From: Limnomonas spitsbergensis
Lineage: Eukaryota > Chlorophyta > Chlorophyceae > Chlamydomonadales
Assembly: GCA_037349105.1 (NCBI GenBank)
Contig: JAYJMM010000026.1
Coordinates: 930,001-994,000, forward strand
Direction of reading: 5' to 3'
Length of the DNA stretch: 64,000 nt
Of the stretch, positions 1 through 64,000 are shown one piece after another. A program made the position numbers and the translations under genes. A model generated the notes under the pieces. That model was not told where the DNA came from and ran no database searches. It was given only the letters and a program-made list of their open reading frames with translations. How positions within the stretch are numbered: the first letter of the stretch is position 1; every line of letters starts with the position of its first letter.

Positions 1-780
1 GCGGTCAACAACGTGAGACACGTTGTTGCCAGTGGTGTTGGGCAAGGGGACGGAGATGGCGATCATGTGGGGGATGCGTTGCATGCGGTCTGCTTCCATT
101 GCCCTAGCGTGAAGGAAAGGCTTAGGGAGAGAGGTTGGACAGGCCCTCCGGAAGGCGCCACGGACTTTCAACAGTTGTACCGGGCAAGGCTTGGGTGGAA
201 GCCTCTGATTTTGTTGAGGATGTGGTAGGCGGTTTTGAGGCCTAGTTTGTTGCTTATCTTTGCCTTCTTGGGGAAAAGGTTTTTCTACCTTATGTTTTGT
301 CTCTCTCTTGCTTTCTTGTTGAATTCTTGAGAGGGGCGGGGGATACTTCGGGTTGCCATTTGCTTCTTAGGCGGGGTATTTCTTTCTTCTCTTCTATTTC
401 TTTCCAGTTCCCTTAGTTCCATTCCTTTTCTCTCAACGGGAAAGTTGGGCGCCCACGCGGTCGAGCCTTTTTGGGCCGGGCCCAGAGGTGTTATTAAGTG
501 ACATATCGTTGAGGGTTATGTTCTAGAGGGGATGGGGAGCCTGACATGTTTTCCCTCGAGGGGTGTGTGATTTGTTTGTGGATTTTTTACAGTCCATTAG
601 AGGGGTGTCTTTTCCTTACATTTTGGTCCTCTTTTGCATTGTCTCCTCTCTTTTCTTTTGACTTGATCTAGGCTGGACTCGAGATGGGCTGGTGAATCTT
701 CAGTCGGACTGCCTTTACTTTTGGAGAGGGCGGCATTTTATTTGTCTCCTATGTTTTCCACTCTTTCCCTCAGTTTTGGG
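1..780 (+). mobile_element. 3' end of a LINE-type retrotransposon (copy 1)
   Basis: The first 228 bases code for the C-terminal end of a non-LTR retrotransposon ORF2. The same peptide family recurs on the minus strand at 7465-7824, 34727-34963 and 53990-54600, which marks it as a dispersed element. A pyrimidine-rich 3' untranslated region follows. It contains the module TTGGGCGCCCACGCGG...GGGCCCAGAGGTGT near 447-495, which is shared with repeats at 7190, 49.93, 50.21 and 53.46 kb. The 3' boundary is not defined. Confidence 0.6.
13..228 (+). pseudogene. LINE ORF2 C-terminal fragment
   Basis: About 71 residues remain. Near the middle is a His followed by Cys-Phe-His-Cys (C-x2-C), like the terminal zinc-knuckle region of LINE ORF2 proteins, and the fragment ends in a stop after Leu-Arg-Met-Trp. 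The real ORF starts upstream of the window; the ATG at 13 is not a genuine start. The same ending is found on the minus strand at 7465. Confidence 0.5.
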
Positions 781-1358
781 ACAGACGGTATGCCTCCCGC
801 GCAGGTTAAAAATAGGATACCGTAATGGAAACGATGTTATAACATGAGCCAAGGCCTCCACAACAAAATAACAAATAGACGATGGGAAGCAGGCAAAATT
901 AGCCGACACATACCGGTGGTGGCAATAAGCAGATGATGTCAATGCATCCAACCAAGCATTATGGGGTGCATGCAGGGGCATGGCAGTTACTGTGCACATA
1001 CAAGTTACAAGTACGTTCCCAAATATAAACCAGAATATAAATACATTTCGTACATATCCTTATTTAAAATAGCCCAGCAATTAAGGCAGAACTTCCAGCA
1101 AGACTATCCTTTTGAAACCAGAGAGATAGCATAATGGGCGATACGATGCGTGATGCAGTTATTTGTGTGTGTGCAGGTTGAGAAACAAATTGCAAGTAAG
1201 CATCACAAATTGTGTTCAAGCATATTGCATATTTTGAACCCATGTCGTTATCATGTCACATATGGTAATCAGGGGACGAGCGGAGGCGTTCCATACCGGC
1301 ACCTGCTATGCACAATATGACCTCCCTCCATGTGTAGGGATTTCCCTTTTTTTGTAGA

Positions 1359-2222
1359 TTATCGCAGCCACGACATGCACCAGTCGGGCCACGTGATGCA
1401 GAAAAAAAAGCAAATTAACATGCAAAAACGAAGAGAAAACGCGAACGCGTGAAGCGGTAACAGTGACAAAAACCACCCAGTCCACAACCAAAACCCGAAT
1501 CGGTAATTCCTTGCATAGCTCCTAAGCAAAAGTACAATTCGGCGATCACCACGTTCAGCAGCTTCACATATGGCCTGACCATTCCTGCAGTCCGCAAAGG
1601 GCGCATGCTTGGGCCAATCAAAAAGCATACGCACCAATGCCTCATGGCCACCCTCAGCTGCATTGCAGAGCGCCATGCTATCCCTGCAATTAGCATGAGG
1701 TGCATGCTCTGGCCACTCCAGAAGTATGCGTGCCACATGCTCCTGGCCACGCATAGCTGCATTGCACAATGCCAAGCCATCCCAGCAGTCTGCGTGGGGC
1801 GCATGCTCTGGCCATTCTAGCATCATCCGGACAAGACCTTGGTTACCATGATATGCCGCATCCTGCAGCACTTGTGCATTTATCATAACTTGTCTGTCTG
1901 CCCACTGAAATTGAAGGATCCGTCTCACAAGTGAACATGTGTCTATAGACTGGATTTCGCAGCGGGAAGCCCGTCGGAGCGCCTCCTCAGCGCCGTGGAC
2001 ATTGATCATGAGGTCGCCAAAGCGGGACGGGCAGGCGTGTATGCAGTTGCGCCAGTCCCGGCACATGTTCCATGCTGCAACGGTGGTCCCAGAAGCCTTC
2101 CATTTTCCAGCACAGATGAGGATACTGCCGAGCAGATCTGGAGTGAGGTCGTGCAATTGTGTCGTTTCGACAAGAGACAGGTCTTTGACCCCATTCAAGT
2201 TGCCCCTGGTCGGTCGATTCAT
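1359..2222 (-). CDS. F-box-like ankyrin-repeat protein
   Basis: A single 287-residue reading frame starts at an ATG at 2222. Residues about 22-75 (LTPDLLGSILICAGKW, then an AWNMCRDWRNCI stretch) resemble an F-box-type helical module, which usually links a protein to an SCF ubiquitin ligase; this is inference. Residues about 120-245 contain at least three 33-residue ankyrin units built on the pattern LEWPEHAPHADC-x(4)-ALCNAA-x(5)-HVARIL. Ankyrin repeats bind other proteins. The last 45 residues are hydrophobic and aromatic (FWLWTGWFLSLLPLHAFAF), which is odd for this family. They may be a membrane segment or read-through into an intron. The gene lies inside the loop of the 1-7.7 kb inverted repeat. 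Shadow frames on both strands overlap it; the repeat periodicity selects this frame. Confidence 0.65.
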   Translation of the reverse strand: MNRPTRGNLNGVKDLSLVETTQLHDLTPDLLGSILICAGKWKASGTTVAAWNMCRDWRNCIHACPSRFGDLMINVHGAEEALRRASRCEIQSIDTCSLVRRILQFQWADRQVMINAQVLQDAAYHGNQGLVRMMLEWPEHAPHADCWDGLALCNAAMRGQEHVARILLEWPEHAPHANCRDSMALCNAAEGGHEALVRMLFDWPKHAPFADCRNGQAICEAAERGDRRIVLLLRSYARNYRFGFWLWTGWFLSLLPLHAFAFSLRFCMLICFFFCITWPDWCMSWLR

Positions 2223-2342
2223 ATGAAGTGTTAAGATTCGAAATCGGGCTGGGCGTGAAGCGTTGCACCAGAATCGTCAGAGACAACAAACGAGATGGCA
2301 AGGATGAACCTTTCTACACGGTTGTTTCTTGAAGATAGAAAT

Positions 2343-2672
2343 GAAGGCGCTACGTGGTTCAAGGTAAGGTATCAGCCTGTGTTTCACAGTGCAACTGTCC
2401 CTCCCTAGGACTGTACCGGTAGTTTCGCAGGTATTTAATTGCATCGGAGTAAGGGTGCATACGTGGGGTGCATACCTAGCTGCCAAGGAGGAGGAGTTGC
2501 CATCATTTGGAGCATATATATTATCAAGCGCAGGGAAGGTGGCGCAAGGCGCGATGCCGCGTTCTTTGCGTCGGGTGTGGACCCTATGTGTGAATTTTGA
2601 TGCTCAATTAGGGGACGGCGAAATTAAGGTGCTACGTGGTTCAAAGTAAGGTATCAGCCTGTGTTTCACAGG
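2343..2672 (+). repeat. Direct repeat of an intron-like 47-bp block
   Basis: The block GCTACGTGGTTCAA(G/A)GTAAGG and the bases up to TTTCACAG occur at about 2348-2389 and again at 2629-2671, 281 bp apart. Each copy has a splice-donor-like GTAAGG and ends in an acceptor-like TTTCACAG, so it looks like a duplicated junction. No gene could be assigned between or around the copies. From 2250 to 3187 I see no other supported coding sequence. Confidence 0.55.
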
Positions 2673-3187
2673 TTTCGTTCACACCAAGCAAGCATGTATG
2701 GCTTCCTTACTACGTACCGATACCCTGTAGGTGGAACTACTGCAGATCAGTTAAGTCCCAGCAAAAGAAATTATCAGAGATCTGTGCTTCAAATTCATAG
2801 TCTGCCTTGCTCCCTTCTGGATCCCTCTGGTTGTCATAACTGGCAATTTGAATGCTTCGCCCCCATGCAGGGTTTTGATTTATTTGGAGAATTGGATTTG
2901 ATTCAGTTCGTGGCATCGACCGTCTGCCCGAGATATATTTCGTTTCACATGTACAGCGAGGTACACAGTAGAGGTGCTGATACACGGTGCTTTACATGTG
3001 AATTTCCGTCCCAGCTGGATCGAGTCGGTCATCAGACCAGGTAGGGTTTGTTCCTGGTTTCCGTGCTTCTGATTTCAATTGATTCTGATGACATACCTGT
3101 TGGCCGGGACAGCATTTATGACACAGACTGGGCCGCACTTGGCGAAATGGCCCTACTACGGTAGCCTTCTCCGACATATCTTACTGT

Positions 3188-3425
3188 CTGTTGTTGATCC
3201 TGTCTGGCCCAATGTATTTTTGGCAGCGGTATAGAGCTTTTAGTAGCTTTTGCTTCAGCAACATGGCGTCGGATGAAACCATGCCTGTTGTTGATCCTGT
3301 CTGGCCCAACGGAATTTCGGCAGCGGCATAGAGCTTTTAGTAGCTTTTGCTGCAGCAACATGGCGGCGGGTGAACCGTGCCTGTTGTTGATCCTGACTGG
3401 CCCAACGGATTTTCGGCAGCAGTAC
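3188..3425 (+). repeat. 97-bp tandem repeat, about 2.5 copies
   Basis: Units begin CTGTTGTTGATCCTG(T/A)CTGG at 3188, 3285 and 3381. Each unit also holds a GCAGCGG(T/C)ATAGAGC segment and a GCAACATGGCG segment. The copies differ by scattered substitutions. The last copy breaks off near 3425. No protein or RNA gene is evident. Confidence 0.8.
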
Positions 3426-3499
3426 TTCAACGCGAGACCACATCCACCTTAATATATCCCATATATTATCTAATAGACTCCATCCAGTGCCTTAAGCAG

Positions 3500-3700
3500 G
3501 AACTATCTAGGGACTATACCCTCGGTCTACCCTAGGTCTGAACTATGGGCCGGGCCCTAAGCCCTAGGTAATATTGGTCAAGGACCCTAAACCCTGTAAA
3601 CCCTCAACTTGCCCCTGAACCCTATCAATCCTGGACAAGCCCCTTACCCCTGTAAATCCCTAAATAGCCCGTAAACCCTATCAACCCTGAACTCGCCCCT
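3500..3700 (+). repeat. Degenerate telomere-like CCCTAAA/CCCTGAA tract
   Basis: This is a run of CCCTA, CCCTAAACCCTG, TAAACCCTC and GAACCCTAT words at irregular spacing, resembling decayed plant/algal-type telomeric repeat (CCCTAAA). Similar GAACCCTGAA words recur inside introns of the window, for example around 42535-42590. It is probably interstitial, not a chromosome end, because genes continue on both sides. Confidence 0.5.
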
Positions 3701-3884
3701 ATCATCCCCAGGGCTGTGGGACTACCATGCCCAGAGCACATGAATAGGTTCACCTGATGTGGTTGACCCACGGTGGGTTAGCCTCGCTATGAAATAGTGG
3801 GTCAACCATAGAGTATATGACACGTGTGGGAAAAACTTGTTTGGTCTACCCTGGTGAGGTCATGGAGCGTGGGTGCAACCATCC

Positions 3885-4140
3885 CGGAGTTCCCACTGTG
3901 GGGTCCCCCCATGTGGGGATCCCCACGATAGGGGAACATGAGTGGGACCGCCCATCGCGAAAGCCCGGTGTGGGGGAATTCTCACATTTGGACCCACCGT
4001 GGGAGTATCCCATCAGACATACCCCACTGAGGTAAGCCCATTACGAAGCCCCATGACATGTATCCCCACGGTGAGGATACCCACTGGGACGGGCAAATCC
4101 CCAGTGGGGCGGCCCACGGTGGCCGGAACCACACCAATGT
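3885..4140. repeat. Cluster of short GTGGGG/CCCCAC palindromes
   Basis: Many short inverted words occur close together: GTGGGGATCCCCAC near 3914, CCACCGTGGG near 4001, TCCCCACGGTGAGGATACC near 4061 and CCCACGGTGGCC near 4110. The spacing is irregular. No conserved protein frame is visible. The stretch may be a decayed minisatellite with a palindromic unit. Confidence 0.45.
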
Positions 4141-5068
4141 CCCCCACGTGCACTTTTCCGACGTAGGAAGCACATACAGCATGCCTTGCACATCGGCTCC
4201 AATAAATGTAATTGTTCACACTCAACATACGACTGCTATCCAGGGTAACCCGGTGCGGAATACGGTACGGTCAAACGGTACGGTACTGGTAAAGTGCGGT
4301 ACGGACATAATGGGATGGGCTAGTAAGAAAATGGACAATACGGTAGTACTGGGTAACCCTGCTAGTGCTATCCACTCACACTTTCTGGGCCATTGCTCTT
4401 AAATAAATGGGATGAGTATTGACTGGAAGCCGTCAGTCCGTCCTTGCTAGTCATTTTGCACAGGATATGCCTGAGCGGTCACAGCTGAGTGCTCCCTCCT
4501 CCTCTTCCACCTCCACTTCCTCTCCCCCTTCCTATTCCATCGATGGCAGCCGATATCCTTGACCCCGATAAGCCCTCCAGGGTTAGGTGAAGAGGCACGC
4601 CGGTAAGGTTTCACTGACCAGTATTTCAATATCCAGTTCACACTCCACTTCACACTCTCTTCACTCTCAAATCAGTGGAACCTAAAAATATTCATGTAAC
4701 CTCATACAGACACGTTCACTACATGCACTCTATTTCTAAAAATACTGTGCTATAATTCCCCGACCTACCAGAATTGGCTTGCAAGTACCATTTCTTGCCC
4801 AGTCCCCTACCAAAGATCTCAAAACCTGCCATTTATGGTCCAGCCCCTCATCCAGTAAATGACATTATGTCCTTAGGCAGTCCACAGAAGTGCCACCTAT
4901 GCTACAACAAAGAAAAGGCACTAGAAAAAAGGGCAGTGTTCTGCCCTGTAACGGGTATTTTGCTATCTTGCGTCAGGCCATGACAAAAGCCTCATCACAA
5001 TAATACATGCCCAGGGGTCCCAGTTGCTACATCCAGGCTCAAGATAGCCTGCCCACCATCCCCAACGT

Positions 5069-5346
5069 CTAGGGCTCTATCTTTAGGCAAGGGTTGTCCT
5101 GCTCTTGCTCGAAGACGCTTGGGGAGTGTTCAGGCCCAGAGGCCATCGACTCCGAAACCTCATGCTGAGCGGGAGGCAGGCCGGCGTGGCGGGGAGGTAG
5201 TGGCATCACACCGGCGTCTGCGCTGTACATGACAGGTGGCGGGAAAGGCATGCCCCAAGGATACATGTACATCTGTGGCAGCGGGTGAAAGAAAGGCTGC
5301 CCGGGCCACATTTGCAGCGCAGCCATCTGCTGGAATCCCATCGCTT
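5069..5346 (-). CDS. Proline-rich terminal exon of an unidentified gene
   Basis: On the minus strand a splice acceptor (GCGTAG) at 5347-5349 leads into about 92 codons that end in TGA at 5069. The peptide begins Ala-Met-Gly-Phe-Gln-Gln-Met, continues with a Pro/Met/Tyr-rich stretch (PLPQMYMYPWGMPFPPP) and ends in an acidic, Ser/Glu-rich tail (SVFEQEQDNPCLKIEP). Such tails are common in transcription factors and RNA-binding proteins, but I cannot name the family. Upstream exons on the minus strand should lie above 5.35 kb. A possible one is the frame at 6060-6236. The open frame reaches back to 5605, but the part upstream of the acceptor looks like AT/GC simple sequence rather than coding. Confidence 0.4.
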
Positions 5347-6059
5347 CTACGCAAGGTAGCACAATCCGGATACGCTTCTGCTCCGGTCCGCTCCGCTCCG
5401 CTTCAATACGGCGGGTTAGGAGTATCAGTACTTTGCAGTCAAAAACTAGTTTTAGGCACATACAGGCATACATACTGGCATACAGAGACATGCAGATGGT
5501 TGCAGGCCAGCGACCAGCCCCATGCATGCCCAGACGCCCCCCCCCCCAATGGCCCCCAAGTATCCATGCATCATGCATGCATGCATAATTGTTAGGACCA
5601 TGCAAAATGCTATGGCAAAACAGCCAATGATTGATTCAGTCCCCAACTCTTGACCTGTTTAAACAGTAACAAACCCAGTTGTCAGTTTCCATGCATAACT
5701 AAGTGTCCCCTCCCATTAGTTTCTACTTCAAATCTGCAACCTCGCCTGATAGTACTGGTATGCCGAATTTGGCTCAGGGTTCCCCGAGTGAAAGCCGGAT
5801 TTTCCTAGTTCGTGAAGTGCTGATCCATCGGACGAATAGAGTATGTAGTTTGGCTATAATGTCGGATACCCATGGGTTAAACTGGTGTCCAAGAAATTGC
5901 GGGCAGCCAAGCAAGCGGGCGGTCCGAAACATGACTGGAGACGAGAGCGCTACCGATTATGTATTTCTACCCGATTGCTTATCCTCCGAGGTCGTAAGGC
6001 AGCCCTGCCATCCGACCATCCCACGGAGTCGGACGTGCACACCTTCATATCTTTCCCTG

Positions 6060-6236
6060 TCACTTGCAGTGGGTTTTTTCATACCGGAGCCAGATACATC
6101 TAGCTTGCGTTGCTTCATTGCAACGCCATCGCGTATTGGAAGACAAGTTGGAGGGGTCAGAGGGTTTGGGCGTCTTCCTGAGGTTAACAACGAATCTGTC
6201 TAGAACGGCAGCGATGTCCTCAGTTGTATCGGACAT
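6060..6236 (-). CDS. Possible short coding segment, function unknown
   Basis: From an ATG at 6236 the minus strand encodes Met-Ser-Asp-Thr-Thr-Glu-Asp-Ile-Ala-Ala-Val-Leu-Asp-Arg-Phe and continues to a stop at 6060 (59 residues). The frame is open further upstream to 6731, but that part runs into the inverted-repeat arm. The opening residues look protein-like (amphipathic, acidic). It could be an early exon of the gene ending at 5069. The evidence is weak. Confidence 0.2.
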   Translation of the reverse strand: MSDTTEDIAAVLDRFVVNLRKTPKPSDPSNLSSNTRWRCNEATQARCIWLRYEKTHCK

Positions 6237-6380
6237 GTTCTGAATGCATACTATCGCGGGGTTGTTATTAACGCTGCCCTCTAAGGCGTCTAAGCTGCAC
6301 GTGTGCAGGGGATGCATGGCCCGCCCCGAAGGGCTGCAAAATAATTGCCTGCATGGTGAGCCGGATCGGAGCAGTACTGC

Positions 6381-6417
6381 CGTATCCGGAGCGGAGCAGC
6401 GATCTGCTCCGGATACG
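6381..6417. repeat. Short perfect inverted repeat (12-bp stem)
   Basis: CGTATCCGGAGC at 6381-6392 and its reverse complement GCTCCGGATACG at 6406-6417 can pair around a 13-base loop. Related CCGGATACGCTTCTGCTCCGG words occur near 5363-5386. No function is assigned. Confidence 0.6.
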
Positions 6418-6617
6418 AAACTGGTTTTGCCGTATTGTGCCACCTTGCTTCTACGTGGCTGGCAGACAGGTGATGCGGCATACCGTGTGCAGTGGCAGCC
6501 TCCGTTCCTACTTGAGGGCCACCAGGGTACCCCGACATTTACCCTGTCGCTAGGCTGTTGCTCCTGTTTCCGGGGGCGAAAGACGGTGTTGCGTTTGCTG
6601 GCTCGTGCGGCCTGCTG

Positions 6618-7690
6618 GGCTATTTTAAATAAGGATATGTTCAAAATGTACTTATATTCTGGTTTATATTTGGGAACGTACTTGTAACTTGTATGTGCAC
6701 AGTAACTGCCATGCCCCTGCATGCACCCCATAATGCTTAGTTTGATGCATTGACATCATCTGCTTATTGCCACTACCGGTATGTGTCGGCTAATTTTGCC
6801 TGCTTCCCATCGTCTATTTGTTTTTTCGTTGTGGAGGCCTTGGCTCATGTTATAACATCGTTTCCATTACGGCATCCTATTTTTAACATGCGCGGGAGGC
6901 ATACCGTCTGTCCTAAAACTGAGGGGAAGAGTGGGAAACAAAGGAGACAAATAAAATGCCGCCCTCTCCAAAAGTAAAGGCAGTCCGACTGAAGATTCAC
7001 CAGCCCATCTCGAGTCCAGCCTAGACCAAGTCAAAAGAAAAGAGAGGAGACAAAGCAAAAGAGGACCAAAATGTAAGGAAAAGACACCCCTCTAATGGAC
7101 TGTAAAAAAATCACAAACAAATCACACACCCCTCGAGGGAAAACATGTCAGGCTCTCCATCCCCTCTAGAACATAACCCTCAACGATATGTCACTTAATA
7201 ACACCTCTGGGCCCGGCCCAAAACGGCTCGGCCGTGTGGGCGCTCAACTTTCCCGTTGAGAGAAAAGGAATGGAACTGAAGGGAAATGGAAAGAAATAGA
7301 AGAGAAGGAAGAAAAACCCCGCCAAAAAAGCAAATGGCAACCCGGAGTAATCCCCGCCCCTCTCAAGAATTCAACAAGAAAGCAAGAGAGAGACAAAACA
7401 CAAGGTAGAAAAACCTTTTCCCCAAGAAAGCAAAGATAAGCAACAAACTAGGCCTCAAAACCGCCTACCACATCCTCAACAAAATCAGAGGCTCCCACCC
7501 AAGCCTTGCCCGGTACAACCGTTGAAAGTCCGTGGCGCCCTTTGGAGGGCCTGTCCAACCTCTCTCACTAAGCCTTTCCTTCACGCTAGAGCAATGGAAG
7601 CAGACCGCATACAACGCATCCCCCACATGATCGCCATCTCCGTCCCCTTGCCCAACACCACTGGCAACAACGTGTCTCACGTTGTTGGCC
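6618..7690 (-). repeat. Right arm of the large inverted repeat
   Basis: This is the reverse complement of 1-1078. It begins at GGGCTATTTTAAATAAGG (6619), mirroring CCTTATTTAAAATAGCCC near 1060-1078, and runs through the LINE 3' untranslated region and ORF end. The LINE portion continues rightward to about 7830; whether the repeat does so too cannot be judged, because its partner would lie left of the window. The spacer between the arms is about 5.5 kb. Confidence 0.85.
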
Positions 7691-7830
7691 GCTCCGCCGT
7701 CCTCTCGTGTTAGCCGTGCAAACTGCACCGTTTTTGCTGAGCCGCAGCCGGGCCGCAGCCGTAAGTTCGTGCGCACACAAGCGCACGCCCTCTTGTTGGT
7801 GCGGCTCCTAGCTTGCGCCAACACGGCGCC
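6950..7830 (-). mobile_element. LINE 3' end (copy 2), minus strand
   Basis: The frame 7824-7465 codes for 119 residues of LINE ORF2 C-terminus, including the block CACVRTNLRLRPGC and the C-x2-C ending seen in copy 1. It is followed (toward lower coordinates) by the same untranslated region with the GGGCCCGGCCCAAAACGGCTCGG module near 7210. It is more complete at the protein end than copy 1. Confidence 0.6.
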
Positions 7831-8388
7831 CGCCGTAGACTGGAACCGAGTATGCGGCTACAGACCAGTGCCCAATGGCGGGGTCCCTGTGGTCTCCTCC
7901 GCCAGACTGCCAGTCACGCCTGCCCAAGTACTACTGCTGAAAGTCTGTTGCGCCCTCCTGGGAGCCTGTTGGCCTCGAACTAGAAATGAAGTCTCATACT
8001 GATGCAGTTATCTTAAGTGGCATTGCTTGGGATCACGGGTGCCGATGCATGATGTGTTCGCGCCTCCGACTCAAGGTTCATGACTCGAGGGTCATGGCTT
8101 ACTACGTCCTATGGGATTAGGGTTTTATGAGAGCTAGCGGCGGCCTATGTGACACGCCTCTAGTGTGGTGGGAGGCTGGCCTTGGGGGACAGTGTGGTGG
8201 GGGTCTGAGAGTCGGGCTGAGCTAGAAAGGCGAGGCCCGAAGGCGAATGCTTCCTACCAAGCCATACTTAATTCCAGTAAGGTCACTCTTACGACGGTAC
8301 TTTTGTGAGTAGAGAATGCCGAGGTACATTCTAGTAATGACATGCCAAGATCGCAGTACATCAAGCTCCCCACGTCGTTATTTTTACT

Positions 8389-8850
8389 TCAGGGCTGAAT
8401 GGAAAAATCCACTGCCCCTCGTCCCCCACTTCCCCGAGTAAGCCCCACTCCTGCCAACCAATTTAAGAGCAGAACGAATGGAGGGCAGCTTTTCGACTGT
8501 GAAGAATTCGGAAGCACTCCCTCGCGCTCGGTATCCCTAACGCTCCCGCCATTGTCATCCTCGAGCTTGCTCTGTCCATCACCGCCCAGGAGTGGGCACT
8601 CGTCGAGAAGTATCGGCCGAAGCTCTGATGGGCTAGGAGCTGTGTGGCTTTCGGGTGAGCCATGCGATGCGTCACAAGGCTCCCTCAGCAAGCGGAGCTT
8701 CATGCCCGGAACGAGCGCTGCTGGCACGAGAGTGAGTGATACGCAGCAGTAACTGTAGTGGGTACTCATCAGAGCGATCTCCTCCATGTAATTAGAGTGG
8801 CTAGAGTGGCCCGAACGTGTGGCAACGACAACGGGCTCAGCCCTGTCCAT
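8389..8850 (-). CDS. Hypothetical protein, 153 residues
   Basis: An ATG at 8850 opens a 153-residue frame that ends in TGA at 8389. The N-terminal third contains a Cys-Cys-Val-Ser-Leu hydrophobic stretch (YCCVSLTLVPAALVPGMKL). The middle is acidic (LLGGDGQSKLEDDNGG). The plus strand is open across the same region (8399-8752) with a Ser/Pro-rich product, so the coding strand is uncertain. I do not recognise a family. No splice sites force the choice. Confidence 0.25.
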   Translation of the reverse strand: MDRAEPVVVATRSGHSSHSNYMEEIALMSTHYSYCCVSLTLVPAALVPGMKLRLLREPCDASHGSPESHTAPSPSELRPILLDECPLLGGDGQSKLEDDNGGSVRDTEREGVLPNSSQSKSCPPFVLLLNWLAGVGLTRGSGGRGAVDFSIQP

Positions 8851-12136
<3,286 letters not shown>

Positions 12137-12249
12137 TTAGGCCCCTGGCCCCTTGCTCTGTGCTGTAGGCAGCAAGATTTGCGTCCCGCCAGGGCCGGCG
12201 GCCGTCAGCGTTGGAAAATTCAGATTCGCTGGTGCAGTTGTCAGTGAGG

Positions 12250-15200
12250 ATGCCTCCCTTGCTCAAGGGAGCGGCGGGTGGCACTAGAATGTCCTTTGAA
12301 CGACAGCTCTTCCAACCAAGAGGTACTGGAAATCTGGATGGGGACATTGAATGTTCTGAGACAAAATATTATTTCCTCCTGTATCTGAGCGTCAGATGCA
12401 TATGGGTCCCCAACACCACCGGCCGGGGGACCTCAGGGGGCCCCCAGCCTCCGAGCCTCCCCCCCGATGTAAATCTGGTCCCACGTCCTGGCCACGCCCA
12501 CACCCCGGCATGCCGTAGGCGACGTATCGTATTAGCCAAGAGGTGAAATTTCGTTTTGGTTTTTTAAACATGTCCTTGTGAGAGTGGACTTTTCTGCCAC
12601 TACGAGTTCTAAGGATCCATACTCATAATTCCGACCAGTGTGAGTCTCTTACAGTCATGGTGTCCGTGGTAAGCCCTGCTAATTGGGCCACCTGGAAGGT
12701 TTCTTACCCATTGGCCCGCCGGCATTGATTGCCCAACAGCCTAGTGGTCTGGTATGCCCTCAACATTGTTTTTGACTCATTCAGTCCGGTTGTGCGAATC
12801 ATGCATGCATGACCTCGCGCAAATAGCTGTGCCTCGTATCGTTATCGGGCCCTGGTTCCACACATTGCCGATGCCTCATCAGTCCCAGATGTCGATCGAT
12901 GCCTCATCTTAGAAAAACAGTTGCACTCAACAAATCAAAATGACTTCGTGCCTTCAGCTTCATGACAGCCCGTGGCGTGGGTGTCCTTGCACATGGCTTA
13001 TGCACGACTCCATGCAATTCTGCTCTCATGTGTTCTCCACCTGCCTCATGTTGCAGAGGCAGAGGTTTTGAAGTTTGCCTCTGGTATGGGCATGGTGCGT
13101 AAGGAGGAGATCCTCCCCACGGCCCAGGCCCTACAAGCATTGAAGGCCAGTATGGCCTCATCCAACATCTCTCAGGTAAGACAGATGGAACTTCAATCTT
13201 CCGCCATGGAGAAGAAGATTGTGTGGCTTGCCGAATTTGACTGGCATGTCACATGTGGCACATAGCCAGAAGAGCCATGTGCTAAGACCTTTGTCGCGTA
13301 TGTATTGAGGATGGTCCTACCATGGGTTCTGCACTCAAGATGTTGTCTGCCCAAAGTGCCCTCTCAGCTGAGTGGGGTGCGACTCTTAATGAGAGCAGGC
13401 CGACTGGAGCTGCAGAGTGTATGGATGAGTGTGGGTATGTGTTGCCTCCGCGCTTGACTAGGGTTGATAGGGTTAATAGGGTTAATAGGGTTAATAGGGT
13501 TAACCCTTTCACGAGTGCACGTAAAAGAGACATCAGGGTTCCTTGAAGACAGAAAAGGGCTGAGGCTGACCTGTAAGAATGCCCTTCCCTTGTTTGATGC
13601 CATACCTTCCCTCAATATCCTCACCTGGCCATGTGTGATATCCTCTCTGACTAGACTCTGCAGGTCATGTGTCATGTCTTCCATGTGTCCCCTCTTTCGG
13701 CCCTGTTACAGGTATTCTCTTTATGCCCTCCTGACCATGTGTCACGTCTTCCCTTTGTACCCTCAGCTGACCATGTGCCATGTCTTCCTTTTATGCCCTC
13801 TCCTGGCCTTTTGTCATGTCTTTCCGGAATTCCCTCTCTTGGCCTTGCGCCATTCCTTCTGTAAATAAATCCCCCTCAGGTTAGCTCCCTGGGAATGCGA
13901 CTAACGGAGCTGCTCCGCATGGCCCGGCACTTGAATGAGAACCTCACTGTGGCTGAGGTCGGGCGTAAGGTGAGCCCCCCTGCTTCTGTTGGGGTACCGG
14001 TGCTTCAGCAACAATATATGTACATCATGGCCTACCGCGGGGGAAGGCTTGAGCAAGTTGCCCTGCTGCTTGGGCCTCCCCCTGGAGGTCAGGCAGTATT
14101 TGGTCACCATGTGCCCAATGGTGGCTGCCCATCAGGCCTCCAAAGGTAGCCTGGTGCGCACTTTACAGAGTTCTGCGGGAAGCCCTGAGGACCTCTTCCT
14201 AGGTGTGAAGGTCACTCATACCAGTTTCTGTATTCAAGTGGTTATGAATCCTGATTATTATTATTACTGTGCACTGCCCAGATTCAATCCCATTGGACCT
14301 GACTGTCTAGCGCGTCAATCGCGCCAGCCTGCAACCAAGATATTTTCTGGCGCCGTGTGCCCTCTTTTTGGGGCCGTCCGCCTTAGACCAGTCATGTTTT
14401 GGTACCCATCAGCCGTCCCATCGGCCGCCGCCCGAATGCCCCGTCTAGTTTATGTTAAGGGTTCAGGAAACCTCCTCCCCCCCCCTAAATAAGGTCTGGT
14501 GCATGACGTTCATCACAGCACTGCACATCCGCTGTATTTAGGTGATTTGTTGAAGACTGGCGGGATAACCCTGAATCCTTAACACAAACCACCAACCCTT
14601 AATGAACCCTAAATTGCCTCTCTTTCCCCTCCCACGCTTGCCCTCCCAGGTGATTGTGCAACAGACGGGTGGTTTGTTGTGCTGCTACATCGACACACTC
14701 GACGACAAGGCAAAGAGCTCGCCCGACTGCTATGTGGTCTACAGCTCTGGGATGAAGTTCAGGGCACTCGTGGACACTCTGCGGAAACATTTCGAGATGT
14801 GCCGGCTGAGTCCGGATGAGGTTTACATTTGGATGGACCTCATCTGCATCAACCAGCACCGAGAAATTGCGGATGCGGACCTGGCGGCCATTTCGGACGT
14901 GATCAAATCCATGGACAAGGTGAGGTCTCCGGGCGCGTTGAGAGAGAAAGAAAGAAAGCTACGCCCTATTCGGGCGTGGAAGGTAAGGAAACAACGCAGC
15001 TTGGGGCCGTAGCCACATCCGCGCCGTTACCATGGCATGAGCCCTTAGGCATAGTCTCACGGCGCCGTTACCATGGCGCGCGCGCGGTGAGACTATGCCT
15101 AATGGCTCATGTCCAGGCTTATGACTCGTGACTCAGGAGTGGGTCAACCTAGGGGCAAGGATGGCTTGAGACTTATGATTATGTTTGGCATATACACATA

Positions 15201-18200
15201 AAAGGCTGTTGTACGGGTTGGGGCATCCTAGTTCTTGGCTTGTGAGCAGCTGTCACTCTGTCAGAGATGTCGTTTCAGCCTGTAGTTGCAGGGAAGTAGG
15301 CTTCTGCAGTTGCTAGGCTTTGTTTTTGTGCAAGCTGATTGAAGGACACTGACAGAGACACCTGTCAAGCTCCTGCTTTTAAACACCCTTGTGGAGGCCT
15401 TCCAAATTACGCTTGCCTGTCTACCACTGTTCAGTGTCGGTTGTTTGAATTACGATACAACTGCTCAACAGCCTATGGCCGTGGGAGCCTGCAGCACCAT
15501 GCCCTCATGCATGCTTGGGCCAGCGACTGTAGGCCTGTGTAGGATTGGTTTCAGAGTAAAACACTATGCATATGTTGATGTGTCACACATACATAGGGCG
15601 GGCGCATACCGTGTGTCAAAACGCCACATACGCTGTACATACCGTATATATGTATTTCGTTGATGAGCTTTTCCCCAGGGTATTTTTCGACCCAGGCTCA
15701 AACCAAGCGCACATGCAGCCGTAAGGGCGGGACACTCAGGGGCACCCAGGAGCACACGCAGCCGTAGGGGCGGGACACCCAGGGGCACACAGCCGTAGGG
15801 GCGGGACATCCAGGGGCACACACAGCCGTAGGGGCGGGACACCCAGGGGCACAGGCAGCCGTAGGGGCGGGACACCCAGGGACACACGCAGCCATAGGGG
15901 CGGGACACCCAGGGGCACACAGAACCGTAGGGGCAGGACAATCAGGACACCCAGGGACACACGCAGCCGAAGGGGCTGGGCACCCAGGGACACACGCAGC
16001 CACAGGGGCAGGACACCCAGGGACACACACACCCGTAGGGGCGGCACACCCAGGGACACACACAGCCGCAGGGGCGGGACGCCCAGGGGTACCCAGGGGC
16101 ACACGCAGCCGTAGGGGCGGGACACCCAAGGGCACACACAGCCGTAGGGGCGGGACACCCAGGGGCACATGCAGCCGTAGGGGCAGGACACCCAGGGACA
16201 CACGCAGCCATAGGGGCGGGACACCCAGGGGCACACACAGCCGTAGGAGCGGGACACCCAGGGACACCCAGGGACAAACGCAGCCGTAGGGGCTGGGCAC
16301 CCAGGGACACATGCAGCCACAGGGGCGGGACACCCAGGTACACACACAGCCGTAGGGGCGGGACACCCAGGGACACCCAAGAGCAGATGCAGCCGTAGGG
16401 GCGGGACACCCAGGGACACCCAGGGGTACACGCAGCCGCAGGGGCGGGACACCCAGGGACACCCAGGGACACACGCAGCCGCAGGGGCGGGGCACCCAGG
16501 GACACACACAGCCGTAGGGGCGGGACACTCAGGGGCACATGCAGCCGTAGGGGCGGGACACCCAGGGGCACATGCAGCCGTAGGGGCGGGACACCCAGGG
16601 TCACCCAGGGGCACACGCAGCCGTAGGGGCAGGACACCCAGGGACACACACAGCCGTAGGGGAGGGGCACCCAGGGACACCCAGGGGCACATGCAGCCGC
16701 AGGGGCGGGACACCCAGGGGCACACACAGCCGTAGGGGCAGGACACCGAGGGACACCCAGGGGCACACGCAGCCGAGGGGGCGGGACACCCAGGGGCACA
16801 CACAGTCGAAAGGGCGGGACACCCAGGGGCACACACAGCCGTGGTGTCGGGACACCCAGGGGCACACGCAGCCATAGGGGCGGGACACCCAGGGAACACA
16901 CACAGCTGTAGGATCAGGACACCCAGGGGCACACACAGCCGTAGGGGCGGGACACCCAGGGGCACACACAGCCGTAGGGGCGGGACACTCAGGGGCACAT
17001 GCAGCCGTAGGGGCGGGACTCCCAGGGGCACATGCAGCCGTAGGGGCGGGACACCCAGGGGCACATACAGCCGTAGGGGAGGGGCACCCAGGGACACCCA
17101 GGGGCACATGCAGCCGCAGGGGCGGGACACCCAGGGGCACACACAGCCGTAGGGGCAGGACACCGAGGGACACCCAGGGGCACACGCAGCCGAGGGGGCG
17201 GGACACCCAGGGGCACACACAGTCGAAAGGGCGGGACACCCAGGGGCACACACAGCCGTGGTGTCGGGACACCCAGGGGCACACGCAGCCATAGGGGCGG
17301 GACTCCCAGGGAACACACACAGCTGTAGGATCAGGACACCCAGGGGCACACACAGCCGTAGGGGCGGGACACCCAGGGGCACACACAGCTGTAGGGGCAG
17401 GACACCCAGGGACACACGCAGCCATAGGGGCGGGACACCCAGGGACACCCAGGGGCACACACAGCCGTAGGGGCTGGGCACCCAGGGACACACGCAGCCA
17501 CAAGGGCGGGACACACAGATACACACACAGCCGTAGGGGCGGGACAACCAGGGACACACAAGGGCAGATGCAGCCGTTAGGGCGGGACACCCAGGGACAC
17601 CCAGGGGCACACGCAGCCGCAGGGGCGGGACACCCAGGGACACCCAGGGACACACGCAGCCGCAGGGGAGGGGCACCCAGGGACACCCAGGGGCACATGC
17701 AGCCGCAGGGGCGGGACACCCAGGGGCACACACAGCCGTAGGGGCAGGACACCGAGGGACACCCAGGGGCACACGCAGCCGAGGGGGCGGGACACCCAGG
17801 GGCACACACAGTCGAAAGGGCGGGACACCCAGGGGCACACACAGCCGTGGTGTCGGGACACCCAGGGGCACACGCAGCCATAGGGGCGGGACTCCCAGGG
17901 AACACACACAGCTGTAGGATCAGGACACCCAGGGGCACACACAGCCGTAGGGGCGGGACACCCAGGGGCACACACAGCTGTAGGGGCAGGACACCCAGGG
18001 ACACACGCAGCCATAGGGGCGGGACACCCAGGGACACCCAGGGGCACACACAGCCGTAGGGGCTGGGCACCCAGGGACACACGCAGCCACAAGGGCGGGA
18101 CACACAGATACACACACAGCCGTAGGGGCGGGACAACCAGGGACACACAAGGGCAGATGCAGCCGTTAGGGCGGGACACCCAGGGACACCCAGGGGCACA

Positions 18201-21200
18201 CGCAGCCGCAGGGGCGGGACACCCAGGGACACCCAGGGACACACGCAGCCGCAGGGGCAGGGCACCCAGGGACACACACAGCCGTAGGGGCAGGACACCC
18301 AGGGGCACACACAGCCGTGGTGGCGGGACACCCAGGGGCACACGCAGCCATAGGGGTGGGACACCCAGGGGCACACACAGCCGTGGTGACGGGACACCCA
18401 GGGACACCCAGGGGCACACACAGCCATAGGGGCGGGACACCCAGGGACACACACAGCTATAGGGGCGGGACACCCAGGGACACACACAGCTGTAGGGGCA
18501 GGACACCCAGGGACACACACAGCCATAGGGGCGGGACACCCAGGGACACACGCAGCCATAGGGGCAGGACACCCAGGGACACACACAGCCGTGGGGGCAG
18601 GACACCCAGGGGCACACACAGCCGTAGGGGCGGCACACCCAGGGGCAAATGCAGCCGTGGGGGCGGGACACCCAGGGGCACACACAGCCATCGGGGCGGG
18701 ACACCCAGGGACACACGCAGCCATAGGGGCAGGACACCCAGGGACACACGCAGCCGTAGGGGCAGGACACCCTGGGACACCCAGGGGCACATGCAGCCGT
18801 AGGGGCGGGACACCCAGGGACACACGCAGCCATAGGGGCGGGACACTCAGGGACACACACAGCCGTAGGGGCGGGACACCCAGGGACACTTAGGGGCACA
18901 CACAGCCGTAGGGGCGGCACACCTAGGGGCACATGCAGCCGTATGGGCAGGACACCCAGGGGCACATGCAGCCGTAGGGGCAGGACACCCAGGGACACAC
19001 ACAGCCGTAGGGGCAGGACACCTAGGGGCACATGCAGCCGTATGGGCAGGACACCCTGGGACACCAAGGGGCACATGCAGCCGTAGGGGCAGGACACCCA
19101 GGGACACACGCAGCCATAGGGGCGGGACACCCAGGGACACACACAGCCATAGGGGCAGGACACCCATCGGCACACACAGCCGTAGGGGCGGGACACCCAG
19201 GGACACTTAGGGGCACACACAGCCGTAGGGGCGGCACACCTAGGGGCACATGCAGCCGTATGGGCAGGACACCCTGGGACACCCAGGGGCACATGCAGCC
19301 GTAGGGGCAGGACACCCAGGGACACACACAGCCGTAGGGGCAGGACACCCAGGGACACATGCAGCTGTAGGGGCAGGACACCCAGGGGCACATGCAGCCG
19401 TAGGGGCGGCACACCTAGGGGCACATGCAGCCGTAGGGGCAGGACACCCAGGGACACATGCAGCTGTAGGGGCAGGACACCCAGGGGCACATGCAGCCGT
19501 AGGGGCGGCACACCCAGGGGCACATGCAGCTGTAGGGGCAGGACACCCAGGGACACATGCAGCTGTAGGGGCAGGACACCCAGGGGCACACACAGCCGTA
19601 GGGGCGGCACACCTAGGGGCACATGCAGCCGTATGGGCAGGACACCCAGGGGCACATGCAGCCGTAGGGGCAGGACACCCAGGGACACACACAGCCGTAG
19701 GGGCAGGACACCTAGGGGCACATGCAGCCGTATGGGCAGGACACCCTGGGACACCAAGGGGCACATGCAGCCGTAGGGGCAGGACACCCAGGGACACACG
19801 CAGCCATAGGGGCGGGACACCCAGGGGCACATGCAGCCGTAGGGGCAGGACACCCAGGGGCACACACAGCCGTAGGGGCGGGACACCCAGGGGCACACAC
19901 AGCTGTAGGGGCAGGACACCCAGGGACACACGCAGCCATAGGTGCGGGACACCCAGGGACACCCAGGGGCACACACAGCCGTAGGGGCTGGGCACCCAGG
20001 GACACACGCAGCCACAAGGGCGGGACACCCAGATACACACACAGCCGTAGGGGCGGGACAACCAGGGACACACAAGGGCAGATGCAGCCGTTAGGGCGGG
20101 ACACCCAGGGACACCCAGGGGCACACGCAGCCGCAGGGGCGGGACACCCTGGGACACCCAGGGACACACGCAGCCGCAGGGGCAGGGCACCCAGGGACAC
20201 ACACAGCCGTAGGGGCAGGACACCCAGGGGCACACACAGCCGTGGTGGCGGGACACCCAGGGGCACACGCAGCCATAGGGGCGGGACACCCAGGGGCACA
20301 CACAGCCGTGGTGACGGGACACCCAGGGACACCCAGGGGCACACACAGCCATAGGGGCGGGACACCCAGGGACACACACAGCTGTAGGGGCGGGACACCC
20401 AGGGACACACACAGCTGTAGGGGCAGGACACCCAGGGACACACACAGCCATAGGGGCGGGACACCCAGGGACACACGCAGCCATAGGGGCAGGACACCCA
20501 GGGACACACACAGCCGTGGGGGCAGGACACCCAGGGGCACACACAGCCGTAGGGGCGGGACACCCAGGGGCAAATGCAGCCGTGGGGGCGGGACACCCAG
20601 GGGCACACACAGCCATCGGGGCGGGACACCCAGGGACACACGCAGCCATAGGGGCAGGACACCCAGGGACACACGCAGCCGTAGGGGCAGGACACCCTGG
20701 GACACCCAGGGGCACATGCAGCCGTAGGGGCGGGACACCCAGGGACACACGCAGCCATAGGGGCGGGACACTCAGGGACACACACAGCCGTAGGGGCGGG
20801 ACACCCATGGGCACACACAGCCGTAGGGGCGGGACACCCAGGGACACTTAGGGGCACACACAGCCGTAGGGGCGGCACACCTAGGGGCACATGCAGCCGT
20901 ATGGGCAGGACACCCAGGGGCACATGCAGCCGTAGGGGCAGGACACCCAGGGACACACACAGCCGTAGGGGCAGGACACCTAGGGGCACATGCAGCCGTA
21001 TGGGCAGGACACCCTGGGACACCAAGGGGCACATGCAGCCGTAGGGGCAGGACACCCAGGGACACACGCAGCCATAGGGGCGGGACACCCAGGGACACAC
21101 ACAGCCGTAGGGGCAGGACACCCATGGGCACACACAGCCGTAGGGGCGGGACACCCAGGGACACTTAGGGGCACACACAGCCGTAGGGGCGGCACACCTA

Positions 21201-24200
21201 GGGGCACATGCAGCCGTATGGGCAGGACACCCTGGGACACCCAGGGGCACATGCAGCCGTAGGGGCAGGACACCCAGGGACACACACAGCCGTAGGGGCA
21301 GGACACCCAGGGACACATGCAGCTGTAGGGGCAGGACACCCAGGGGCACATGCAGCCGTAGGGGCGGCACACCTAGGGGCACATGCAGCCGTAGGGGCAG
21401 GACACCCAGGGACACATGCAGCTGTAGGGGCAGGACACCCAGGGGCACATGCAGCCGTAGGGGCGGCACACCCAGGGGCACATGCAGCCGTAGGGGCAGG
21501 ACACCCAGGGACACATGCAGCTGTAGGGGCAGGACACCCAGGGGCACACACAGCCGTAGGGGCGGCACACCTAGGGGCACATGCAGCCGTATGGGCAGGA
21601 CACCCAGTGGCACATGCAGCCGTAGGGGCAGGACACCCAGGGACACACACAGCCGTAGGGGCAGGACACCTAGGGGCACATGCAGCCGTATGGGCAGGAC
21701 ACCCTGGGACACCAAGGGGCACATGCAGCCGTAGGGGCAGGACACCCAGGGACACACGCAGCCATAGGGGCGGGACACCCAGGGGCACATGCAGCCGTAG
21801 GGGCGGCACACCCAGGGGCACACACAGCCGTAGGGGCAGGACACCCAGGGGCACTTAGGGGCACATGCAGCCGTAGGGGCGGCACACCCAGGGACACACA
21901 CAGCCGTAGGGGCAGGACACCCAGGGACACATGCAGCTGTAGGTGCGACACGCGCTCTGGGTGCTGCAAGAGTGACAGCGACTTGTGGCATTGCAGTATT
22001 GTCGTACTTGGTAACCTACGACCGATTTTTTGTGAACAGGATGTCTCAATCCCAAACAATATTCTGGGATTTCCGCCCCCCCTCCCCCCCCACACACCGG
22101 CCACACCTATCACTGGCAGGCCGTAGGCGATGTACCTTTTTGGCGAACATACCGGTGCGAAATACTGTAGGTCGAGTTCAAAGTACGGCGTACATCCCTT
22201 ACATACGTATTTTGTATTTCTACGGCCTCCGCCAGCCCTACTCGTTCATGTTCGGAATTGCGCAAAGTGTTTTGATTAGAACCAACGAAAATTATGTGTG
22301 TCGGAGCAGTGTTGCGCCATGCATCATCCAATAAATCCCAAATCGCAACATGCGGTAACTTGAAATGCCTGGGTGCATATTTAGGGACCCCATTCGAATG
22401 TGCTTGTCCGCACATTTTTTGTTAAATTATTTATGCACAATTTTAAAATGTAACAGGTGATGCTTATTCTAGACGAACAAGGCGTGGTCCTGACCCGCAC
22501 ATGGGCGCTCTACGAGGTGTGGCAAGCGTCCTTGTCTGAGCGTCGCGACCGGCTGGTAATCCTGCCTGTCAGTTGGGAATGGTCGTTCAACCTCAACCAT
22601 CACTACCTGACGTTCAACATCGCAAAGTCACTGGCTGGCCGGGACTCGGACCGCGCATTGCTCCTCCGGGAGTTTCAGAAAGCAGGGGATCCGTCAGTGA
22701 TCATTTTGAGAATAAAGGTTCGTCGGACAGGGGTAGGGTTGAGGTGCTAGGCTTAAATAGCCTAAATGTGATGTCATGTGTGGGCTGACATATTGGGTGT
22801 TACATTTGTCATGATGGCAATAAGGATGCAGGAGTGGGAGCAACATGATGGACATCTTGGACAGCCAAACGGAAATCGTACCAGATATATGCTTTGACAT
22901 CAAAGGAGGCTTTCCATGCCCCTCCTGGGCACTGACCTTTTCAACCTTCAATGTGCCCCCAACTCATTGACCCCTTCACTCTACACTCATGCCCCTCCAC
23001 CTCATCGACCCCTTTCCCTGTACTTGTGTCCCTTCTCCTCACTGAACCCCTCACCCTGCACATATGTTTCTCGTATAGGAGGCCATAGTCATTGGCGCCA
23101 AGCGTGAGATGAATCGGAGTGAGGGCACAGTCAACGCAAATCCCCGGCGCTTGTTCCACTCCATTAACACTTACGCTATGATGCTCTATGAGGAGTGCCG
23201 CTACAGCGACGCTGAGGACGCCCTGCGGCTGATCAAGCTGCATATGGATAAGGTATGAGAGAATGTCAGATGAATGATCCTTCACATATGCTGATATGCG
23301 ACGCATGGTCCAAGTGTGAGGCTGGACATGATGGCTCACCATGAATACCACAACAGGGAACAGGAGGATGCCCTCCGGCTGATGATGCTTTTACATGAAG
23401 ACAACGTCAGAGACAACGCGTCATGAACAACAGGCACTGGGGTCTTATCTTGCCTCCTTCCAAAAGCCAGTGTCCATGGCTGGGCATGTTATTTTTGTTA
23501 CGTTTTGCTCAACCCGCTGGCCTGCATCCCACCGGAGTGATGTCTCTTCTAGTCATCTGTCTTCGATGGCTTTGACAGTCTTGTTACCCACTTGTGAATT
23601 AAATACTTTCCACTCCAGGCATCTTTTCACTTGAAAGTATATAACACGCGTACACAGCTGCCGCCATGCTAACTGTCTATTTTCCGCCTGCTTCTTAGAT
23701 GATCTCTACAGAGGTGGACACATGCCTTCCTTCCTGACAAATCCTTATGTCTGCCTATTTGCACGCCTGATGCTTAGATGAGCCGTCGAGAGATTGACAC
23801 GTACGACGAGGCGGAATACCTGATGCATCTCGCCCAGGTCAAGAGAGCAAGGGGTGGCATGGAAGATGCCGAGAACATACTCCAGGTGGAGTGGCTTCTT
23901 TCATGCCATGGGTTCCCTCTCTTGCCCTGGTTTCTATCCTTTATCCACCCGACCAATCACCTCAGATGACCTGCCACCAGAATGAAAGCTTGATTTTCTA
24001 GCGAGCCACCGTCCGGATTAAAAACTGATTCTTCATTGAGGGCTGTCGTTCAGAAGGAAGGACAGCTCTTGACTGAGGGACGCCGCCCATCTTGATTTCC
24101 AGCTTCTAAGACCCCCCCAGGATTACTGCCAGCTCTCTAGTACAGCATTTTCGGTGCTGTACTCTGTCATTTGATTCTCATTCTCTGTCATGCCCTTCTT

Positions 24201-27200
24201 TGGACGGAAATTCTCTACCATGCATCTGTACTCTTGGTCTTGCCTCATGGTGTATTGGTGTGCCTGCTCCCCCGGGTTCCCCCCTTCTTTGCGATGTTTC
24301 CCACGGCCCCTTTTCATGAGTCTTGTTGTCTTTTGCTGGTAAGGCTGGGATGCGTGCCTAGGATGCCTTTGAACTCCATACATTAGATCACTATTGTTCC
24401 TGTCCATGCAGGATTGTGCCATCTCCTGCAAGATCAGGGAAGCCAAGGCAGCAGCTTGGTCCCACACACGACACTTTATCTCTTTCTAATCCCAAACACA
24501 ACACTCCCACGCAGGATTTTGCCATCTCATGCAAGAGCATTTCCGAAGAGATGTACTACGGCGGGATCGCCATCCTTGTAGAGGTCTTGACAGAGAGGAA
24601 GATGTACACAAAGGTGAGCTCCAGTGCACCAAGATGCAGTCCCAAGGTAAGCTTATGTACAGCTAGATGTGCATGAAGGCGTGAGCTGCAGGGTTTATTT
24701 GAGAGTGCAGGGAATGCCTGGCAGCTCATCCTGGGCGGATTGGGACCAAATCTGGACTTGTCTATGGTGGTGTTGTTACGGCGCCAAGCCCTGCCATACG
24801 TAGGCCAGGTGATAGCTTCAAATTCACTGAAGCATCCTAAAATGAAAGCAACATGTCATTCATCTCCCTTCGAATCATGGACAGCACCCTCCCATCATCC
24901 CATGCAAAAGCAAAGCTTTATGCCCCATCCCTTTCCTCGTATGAAAAGGGTCATAAACGCCCTGAGGGAGGCTTTGGGGATCATGAGTGGGCACATGCCC
25001 CAATACCATGAACCATTCACCCATGCCATCCCCCTGGCCCCCAAACCATGAACCATCCTCCCATGCCATCCCCCTGGCCCCCAAACCATGAACCATCCAC
25101 CCATGCCATCCCCCTGGCCCCCAAACCATGAACCATCCACCCATGCCATCCCCCTGGCCCCAATACCACGAACCATCCACCCATGCCATCCCCCTGGCCC
25201 CAATACCATGAACCATCCTCCCATGCCATCCCCCTGGCCCCAATACCACGAACCATCCACCCATGCCATCCCCCTGGCCCCAATACCATGAACCATCCTC
25301 CCATGCCATCCCCCTGGCCCCAATACCATGAACCATCCTCCCATGCCATCCCCCTGGCCCCAATACCACGAACCATCCACCCATGCCATCCTCCTGGCCC
25401 CAATACCATGAACCATCCTCCCATGCCATCCCCCTGGCCCCAATACCATGAACCATCCTCCCATGCCATCCCCCTGGCCCCCAAACCATGAACCATCCTC
25501 CCATGCCATCCCCCTGGCCCCCAAACCATGAACCATCCTCCCATGCCATCCCCCTGGCCCCCAAACCATGAACCATCCTCCTATGCCATCCCCCTGGCCC
25601 CCAAACCATTAACCATCCTCCCATGCCATCCCCCTGGCCCCCAAACCATGAACCATCCTCCCATGCCATCCCCCTGGCCCCAATACCATGAACCATCCTC
25701 CCATGCCATCCCCCTGGCCCCCAAACCATGAACCATCCTCCCATGCCATCCCCCTGGCCCCCAAACCATGAACCATCCTCCCATGCCATCCCCCTGGCCC
25801 CCAAACCATGAACCATCCTCCCATGCCATCCCCCTGGCCCCACTCGCCACAGGCTGAGATGCTGTGCCGTAAGATGATGGAGATCCAGCCTGAACAGCAG
25901 CGCGGTTATCCGGTGGACCAACGCTTGAGGTCCGAGATCAAGAGCATGATGCAGCTGGTCAGCATTAGCGTGGCCCAGGTGAGGCGTGATGAGGCAACCA
26001 ACACCTGTATGTTCATACCTGTTCATACCTTATGAGACTGACACATGGTCTAGCTGGTCAGCATCAGCGAGGCCTAGGTGAGGCCTGATGAGGTAGAAGA
26101 CAATGTTCATACCTGTTGGTACCTAATTAAAGGACCAGCACCTGCTCATATGTGTTGATACCTGATCAGGCCCACACTTAATAAAACGTGTTCACACCTG
26201 ATGAGCTAGGGTTCACCAAAAGTAACCTGCCAGTTATTTTGTTTGTGTTTTTCAATAGGGTTGCCGACAGCCAGGATGTCGCCTACGTGTCCGTTGCTGG
26301 AGTTTGTGTTGACCTAGCGCCACCATCAGTAGGTATTGATGCCCCCTCACTGACATGCCTGCACAACATGATTATCTGAGGTTGGGAGTTTGCAACCATT
26401 AAAGGCCCTCTTACGTCAAAATGCAGCCCCTGCGAAGGTGAAAGGGCCTCGGTTCGATTTTGGCGTGAGGTTTGATGTTGTCGTTTGCCCTATCATGGGA
26501 TGGATAGAAAGAAAGAAAAAAATCAGATCTCTGAAAAATTCAGACAATCATGTTGCATGCCACGTGGCCATGGTTGCCCCCCCTCGAATGACATCACCGA
26601 ATTGCAAACGCCATACCGGTGTGAGATGAACCTTCATTTTCTTGAGAGTGCCAAGTATCTCCCCAGGGGTGAGTCCCACTCGGACTTCTGAAGTGCAGAG
26701 AAATGGCTCAAAGCAGGCAACGTATTTCGGTAGTAGCCATCCTTGCCTGAGGCTAGTCAACTCCAATATTTGCCTCCAGGTTTGGGACAGGAGAGAATCG
26801 ATTATGACCTAGACCCTAGTTACAGTCCCCTAACTGGAATTGCAATTGCGCAGGCCAACCCCTACATATTTCGATTACGATTAGTTGATATAAATATAAA
26901 CTGGCGGGGTCATCTATGGCGAGCCCTTAATGGACAGCTGTGCATATCCGCACCTGTCTGATGAGGTCACACCTGCCCATGCCTACTTTTGCTAACATTG
27001 ACGGGACCAAGTGGTAAGCCTCAAGATTGCTGCCGCAATGATGGGCGGGCTGCTTGTTTGGCTGACTCCCCTAGAGCAAAGCCGTGGTTTTGTTTTGATG
27101 GCACTAAAGCTGCATTTCAGGCACACCTAAGCTAAATCCTGGCCCATGACCGGTTGAACTTGTGCAGCAATCCATACTGCTTATATAATACTGGCTGTCA

Positions 27201-30200
27201 GCCGATCAAGCTGGGGTCCCCATCGGCTCATTGGTGGCCACTTTGCGTCCCCTGACAGTGGCCTTAAGTGCAAAACAATAACAATGCAATGCCATGTGGT
27301 GGATATACCTACATTAGCGCCAAGGGTGTATGGGCATCCTTTGTCTAACATTGTCATATTGTATTTTGTTCAGGCTTGCAATCCTCAAAGGCTTCACACA
27401 CAGCCGGCATCCAGAGGATGGCATTGCTGTTGGGCCTCCTGACGCCCACCTCCCCTAACAAATATATGGCCTGTTGTGTGCATGTCCAACTCCTTACCGT
27501 ACTGCCAACATGCCAAAATTGGAAAACGTGTTACAAACACGTTTAACTCCTAAGTGCCCTAACACACGCATTCTTAGTCCAACCGCCCTGTCAACGCGTC
27601 CAAGTCAAACCTCCCATCCAGCACATTCAAATTCCAACCGCCGTGCCGACTTGCCCAATTCTTTACCGCCTTGACAACATGTCCAAGTCCCAGCTTTCCT
27701 GCCAAGGTGATTCAGTCCCAACTGACATTCCAACAGGTCCATCCAGTTCCCAACCACCCTGCCAGGAAGTCCAAGTCCTAACCGCCCTGCCATGACGATT
27801 AATGTTTGGACTGCCCAGCAAACTGTTCCCATTCCCAACCGGCTACCCCGCAGCACCTGTACGATGAGGCTGATGACCGAGCTAGGGATGCCTTGGACAG
27901 TGCCTTGCTGCTGGGCGGGCCAGAGGGGCCGTGGGCGGCAGCTTGCTACCACGTCCAGGCCGTCTGCTGGTACGAAGAAATGACGGACGAATGTGCTTGC
28001 CTGATGCGACAGCCTGTCGTACCTGCCTGATGTTCAAACACCCCTGCCTTGCATATGGAATGAATGCAATGTTATTTGTTTTAGGATGGCCGTATGATTA
28101 TTTTCACTTCCCAGCGCTGATAGGATGTGATTAATTATTATGTTACCTTATTCGATACTTAATTACCGGTACTTAAGTGCTTAAAATAACCGTACGAGCA
28201 AGAGTGGATAGCCACTCGATTAACGTTTCTCGGGGATGCACGATAGATGGCATGGGTTAAGAAATAAAGTATCATTAAAATGGTTGACCCTGCTGACCAA
28301 CTTGCTAGATCGCATGCCATTGCTTATTTTAGTGTGCAGTTGTGCACCAGGCCCCCTCTGGGGGGCCATGGGGCAGCCACCACTTGGAGAATGGGGATCA
28401 AACCTGGACCAGCTCTTGGCCGAAATCCCAAGCTGCCGAGTTTGCCCAAGCACCCAACCTTGCTAGTCGTAGGTCAGGTGACAGCTGGAGTGTAGCTGCA
28501 GCACCCCCAACTGATACTGTGACATGCTGTCGCCATGAGCTGCAGTGGATCCGCCTGTCCTGTGGTGCTGTTTGATCTGAACTCATAGCCCTGACCCCTT
28601 GACCTGCCAACAAGACTTCAACCCTGATGCTGCTTTTACAGCTACTACGTTGACTATGAGAAAGGACAGATCGAGGCGATGCCGCTTCTGCAAAGGGCGC
28701 TGAACATCCGCCGGGAGCTGTACGGAGAAGACCACCCCTTGACCATTGATTCACACAGCATGATGGCCACAGTGAGTAGCAGCCTCCTCCCTGCAGGGTG
28801 CACGGCAAAGTGATCATTGTACAGACAGGGGTGCATGGCAAAGTGTGCATGGTAAAGTGTGCATGGCAAAGTTTGTGCATGGCAAAGTGTGCATTGTACA
28901 GACAAGGGTGCATGGCCCATGGTGAATCTCCTGAGATCCACTAGGCGTCGCGCAGCACTGGTGTCTGCTCTGAAGATGAACTGAGCGATCAACACCGCCA
29001 CTTGAAGGGTAACATGCCAGGCCGGGAGACCCATGTGTCCATCTCCTGGGGTGCAGGTTGAGTACTTTTCTTTGTGTGACTCAGCTCCCTGTCAGCTATG
29101 TTCCAGCCACTGGCCGGAGGCCCCATTGTGGCCAGTCATGCTGCTTTGGCCACAAGCAGTAGGCCAGTCCAGGTTTGGCCTGAATCAGGCTTTCTTGCGG
29201 CCGTGGGGCAACCTGTGGAAGGTGAACTCGCAGCAGGAAAAAAAGAAACACTGCAAATAAGGATTGGCTGGGTGCTGGAAGCTCCAACACCGGCATGGAC
29301 TGTTGACGGCAAATACTTACTTGTCCAGAGTGAGAAGCAGCATTCCAAATAAGTGTGCACGCTCTGAGGTTTGGATTGAGGGAACTATCCAGGTTCAGAC
29401 GTGGTAGTGAAAAGAGGTTACAATCTATCTTTCACCCAGGGCAAGGGGATTATCCTTCATCCTTGAGACTTCAGGAAAGATGTATCCACCTCCCCTCCAC
29501 TCACATGTGCGGGCTGCATCCATTTCCTGCTGTTGTCCCGTTTCCACGTTTTGCTCATGTCTGCATTGACATCCTTTTCAATTGCACACATTGGGTCTCT
29601 CCTGGGCATCTGAGCGCACGACCCTGCCTCCTGCTATTGTGCCTGTAGTTCTTGCTAAGGGAAATGCGTGTCGAGGAGGCTGGGGACATTGTGCTTCACA
29701 ACTACCAGGTCATGCTGCGGTCATACGGCCCCGAGCATGTGAGCACGTTGCAGGCGCTGGGTGCACACGCAGACATCTTGCGTGAACTGAAGCGGACCCG
29801 TGAAGCTATGGGCGCAGAGGACACAATCCTGGCCATCGCAGCTAGGATGCTGCGGCCCCGCAAGTAGGTGTTGTACGTGGTGTATATTATGTCCGTGGCT
29901 CTACTACATATCAGCTACACTCTTGACCCGGCTGGGGACCCAGGAGAGCCAGCCTCTTCAGCTTGGGCCGCTGGCTATAGGCCGCTGCCGTCTGTACACA
30001 ATGGGGCCTTCGGTGGCGGTTGGACAGCCATCCAGTTGTGGCCTCGTAGCCAGGAAAAGAGACAATGGCGGAAGGACTCAATTGTGTCACGGTAGCCAAC
30101 GGTGATTCACCCGATCGTTGTCTTGTGACGGGGTTAGGCAGTGCAAACAGGGAGGGATAGGAATCAGAAAGAAATTGTTGGACTCGAGTGGTTGTTACAG

Positions 30201-33200
30201 CTTATCCGATACAGACCCATGCAATAGAGCCGCTTTCGAATGGGTAACCTGGCAGGCCAGAGAAGTAGGGGGGAAAAGAAACAAGCTAAACACCGGTATG
30301 ATTACATGTTTTAGTGTTCAGACCTGTGTTATCTTTAAAAGTGTGAAGTACCTTCCCTGAAATCACCTTCACCTTCACCTTGGTAGTGTCAAATTTTCAG
30401 TTTGTTTTGTCAAATGAGCTGCAAAAACTTCTTCCGTTGATTTGCTTACAAGATTTTATGGTGCGCTGCATGGGGCGAAGCAAAAAAAAAAGCTCCTTGG
30501 GAATATACCTCGATAAAAGAGGATGGAACACCGGTTTTGGCAACGTTTGGTGTCAGGATGCGAGTAACTAAGCCAGGGGATCCCCTCTGGTCAAGCCGAC
30601 TGCTCCAGCACCTCACGTTTGTTGAATGTTTTCTGTGCCCCTTGTGCCCTGGTCCTCCCTCCAATCAGACTCGACCTGCTCCGAAGCATCCACTTCATCA
30701 CGACCTTCCTGGCCACCAGGGACCATTTAATGGAGAAGGCAGCGCAGTACATGGCACGGGCCTTTGTGGTCTTCAAGGTGTGGCAGGGGGTGTCAAGGGG
30801 CTGCGGGACACAGCCTCCCTCCACCTAGGGGGCTGTGAGACATCCTCACATGGACTGTGACCATCAATGCATGCCTCGGGGTGGTTTTCACCTTTCAATG
30901 CCAATCACTATTCCCAGTGTTGTCCTGGTTTTCAACAGACCAGCTTGGGGGGCCTGCCAGGCCACCACTCAGCCCACTGACAAAACTTTGAATGACCTGC
31001 GGCTGGCGGCCCAAGCAACAGGATCTACTGCACAAAGCCCTGCCAGCCATAAGCCATGTTGCCGCTGAAATGTAACACATCTGGGCATTACCTTTGTGTA
31101 CGTGTCCAGGTACTTGTCAAGGTATTGAACTTGAGAGACTTGGTAATCGGCAAGTCGCAACCTCATAGCTCAGTGCCCTCACAGGGTTTGGCCCATACCC
31201 GTGACACTCTGCGCCCCTTTCAATCAGGGCTGATTGCTGCACTTACCTTGTCTTTGACGTCATTTGCTGGTTTAATGAAAGGCCTTTGCCGGCCCCTAGC
31301 ATAAGGAGCCTGCACGGCGAGGAGGGCGTCGACCTTCGAAATCGCTTTGTTTTGAAAGCTGTTTGTCTGCTCTGCCCAGGAAAAACTGGGTGTGGATGCA
31401 GACATGACGCGGGCCACGCAGATGCACTTGGAGGACATTGCACAGCGTGAGCAGGGGCTGGCTGTGGATGCCCTTGAAGAGGCGAACGAGCTTGTCCGGA
31501 AGTCCTTCAAAACTGCACTCTCAAAGTTTCAGGTCGGGCTGGTCTGGTTTAGTGGTTTAGTCTAGAAGGCCTGTGCTCTGAGGATTCCAGGCCTTGCTGG
31601 CCAGAGTTGGTGTGTTGCCCCAGTATACTGTCAATGCAAAATTCCAAGTCAGACTTACCTTTTGCCCATGTGGCTATTCAAGGTAGTGGATTGTGGCCTT
31701 GGTTCCCTTGGTAGGCCATGAATACGACCCAGGCCCTCACCCAATGCTCAGTTTCCCTTCGCGTGTTTCAGTTACACTTATGTTGCACCACAGCATGCAG
31801 CCAGGGAGTCTCTTTTGTGCTCAGGCCACTAGCAGTGGGACTGTCAAGGTTGGGGTCCCATCGGCCCAGCAAGGGCCGCCCAGCAGGCTCACATAAGGTG
31901 GTGTTTGGTCAATGAATTCAATACCGCTTGGCCCTCTGTAGGAGGCTGAGGTCATGTTCAAGCAGGCATGGTCAGTCAGTAAGCTGGTCCGCCCCCACGA
32001 CAGCCACCGGATCATCGTAGAGGGACTGGCCGATGCGCTCATCGGACTGGGCAAGGTGGCGGAGGCCAAGGGGGTGCTGCGCGCTGCGGGGCTGGTCCGA
32101 AAGAACATGTCCCAGGTAAGAGCAGATGGTGTATGCTTCCATGCAGCAGATGATGTATGCTTCGATGCAGCAGATGGTGTATGCTTGGATGCAGCAGATG
32201 GTGTATGCTTGGATGCAGCAGATGGTGTATGCTTCGATGCAGCAGATGTTGTATGCTTGGATGCAGCAGATGGTGTATGCTTGGATGCAGCAGATGTTGT
32301 ATGCTTGGATGCAGCAGATGGTGTATGCTTGGATGCAGCAGATGGTGTATGCTTGGATGCAGCAGATGTTGTATGCTTGGATGCAGCAGATGGTGTATGC
32401 TTGGATGCAGCAGATGGTGTATGCTTGGATGCAGCAGATGTTGTATGCTTGGATGCAGCAGATGGTGTATGCTTGGATGCAGCAGATGGTGTATGCTTGG
32501 ATGCAGCAGATGGTGTATGCTTGGATGCAGCAGATGGTGTATGCTTCGATGCAGCAGATGTTGTATGCTTGGATGCAGCAGATGTTGTATGCTTGGATGC
32601 AGCAGATGGTGTATGCTTGGATGCAGCAGATGGTGTATGCTTGGATGCAGCAGATGATGTATGCTTCCATGCAGCAGATGGTGTATGCTTGGATGCAGCA
32701 GATGGTGTATGCTTGGATGCAGCAGATGGTGTATGCTTGGATGCAGCAGATGGTGTATGCTTGGATGCAGCAGATGGTGTATGCTTGGATGCAGCAGATG
32801 GTGTATGCTTGGATGCAGCAGATGTTGTATGCTTGGATGCAGCAGATGGTGTATGCTTGGATGCAGCAGATGGTGTATGCTTGGATGCAGCAGATGGTGT
32901 ATGCTTGGATGCAGCAGATGGTGTATGCTTGGATGCAGCAGATGGTGTATGCTTGGATGCAGCAGATGGTGTATGCTTGGATGCAGCAGATGATGTATGC
33001 TTCCATGCAGCAGATGGTGTATGCTTGGATGCAGCAGATGTTGTATGCTTGGATGCAGCAGATGGTGTATGCTTGGATGCAGCAGATGGTGTATGCTTGG
33101 ATGCAGCAGATGGTGTATGCTTGGATGCAGCAGATGTATTACAGAGTGTTTGTGTTTTCTGCGTTTTCTCGCCTGCCTACGTTTTCTGGCGTTATCCCTA

Positions 33201-33502
33201 GAGAGATTGGAATGTGACTTTGGGTGATTTTGCTCTGCACAAGAAACAACATGATGCCAGCAGGGCCCCCCTCGTTCATTGTCCATAGTGCATCGCGTGG
33301 TCTCCGGAGTTTTGTTTACCCTGGAAGATCCTGCAATGCTGGCATGCTTTATAAAGCTGCCTTGAGATGTATTGACATACATTTGATGCCGCACTCACAG
33401 GCGCTCCCATCTTCATTCCAGCGGTGGATGAACCCGCGAGTTGCCAAGTACATGGACAGCAGGGCAGGGGGCGACGAGGGAGAGGGGGGGGAAGGTCACT
33501 GA
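12250..33502 (+). CDS. TPR-repeat protein with N-terminal effector-like domain
   Basis: I join these exons by GT-AG sites with matching phases: 12250-12322 (tentative start), 13057-13175, 13880-13969, 14650-14919, 22457-22717, 23079-23252, 23778-23885, 24515-24613, 25853-25978, 27854-27969, 28642-28771, 29649-29863, 30669-30777, 31380-31532, 31942-32115, and 33401 (or 33422) to the TGA at 33502; about 770 residues. Exons 3-5 carry the pattern TVAEVGRK, then CYVVYSSGMKFRALVDTL, YIWMDLICINQH and VMLILDEQGVVLTRTWALYE. I know this layout from large algal and oomycete families in which a HET/TIR-like N-terminal domain precedes kinesin-light-chain-type TPRs. Later exons give degenerate TPRs, the clearest being the unit ending LNIRRELYGEDHP. 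Function is unknown, perhaps a scaffold or defence-type sensor. Minisatellites fill introns 4, 8 and 15. Exon 10's donor (TG|GTACGA) and exon 5's (AAG|GTTCGT) are weak. The domain call is moderate, the exon chain good. Confidence 0.65.
13463..13503 (+). repeat. Short GGGTTAATA tandem repeat
   Basis: Four to five 9-bp units (GGGTTGATA, GGGTTAATA x3, GGGTTAAC) lie in an intron of the TPR gene. The length and GGGTTA core match the 9-bp telomere-like unit at 10.8 kb read on the other strand. Confidence 0.8.
13625..13870 (+). repeat. Degenerate pyrimidine-rich repeat before a splice acceptor
   Basis: Units of about 38-45 bp share CCATGTGTCATGTCTTCC and CCCTCTC words, with five or so decayed copies. 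The array ends just before the CCCCCTCAG acceptor at 13879 and may act as an expanded polypyrimidine tract. Confidence 0.5.
15036..15111. repeat. 25-bp stem inverted repeat
   Basis: Positions 15036-15060 and 15087-15111 are reverse complements apart from two bases (outer ends CATGAGCC and GGCTCATG) around a GC-rich 26-base loop with a CGCGCGCG run. The word GCGCCGTTACCATGGC occurs both before the stem (15021) and in the loop (15062). It lies 117 bp into the largest intron of the TPR gene. Confidence 0.8.
15708..21950 (+). repeat. 33-bp minisatellite, about 190 copies, inside an intron
   Basis: The basic unit is CAGCCGTAGGGGCGGGACAC followed by CCAGGGGCACACA, with frequent G/A, T/C and GGGA/GGGG variants and inserted six-base ACACCC steps. 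Higher-order copies are clear. A rare AGCTGTAGGATCAGGACAC unit occurs near 16.90, 17.32 and 17.91 kb. GCCGTTAGGGCGGG occurs near 17.57, 18.16 and 20.09 kb. The CACTTAGGGGCACACAC block occurs near 18.89, 19.20, 20.85 and 21.17 kb, which shows a duplication of about 1.96 kb. All six frames are open for long distances because 33 is a multiple of 3; none is a gene. The array lies within the 14920-22456 intron. Confidence 0.97.
22890..23070 (+). repeat. Degenerate C/T-rich repeat before an acceptor
   Basis: About four units of 35-38 bp share CACTGACC or CATTGACCCCTTCAC words and lead directly to the TATAG acceptor at 23078. Confidence 0.45.
23355..23398 (+). repeat. Downstream echo of a TPR-gene exon end
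   Basis: GAGGATGCCCTCCGGCTGAT in the intron repeats GAGGACGCCCTGCGGCTGAT of the exon ending at 23252, and continues with a similar tail. The frame is not maintained to a donor. Confidence 0.65.
23692..23735 (+). repeat. Upstream echo of the exon at 23778
   Basis: CTTAGATGATCTCTACAGAG and GTGGACACATG parallel CTTAGATGAGCCGTCGAGAG and ATTGACACGTA of the true acceptor and exon start 75-80 bp downstream. Confidence 0.6.
24411..24445 (+). repeat. Upstream echo of the exon at 24515
   Basis: GCAGGATTGTGCCATCTCCT then GCAAGA matches GCAGGATTTTGCCATCTCAT then GCAAGA at the real acceptor 100 bp downstream. Both have an AG acceptor, so the echo could serve as a cryptic site. Confidence 0.75.
25003..25843 (+). 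repeat. 40-bp minisatellite abutting a splice acceptor
   Basis: There are about 21 copies of CCATGCCATCCCCCTGGCCC followed by CCAAACCATGAACCATCCTC. A variant set has CAATACCATG or CAATACCACG in place of CCAAACCATG, and AACCATCCAC in place of AACCATCCTC. The array ends 9 bp before the exon starting at 25853 (acceptor CGCCACAG), so its C-rich last copy forms the polypyrimidine region. Long minus-strand frames of Gly/Trp/Met type through the array are not genes. Confidence 0.95.
26051..26120 (+). repeat. Downstream echo of the exon end at 25978
   Basis: AGCTGGTCAGCATCAGCGAG and GCCTAGGTGAGGCCTGATGA repeat the true exon end and donor AGCTGGTCAGCATTAGCGTG and GCCCAGGTGAGGCGTGATGA, followed by matching intron sequence (GTTCATACCTGTT). 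The exon's CAG|GT has become TAG|GT. Confidence 0.85.
26180..27470 (+). other. Intron portion with no recognised feature
   Basis: This lies inside the 25979-27853 intron. A segment near 27195-27265 with CAGCCGATCAAGCTGGGGTC and GGTGGCCAC words resembles the interior of the 193-bp MITE family, but no ends are visible. No exon is required by the phase of the flanking exons (0/0). Confidence 0.4.
27474..27840 (+). repeat. Degenerate C-rich repeat before an acceptor
   Basis: Eight to ten decayed units of about 35 bp share the words CCAAC(C/T)CC, ACCGCCCTGCCA and AAGTCC. The array runs to the CCCCGCAG acceptor at 27853 and resembles the C/T-rich arrays before the acceptors at 13879, 23078 and 25852. 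Confidence 0.5.
29061..29253 (-). mobile_element. 193-bp MITE, inverted copy
   Basis: The right end GAAAAAAAGAAACACTG and left end CTTTGTGTGACTCAGCT are the reverse-oriented ends of the element found at 41168-41360 and 63245-63431. The interior has GGCC-rich words (CCACTGGCCGGAGGCC). The length equals that of the 41.2 kb copy. The target-site duplication is not clear. It sits in a TPR-gene intron. Confidence 0.65.
32122..33135 (+). repeat. 24-bp minisatellite starting beside a splice donor
   Basis: There are about 42 copies of ATGGTGTATGCTTGGATGCA+GCAG. Variants are GTTGTATGC, GATGTATGC, TTCGATGC and TTCCATGC. The array begins 6-7 bp after the donor of the exon ending at 32115 (CAG|GTAAGAGCAG). 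Because 24 is divisible by 3, the exon frame stays open through the whole array to a stop at 33199-33201. Retention of the intron would therefore add about 28-30 copies of an eight-residue Asp-Gly-Val-Cys-Leu-Asp-Ala-Ala unit, and more in degenerate form. Confidence 0.95.
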
Positions 33503-33519
33503 TACCGACCTTATCAGCA

Positions 33520-33524
33520 TGTAA
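33520..33524 (+). terminator. Possible TGTAA polyadenylation signal
   Basis: TGTAA lies 16 bp after the TPR-gene stop codon. TGTAA is the usual poly(A) signal of chlorophyte algae. The distance is short and the word is common, so this is tentative. Confidence 0.3.
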
Positions 33525-34499
33525 TGTTATGGTGATGATTACTCACCAAGAAACAATCAGCTTGCTTAACAATCTGTCGAGCCTGTACCTCTGTTGAACA
33601 TGTAGGTGTAACTCACACTTGTGAGGAGGCGGGTGTGGATGATTGCAGTGTAGCTGAAGCTGTGTAGAATGGAACTTCTAGGGTTTTGTCAGCAGTCGGC
33701 TGTCCTCCGTAGATATTAGTTTACGGACATACTGGTATTCATTTGACATTTTTTTCTCCATCCTGCGAGCATCATCATATTTCACGAGCAGCTTAAGCTG
33801 CCTCTTATTCATGGGGCACCTCAGGCCCAATGGGGCAAGAGGCACCTGACGTCCATAATAAATCATGTTGGGATGTTTTTTGTGTTTGGGGGGGCTAGCT
33901 CTACCACATCAAACTATTGATAACATTGGATTAATATTATACCAAGGCATTTTTTTGGCCGTCACAGCATGACCACAGATTATTGTCCGTCAACCGTCAG
34001 TGATGTGGACGGCACCTTCGTTCCGAAAGGTTTGATCACATTGACCATTTCGTTGTTGCTCGTTATAGCTAATTTGACTCATTGATGGCTCAACTTATCG
34101 GTAATGATTTGCGTGCAGGACTGCATTAGGATAGTGCAGCAAACTAAGGATGTGATAGTTGTAGAATGCGCAAGCACAAAATGTTCTGGCTTGCAGTATT
34201 TCCAGAAATATGCTGATGTGTACCTAGTGTCTCTTGTTAGTTGTTTTGTAACACAATTGAACGGGGGGATATTTTGTGCACATGGTCGTCTATATGTGAT
34301 CAATAATTGAAATGCACCGATCATTTCATGAGGAAACGGACCCAGTCAGACGGGGGCTGATGGAATTGCCTCGTGCTTGGATCGACACTATTATTTCGGG
34401 GGAAGAGGGGGGGTATACCGGCATCAAAGGGATGGGAGGTTCGTGGGAGAGGGAGAAACCATCAACAAATAATGTAGCCTGAGGAAAGGACAGGCAACT

Positions 34500-34970
34500 A
34501 GGTCTACATCAGGGCCAATGGCATGTCACCCCTGGTCCATGCACAAAATGTTCGGCCGCGTGGACGCCCAGACGTCTGGTCGCGAGAGAACTTAAGGCCA
34601 GAGGGAGAAAAGAAAGGAAGACAGAGAAGAATGATACCGGGCTCTTCAGACTGCCTTGTCGTTTTAGAGGGTATCAATCATCGTCCCTTCGAAACCAGCC
34701 TTTGATTAAGTGTACCACAACTTATACTAAAGCCAAGGCCTCCCACTCATGCTTGCCACGGTACAGTTGGTGAAAGTCTGTGACACCCTCCGCGGGGGGC
34801 TGATCCACCCCCTTCTCCCTAAGCGTGTCCTTGACGCTAGGGCATTGTTGTGGCGCATCCTCCACATGTTCGCCATCTCCCTGTGCCCAACACTGCTAGC
34901 AATTGCGTGTCTCACATTGTTGACCAATGCGCCGTCCTCTGGCATCATGGTGAGGAAGATCACGTGAGAC
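34500..34970 (-). mobile_element. LINE 3' end (copy 3)
   Basis: The minus-strand frame 34963-34727 is a decayed version of the LINE ORF2 C-terminus. VNNVRHAIASSVGH matches VNNVRHVVASGVGQ of copies 1 and 2. The Cys residues of the C-x2-C motif are lost. It is followed by a GGCCGCGTGGACGCCC module near 34552. Confidence 0.55.
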
Positions 34971-35559
34971 CGGCATTAAAGGAGAAGCCCATGCTTTACC
35001 TTCATTACCAGGATAATTTAAACTTAAATTCGCCTTTACTCTCGCTTTTACTCACGTTTTTCCTCATTCTCGACCAATCATACCAGCTATCGATCAAAAA
35101 TATAAAGCTTACTAGAGAATATCTGGAAGATTAGTTTCTTTACCATCTTATAGTTGAAGGCTTCTGTTTTATTTTATTTAATAAGCAATGCTGTGTTAAG
35201 ATGTTTGGTTTGCCCCCTTGACCCCCCCGTTGGGCCTGCATGGTCATTCGAGGCCAGCTTGTTGCCGGTAGTCTTATTCTGGGGGTGTGGTACGTCTGCT
35301 ATCTGGTCGTGAGAGTGCTCACGGACGCAATCGTCCGCACTGAATACGTCAGAGAGCCTGCAGGCCAGGGTGGGAGGCCCTGGTTTTGTGCAACTTGCAG
35401 TTGAACTTTTTGAAGGCTACTCTCTTCAGGGGCAGGGGACACGGTTTGCCAGGCCTTTGTGGTCTTGTTCTTGTTGTTTGATGGGTGAATTTGCTATCCT
35501 TTCTTTCCTCTTGTGCCTTCTCCCTTGACTTTCCAAGCTGAATTTTTGTTTGCCGACAT

Positions 35560-35850
35560 AGCCGAGCTTCATTTCAGCATGGCCCAGAGGTGTAACGACA
35601 CTACCACCAGAATCCCACCCAAAAGCGGCTGCACGGTGTCTCCACCAAAACCGAGAAAACGGAGACAAGAGCCGATATGAAGCCAGAAAATGAGCTGCCT
35701 GGACACTAAGAGGGCAAAGGGCGAATGAATCCCTGAAGGTATGCCCCCCCACCCTCAAAGACACAACTCACAAAGTAGCAGCCAGCCAAAAGGCCCAAAC
35801 TACCCCGAGGCCCGCACAACACGAAGCAAAAACCGCAAAACTGGACAAGC
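35560..35850. repeat. Dispersed repeat shared with 49.64-49.98 kb
   Basis: AGCTGCCTGGACACTAAGAG + GGCAAAGGGCG and AGGCCCAAACTACCCC(G/T)AGGC + CCGCACAACAC occur here (35691-35825) and at 49707-49840 in the same order and spacing. A CCCAGAGGTGTAACG module lies at 35583 here and on the far side (49965) in the second copy. Confidence 0.75.
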
Positions 35851-36552
35851 ACAACCGAAACCTGGGACTAAGTCACATCTGGGGGCGAGATGGGGTACAG
35901 CGACCCAAAGGTTCAAGTGCGCGTTCAAAAACATACAGGGACATCTTCAATTTACTGATTTTCTTCCCCGAGTGTGGACGTGTGAACCGAGCCCTCGCCC
36001 AGCTGACACTGCAATACAGTCAGAATCGCACGCAATGCCACTGCGCCTACACGGGGAGATTCACGTCATCAAATAAACACATTGTTAAGCAATATTCAGC
36101 TTTAGGTCTTAAGAAGAAGTCTTAAAACCACCACACAGAGTCACAGACCACAGGCCACAGGGGTTCCGTCATACGCACGTCACGTCACGTCAAGGGGCGG
36201 TACGCACGATTTTGGGAAGTCCACCCGGGGGGAGGGAAAATAGTCGAAGTGTGGCCGCCCGATCAGACGTCATATCGTCACATCGCGTACCGGTCTTTCA
36301 TCTGTTGCTACGGGTGCTGGACATCGTCACTCATAGTGGGACATCGGTCATCACAGTTACGTCTCGGGCGCAGTGAATTGCTGCTCTAAATACTATTTCC
36401 GTTCGCTGAAACAGGACTTTTTATACCGCTGATCAGTCAGATCTACGCGTTTCGGCAACCCCTGACTCCTTGGCAGGCTCGCCTATCACCACGTCATATC
36501 ACAACCGCTGCAGGCCATTGCCCAGGGCCATCTTCAAAATAGCTATAATACG

Positions 36553-39500
36553 ATGAGGGCATGTACCGCACAGCAAGCCAGTCGCGGCCATGCGGCAACT
36601 CCGAACCCCTACGCCCAGAAACTTCCTCGGATCTGTTCCTCTTCGACCAAAATCAGATGTTCCCCCAGCTCCATGCATGCTGAGAGGCAGCACCGCCTCC
36701 CTCTCTTGTTCAGCGCCAGGCTAGCACGGTTCCGGTGCCATGCACAGGTCGCCGGGGAGGATTCAAGCGGCCATGCTACAGAGGCCACAGCGGAGCTCCC
36801 ATCCGTGTCTGCTCCGCTGCCCCTGTCTGCCCCCGCAGAGCCACCTGCAGCCTCTGCCCGCATTGAAAATACCATGTCGGGCCTGGATGCGCTGTTAGGT
36901 ATCGTCCCAGAGGACAAGGCAGCCGAGGCAGCCGCCGCGGTTGCCGGTGGCAACAAGTGGCGGGCTTCGACCAGGTCTGAGGATGCGGGGGGCATGTCTA
37001 TGGGGGCGATGGAGAAGATGGCAGATGCGGAGCGGCTGCGTAACGATGCTGGGAAGAAGACGGGAGGCAGCAACATTGAGATCCAGATGCAGAAGATTGT
37101 CGAGAAGGTGTGATGCGGAATGCGTGATGATACTATGCTACACATATGTAATGCTGTAATGTGAGAAGTGAAATTGAGATTCAGATGCTGAGGATCGTCA
37201 AGATGGTGTGATGCCGCAGGATGACTAGTGTGCTATGCTGCATTGTTTGATGCCTTGATGTCACTCATGTAGTCATGTGTGATGCCAACACGCCACTTGT
37301 GTGTAATCCACTGATCCCGTTATGTGTGAAGTGCTACAAGAGAGGGCTGAGGTGGTCGTGGGCCTGAGGGGGGAGGGGTGAGGGGGCCATTGACATGCCA
37401 AGTTATCAGCCGACATGGTTGGTAAGCCTGCCTCCCTCAACCCCATGGCCCCTGAGCCTGCAACCTCGTCTCCTCTGATGCTCTGCTGTGCCTCTGCTGC
37501 TCCTCTGTTGCGCTGATAGCTTCTCCCCTGAGCTCTTTGGAGGAAGCTGGCACGTTTACCTCATTTAGGGTACCATCATTTCAGGTGCAAGTGATTTTTA
37601 GCATTAGACACTATGTATGTACGTGTGAATGTATGTCTTTTCTGCTGCCCTTCATGCGAGGAAGCTGGCTGAGCAGCAAGCTGGTATCAAAAAGGCGGAC
37701 TCGCCTGGAACGCCTGCTAAGCCGCGTTCAGATCAGGTGGGATTAAGATGAAATATTTTACTATTAAACCAAACTAGTTGTAGCAGTATACATGGCCCGC
37801 ATAACAAAACAGTATATTCGAATTGCCTTCCCTCCGCATTAACAAATGTCAGGGGCGAGGAATGGATTAAGTACTACTGGTCCTGCACTGTCACTCTCAA
37901 TTGGTGTCCATTAGGGTTTATGGACTCTGTTGTGCTTCCTCACGGTGCGTGACATTACGGTTTACGGGCAATTTATAAGGACCGCCCAAAATGCCTCGCA
38001 ATTACGGCAATTTGCTTACGGCAAAACTACAGGCCAAACCCCGGAGACGGACCGCAACTCTTTTTGGCTCGAAACCAACCCGCCAATTGACGAGAAGTTG
38101 TGATATTGGAAGTTGGACGTTGCTTTGATCATCATGATATTTTCCTTTTGGGGGTGATGCACAACAATGTTGAAGTTCCCACTTGTGAATATCCCTTAGA
38201 ATCTACTTGCGGTCCAGGATAACCGCTCGATCTTCATTGCGTGCAAGCTAAAAAAACGTACTTACGCACAATTACGTGTTTCGCCGTAATTTACCGAAAT
38301 TACTTACACAAGAAACGAATTATGGCGTCATAGCAGACGCAACAGCAACATCAGAACAAGTACATTATGGTAGTGCATATGGTAGTGTGGCATGTGTGCT
38401 TCCTTTGATTGACATGACTGATTACCGGTATGCCGAAAATCAATTTATAATTTCGTTAATTTGCAAACAATGTGGGACATATGAAACCAGTGCTGTGCTA
38501 TTGTACCATAATCCAGAAATCGGTGTACGTATTTACGGACCCTTCCTGTTAAATGTAGCTGAATTTGCCTAGAAATTTCTGTCTGACACTCAGCTACGTA
38601 ATTCAGCCATCGTAGGGACCGTAATCGGCACAGCCCTGTATGAAATGTAGCTTCATAGACCTGCGAGCCCTGCCAACCAGCAGTACGAAACATAATGAGG
38701 AATCAACCAGAATTTATACTCAAAACAATTGCCTGCTTTTGACCAAAAAATCCTCTGGAATCAGATGGTGATACAAGAAAGTATTTCGGAACACGTGTAA
38801 TATTTTGGATGTGTATAATTGTGAAGGGTCCTTGTTTCCTCGTAACTGGAGCCTTCCCTCCCCCCCAGGATGTGAACACCTTGCGCTCCTATGACGAGTT
38901 GCTCAAGTCTTTTGCTACGGCTGGTGACGGCCCATCTGACCCATTTTCTGACTTCCGCTTTTCCACCTTTTCCCACCAGGATGAGAATGCCCTGCGACGT
39001 GAGTTTGATGAGTTGCTCAAGTCCATTGCCACTCCCGGAGAAAGCCAGATGCGGGCTGTCCCTAGCAAGGAGGAGATCCAGCGGCTCAAGGACGCTGCAT
39101 TCGGGCCACTGACGTTTTGGGTCACTGAGACGCGTCCTATTCAGGTGTGTGTAGGGGTTTAGAGGTTATGGATAAGGGCACTTGATGGCAAGGCACACTC
39201 CGGGAGGTAAGGTTCAGGGGTTTAAGGTGTCAGTGGTTAAGTGAGCGGGAGGTGGGGCAGAGAGAAGGCTAGGGGGGAGGCTGTGTTGAGTGGTAAGCAT
39301 CTTGGGGCATGTTGGGTCACTCAACTGTACCATCATGTTGGGTCACTCAACTGTACCATCATGTTGGGTCACTCAACTGTACCATCATGTTGGGTCACTC
39401 AACTGTACCATCATGTTGGGTCACTCAACTGTACCATCATGATAAGTCCTCCGCATTTTCATTCCACCCCCACCACACACACGGACCCCACCGGATGCAT

Positions 39501-42500
39501 CTCCATGCACGAGGAAGATGAAACACAAACACGAGTGAGAGGAGAAAACAAGAAAAATGAGAGAGGCAGATAAAGAGGAGAGGAAAGTGCAAGGGAAAGG
39601 TTATTTATTTTCGAACCGATGAGTTAGGACATCCGCATATTGACCCCAGAGACAGGAGCTTACGCAGGCTGATATAAGGTAAGGTGTTAATCTACATGGC
39701 TGGTCTTGCTTAATACCGATACCGGTAAACCGTAGATTTGCTTTGCCCTCCCTCATAATTAACGATGTTTGGGGTTGAGGGATCCATTAGTATACCAATA
39801 CGGTATACTAATTAACCATCGCCGACGCCAGCTTTCAGTCAGAAATTAAGAGTTCTGATCGATAATTTGTCCTAAGGGCAGTATTAAAAGAAATCGTATT
39901 TCCATACCTGAGGGAAGGCAAATATAATTTACAGCATAGGCATCGGCAGTATGCTTAACATGCCCATACGATGCGCCGTATATTACAAACGGTACCTTCA
40001 GATCGCCTTGGCTATCAAATGCTCAACCTCGCGTTTCTCACTTGATTGCGAGAAAGGTGGAAGGCAGCCCTCAAGAAATATTGGTGTATCTTGCATGGAC
40101 ATTACCGTGTAGTGTTGCATGAGACATGCGTATGACGCATGGTGCATCAGTGTGTTGCTTGGGACATGCGTATGACGCATGGTGCATCAGTGTGTTGCAT
40201 GAGACATGAGTATGACGCATGGTGCATCAGTGTGTTGCTTGGGACATGCGTATGACGCATGATGCATCAGTGTGTTGCATGAGACATGAGTACGATGCAT
40301 GAGACATGAGTATGACGCATGGTGCATCAGTGTGTTGCATGAGACATGCGTATGACGCATGGTGCATCAGTGTGTTGCATGAGACATGAGTATGACGCAT
40401 GGTGCATCAGTGTGTTGCTTGGGACATGCGTATGACGCATGGTGCATCAGTGTGTTGCATGAGACATGAGTATGACGCATGGTGCATCAGTGTGTTGCAT
40501 GAGACATGCGTATGACGCATGGTGCATCAGTGTGTTGCTTGGGACATGCGTATGACGCATGGTGCATCAGTGTGTTGCTTGTGACATGCGTATGACGCAT
40601 GGTGCATCAGTGTGTTGCATGAGACATGCGTATGACGCATGGTGCATCAGTGTGTTGCTTGGGACATGCGTATGACGCATGGTGCATCAGTGTGTTGCAT
40701 GAGACATGCGTATGACGCATGGTGCATCAGTGTGTTGCATGAGACATGAGTATGACGCATGGTGCATCAGTGTGTTGCATGAGACATGCGTATGACGCAT
40801 GGTGCATCAGTGTGTTGCATGAGACATGAGTATGACGCATGGTGCATCAGTGTGTTGCTTGGGACATGCGTATGACGCATGGTGCATCAGTGTGTTGCAT
40901 GAGACATGAGTATGACGCATGGTGCATCAGTGTGTTGCTTGGGACATGCGTATGACGCATGGTGCATCAGTGTGTTGCATGAGACATGCGTATGACGCAT
41001 GGTGCATCAGTGTGTTGCTTGGGACATGCGTATGACGCATGGTGCATCAGTGTGTTGCATGAGACATGAGTATGACGCATGGTGCATCAGTGTGTTGCTT
41101 GGGACATGCGTATGAATGGCAGGATGCCAAGGACATCAAAATATCATGCATGAGGCATGAGTGCGCTACAGTGTTTCCTTTTTCGGCTACAAAGCCACCA
41201 TCAGCTGGTCGCCCCGCGGCCGTCAGAGGCCCGATTAGGACCCGAACTGGACCGGCATGTGACTGGTGGCCAAAGCTGCATGTCTGGCAACAAATTGCCC
41301 GCTGGCCGTAGGCCGGAGTGTATCTGACATGTAGCTGAGTCACGAAAAAAGAAACACTGTTGCGCTACGAGGTACATGAGCACTTTGCATGGGATGCGAC
41401 CATATGAGTTCAATGCATGGGACAGGAGTGTGCTGCATGAGGCATGAGTTTGATATATATTGTTGGAGACCCACTGTTGACCCGCTTGAAAACGTCTCCA
41501 GTGACAACATGAACACGATGACTGGGTTTGTCTTGTCTGCTAGTGTCACCACGCCCTCAGTGATGGGGAGGGTCAATCGCCACCGCCAGCACATCCACAA
41601 CTTGCCACGGCCCATGCACTTGCCATGGCCCATGCTCTTGCCATGGCCCATGCACTTACCAGAGCTCCAGCCCCAGCCTCAGCCCGGGCCTGCACCAGAG
41701 CTTGACATGTTTGTTCACTGACAGAAGCATCAAACTCTACATTGACTTGGCAAGGTGTCCCCTAAGCGCTGCACCCCGGTTGGCAGCTTCCCAGCCTCGA
41801 CACGCCGGTCTCTGGTTTAGGCTTCAACATGGGCTGGGGTAGGGTCTTATGCACTCAATGCCTCTGGTTTAATCTCATGATCTCAGCCCACTCCATCCTG
41901 TCATGCTAAGATGCATGCCCCTAATATTTTTTTGAGGGCTCATAGTCCCTCCAGCTATGAACAAGTTGGTGATAATGAAATGTCAGCCCCTTTCCACATC
42001 CAGAGGTTATATTGGGCCCCATGTGCGAGCGAACCAACAGCATGTGCAGGTGCGCATTGTGACATGCGCGGTGGATATTAAAGATGGAGCTTCTATTCCA
42101 CTTGCACGTCAAGCGACCCTGAATTTACCATCGGCCCGGTGTTACCCCCCCCCCCCCCCCGTAACAGCCCCTTTCTCCCCCTCTAACCAAGCCCATCCCC
42201 CTTGACTCCCCCCCCCTCTGCCTGGTGTGTGCAGGAAGCTGAGCGGTCCGGTCTGCTCATCCGCGGGAACCTGAGGGATGACCGCGACAAGGTCTTATCG
42301 ATCCTCTGCGAGAAGGTGGCCGAGCTATTCCCGGGAAGGTGGGAGGGTTAGGGTCAGGGGTGATGGTGGAGGGTTGAAATGAGCCAATATCTTGCCTGAA
42401 CGGAGGGTTTCAGGTTTTCAATTGGCCGAGGTATTCCCTAGAAGTGGGGGGGAGGCTGGGTGGGACAGGGAGGTTTTAATAAACAGACCAGAACCCTCTG

Positions 42501-45500
42501 CAGAAATGAGATATCGACAATTGAGAATCTGGACTGTGAACCCTGAATCTTGGGCCCTGAACCCCAAGCCTGTGAAATCCTGAACTCTGCACCCTTACAG
42601 ATATGAGGTCTTTATGGTGGAGGACGAGGATAATGAGGGCTCTGGGCCCGTGGCCCCGCCGTCCGGATCCGCTGCCGCCGCCTTTGCGCCCACCGGCAAA
42701 GCCAGGGGGCTGCTCACCGGAACGCGTGTGGCCTTCCAGATCCTCCCGGCGGAGCAGGCGCAGCCACCACAGACAGACACGGCCCGGAAGGTGGCCGCCG
42801 GTGTGCTGGGCCTACTGGTGATTGGGTCTTGTTTGCAGGTGAGAGGGAGGGGGGGGGCGCCATAGACGGACACGGTTGGAGGGTGACCGTGGGACTGCTT
42901 GGCCTGCTACTGCTTGGGTCATGTATGCAGGTGAGGGGAATCGCAGGTTCAGCCTGGCTTTATAAGGTCAGGTGAGAGGGGGAGAAGGGCATCAGGCGGG
43001 TGGCCATGGGGTTGCTGGGCTGGCTGCTGATTGGGTCATGCCTGCAGTAGAGAAGGGTCGAGGGCTAAGCTCGCGGAAGGGAAGGGCGAGCGAGTGGCAA
43101 CTGGTCAGCTGAGCCTGTTGCTGATCGGATCCTGAATGAAAGGGTCTGGGAGGTGGGCATGGCAAAGCTGGGAGTGATGATGGGCGTGGATATGGGCAAA
43201 GCTTCTCGAGCATGTGAAGATGAAGCCTCAACACTGAACCGTGAACTCTGTCGTGAACGTTGTCCCACAGCTGGCTTTACCCAAATAAGGCCCAAGTGTC
43301 CTTCCACCTAAGAACCGTGAACCCAAACCTGCCACCTAGGCCCATGTGTTCTTCCACCTATTTGCCCATGTGGAGACCTTGAACCCCAGACCCAAAACCC
43401 TTCCCTTGGCACAGGCCTGTGACATCCCTCAGTTGTCACTTGCTGTTTCCACCGCCGCAGCTGGCGCTGGCCTCTAACATCAGCCAGCTCCCTGAGGAGA
43501 CGTTGGCGTGGCTGTCCAACCCGGACAACCTGGACAGTGATATGGTGCCACCGGGGCTGGAGGGATGGGATCCAACATCGTACATTGAAACAGCGCTTCC
43601 TACTTTGTCGGGTCTTCTGGCAGTGCAGGTAGGTGGGGTGAGAGGGGGTGAAGGGGACAACCTGGACAGTGACATGAGGCCACCGGGGCTGGAGGGATGG
43701 GACCTGACAACATGTATTGAGATGGTGCTGCTGACTCTGTCAGGCCCCTAGGTCTTTGTTGGGGCACGAGGGAAGGCAGATATTCAGGTGGCTGGGGGGA
43801 GATGTGATGCCACCGGGTATGGCGGGATGGGGCCTGGCAACAATGGTTGAGACAGCACCGCCCACTCTTTGCTGCCAGAGTCAGTGGGTGTGGGCAAGGG
43901 TTTGTGCGACAAGGGGGGGGGCAGGGGGCAGCTGAAGCCTGTCCAATCCGCTCAGCCAGAATGCGCCATGATGCCAGTGGGTCTGGAGGGAAAACATCTT
44001 ATGACGTATTTTGAGGCAGCGCTGCTCACATTGTCGGGCTGCTGGCAGTGCAGGTTGGGAGTGATGGTCTAGGGGAGGGGGGGGGGCAGTGCAGGTTGGG
44101 AGTGATGGTCTAGGGGAGGGGGGGGGGGTGCAGGTTGGTTGTGATGGTCTAGGGGAGGGGGGGGGCAGTGCAGGTTAGGAGTGATGGTCTTAGGGGAAGG
44201 GGGGATGCAGTGCAGGTGTGGAGTAGATGGGGGTGGCGGTCTAGGGGGCAGGGGAGCTGGAGGGACAGAACACGACAACTTGTGTGGATACTTTACCGGG
44301 ATGGAAGGTCAAGCCTTGGTCTATTTACTGGGGTCAGGTTTAGCATGCGATTATTAACTGGGGGTTACGGGTTCAGTCCAGGATATTGCTTTTGGGGGAG
44401 GGGGTAGTAGTTATCTGGGACGGATGACTGGGTTTGCATGTTAAGCCTAACACTGTTTCAGGTCTGGGAATGTTTCGTGTGAGGTAAGGATATGAGTTTT
44501 GACTTTGACTGTTTGCTTGGGGTGTAGGGTTTAGACTTTGGGTATTCACAGGACGGGGTAAGGTTAAGACGGGGACTATTCGTGTGGGGGGGGTAAGTCG
44601 GGGGCTGTTTACTGGAGACTGTGTCTGGCTGCATTTATGGCTAATGAAAGCACACTCTGGCCTCTGCTGCTGAGTTCGGTTCTAGCCTTGTAGCCGAGCA
44701 GCTCTTACAGCCTTTCGCCTTTAAAGAGCCGTGCCGTGCTTTCACGAATCGCAGCACTTTATTTAGGGTTTAGGGTTTAGGTCAATGCGCACATGTTTTG
44801 ACCGTCAAGCCTGCATGTTGTTCCGCCCAACAGGTTGCGCATGAGGCTGGGCATCGTATTGCCGCCGGCCTCCGTGGGGTGAAACTTGGCCCTTCATTCT
44901 TTGTGCCGTACAGCCAGGTGCGCCCAGCACCCTGACCTAATCTTGTAGGTTTGAGCTCGCTCGCATATAAGATTTATGCATGTGGAAATAACCTAATCAC
45001 CACGTGTTATGGTCGCTACCGGTATAGGCTCCGCTTTTATTTTATTCACGAGTATGGATGAAGGGGGGGACACTTTGTATTGGTGAGTCCGACCTGGTAT
45101 GCACAAAATAATTTTTGCGTTGCAAAGTTGGCTTTATTAACAATAGTCTTATTCAATTTACAAAGGAAAAACCCAACCATTAAGGCTGTTGAGGTCAGAG
45201 TCAAAGTTCGTTGGATACTGCCATGCACCAAAAGCACTAGCGTAGATTGCGATAGACTTCGCTAAAAAAATATCATCATTGGCCTGCGCGGTCATAGCTG
45301 CGCAGTACTAATAATTCAAAAGTCGCCGCTGTGCGGAGTGTCAGTTAGGTTTTCAAACAACTATTTTGGGGGTGCGCGTGAGAGGGGGGCAAAAACAAAA
45401 TTAAATCGACCCCAGCCCTCTTTTTTTGTAGAGCTTAACGAGAGCGTTCCATAGCCGTTTTTTAAATGTGTTTTGGCCCAGGGGGGTGGGAGATATGGGG

Positions 45501-48500
45501 GGGCAAAGTTGGGGGTGGGTGGGTGGGTGGTCCCCCAAAAATCCAATATTTGTTTTTGTTTCCAAACTTCGTATCTTCTTTTCTGGAGGTCTGTTGAGGC
45601 TGGCAGTGGCACCTGTGTTCTCCTTGCCAACATGAGTCCAGTTACATCCTAAAATGTGGCTTGAATTACCACATGACCCCCTGCCCCCCCACACTGAGGG
45701 TTTGGCTCCATTGGACACACCCCGAACCATTCTTAGTTGACGTTTGGCATGTCATCACCTAACGAATTGATATATACCAGTAGAAGCGCCTTGACGAGCT
45801 GATCAAAAAACACCCCTTACATGCCCTGTCATTTTGAATTTTGACTGAGATCTTTGAATTTCAATGGGTTCCGGAGGCGGGGGTGGGGGGGTGGTAGGCT
45901 CGTGGGGTGCTCGTTTTAGGGGGGGGATGGGGTCTCTGGCTTTTTCTTTTGCCCCCCCTCAGGTGCGCGCTATGGAGGAAAAAATATCCCAAGATATCCC
46001 CCCAAAAATATCAAAAAATATCAAAAAACAACGCGCGCTAGCGCGCGACTGTTTGATTCGACATCTGTCAAGTCAGCCTTATGCCAGTCCCTGTAGCGAA
46101 GCTCGATCCTGGGGGCAGAAACGGGTGCTGACGTCAGCTGACGTTTCAGGGCCCCAACAGCTACACGTTTCCTGAGGCCAGGAACCGGCCAGGGTGGTTT
46201 TCTCCAGAGGGTTCAGTACTGGAACCGGCGGAGGAGGAGGATGACTATGCCGAGTATTTCTGACCGTGTACTGTCCTTCCAAGCATCAAAGCCTTTCTAC
46301 TGAAATCTACTGTTTTGGCTGAAAGCGCTGCGTGGACGAAAATTAAAATGATTATAACTGATGCGCGATGTTAAATTACAGTACCTGCTGCGCGACGTAA
46401 AATCAAAATAAAACTTCGCCGCTGCGCGACCGTCTTTTAACTACTGTACTTCTTAAGCTGCGCGATAAAAATAAATTGATTTCTGGGGGTTGTGTGGACC
46501 CTATGGCGATTTACGGTATTGATTCGCTGTCGAGAGGGCACCGTTTAAAGGTTTGATGAAAAAGGATTTCCCATTGCCACCAGGACCCTGAATTCTTCAA
46601 AGCCTCGGTAACGCGGGTTGTTTCCATGCAGCAGCGATCGCCTTCAAAGCTGCTGCCTGGTCAGGGGACTTCAAAAGCAAATTAATATCTGTTGGAGCCC
46701 CGAAACGTCAGCAGTCGTCAGCACCCGTCTCTGCCCCCAGGATCGAGCTTCGCAACTGGGACCAGTACAGGGAATTGTCCCCTTCTGTCCTTATGATGTT
46801 GTCCGCTAGTTCATTCGATAACTTTTGATGTATATCGAGCGATTTGGCGTGGACGGGGGCGGCAAAAACCGTCCCTTCACTGTGATAAAGAGCCTTGCGA
46901 ATTGCGATGATCTCTTGTACATAGATTCAAATGTCGCCACTCTTCCTCCCTCTCACGCCTCGTGGAACAGGGCTGGAGGAACCTCTGGAGGACCTTTCGA
47001 AAACTTTCGTGTTTTTCCTCCACCCTCGTTTCCTCCATCAATCAGAATCAGGCTGAAAGGATCTCTGGACAGATGTCGAATCAAAGAGTCTTGCACCAGC
47101 ACGCGATTTTTTTTATTATTTGCGGTTTTTATTCATAGCGCGCACCCCTAAAATAATTGTTTCGGCCCCTGACTGACACTCTGCCAAGCGGCGGTTTTTG
47201 AATTCATATTAGCGCGTAGCACACTCCGCGCAGGCTAAAAATAATTAATTATTAGCGAAATCAAACCCGTTTTACGGCAATCCAAACAACAAATCATGAT
47301 GTGCAGGTTGGTTCTTTCGGGGCCATCACCCCCTTCACGAGCATTCTCAAGAACCGGTTGGAGCTGTGGGATGTGGCAGCGGCCGGTCCGTTGGGCGGTG
47401 CGCTGGCGTCGGCCGCCCTGCTGGCGATCGGACTGGCACAGGGTGGTGGTGCTGTGCCTGACCCTGTGGCTGCGTCGGCGGATGTTGGGGCGGTGGTGGA
47501 CACAGCTAGCCACCTGTTGGTCGCTGTCCCCTCAGGGCTGTTCCAGGTCTGGTTTGGGGCGAGGGGGGGGGGGGGTGCTGGTCTGATCCGGGGGGGGGGC
47601 GGGCGGCGAGATTGTGGTGGGAGTGCGTTAGGAGTGCGGCGGGAGTGCGTTGGGAGTGCGTTCGGATTGCGGTGGAATTGCGGTGGGAGTGCGGCGGATG
47701 GGGTATCAGATCAGGAGGATGTTGGCTTTGTGGCATGCCTGTTGTTAGGGTAGTACGCTCCTCATATCTCTGTCCACTCCTCCCACTGGCGGAGAGAATT
47801 TGGCAGGAAGGCATTGCTCATACCTCCTAAGTTTTCGATGCATGACCAGCGTAACTCCGCACCTCAATAGACGCTCTGCTCCTTCTCCTGACCGGGATCC
47901 CTGCTGCTCGGCAACACTGCTCGCGCCCCCATCCTTCCTCACTTCTCTGTCGCCCTCTATTGGCAGGGATCATTGTTGCTGCGCGGCATTGCTTGTTCGT
48001 TCTCCAACGAGATGGTAGTGCAGTGATGTTTTCACCCCTGCTGGTCATGCCACCCTCCTGATATCTCTAACCCTCCACCCATGGACAGGGATCGCTGTTG
48101 CTGGGCGGTATTGCTCGCGCGGTGTTGGGCGAGTCGGCGCTGAGGGGGAGCATGGTTTTGGTCTCACCCCTAGTCATCGCTGGATGGTGTGGCCTCATCA
48201 CCTCAGCTCTCAATGCATTGCCTGTGGGCTGCCTAGACGGAGGCAGGATGGTACAGGTGGGAGTGCGGGGGGAGGGGCAGTGTGTAGCAGACTAGCAGCC
48301 GCATAGATGGAGCCCATTCTGTATGAGTTGTGTTGTTGCGTTTGTGGTTGTTGCAACGTTCAAGTTATTATGGGGGACCCGCTGATGACTGACTGACGGT
48401 GCTCTTTGTGAACCCTGAGTATGTTGTGACCACACTCTGAACCATAGCTCTGTATACCAGCCTCCAGTCCACCACCCTCACTGTCACTATCCTCATTCTC

Positions 48501-49337
48501 ACCCTTCCTTGTGCCGCAGTGCGCTTGCCCTCACCTCCTCCTTAGCCTATATGGCTACCTCCATTATGCCATTAAAGTTGTTGCGGCCCCCTGTATGTAT
48601 GTTACCTCTTATGTATGCAGGCTGCTAAGGGCTGCCAGGCATGTGCCCTCACCTCCCTGCCTCACAGACCGCCTCCATCCTCCCCCCAATCTGACATGAC
48701 CCCTGTTCCAATCTCCTGCCATTTCCCCATGCAGGCCGCTTACGGCCGCCAGGCGCTAGCCCTTACCTCCTTCTTCGTTTATCTGGGATTGGGATTGGGC
48801 CTCCTGGGGAGCACATTGGCCCTCCCGTTTGGGCTGTACGTCATTATCTGCCAGGTATGGACACTTCCCAGATAACCCCTACCTTGGGCCTGCTTGGGAG
48901 CTCATTAGCCCTCCTGCATGAATTATCCCTCATCATCTGCTCAGTGGGGGCAGCCAGGGGTTAAATGAGGACGCGTGTGTCATAAAACCCGGGCATGATT
49001 GCGACTGGAAATTTGAGACGCTGCTTGTCAACACCCATTTGTGTGTTTGATATTCGAGCCACGCTCATCCATGTTAGATGTCTTGGTCCATCCTGGGTCC
49101 ATCCCCATTCGTCCATCCCCCTATGTCCATCCCCATTTGTGTATCTCCTTACCCTTTCCTTGTGTGGGAATGTAGCGTACCTCAGAGAAGCACATCCGGG
49201 ACAGCGTCACTCCGACGGGCAATGGGCGGGAGGTGGCCACGCTGGCCGCAATCGCGGCGGCCGTCCTCGTGCTGCTCCCGCTAGCTCCGGAGCTTGCCGA
49301 CTCGCTGGGTGTGGGGGAGACAAACCCCTTCCTGTGA
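36553..49337 (+). CDS. EGY1: EGY1-like plastid site-2 (M50) metalloprotease
   Basis: Eleven exons join in phase: 36553-37107, 37665-37736, 38869-39144, 42235-42338, 42601-42838, 43461-43628, 44834-44917, 47307-47546, 48089-48256, 48735-48854, 49176-49337 (TGA); about 728 residues. Land-plant EGY1 is a thylakoid intramembrane zinc protease needed for chloroplast development, and the family cleaves substrates within the membrane. Residues 1-65 are Ser/Arg-rich, like a transit peptide. Then come an acidic linker, LKDAAFGPLTFWVTE, a GLLIRGNLR block, YEVFMVEDEDNEG, the zinc motif VAHEAGH (HExxH) at about residue 552, VGSFGAITPF, AAAGPLGG, LVIAGWCGL, the second motif NALPVGCLDGGR, the block ALPFGLYVIICQ, and an acidic C-terminus. 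All catalytic residues are present. Exon 3 may start at 38980 instead. Introns hold minisatellites, a MITE, a 2-kb inverted-repeat element and many exon-edge echoes. Confidence 0.9.
37155..37215 (+). repeat. Downstream echo of EGY1 exon 1 end
   Basis: AAATTGAGATTCAGATGCTG and AGGATCGTCAAGATGGTGTGATG repeat the exon end and donor ACATTGAGATCCAGATGCAG and AAGATTGTCGAGAAGGTGTGATG (37072-37114), about 85 bp apart, with similar following intron sequence. Confidence 0.9.
38869..38979 (+). repeat. In-frame duplicated start of EGY1 exon 3
   Basis: CCCAG|GATGTGAACACCTTGCGCTC and its neighbour CACCAG|GATGAGAATGCCCTGCGACG (from 38980) are two copies of the same acceptor and exon start. They encode DVNTLRSYDELLKSFAT and DENALRREFDELLKSIAT. 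Both are phase 0 and the stretch between is open, so either acceptor gives a viable protein, differing by 37 residues. Confidence 0.85.
39307..39440 (+). repeat. 26-bp tandem repeat, five perfect copies
   Basis: CATGTTGGGTCACTCAACTG + TACCAT is repeated five times almost without change, in EGY1 intron 3. The lack of divergence implies recent expansion. Confidence 0.95.
39735..39835 (+). repeat. Dispersed repeat (copy 1)
   Basis: TTGCTTTGCCCTCCCTCATA + ATTAACGATGTTTGGGGTTG + AGGGATCCAT matches 63921-64000 with few changes, and both end in GC(T/C)GACGCCA. A decayed third copy may lie near 37818-37875. Confidence 0.75.
40100..41115 (+). repeat. 40-bp minisatellite in EGY1 intron 3
   Basis: There are about 25 copies of TGTGTTGCATGAGACATGAG + TATGACGCATGGTGCATCAG. 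Two alternative cores, GCATGAGACATG and GCTTGGGACATG, are interspersed, giving a partial 80-bp higher-order pattern. The array stops just before a MITE at 41168. Confidence 0.95.
41168..41360 (+). mobile_element. 193-bp MITE with terminal inverted repeats
   Basis: The ends ACAGTGTTTCCTTTTTCG and CGAAAAAAGAAACACTGT are near-perfect inverted repeats. The element is flanked by the duplicated target TGCGCT (41162-41167 and 41361-41366). It has no coding capacity and a GC-rich interior. Related copies lie at 63245-63431 and, inverted, at 29061-29253. The superfamily is not certain. Confidence 0.85.
41596..41665 (+). repeat. Short 24-bp repeat
   Basis: About three copies of CTTGCCATGGCCCATGCACT-type units (CTTGCCACGGCCCATGCA, CTTGCCATGGCCCATGCT, CTTGCCATGGCCCATGCA). 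Confidence 0.7.
42866..43137 (+). repeat. Three downstream echoes of EGY1 exon 5 end
   Basis: The true exon end near 42788-42838 reads GCTGGGCCTACTGGTGATTG + GGTCTTGTTTGCAG|GTGAG. Copies follow at about 42866-42936 (TGCTACTGCTTGGGTCATGT + ATGCAGGTGAG), 42990-43050 (GGCTGCTGATTGGGTCATGC + CTGCAGTAGAG) and 43090-43137 (CTGTTGCTGATCGGATCCTG). They decay with distance from the exon. Confidence 0.9.
43659..44053 (+). repeat. Three downstream echoes of EGY1 exon 6
   Basis: GACAACCTGGACAGTGACAT + GAGGCCACCGGGGCTGGAGG repeats exon 6 (43519-43568) closely. Weaker copies follow at 43805-43880 (GATGCCACCGGGTATGGCGG) and 43968-44053 (ATGCCAGTGGGTCTGGAGGG), the last ending with GGCAGTGCAG|GTTGGG like the real donor. 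Confidence 0.92.
44042..44222 (+). repeat. Minisatellite whose unit contains an exon end and splice donor
   Basis: There are four to five copies of about 40-55 bp: GCAGTGCAGGTTGGGAGTGA + TGGTCTAGGGGAGGGGGGG. The first ten bases are the last ten of EGY1 exon 6 (GCAGTGCAG|GT). Poly-G lengths vary. This links exon-edge echoes to minisatellite formation. Confidence 0.9.
46032..46047. repeat. Perfect 16-bp palindrome
   Basis: CGCGCGCTAGCGCGCG, preceded by AAAAATATC repeats, lies inside the 2-kb inverted-repeat element. Confidence 0.85.
46083..46765. repeat. Internal inverted repeat of about 70 bp
   Basis: GCGAAGCTCGATCCTGGGGG + CAGAAACGGGTGCTGACG (46096-46133) returns in reverse complement at 46712-46753 (CGTCAGCACCCGTCTCTGCC + CCCAGGATCGAGCTTCGC). 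Both copies adjoin a GACGTTTC(A/G)GGGC(C/T)CCAAC block. Confidence 0.8.
46152..46263 (+). pseudogene. Captured C-terminal exon fragment
   Basis: After an acceptor-like GACGTTTCAG at 46150 the frame reads Gly-Pro-Asn-Ser-Tyr-Thr-Phe-Pro-Glu-Ala-Arg, then PGWFSPEGSVLEPAEEEDDY and a stop after AEYF. The composition and acidic tail look like the last exon of a real protein, but it does not belong to the EGY1 frame. It lies inside the inverted-repeat element, so it may be a gene piece picked up by a transposon. The source gene is unknown. Confidence 0.45.
47775..48012 (+). repeat. Three upstream echoes of EGY1 exon 9 start
   Basis: The true junction is GGACAGGGATCGCTGTTGCT + GGGCGGTATTGCTCGCGC (48083-48120). 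Earlier copies: GGCAGGGATCATTGTTGCTG + CGCGGCATTGCTTGTTC (47962-48000), CCGGGATCCCTGCTGCTCGG + CAACACTGCTCGCGC (47890-47924) and a weaker GGCAGGAAGGCATTGCTCAT (47802). The pyrimidine tract (TCTCTGTC..CCTC) is duplicated with them. Confidence 0.88.
48508..48665 (+). repeat. Upstream echoes of EGY1 exon 10 start
   Basis: TATGCAGGCTGCTAAGGGCT + GCCAGGCATGTGCCCTCACCTCC (48614-48656) and the weaker GCCGCAGTGCGCTTGCCCTC + ACCTCCTCC (48516-48543) parallel the true CATGCAGGCCGCTTACGGCC + GCCAGGCGCTAGCCCTTACCTCC (48729-48771). Confidence 0.85.
48882..48945 (+). repeat. Downstream echo of EGY1 exon 10 end
   Basis: TTGGGCCTGCTTGGGAGCTC + ATTAGCCCTCCTGCATG, then TCATCATCTGCTCAG, repeat the exon end TTGGGCCTCCTGGGGAGCAC + ATTGGCCCTCCCGTTTG, TCATTATCTGCCAG. 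Exon 10 therefore has echoes on both sides. Confidence 0.85.
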
Positions 49338-50829
49338 TGACAGGCGTGCCGATGATGAGCGTTCTTCATGCAGAGCATTTTTCTAATTCCGTATTCCACT
49401 CTCTACACGAAATGACCTAGGGTTTCGTCTTAATATTTTAATTCAAGCATTTAAAGGGTTGACGCAATTGTTGACGCTATCCGGGGAGGGGAGGGGAGGG
49501 CGTCAAATATCCATCACATAATGAAAATGTGCAACGAACCCTGGCTGACCCCCACCCGCCCGCCTTCGATTCCGAGTCAATTACGTTTTACTCCCGTTCC
49601 AAGTAAAACCTTAATTTTTACTGCTGCAAACGTCTCTACCCAAATCGGGAAAACGATGCCCAACCTACAGAAAGGGACAAGAGCTGACAGGAGGCCAGAA
49701 AGGGAGCTGTCTGGACACTAAGAGGGCAAAGGGCAGAGAAAAACTTGAGACATAACTCCCCACCCACAAAGACACCACTCCCAACGAAGCAGCCAACCAA
49801 AAGGCCCAAACTACCCCTAGGCCCGCACAACACAAAGCAACAACAGTAAGGAGGACACGCAACTTTATCGATATACCTCTTAGCAAGTCTTTATCACCCA
49901 CAGCTACTTATACTATTGTGTGGGTTAGGCGCCCACGCGGCTGAGCCTTTTTGAGCAGGGCTCAGAGGTGTAACGTCATTGACTATTGCGAGGATGTGGA
50001 ATGTAATCCTGGAACCTAGCTATGATGACAGCATGTCGGTCAATATACTGTAGGTACCATATTGTACGAGCCTAACGAGTGACGACTGTCTATTTTTGAC
50101 ACTTTCCTTTTCTTTTGACTTTACAAGGTGTGAGCGGAGGTGTGAGGCCGGCCGCACAACCCCAGGAAACTTGAGACACTACTATACTTCATGTTAATAA
50201 CGTTACACCTCTGGGCCCGCTCAAAGCTCGGCCGCGTGGGCGCCCAACTGTTCAGAAGGGAGTAAAGGAGGAACTAAAAGGAAGAGAGGGGGAAAGGAAC
50301 AAAAGGAGAGGCCGGGAAGGCAAAACAGACCAAGTCCAACAACTGAGTTCCACTAGAGACTAGCCCTCAACAAAGCCTCTAAGAAAAGTCAAGGAAAGCA
50401 GGCGTATCCCACCCCTGCTTGGCCGCGAGGGCGCTCCACTGATCAGAAGGGAGAAGAGAAGAAACTAAAAAGGGGGCAAACAACAACATACTATACTTCA
50501 TGTGTCAGCAGTTCTCAATCGACCCCAAACCATGCCGATCCATACAGCGAAACATGATGAGCGTTCAGGTAGGTTTTGCAGGCTCGAGAAGAAAGCAACG
50601 CAAACAAAATAGGGCATGCCCTCGTCGCGCTAGAGGCTCTACTAATTATCACGCAGGATTATACCCCCCGCTTACACTTTGTGTGGACTTGTGGTATGTG
50701 TGGCGCTCCTTTTCGGGGGCTTCGGCTTCCTCGCTAGTGCATGTAGATTTGTCGATTCTTATTTCCTCATCGACGTTTCTGTCAGGTATAAAATGCTGGC
50801 TGCTCAGAAAGGTGTGTGCGAGCGTGCAT
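49338..50829. other. Intergenic region rich in dispersed repeats
   Basis: It contains a second copy of the 35.6-kb dispersed repeat (49640-49850) and LINE-tail modules at 49925-49975 (GGCGCCCACGCGGCTGAGCC), 50205-50250 (ACACCTCTGGGCCCGCTCAA) and 50419-50445. The final 300 bp should hold the promoter of the next gene. No specific signal is proven. Confidence 0.5.
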
Positions 50830-52479
50830 ATGCGCCTTTTGGAAAGCATACACGATAACAACGGCTCTCGATCCGCAGGAACCAACGTCAGCCATTTGAA
50901 TTCTCGATCGTCTCAGAACCTCCCAGGGAGCCGGGTCAGACTTGTGTCACGACCACGATCGCGCCAGCTCTGCGTCTCAGCAAGGTCGGCAGCACTCGGC
51001 TGATCCAACGGATCTCCCAGTAGCAGTCGCCCGCTGCTTCAATAACGCCCTCATCGATTTCAGCCCTGCATCTACATTTTTAATGTCCTTATCCCTTTAC
51101 AGGGCGGAAAGTGACAGGAGTGACAGCTTCTTCTCCGGGTTCGTGCTAGGCGGAGTCGTCTTTGGAGCGCTGGGGTTCCTGCTGGCACCCCAGGTGGGAC
51201 CCTCAGCTCAACAGCAAGCATGCCAAGGACACCAGCACTATAATAGGCTGCTGTTCAGGCACAAGCCATGTTGCTTACAGGCACACATTTCTGATCCAAA
51301 GCTCGCTCATGCCTGCCATGCCACCTAGTTGCGGGTGTGGCCTGCGAACTCGCCAGAGGGCACTTAGCAAGAGGTGCTATCCCAGGCATTGCCGTAGGGG
51401 ATAAAAGGCCGATGCTGGTCAAGTTGTCGAAGAGCTCAACCAAGTGAGGGATACCAGATAACCTCAGTCTTTCTGCCAAGCCCTGTCCTTCCCAGCCTTG
51501 AGAATAACAAAATACACCTACTTAAAGACCGGTGTTTCTTTACCTGCCACCCTCATTAACCTTGCTTCCAGATTTCTAAGGCACTGCTGAGCGATGATCA
51601 GCGGCTGCGGATGCCTCGCTTCCTAGAGGACGAGGTCAAAGACCCTGAACAGACAAAACAGGACCTGTTTGACAAGATCGCGCAGCTAAACGCCTCGATC
51701 GATGACGTCTCGAGCAAGCTCAACACTGCAGGTATGAGCGTCCTGATAGATCAGCCTTTCCAGGGATGGGAGCTCGACGAGAGTTCAACAGGATTTGTTT
51801 TGCCAAATAGCGCAGCTCAATGCCTCAATTGATGACATCACAAGCAAGCTTGGCAGTGTTGGGCTCTGACACCCTAAACGGGCTTGGGTGTCACGTTAAG
51901 TGGTCTGCTACATTCTAAAACTGAAATACTGACTGAAGAAATGAAAAATCGTGTAACAAGGCCGACCGTCATGGCCGAAAATTGCCCTACCCTGAAGCTG
52001 GTGAGGGCGCCTGATGGTGGTGGCATCATTCCTCCACTTCTTACGCCTGGGTTATCCAATTCAGCTACACCGCAGCCTATATTGGAGGGGGGCTCATGCA
52101 GCAAGCCTGTTTATCGGGTCATCCTGACTGCCGGTCAAGGTCTGCTCCCAATTGGTCAAATCATCCCTGACTAGCGGCTTGCTGAAGGTGGTCTGCTTTG
52201 CACGCTCATGTACACGGCTAATCGCAACAGCTGAGATAAGCCTGACCCTTGTGTCCCTCAAGCACATTATAGTGTTTTCACCCTTCCGGCCAAAGCTTGC
52301 TTGGCAGCCTTGCACCTAGCAGCCTTGCTTCTGCATCTGCTTGGGTAGGCTGTGCTTGACAGCTCGCCCTGCTCAATGCACATTTACAATTTTGAGTATG
52401 AAAAGTTGTCTCCAATGCTTGCCCCGCAGGTGGTGGTGCCGTTTCGCCGGTCGCGGAGGCCATGAACATGAAGTCTTAA
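50830..52479 (+). CDS. Small plastid membrane protein, AT1G42960-like
   Basis: Exons 50830-50984, 51103-51193, 51572-51731 and 52430-52479 (TAA) join with matching phases into about 151 residues. Exon 1 gives a Ser/Arg-rich leader ending RQLCVSAR, typical of a plastid transit peptide (Val-x-Ala before the cut). Exon 2 is one membrane segment, SFFSGFVLGGVVFGALGFLL, then APQ. Exon 3 begins ISKALL and carries RFLEDE and the conserved coiled stretch KIAQLNASIDDVSSKL. This order (segment, APQ-I, basic/acidic linker, N-x-KI-x-QLN-x-AID-x-VS) is that of land-plant proteins such as Arabidopsis AT1G42960, reported from the chloroplast inner envelope; function unknown. It lies 1.5 kb downstream of EGY1 on the same strand. 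The start is the ATG nearest the leader; an upstream one is possible. Confidence 0.7.
51785..51868 (+). repeat. Downstream echo of exon 3 of the AT1G42960-like gene
   Basis: AGCGCAGCTCAATGCCTCAA + TTGATGACATCACAAGCAAGCT repeats CGCGCAGCTAAACGCCTCGA + TCGATGACGTCTCGAGCAAGCT (51679-51720). The copy still encodes AQLNASIDDITSKL before it decays. Confidence 0.9.
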
Positions 52480-52565
52480 GCGATAGAGTTGTGGCAGTGA
52501 CAGCACATGTTGTTCCTAACGGCAGCCTTCTGCTGGCTCACACAAGGGACCTCAAAGCAGCGCAG

Positions 52566-52687
52566 ACAACAACTCCATCAAGGAGGTGACGTCCTTCAAC
52601 AAGGTCTGGGAGCCACTTGAGACGGCCAAGCTTGTCAGCGGGATCCTCTTCCTAGCTAGGATGGGGATCCAACTGACAGCCTCCTGA
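52566..52687 (+). CDS. Alternative or additional terminal exon
   Basis: An acceptor GCGCAG at 52560-52565 opens a phase-1 compatible frame, NNSIKEVTSFNKVWEPLETA then KLVSGILFLARMGIQLTAS, and a stop at 52687. It can join directly to the exon ending at 51731 and would replace the short 52430-52479 end. The peptide is protein-like and may contain a second hydrophobic segment. Whether it is used is unknown. Confidence 0.4.
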
Positions 52688-53459
52688 TACAACCAAGGCA
52701 GCAGCAGTTGCTTTTTAGCAGCAGAGCCCCCCCTGTTTGTTTGGCTAAAATGACTGCACTTGCCAGAGCGGCTGATAAATCAAGCCTCGTTTATTTCGGC
52801 GTGTACCGTAGTGAGCAAGATCAAGCGTTGTGATTGTTGTAGTTCTGAGCAGGGTCGGGTGCTATGTGTTGCACTGTCCCGTGAAGTGTGTTGTACTTCC
52901 ATTTGCATTGTGATGTTCTGTCACTGTTTGGTGTCCAGAGGGGGGGGGGCCCTTTGTTGCACGGTCACCTGTTGGATGTCTTTAGATCCCCGATGTGACC
53001 CGAAAGATTCTTCGTGTATCTGAAGGGTCTCATTGTCACTGTTGTACCGTCATGCTATTGTATGCCTTTGCAACTGGAAAATAGTGTCTTTAAGAGGGTG
53101 TTTCTTGCGCATCAGGACCCCTTCGACAGACCTGGGCAGCCACCACTGGGCCAAAGTAGGGGGGCAGAACCTTGACCGGTGTATGTCCGGTGGCTGCAGC
53201 AGCAGGCACCTTAACCAGAATCACCCCAGCCGCAGGTCGGGAAGTACTGGTTGTAGCTGAAGCACGCGAAAATACATTTTTTTTGTCTCGCTGATCCTCG
53301 TCCGCATCCTTTGCATTGCAACCACTGCATTGTTGCTGCACATGCTGGTTGATTTCTTTTCTATTGCTTCCGTCGATCGAGGGGAGGGGGTCTAACGTGA
53401 ATAAAAAAAACCAGCATACAAAAAATGTGCAATGATCCTTGAAACCCCTACCGAACCAA

Positions 53460-53660
53460 GTCAATGACATTACACCTCTAGGCCCTGCACAAGAGGGCTC
53501 AGCTCGGGCGCCCATCAGTCTGGTTGGGAGGGGTGGGGGGAATATGGCGAGAAGGAAGACAAGGGAGAAGGATGAGATGCATCTCCCCCCAAAAGGAAAG
53601 ACAGTCCGAAGACTCACCTGCCCCTCTAGTGTCTAGCCTTGAACAAGTCACAAGAAAAGA
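53460..53660. repeat. LINE-tail module
   Basis: ATTACACCTCTAGGCCCTGC and GGGCGCCCATCAG are followed by GGAAAGACAGTCCGAAGACT and TAGCCTTGAACAAGTCACAA. The same words appear in the LINE untranslated regions at 6975-7260, but here in a different order, which suggests a rearranged copy. Confidence 0.5.
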
Positions 53661-53789
53661 TGAGCACTATGAATTATAACCCCCTTGTAGCACTTGCCCT
53701 TAAGGAGTGCTAAATAGGAAAGATAGTGGTACGTCGCTGGTGGTATCCATAGTCCATACCCAAAGGATGGCGGTGTGGGGGGGGAATGC

Positions 53790-53975
53790 CTAGTGCCTGG
53801 CAGCCAGTCAGGATTTTGCCCATTTACAAGAAGGCAACCCCCTTGACCGAAGTAATTATCGACCCATCGCCATCACTTGTGTGTTGTACCGGCTGTATGC
53901 TAGCATGCTCACTACCATCACTGATGAGTGCGCTCGCTTGCACAGTCACATCCCTCCTGAGCCTCCCATCCTTGC
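53790..53975 (+). pseudogene. Reverse-transcriptase finger-region fragment of a LINE
   Basis: In two frames the strand encodes WQPVRILPIYKKATP, then after a one-base shift NYRPIAITCVLYRLYASMLT. This is the W-x-P...P-x-YKKG...NYRPI start of non-LTR reverse transcriptases. It is broken by a frameshift and ends abruptly where the minus-strand LINE below begins. Confidence 0.7.
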
Positions 53976-55400
53976 CTGCCTGGTAAAGCTGGTGAAAGTC
54001 TGAAGCACTGTTCATAGGACCAGCCCCCCCGCTCCTAAAGTGCCGCCTTAATGCTAGGGCATTGAAAGCAAGCATGGGGCGCGTCCCCATATCCCCTAGC
54101 CCAGCATCGCTGGCAGTAGCGAGTGTGATGCTGCTGATCATTGCGTCGTCTTATAATGTCGGCTGGGCTGACCACTGCGAGTCGCAGCCTTAGGTTTGTG
54201 CACACGGGCACACGCCCATTTGCTAGTGCAGCCCCAGCGTGCACCAAGGCGGCGCCTGCCGTAGGCTGTAACCAGGCATGGTAGGCGGCCGCAGACCTGT
54301 GTTCTGTGGCGTGGTCCCTGGCTTCCCCCCGGCTGATCACCTCCAACTGCACCCGCTCATAGGCTGCGTCCACTAGCGCTAGTGCCTCTGTACTAACGGG
54401 TGGAGGCTGTAGGTCAGACGGTGCCTGATGCAGTTTGAGGACGGCTTCTCCCCGCTCCAGCTCCTCCAAGGCATCTAGCAGTTCACTGCACCCGTTGCGC
54501 TCTCCAGTGCTCTTTCTGAGTGCAAGCTGCATATCGGCCGCCATGGCTGCTGCCATGAAAGGGCTGTCCTGCTGTGCTGTCGGCGCTACCGCTGCAATGT
54601 AGAAGCGGAGCATGTGGAGCCACCAACCTCGCTGTAACGGTTGGATCTGTGGCTCCTTTATGACTCCCCAACTTGAGGCGGAGGTACGTAGCCCCGCTGC
54701 CTGGTACAGATGCTGGATGAAGCTTTACTGCATCTTGCTCTAGAGATATCGCCATGGTCAAAGGTGACCGGTGGCCCACACCACATTACCGTAGTTGGCT
54801 GCAGGCGCTGCGTACGTAGCTGATAGCCGGATGCGTGTTGGCAGATGATGCCTCAGATGCAAATTGGAAGCGATGTGGCGGACATGATGCAGCGCGGCAG
54901 CTAGAGGCGCCTCTCTTGCATGCATGACCTTCTTCATACTGCCGTTTTCGTGTTAAATGATGCCCAAGAACTTGAATTCCTGGACACACTGCAACACTGT
55001 TCTATCTGAGCCATACACGCAGATACGGGCTGGATGCCGGCACTGCACTGCTAAGCAGCTGCAATACTCCAAGATCTCTGTCTAGCTGACGTTGACCTGG
55101 AGCTGTTTATCTGCCGCATTTCATGCAGGGTATCTAGCTGGCGCTGCAGCCCTGCCAGGCTGCAGCTATCAGGGAGAGATCATCCGCATATAACAAGCAC
55201 CTGAGTTGTCGCCCCGCCTCCAGCAAAACCCCTTTTCCTGGGCACTTGGCTGCGATCAGGTCCAGCAGGTCGCTGATGTAGTGGCTGAAGAGCAGGAGGC
55301 TCATTGGGTAGCCCTGCTTGCACAGACCGTAACAGTCCCGTAACAGGCCTGGAGGCATGTGAAGGTGCTTGGACTTATGCTGCCACGGCTGTCCCAAGGG
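53976..55400 (-). mobile_element. Degraded LINE, minus strand
   Basis: The frame 55397-55134 contains LCKQGYPMSLLLFSHYISDL and LRCLLYADDLSLIAA, the QG-x-PMSPLLF and YADD catalytic motifs of a non-LTR reverse transcriptase. After frameshifts, 54600-54000 gives the C-terminal zinc region (RYCQRCWARGYGDAPHACFQC) shared with the LINE tails at 1-228 and 7465-7824. Several stops make it non-functional. Confidence 0.75.
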
Positions 55401-55779
55401 TTTGCAGACAGGGCAGACCCTGGGGCAGACTGGGAACTGTCAAGGCGGATCAGAAGACATAACGGCAGGATATGAGGGTTTGCGAGATAGCAAGCAAATG
55501 TGAAGAAGAGATTAAAAGTTTCATTGCGGGCTCCATGTGAACGCAAAAGTGACTGAAATTCGAATCGGGCTCTGACTGTGTTCGAACCCAACCCAGATTT
55601 CGCTCCCGAGTGTGAACGGGCCCTAAACGAAAGCGGACTTATACCTTCTGAATGTCTCCCCTACTTCTTCCTTGGATGGCAATGACACTGAATTGAATTC
55701 ACCTCCGATCACGCAATTTTGCTGGTTTGGCCAGCGTGCTAGGTCCTGCTATGCAAGGGGTTTAAATGCGGAGAATCTA

Positions 55780-58700
55780 ATGGAACGGCCACACGAGGAG
55801 GAGGCGAGACTGAAGAAGGAAGACCTAAATCAACTTAAAGACAGAGATAACCTACAGAGCGGGCTGTGTCCTTCGGAATTAAAGGGGAAAGCTAGTGGCG
55901 AAGCTGCTGCGAAAAACTGCAAGAAACTACTTCTCGACAGCAACCTTCTGGAGGAGAAAAAAAGCAGACGTCCCCGCACTTCAGCCCCGGAAACCCAGGT
56001 TTGTCTACGGTTAGGCATCCTCCCTGAAACTCATTAGCACCAGTCCCCCATGCCCATGTCTTGGCTGGCCCAGTTTGTAAGATCATGCCAGGTCCCATCC
56101 TGGTTATAAGTCTAGCGTGGGCGCAAGTAACAATTTCTGCTGCAGCACTGCGCATGGTGCCATGGGGCATTGTCCAGTTTCTCATAGTCATGCATGCATA
56201 CTATCTGGAAGGCTGCACATGGTGCCCTTTTCAGCTTTGCCAAGTCAATTATGGCCATGCATGCACCGTTAAGCACATCTCATCATTGACGGCCTTCATG
56301 TTGGAGCAAGATCCAGCAGCTTGCTATTTACTACTTATCTCCGTTGTCGTTGCTTGGGCTCCTGGACGGAGTTGACCGCTGGGATTTGCCGTAGTGGGTA
56401 GCATTCAAACCAGGATCAAGCAGAAAGGGAGTCCTGACATCCATCATGCAAGCTTGATTGAGAGCCTGGCCATAGGTGATCTCTGGGATTTCACTGGGAG
56501 TGCTCAAAACCCCGGCTTCCACCTGCTCTTTGGTCATGTAGGGTGGCGTTCAAACCAGAAACGTTCAGAGGGTGAGCCATGACCACCATCGAGCCAGATT
56601 GCAGCAGCCGGTGAAAGGCCTTGGCAGAGGTGAGGTATTCCACTGTGTATCTACTGTAATTCATCTACAGGTTAGGTATATCATAGTCTACGGCCATGGG
56701 GCCTGCCGGCCTGGTGCTGCATGCCCTACTGCTCGGGCCATCGGTCAATCATGGTTTGGTCCTAATTGGCCAAGTGGTGGCCGCCCGGCGACCCCCCCTT
56801 GGCGGTCTATCGACCTTCGCGCACTCAAAGGAACACACAGGCGTCATCGTGTCAGTGTTTGATTGGGCGGGTCCGCAGGTCCACAGAAGCCCATCATCAA
56901 CAGGCAAATTGTGCATCATGTGATGACTGGATCGCCCATCTCTTGGCATATATGCCCCTTTGGTACACTCCTGTTACACCGTCTGTTACACCTAACATTG
57001 TTTGGGGCAAAAGCGAGCTTGACATCCCACTATCTAACCTTGTTAGTGGCAGAAGCCAATTAAATCGGATGCATGGCTAAAACGGCCATTGGGCTTTGCA
57101 TGGTTTTGTTCTGCATGAATTGGCAGCATGGTAGCTGCGCCTGTTGGCTGGTCCCACTGCCTTGGATCAATCCTTTCTAGTGTGCTTCTGCTATGATTCA
57201 GCTACATCAGGGCATATGCTAAGGGGGCCTGATGCGGCAAGCCCAGCTGTTGAGGCTGCTGACCGTTGGCCGGTCAAGCTTTGGCACCAGTTGGCCCAGT
57301 TGTGGCCGCCTGGCGGCCACGGGAATGTGATATGGCACACGCTTACACTCACTTTGTTTTGGTTGCCTAGAAGCTCATGCCTGCTTCTCTTAATATTTCC
57401 TCCAAAAATTGCGTGGTAAATTATGAAAGACAATTTGCTGCATTATAACACCTGTACGTTACTCCTTTTAAATCTACTGGCAGCTGTTCCGAAGGTCCTC
57501 CCCAAGGCTGGCCTCTCCATTGGCTCACATCCACACTCGTGTGGATCAATGCCCGGCGCCATTCAGTGTGGACGACCGCAATCTCCTGATTATGAAAGTG
57601 ACCGGTTATAGCGTGCCTGCCTTAAGCTCACCCCTGACCCCTCAACCGTTTTGCAGGCACCTGTCCAATGTGCTTATAATGTGATGCTTGACTGGACTTC
57701 ATCAACGCACGCAAAATCTAAAAGTCTTACTATTCCCCCTGGATTCCCATGCCCTTATCTCACCCCTCACTGGTCTTCCATGGTAGGCTTGGAGGGCAGC
57801 AGCTCCAGGCACACGTCCAGACTGCCTGCATCCAAGGCAGGCACAGGATCCACTGCTAAGTCTGCTCACAAGTGAGAGGCTTTGTGGATGAGATGTAGCT
57901 TCAGGGGCGCATGTAGGCAGATGATGCAGCAATGGGTACACATTGTAGAGGAGGAGGCCGGAGGCCATGTTTAACTCGGCCGTGGCCCTCAGGCCGATTT
58001 ATGTTGCTCGCCTTGTTGTCTTGGTTGAGGTTCAACCCTTCGGCGCTTTCATGCTTGGGAATGTGGCGGGCATCTGGTTTGGGAGGCAGATGTAGCCTTA
58101 CTGCGCATTCCTTCCCTACCGTATCTGCCGATAGAGGTACTTATCACTGCACTTCTCAACATGCTCGCTCATGACAAACACTGCAGCCTTGGCTCAAAGC
58201 CCTGTTGTTTGTTTCTGTGAACTCAGGAGTGGATATGGTCGTAATCTCATAAGCATGTCCAGCCTTCGATCTCGCAATTGCGTGCAGCCATTTCTGTCAT
58301 ATTGAGACACAGACATTTGTCTTGAAACTCGATTCAGCTGCTTATGTCACAACTTGATCCAGCCGTGTAACTCAAAAAAGCATTCAGCCTTTCATCTCAC
58401 AGGTAGATCCTGTTGCCTGTTTCACGAGTAGATCTTGTTGCCTGTTTCACGAGGTGATCCTGTTGCCTGTTTTAGGAGTAGATCCTGTTGCCTGCTTCAC
58501 AAGTAGATCCTGTTGCCTGTTTCACGAGTATATATCCTGTTGCCTGTTTTACGAGTAGATCATGTTGCTTGTTTCACGGGTAGATCCTGTTGTTTGCCTC
58601 ATAAACAGATCCGGTCGTTATCCTTGGTAGATCCTATTGTTGGTCTCACGAGTAAGTCCTATTTTTGTTTGTTATCTACTGATGATGTCCAGCCGTTAAT

Positions 58701-61700
58701 CCCTTTTAAAAAGTGTGCTGCTAATATCACTGAACGATTCTTGTGCTTGTCTCCTGATTGGATCCTGCTGTTGGTCTCCTGAGAAGGTCCTGCTGGTCCG
58801 TACTTGCCTCAGGAAGCAGTTTCCGCAGATTTGGGGTTATGCGCTTTCCTATAAACCCTGTCATTTTGATCCAACCTTCCACATTGAACATGGATCAGTA
58901 TTCCACCAAAGTACACTATTGACCCACCTTCAGCGCTGACCTCTGACTCCTGACGTCCTCTGTAGGAATCTGTGTGTGGAGTGCAGCAAGCCTGGTTTTA
59001 AGCTCACTAACTTTGAGGTAAGCATTGAAGCTGCGAGTCAGGCGACATGCATCCATTGCAGGACCGTTTGTGCTGCTGCATGGCGGTTTCTGTTGTTGCA
59101 TGATTGGCATGACGGTTAGTGTTCTTGTCGCTGGACGGTTATTGCTGTTGCATGCGTGATATCACAGTTCGTGCTGCTGGATTAGTGGAATGACTATCAG
59201 CTTTATTTACGAGGGTCCCTATTGTCGTATGAAGGGCATGTCAGTTATTGCAGCTGCATGACGGTTACTGTTGTTGCGTGAGTGCAATAACGACCGCTGT
59301 TGTAACATGATAGTGTCGTTGCCGGCGGTCCGTAACTCGCCGATGTATTATGTTGCTCAACTCCAGGCTTCCTGTCTGGTGCTCATTCCTGATGACTGAC
59401 GTTTTGTTGCTCCCTTTGAGGGCTTGGGCCTGTCCTTCTGTCCCACTGAATATGGAGTTGTTGATTCTTGCACCCGTCTAGGACAAGGGTCGGATGTGTC
59501 CCACTTGCAAGGGTGCCTATGAGATGCAGAAGTCAAGGGGTCCCAAAAGGAAGCCAAGCACCCTGGACTTTGATGACCTAAACGAGGACAACGGAACGGC
59601 CATTCATCGGGTAGGATCTGCCCCTGGTGGTTGTCTCTGGGGGGGGAGGCTTACAAGCTTTGACCTGTCAAGGAGCGTACCCCCCCTGCCCTGAAAGATG
59701 AACCTTGAACCCTGTCCCAGGGGTTCCCAGGGGAGGAAAGAGGAAAGAGAGAGCCAGGGGGGTCCCAGGGGAGAAAAGAGGAAAGAGAGAGCCAGGGGGG
59801 TCCCAGGGGAGGAAAGAGGAAAGAGAGAGCCAGGGGGGTCCCAGGGGAGGAAAGAGGAAAGAGAGAGCCAGGGGGGTCCCAGGGGAGAAAAGAGGTAAGG
59901 GAGAGCAGGGGGGTCCCAGGGGAGAAAAGAAGAAAGAGAGAGCCAGGGGTTCCCAGGGGAGGAAAGAGGAAAGAGAGAGCCAGGGGGTCCCAGGGGAGGA
60001 AAGAGGAAAGAGAGAGCCAGGGGGGTCCCAGGGGAGGAAAGAGGAAAGAGAGAGCCAGGGGGGTCCCAGGGGAGGAAAGAGGAAAGAGAGAGCCAGGGGG
60101 GTCCCAGGGGAGAAAAGAGGAAAGAGAGAGCCAGGGGGTCCCAGGGGAGGAAAGAGGAAAGAGAGAGCCAGGGGGGTCCCAGGGGAGGAAAGAGGAAAGA
60201 GAGAGCCAGGGGGTCCCAGGGGAGGAAAGAGGAAAGAGAGAGCCAGGGGGGTCCCAGGGGAGAAAAGAGGAAAGAGAGAGCCAGGGGGGTCCCAGGGGAG
60301 AAAAGAGGAAAGAGAGAGCCAGGGGGTCCCAGGGGAGGAAAGAGGAAAGAGAGAGCCAGGGGGGTCCCAGGGGAGAAAAGAGGAAAGAGAGAGCCAGGGG
60401 GGTCCCAGGGGAGAAAAGAGGAAAGAGAGAGCCAGGGGGTCCCAGGGGAGGAAAGAGGAAAGAGAGAGCCAGGGGGTCCCAGGGGAGAAAAGAGGAAAGA
60501 GAGAGCCAGTGGGTTCCCAGGGGGGGAAAGAGGTTGAAAGGAGAGAAAGCCCCCGTTGAGCCTCAAACCCAGGGTTGCCGGCAACAAGTGTTTATTCTAG
60601 TGTGCAAAATACCACCTTAAACAGGCCGCTCAACAGCCACCATTAGGCCGATGGGGGTAAGACCCAGGGGCAACAGCCCCCATAAGGCCTGAAGTCCAGG
60701 GCTGTTTCATTCTTTGTTTGAGTGCGCATTATATGATATTTGGCAGTGTGCTGGGCAGCGACCCCTGGGCTGAAGGAGCCAATGCATTGAATTCATGTGC
60801 TGCTTCCGCGTTTTTTTAGTGTGCACCAGACTCAATGATACACCGAGCACATGGGAGTCAGACAGTCAGACTGCCTTCCGATGTGGCACAAGCAGAGCAA
60901 CGGAGCCTGAGCAAGGGCACAGCAGTACACAAAGTTAATGTTGTTTGTCTGATGAGCTTTGCAATTCTTCAAGCAAAGAAACAGTTGTTTTAGTGTGCTC
61001 CTGGCCACCTCTGGCAGGCCGCTGAGCAGCTTGGTGCAACATGCACCTTGCTGCACTAAGCCAACATGGCCGTACACCATGTTGTGGCTGAACTGAAGCT
61101 GAGGCGTTCACACATAGACACTGCAGGCTGTAGGCTGCGGCCAACTACCCGCGCATGGCTTCATCGCCACCCTGACGACCATGAAATGTCAAATTGTGGT
61201 TATTTGCCGTGCTGTGAACATCTCTTTCGGCGCTCATTTCCAGCTGTTCGGCTGAATACATCAATTAACGGCCGGCAATGAATGATGTTTTGACCCTGCC
61301 TACTGGTGCTCTGTTTGCGGCATGCTTTCCCCTACAGGCTGTCCTCTACATTGCAGTACATGGTACTGCTGGTCTGGTCAGGACCAGTTATCTATGTCAT
61401 ATTTTTTCACAAACCTTGGCGGCAAGGAGCTGCATGGCCTCAGATGACAAGCGGCCACATCTTAACAATGGATTGGCTGCCTCACCTGTCTCTCGCTCAG
61501 GGGAAGTGCGACCTACGCCTGACGTCCTGACTTTGTGTGTGCACCTACGCTCGCCTGCTGTATATGTCATTTGTTTTCTCCTCCCCCTGACAGGTCTGTG
61601 CCAGGAGGCGAGCCAGTGTGCCTCCCAGGTGGCTGCGCGTGCCTGATCACTCACGTCTGCGCCCCGCCGACTTCATGATTCCGCTACCTAACCGACTACA

Positions 61701-63767
61701 AATAAGACAGTTGCCTCCTTCCTTTCAGGTCAATGACAGGCGGCCTGTCAGTGTGCCTCCTGAGGACCCTGAGGGCCGGAGCAAGTACACCCCGGTTCCG
61801 CCGGCCACAAGATTCCGCGTCTCCCCACCCGCCTCGGCCACTGGACAGCGGGCTGGAGGCGCCCTCGGCCCTGCTGTGACGGGACCCGGAGCTACCCGCA
61901 ATGACTCCGGCCAGCTGTCGATAGCGATGCGCGCTGCTGCTGCGGGCGCTGCGGGCAGCACCGCCGCATTCCTCGGCCAGGAGGCGGCAGATGCGCCAGC
62001 AACAGCTCGGAGCGGCGGCTCACACGGACTGCCTGTGCGTGTAGGCGACAGCTCGGCTGAGGTCGCCACCACCACCACATCCGATGCTCTCGTTGTTGCC
62101 GCTGCTGCTCCTGCTGCCGTTCAAGAAGCGTCGCAGCCGCGGAGGGCGATGACTAGACAGAAGAGCGTTGTCCAGGAGGGACAGTGCGCGGTGAGTGGGC
62201 AGTGGTGTGGACATCCCAAAACCCTTCAACCTGGGTTCAATCACCCAGACACCAAGGGACAATGCATGGCCCTTCAAGGGGCATCATGTATCATGCCATA
62301 TATCATGTCTAAGATCGGCAGCAGTGTGGACTTACAAACGATCCTGACTGCAAGAGTCAGAGGTTCAAGGGAGCGAGAACTTGTAAACGATGAGTTACTC
62401 CTTGCAGGAGTTAATAAATGTTATTCCCTACGGTTGGGGTGCGAGAAAGCTTTTATCATCGAAGGTATGCAGGATATGATCATGATGTACATTATGTACA
62501 TCGTAATGATCATGATGTACATTATAATTTGGTTAAATGCCGTCGAAAACATCCCGAACATCGTCACTGCAGACTGACCTGAAATATGGCGTTTCCGCTA
62601 TTTCAACGCGACGCGCAAGCAGGCGTTCTTGTCCAATTGTGTTATCATGTTAGATTGCCCCCCAAACCAAGAAAACACGCCGATCCCTTCATCGCACGCT
62701 AATGGCACGCAATGGCCTGAGTTGCGGATTTTCGTGAAGGCGAACCATGACATTGGTGAGGACAAGGAAGTTCAGCATGAAGCGGTTGCACTATACTAAA
62801 CCCTGATTGACTTGAGGCCCTACAATAGGAGTCCCAATGGTTTGCCTGGGAGTCCTGGTTGGACTGAAATAATAAGGATCTAGGCTCAACCTACAAATTC
62901 TGTTTTCATAGTTTTGAGGACTTCGCTTTTCATATGGGAGAATTTAGCTTTGTATTCTGAATGTGCAAAGTAAGCTGAATCCTTTCCCCCAATCTAGTTA
63001 GCCTCTGGCCATTTTTATGACTTCATGTTATGCCACAATGTAATTGTTTTACCGGTAAACATGTGCTATACTTAACATCGCCGGGGCATGTTCACTGTAT
63101 TGCCGTTGTTCATTATTATATTGCCGATGATGACGGTATTGTGTTCTTTCCCTGGCTCTGTTGCCCGGCCTCTGCCCTACAGGGTTGCCGCTCTGCTCCC
63201 CTGCGCTGTTGCTCTGGTCCTGTACACTGCGCCCAATCTTCACCAGTGTTTCCTTTTTTGGCTACGAGTCCACCTTTTGCCCGCGGCCGCCAAAGGACCG
63301 GTCAAGACCAAACCAGGACTGGTTCACGCCTGGTGCCCAAGGCAGTTTGGCTGGCCACCATTGAGGCCACCTCTGGCCAGGAGCCAGGATGAAGCTGACA
63401 TGTAGCTGAGTCATGCAAACAAAAACTGATATTCACCGCATAAGCGCCAAACCCCGCACCTTCAACCCTCCATCCCCCCTGTGCAGGGCACTGCCAATAG
63501 GCTCTCCTGCAGCTATGAAGCAGAGGATGTGGCAGAGCAGGTATTCACGTCCATACGTGTCGTATGTTACTGTGTATTGCTGACATGCCGCATTGCCACC
63601 CCCCTGTGCAGAGCACTGCCATTACGCTGTCCTCCAGCTCAGAGGTGGAGAACGAGGCAAACCTGATGCTGCATGGTGCCAGCGGAGGGCGCCGGAGCGA
63701 GCGCTTGCCAAGGAGCGGAAACAGCAGGGACGAGGATGAGGGAAGAAGGGATGCTGACGTATTCAAG
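55780..63767 (+). CDS. Zinc-binding protein with Ala/Ser-rich region (3' end missing)
   Basis: Supported exons: 55780-55998 (first in-frame ATG; Lys/Glu-rich, ends APETQ), 58966-59017, 59482-59610, 61729-62190, 63487-63540 and/or 63612-63767. The phases of the last four join perfectly. The first exon needs at least one further exon between 56.0 and 58.9 kb to reach phase 2 (57484-57597 is a candidate). The joined peptide has LCVECSKPGFKLTNFE then DKGRMCPTCKGAYEMQKSRG: C-x2-C-x16-C-x2-C, a zinc-ribbon or the last half of a RING-type finger. Then follow RGPKRKPSTLDFDDLNED and 154 residues rich in Ala, Pro, Ser and Thr. A nuclear or ubiquitin-related role is possible but unproven. The gene runs beyond 64 kb. 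Confidence 0.5.
58380..58575 (+). repeat. 25-bp tandem repeat, fading outward
   Basis: There are seven or so units of GTAGATCCTGTTGCCTGTTT + CACGA. Weaker related words (GATCC(T/G)GT(T/C)GTT) extend to about 58800. It lies in the intron before the exon at 58966. Confidence 0.85.
59712..60535 (+). repeat. 37/38-bp purine-rich minisatellite
   Basis: There are about 22 copies of TCCCAGGGGAGGAAAGAGGA + AAGAGAGAGCCAGGGGGG, with GGAG/GAGA alternation and 5 or 6 terminal Gs. The strand is nearly all purine and can form triplex or G-rich structures. It starts about 100 bp after the donor of the exon ending at 59610. The long Arg/Glu/Gly and minus-strand Ser/Leu/Pro frames are not genes. Confidence 0.95.
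60590..61590 (+). other. Intron portion without a recognised feature
   Basis: GCAACATGCACCTTG and GGCCGCTGAGCAGC-type words resemble the MITE interior, but no ends are found. Reading frames of 60-120 codons here have no family resemblance. Confidence 0.4.
61590..61640 (+). repeat. Upstream echo of the exon at 61729
   Basis: ACAGGTCTGTGCCAGGAGGC + GAGCCAGTGTGCCTCCCAGG parallels TCAGGTCAATGACAGGCGGC + CTGTCAGTGTGCCTCCTGAGG at the real acceptor 133 bp downstream. Both have AG|GT(C). Confidence 0.85.
62466..62525 (+). repeat. Short duplicated palindromic block
   Basis: ATGATCATGATGTACATTAT is present twice (62476-62495 and 62506-62525) separated by GTACATCGTA. ATGATCAT and TGTACA are themselves palindromes. 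Intronic. Confidence 0.8.
63245..63431 (+). mobile_element. MITE copy with target-site duplication
   Basis: It starts AGTGTTTCCTTTTTTGGCTAC and ends GTAGCTGAGTCATGCAAACA + AAAACTGATA, as in the 41168-41360 copy. It is flanked by the duplicated target TTCACC (63239-63244 and 63432-63437). The 3' terminus has diverged. Confidence 0.75.
63487..63540 (+). repeat. Duplicated exon start, possibly an alternative exon
   Basis: GTGCAGGGCACTGCCAATAG + GCTCTCCTGCAGCTATGAAG and GTGCAGAGCACTGCCATTAC + GCTGTCCTCCAGCTCAGAGG (63606-63645) are two copies of one acceptor and exon start. The first is 54 bp, phase 0/0, and ends with a donor-like GAGCAG|GTATTC, so it could be spliced in as 18 residues or skipped. 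Confidence 0.75.
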
Positions 63768-63920
63768 GTAGGGAGGAAGGGCACACTTCAAACCCGCAAA
63801 CCTCAACCCTCTACCCGAATTTGTTGGGCTGAGGCTGGTCCGGGGATGGGGTCAGTGCCTCAGTGGGTGGGGCGTCCTCAGTGGTAATATAAACGGTTTT
63901 GCCACCGTGGAATACTGGGA

Positions 63921-64000
63921 TTGCTTTGCCTTCCCTCACAATTAACGTTGTTTGGGGTTGAGGGATCCATGCATATCCTAATTATCCAATGCTGACGCCA
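63921..64000 (+). repeat. Dispersed repeat (copy 2), cut by window end
   Basis: TTGCTTTGCCTTCCCTCACA + ATTAACGTTGTTTGGGGTTG + AGGGATCCAT matches 39739-39795. The copy continues past the window. Confidence 0.75.

Follow-up and report, generated by a model that had tools for sequence, protein, structure and literature searches.

The introns of this green alga hold echoes, decayed copies of the ends of neighbouring exons, and these echoes are a real and widespread feature of the genome. They are most probably the remnants of pervasive, untargeted duplication of short stretches of local DNA in direct orientation, with a median period of ~ 130 bp, that selection has subsequently filtered. Thus they look like a new case of a known type of event and not like a process specific to splicing. 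The window, by which we mean the whole 64,000-nucleotide stretch that was analysed (C26:930001-994000), belongs to an assembly of 260.2 Mb in 124 contigs.

The nearest named relatives of the window proteins come from chlamydomonadalean green algae (Chlamydomonas sp. UWO 241, Sanguina, Haematococcus, Volvox and C. eustigma). The main plus-strand gene encodes a predicted EGY-type M50 protease, with exons E3–E11 extending from 38980 to 49340. Over its full length, the protein spliced from E3–E11 matches an algal EGY/M50 homologue at 60%, with gaps at 0 of the 8 splice junctions and, judged by this comparison, the predicted exon model E3–E11 is sound and the spliced EGY model intact. The spliced homologue alignment places E3 at 38980-39144, E4 at 42235-42338, E6 at 43461..43628, E9 at 48089..48256 and E10 at 48735..48854, all on the plus strand. 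E5 (42601..42838, plus strand), with the donor GTGAGA, has gap-free junctions in the homologue alignment. The true start of E8 is 47307; it was entered 2 bp early, at 47305, in the edge scans, and no E8 echo was counted. A candidate first exon (36553-37107, plus strand) is defined by its open frame, and this exon and E2 are putative parts of the EGY gene. The second gene, which encodes a conserved small protein whose homologues carry PF27515, includes an exon at 51572-51731 on the plus strand. The third model (candidate exons 58966-59018 and 59481-59610) and the fourth model (candidate exons 61727-62191 and 63599-63767, plus strand) consist of open frames only, and a Pfam search of both gave no match. 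An Rfam search gave no match at the gathering score. Together, the four gene models contain 18 candidate exons, and the 36 edges of these exons were tested in the window. The EGY gene and the neighbouring PF27515-type gene (window 38980-52478) have the Chlamydomonas eustigma homologues CEUSTIGMA_g5405 and g5417, both on 617,303-bp contigs, which suggests that the gene order is conserved.

Three kinds of sequence were aligned with each exon end, of which up to 100 bp was used: the adjoining 700-bp flank, the reverse complement of that flank, and 22-32 flanks per edge from a distance of over 3.5 kb. Arrays of at least four copies were masked beforehand. An echo was defined by a score of at least 16 that was also at least 3 above that of every compared flank. 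BLAST self-comparison caught several echoes but missed others; thus, scoring was performed by Smith-Waterman alignment together with diagonal scans. Echoes were found at 11 of the 36 edges, belonging to 10 of the 18 candidate exons and to three of the four gene models. The edges concerned are the downstream ends of 36553-37107, E4 (weak, 16 versus 12), E5, E6, E10 and 51572-51731, and the upstream ends of E3, E9, E10, 61727-62191 and 63599-63767. No edge of E2, E7, E8 or E11 reached the threshold, nor did those of two exons in the second gene, and the third model, with its pair of candidate exons, had an echo at 0 of 4 edges. When the other EGY introns alone served for comparison, the donor side of E8 came out slightly ahead (16 versus 13) but failed in the test with flanks more than 3.5 kb away. 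In the same restricted comparison the E10 acceptor echo (22) scored below the best other EGY intron (29), which we take to be the one across E10 that holds this exon's other echo. The first-pass annotation had described copies both upstream and downstream of exons, one to three at each, and this description holds: the repeats are direct, lie on both sides and number up to three per edge. Its count of at least twelve exons was overstated, as 10 were found, and its extension to every plus-strand gene fails on the third model.

Seventeen echoes on the 10 exons were listed in the window, all in direct orientation on the plus strand and distributed over donor and acceptor sides, with no edge exceeding three copies. 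None of the 17 spans a complete exon. The ungapped alignments cross the splice junction in nine of the 17 and end before it in the other eight, such that the proposal that the copies comprise an exon end together with its splice site is borne out for about half of them. The first E5 echo (42878..42938; offset 92, identity 0.77) contains the exon end and donor, with 53 bp of exon and 8 bp of intron, and is followed by two further copies of the exon end at 42999..43056 (offset 209, identity 0.74) and 43094..43157 (offset 303, identity 0.67). The first E6 echo (43655..43744) is 90 bp long, with an offset of 132 and an identity of 0.79, and its ungapped alignment ends 16 bp before the exon end; the other two are located at 43792..43866 (offset 262, identity 0.67) and 43968..44038 (offset 426, identity 0.70). 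A 41-bp tandem array of 4.6 copies, beginning GGCAGTGCAGGT, occupies 44044..44230 of the plus strand and by eye resembles the E6 end and donor. Upstream of E9, a copy of the acceptor and exon start lies at 47959..47993 (offset 122, identity 0.83) and a second copy of the exon start at 47890..47926 (offset 194, identity 0.78). E10 is flanked on both sides, by a copy of its acceptor and start at 48615..48656 (identity 0.79), a second copy of its start region at 48513..48554 (identity 0.76) and a downstream copy of its end at 48884..48940 (identity 0.75). The remaining echoes are single: the start region of E3 upstream at 38892..38932, the end and donor of E4 downstream at 42423..42452 (weak), the end and donor of the first exon downstream at 37173..37214 (identity 0.86; the exon itself is assigned by open frame), and a downstream echo of exon 51572-51731 at 51787..51850. 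Two more lie upstream of candidate exons known by open frame only, with the start and acceptor of 61727-62191 at 61586..61625 and the start of 63599-63767 at 63474..63534.

The echoes recur elsewhere in the genome. Exon matches numbered 139 for the kinesin motor family, with 64 in 20 sampled loci and the other 75 in loci left out, and 72 for the chaperonin family, with 44 in sampled loci and the other 28 in loci left out. Of the 117 exon cores compared, namely 64 from kinesins, 44 from chaperonins and 9 from the EGY protease, 32 are accompanied by echoes, with 19 upstream and 16 downstream, and at least one echo is present in 12 of the 27 kinesin and chaperonin loci by the edge criterion. The comparison of adjacent with non-adjacent exon and intron pairs, named beforehand in the first-pass annotation as the one that could refute it, was run on kinesin genes picked irrespective of echoes, and adjacency held. 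At z > 6, 17 of 128 comparisons of kinesin exon cores with their own 1.5-kb flanks gave a match, versus 2 of 3200 with the flanks of other genes and 0 of 128 with the reverse complement of the own flanks. Two to seven echoes are present at 21 exon edges. Among the 89 pairs from these edges, which are not independent of one another, 10 are ties and the nearer copy is the more similar in 62 of the 79 untied pairs; the decay with distance noted earlier is therefore confirmed and agrees with repeated rounds of duplication on or close to the junction. Two loci illustrate such arrays. At locus L008, an exon end and its donor recur in seven echoes at 59-bp steps (array 3421-3886), each unit holding the exon end and GTGAGG. 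At locus L021, an acceptor and exon start recur at steps of ~ 111 bp with identities of 0.96, 0.93, 0.83, 0.77 and 0.72.

Exon edges, however, are not detectably different in this respect from non-coding DNA in general, and the view that splice junctions are special is not supported. A partner beyond the edge was present at 15 of 126 kinesin and 11 of 86 chaperonin exon edges, one exon per family having been dropped from the edge count because it was masked, versus 151 of 1600 and 56 of 560 non-coding pseudo-edges in the same loci, respectively. Combined, this amounts to 26/212 exon edges versus 207/2160 pseudo-edges (odds ratio (OR) 1.32, p 0.23). Six random 5-kb loci yielded a partner at 80 of 580 points, and their addition brings the comparison to 26/212 versus 287/2740 (p 0.42). 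Masking of arrays of at least three copies gives 25/210 versus 175/2160 (OR 1.53, p 0.068). On a dense grid of pseudo-edges, the ratio of edges to pseudo-edges is 1.16, with a bootstrap range over loci of 0.67-1.74, or 1.30 (0.74-1.99) with arrays of at least three copies masked. Inclusion of the window raises the contrast to 32/230 versus 253/2960 (OR 1.73, p 0.011), and the EGY gene alone, at 6 of 18 exon edges versus 46 of 800 pseudo-edges, is far above background, but the echoes already noticed in the window were the reason for its choice. Matches to the own flank at z > 6 occurred for 90 of 384 random non-exon segments versus 8 of 128 exons; in this comparison the standard deviation entering z was given a lower bound and new samples were drawn, which accounts for an exon count of 8/128 rather than 17/128. 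With arrays of at least three copies masked, the counts are 30/360 and 5/120, respectively.

The duplications that touch exons also resemble the others. The 325.5 kb sampled contain 344 duplication events, of which 50 touch exons and 294 do not. The two groups agree in copy length (KS p 0.87) and in identity (medians 0.81 and 0.80, p 0.24), with copies typically ~ 80% identical, and their median offsets are 135 and 126.5 (p 0.054 overall, 0.35 for offsets of at least 60). The proposal that introns here lengthen by repeated duplication of splice junctions thus divides in two. Local DNA duplications do occur repeatedly, visibly cross the junction in about half of the window cases and lengthen introns, but an aim at splice junctions does not emerge, as the ratio of 1.16 does not differ significantly from that of non-coding points and the copies are alike in length and identity. 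A mild excess at junctions may nevertheless exist.

Coverage by local duplicates (score 20) falls from the edges of exons towards their interiors. In 20-bp steps from the edge, coverage of kinesin exon cores is 0.141, 0.119, 0.087, 0.028, 0.010 and 0.000, versus 0.118 for non-coding sequence; raising the threshold to 24 leaves the kinesin profile unchanged in shape. The corresponding chaperonin values are 0.102, 0.105, 0.063, 0.037, 0.004 and 0.000, with 0.086 outside the exons within 150 bp and 0.209 further away. Coverage is 0.177 in the random loci and 0.050 in window 1-36000; the EGY exons reach 0.224, compared with 0.061 elsewhere in that half of the window. One dinucleotide shuffle per kinesin locus gave 0 matches of score at least 22, the level at which shuffles were counted, versus 4433 in the real sequences. 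We infer that selection causes the interior depletion, which is expected if exon-internal duplications are selected out while junction-crossing ones are harmless. A genome-wide process can therefore look specific to exon edges once selection has cleared the exon-internal events.

Mismatches between exon and echo amount to 77/587, 73/585 and 146/586 at the three codon positions (0.131, 0.125 and 0.249), and stops occur in 8 of 571 echo codons. This pattern fits a neutral echo next to a constrained exon, for which simulation gave mismatches of 0.17, 0.18 and 0.27, respectively. One true paralogous exon exhibits a steeper tilt (8/35, 4/35 and 18/34).

Local repeats in the loci other than the window are nearly all direct, with 301 direct versus 13 inverted. 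Seventy-four high-identity non-coding events have offsets of at most 400; in 42 of these the copy fills the whole period, as in a tandem duplication, in nine it does so partly, and 23 look spaced. Among 47 exon-touching events of all identities, nine fill the whole period, seven do so partly and 31 fall below 0.6. A possible reason for this low proportion is that the intron half of each duplicate, in which neither partner is constrained, is lost sooner. Untargeted tandem duplication was simulated with constrained exons and yielded ratios of edges to pseudo-edges of 0.73-0.89, or 0.45 when half of the events at junctions were taken as lost. Simulated edges had a partner at a rate of 0.053-0.057, less than half of the 0.123 observed, which together with the simulated ratio leaves room for a small junction excess. 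With units of up to 400 bp the simulated exon interior was not emptied (0.068 beyond 80 bp), and with units of 40-150 bp it was emptied in part (0.029 and 0.020). Since long units did not clear the interior, selection against duplications that take in larger shares of an exon, or short primary units, must be assumed.

The most probable account of these data is as follows. Short direct duplications would arise throughout the genome without any aim at splice junctions. Where such a duplication crosses a junction, one copy would stay joined to the rest of the exon, and the second copy with its splice site would come to lie within the intron, where it would be neutral and decay. Repeated rounds would build arrays whose outermost copies are the oldest. 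Selection would remove duplications internal to an exon and those that add a whole spliceable exon, such that only exon edges would show echoes, and copies derived from exons would remain recognisable longest because their exon partner is conserved. Slippage, unequal exchange and synthesis-dependent repair that copies nearby DNA are candidate molecular steps, indistinguishable here. In an alternative account, transcription or splicing would make junctions hot spots for duplication, for example through R-loops at donors or breaks at the compositional steps between exon and intron, and introns would grow preferentially from their ends. The excess in the window EGY gene, the odds ratios of 1.32 to 1.53 in families picked irrespective of echoes (1.73 with the window) and an observed ratio above that of the untargeted simulation all point in this direction. 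Without the window, however, the excess is not significant even under the stricter masking, the bootstrap range spans the simulated ratio, random loci have partners as often, and the sizes and identities of exon-touching duplications are like the background; we therefore consider such targeting unlikely. A weaker form, in which junctions are mild hot spots of at most about two-fold and a junction-centred duplication ratchet contributes to intron length and yields ready-made surplus splice sites from which new introns and exons could arise, is a tentative proposal and also rather improbable.

A role of the echoes in the regulation of splicing, as exons retained in an alternative, mutually exclusive or decoy capacity, is very unlikely. 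Some echoes do retain a splice site, as in the 59-bp array of L008, and mismatches are in excess at third positions, but the ~ 2:1 mismatch ratio fits constraint on one partner only, stops are present in the echo codons, identity drops with distance, and no window echo amounts to a whole exon. A similarly low probability attaches to error or coincidence. The genome is rich in tandem arrays that are hard to assemble; nonetheless, copies of ~ 80% identity are too divergent to be artefacts of read overlap, and the shuffles speak against chance similarity, such that either origin is highly improbable. Introners are known in some algae, and an RNA-mediated or mobile origin, from introner-like elements or reverse-transcribed pieces of intron or exon, was considered accordingly. 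Such an origin is extremely unlikely. The hallmark of introners, alike copies across many unrelated introns, was not seen among the pairs compared, where similarity was confined to the adjacent flank apart from the 2 matches in 3200 non-adjacent pairs; moreover, nine of the 17 window echoes run through the exon-intron junction as genomic DNA, and alike duplications occur away from exons.

Several known systems come close to the pattern seen here. The first-pass annotation knew of no description of such a pattern, but duplications that span exon-intron boundaries are known from amphioxus as 'mirage' minisatellites. In the available part of that account (PMC3087553), the genes Adh3, BflGb6 and BflGb9, the last two encoding globins, carry tandem duplications across intron-exon boundaries at the 5' or 3' side; the units are 10-160 bp long, many but not all copies contain AG/GT, the BflGb6 units are 81-100% identical, and RT-PCR suggests that splicing is normal. 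Like the mirages as described there, the algal units cross the exon-intron boundary (nine of 17 in the window, and the units of L008 and L021) and lie as head-to-tail copies at either boundary, as the upstream and downstream counts and the edges with two to seven echoes attest, although whole-period contiguity holds for only nine of the 47 exon-touching events. A further mark of mirages is copy number that varies between haplotypes or tissues; the algal data cover a single assembly. Unlike that account, so far as its available part goes, the present case concerns a green alga and not a cephalochordate, and the frequency was counted (32 of 117 exon cores) and set against a non-coding background.

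In potato RdRp, an intron was gained through a tandem duplication that crosses an intron-exon boundary, according to the portion of the report at hand, which cites the Rogers model and Gao & Lynch 2009 (PMC4974935). There, as in the alga, the duplicate holds the intron end and exon start with their splice signals, but a new intron was made, whereas in the alga only introns with decayed copies are seen. Repair-mediated duplication in vertebrates captures proximal DNA, with 824 closely linked events in human, four partial exon/intron donors and two duplicated exons without coding constraint in the accessible text of the study (PMC2671141). The algal copies, 344 events in the 325.5 kb sampled, are likewise short and local and include partial exon and intron pieces, but those from loci other than the window are nearly all direct, whereas one human exon copy in that text is inverted. 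A spaced insert with filler, microhomology or a deletion at its breakpoint would suit repair-mediated copying; among the 74 high-identity non-coding events, 23 look spaced and 42 are full tandem copies. No earlier report of such echoes in green algae was found in the literature accessible without most subscription papers. As far as these searches go, the novelty lies in the lineage, in the frequency that was measured and in the comparison with background, and the boundary-spanning duplication itself is known from amphioxus.

If local duplication occurs at such a frequency, surplus splice sites would accompany the genuine ones in many genes at any moment. They would provide a source, open to measurement, from which introns could lengthen or be gained and exons be created, and they would be liable to mislead gene prediction. 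As the matched control in non-coding DNA indicates, selection by itself can give a general mutational process an exon-specific appearance. Core-Reinhardtinia algae have conspicuously long introns, for which the available part of one study considers an ancient driver likely and names no mechanism (PMC8226300). Local duplication is a testable candidate for intron length in lineages of this kind.

The window contains several other repeats and open frames. Large tandem arrays occupy 15739-21947, 10805-12134, 24998-25841, 32121-33136, 40112-41115 and 59717-60533, and several of them are open in many frames and produce long spurious ORFs. Arrays of at least four copies make up ~ 27% of window 1-36000 and 16% of the six random 5-kb loci. 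The intron between E7 and E8 of the EGY gene contains a ~ 680-bp element (46087-46762) whose 77-nt terminal inverted repeats are 90% complementary; an open frame within it (~ 46150-46263) resembles a last exon by eye and is perhaps a captured piece of a gene. Three related dispersed copies, ~ 62-71% identical, are located at 7466-7902, 34713-34940 and 53959-54333. The frame 54035-54724 on the minus strand (229 residues, with an end that appears Cys-rich by eye) has the look of a worn retroelement and gave no match in Pfam. The frame 14575-15012 matches the HET domain, better known in fungi, just under the cutoff (20.5 versus 22.5 bits). A pair of short repeats at 41169-41355 and 63244-63426 is 70% identical, and its ends look inverted by eye, in the manner of a MITE.
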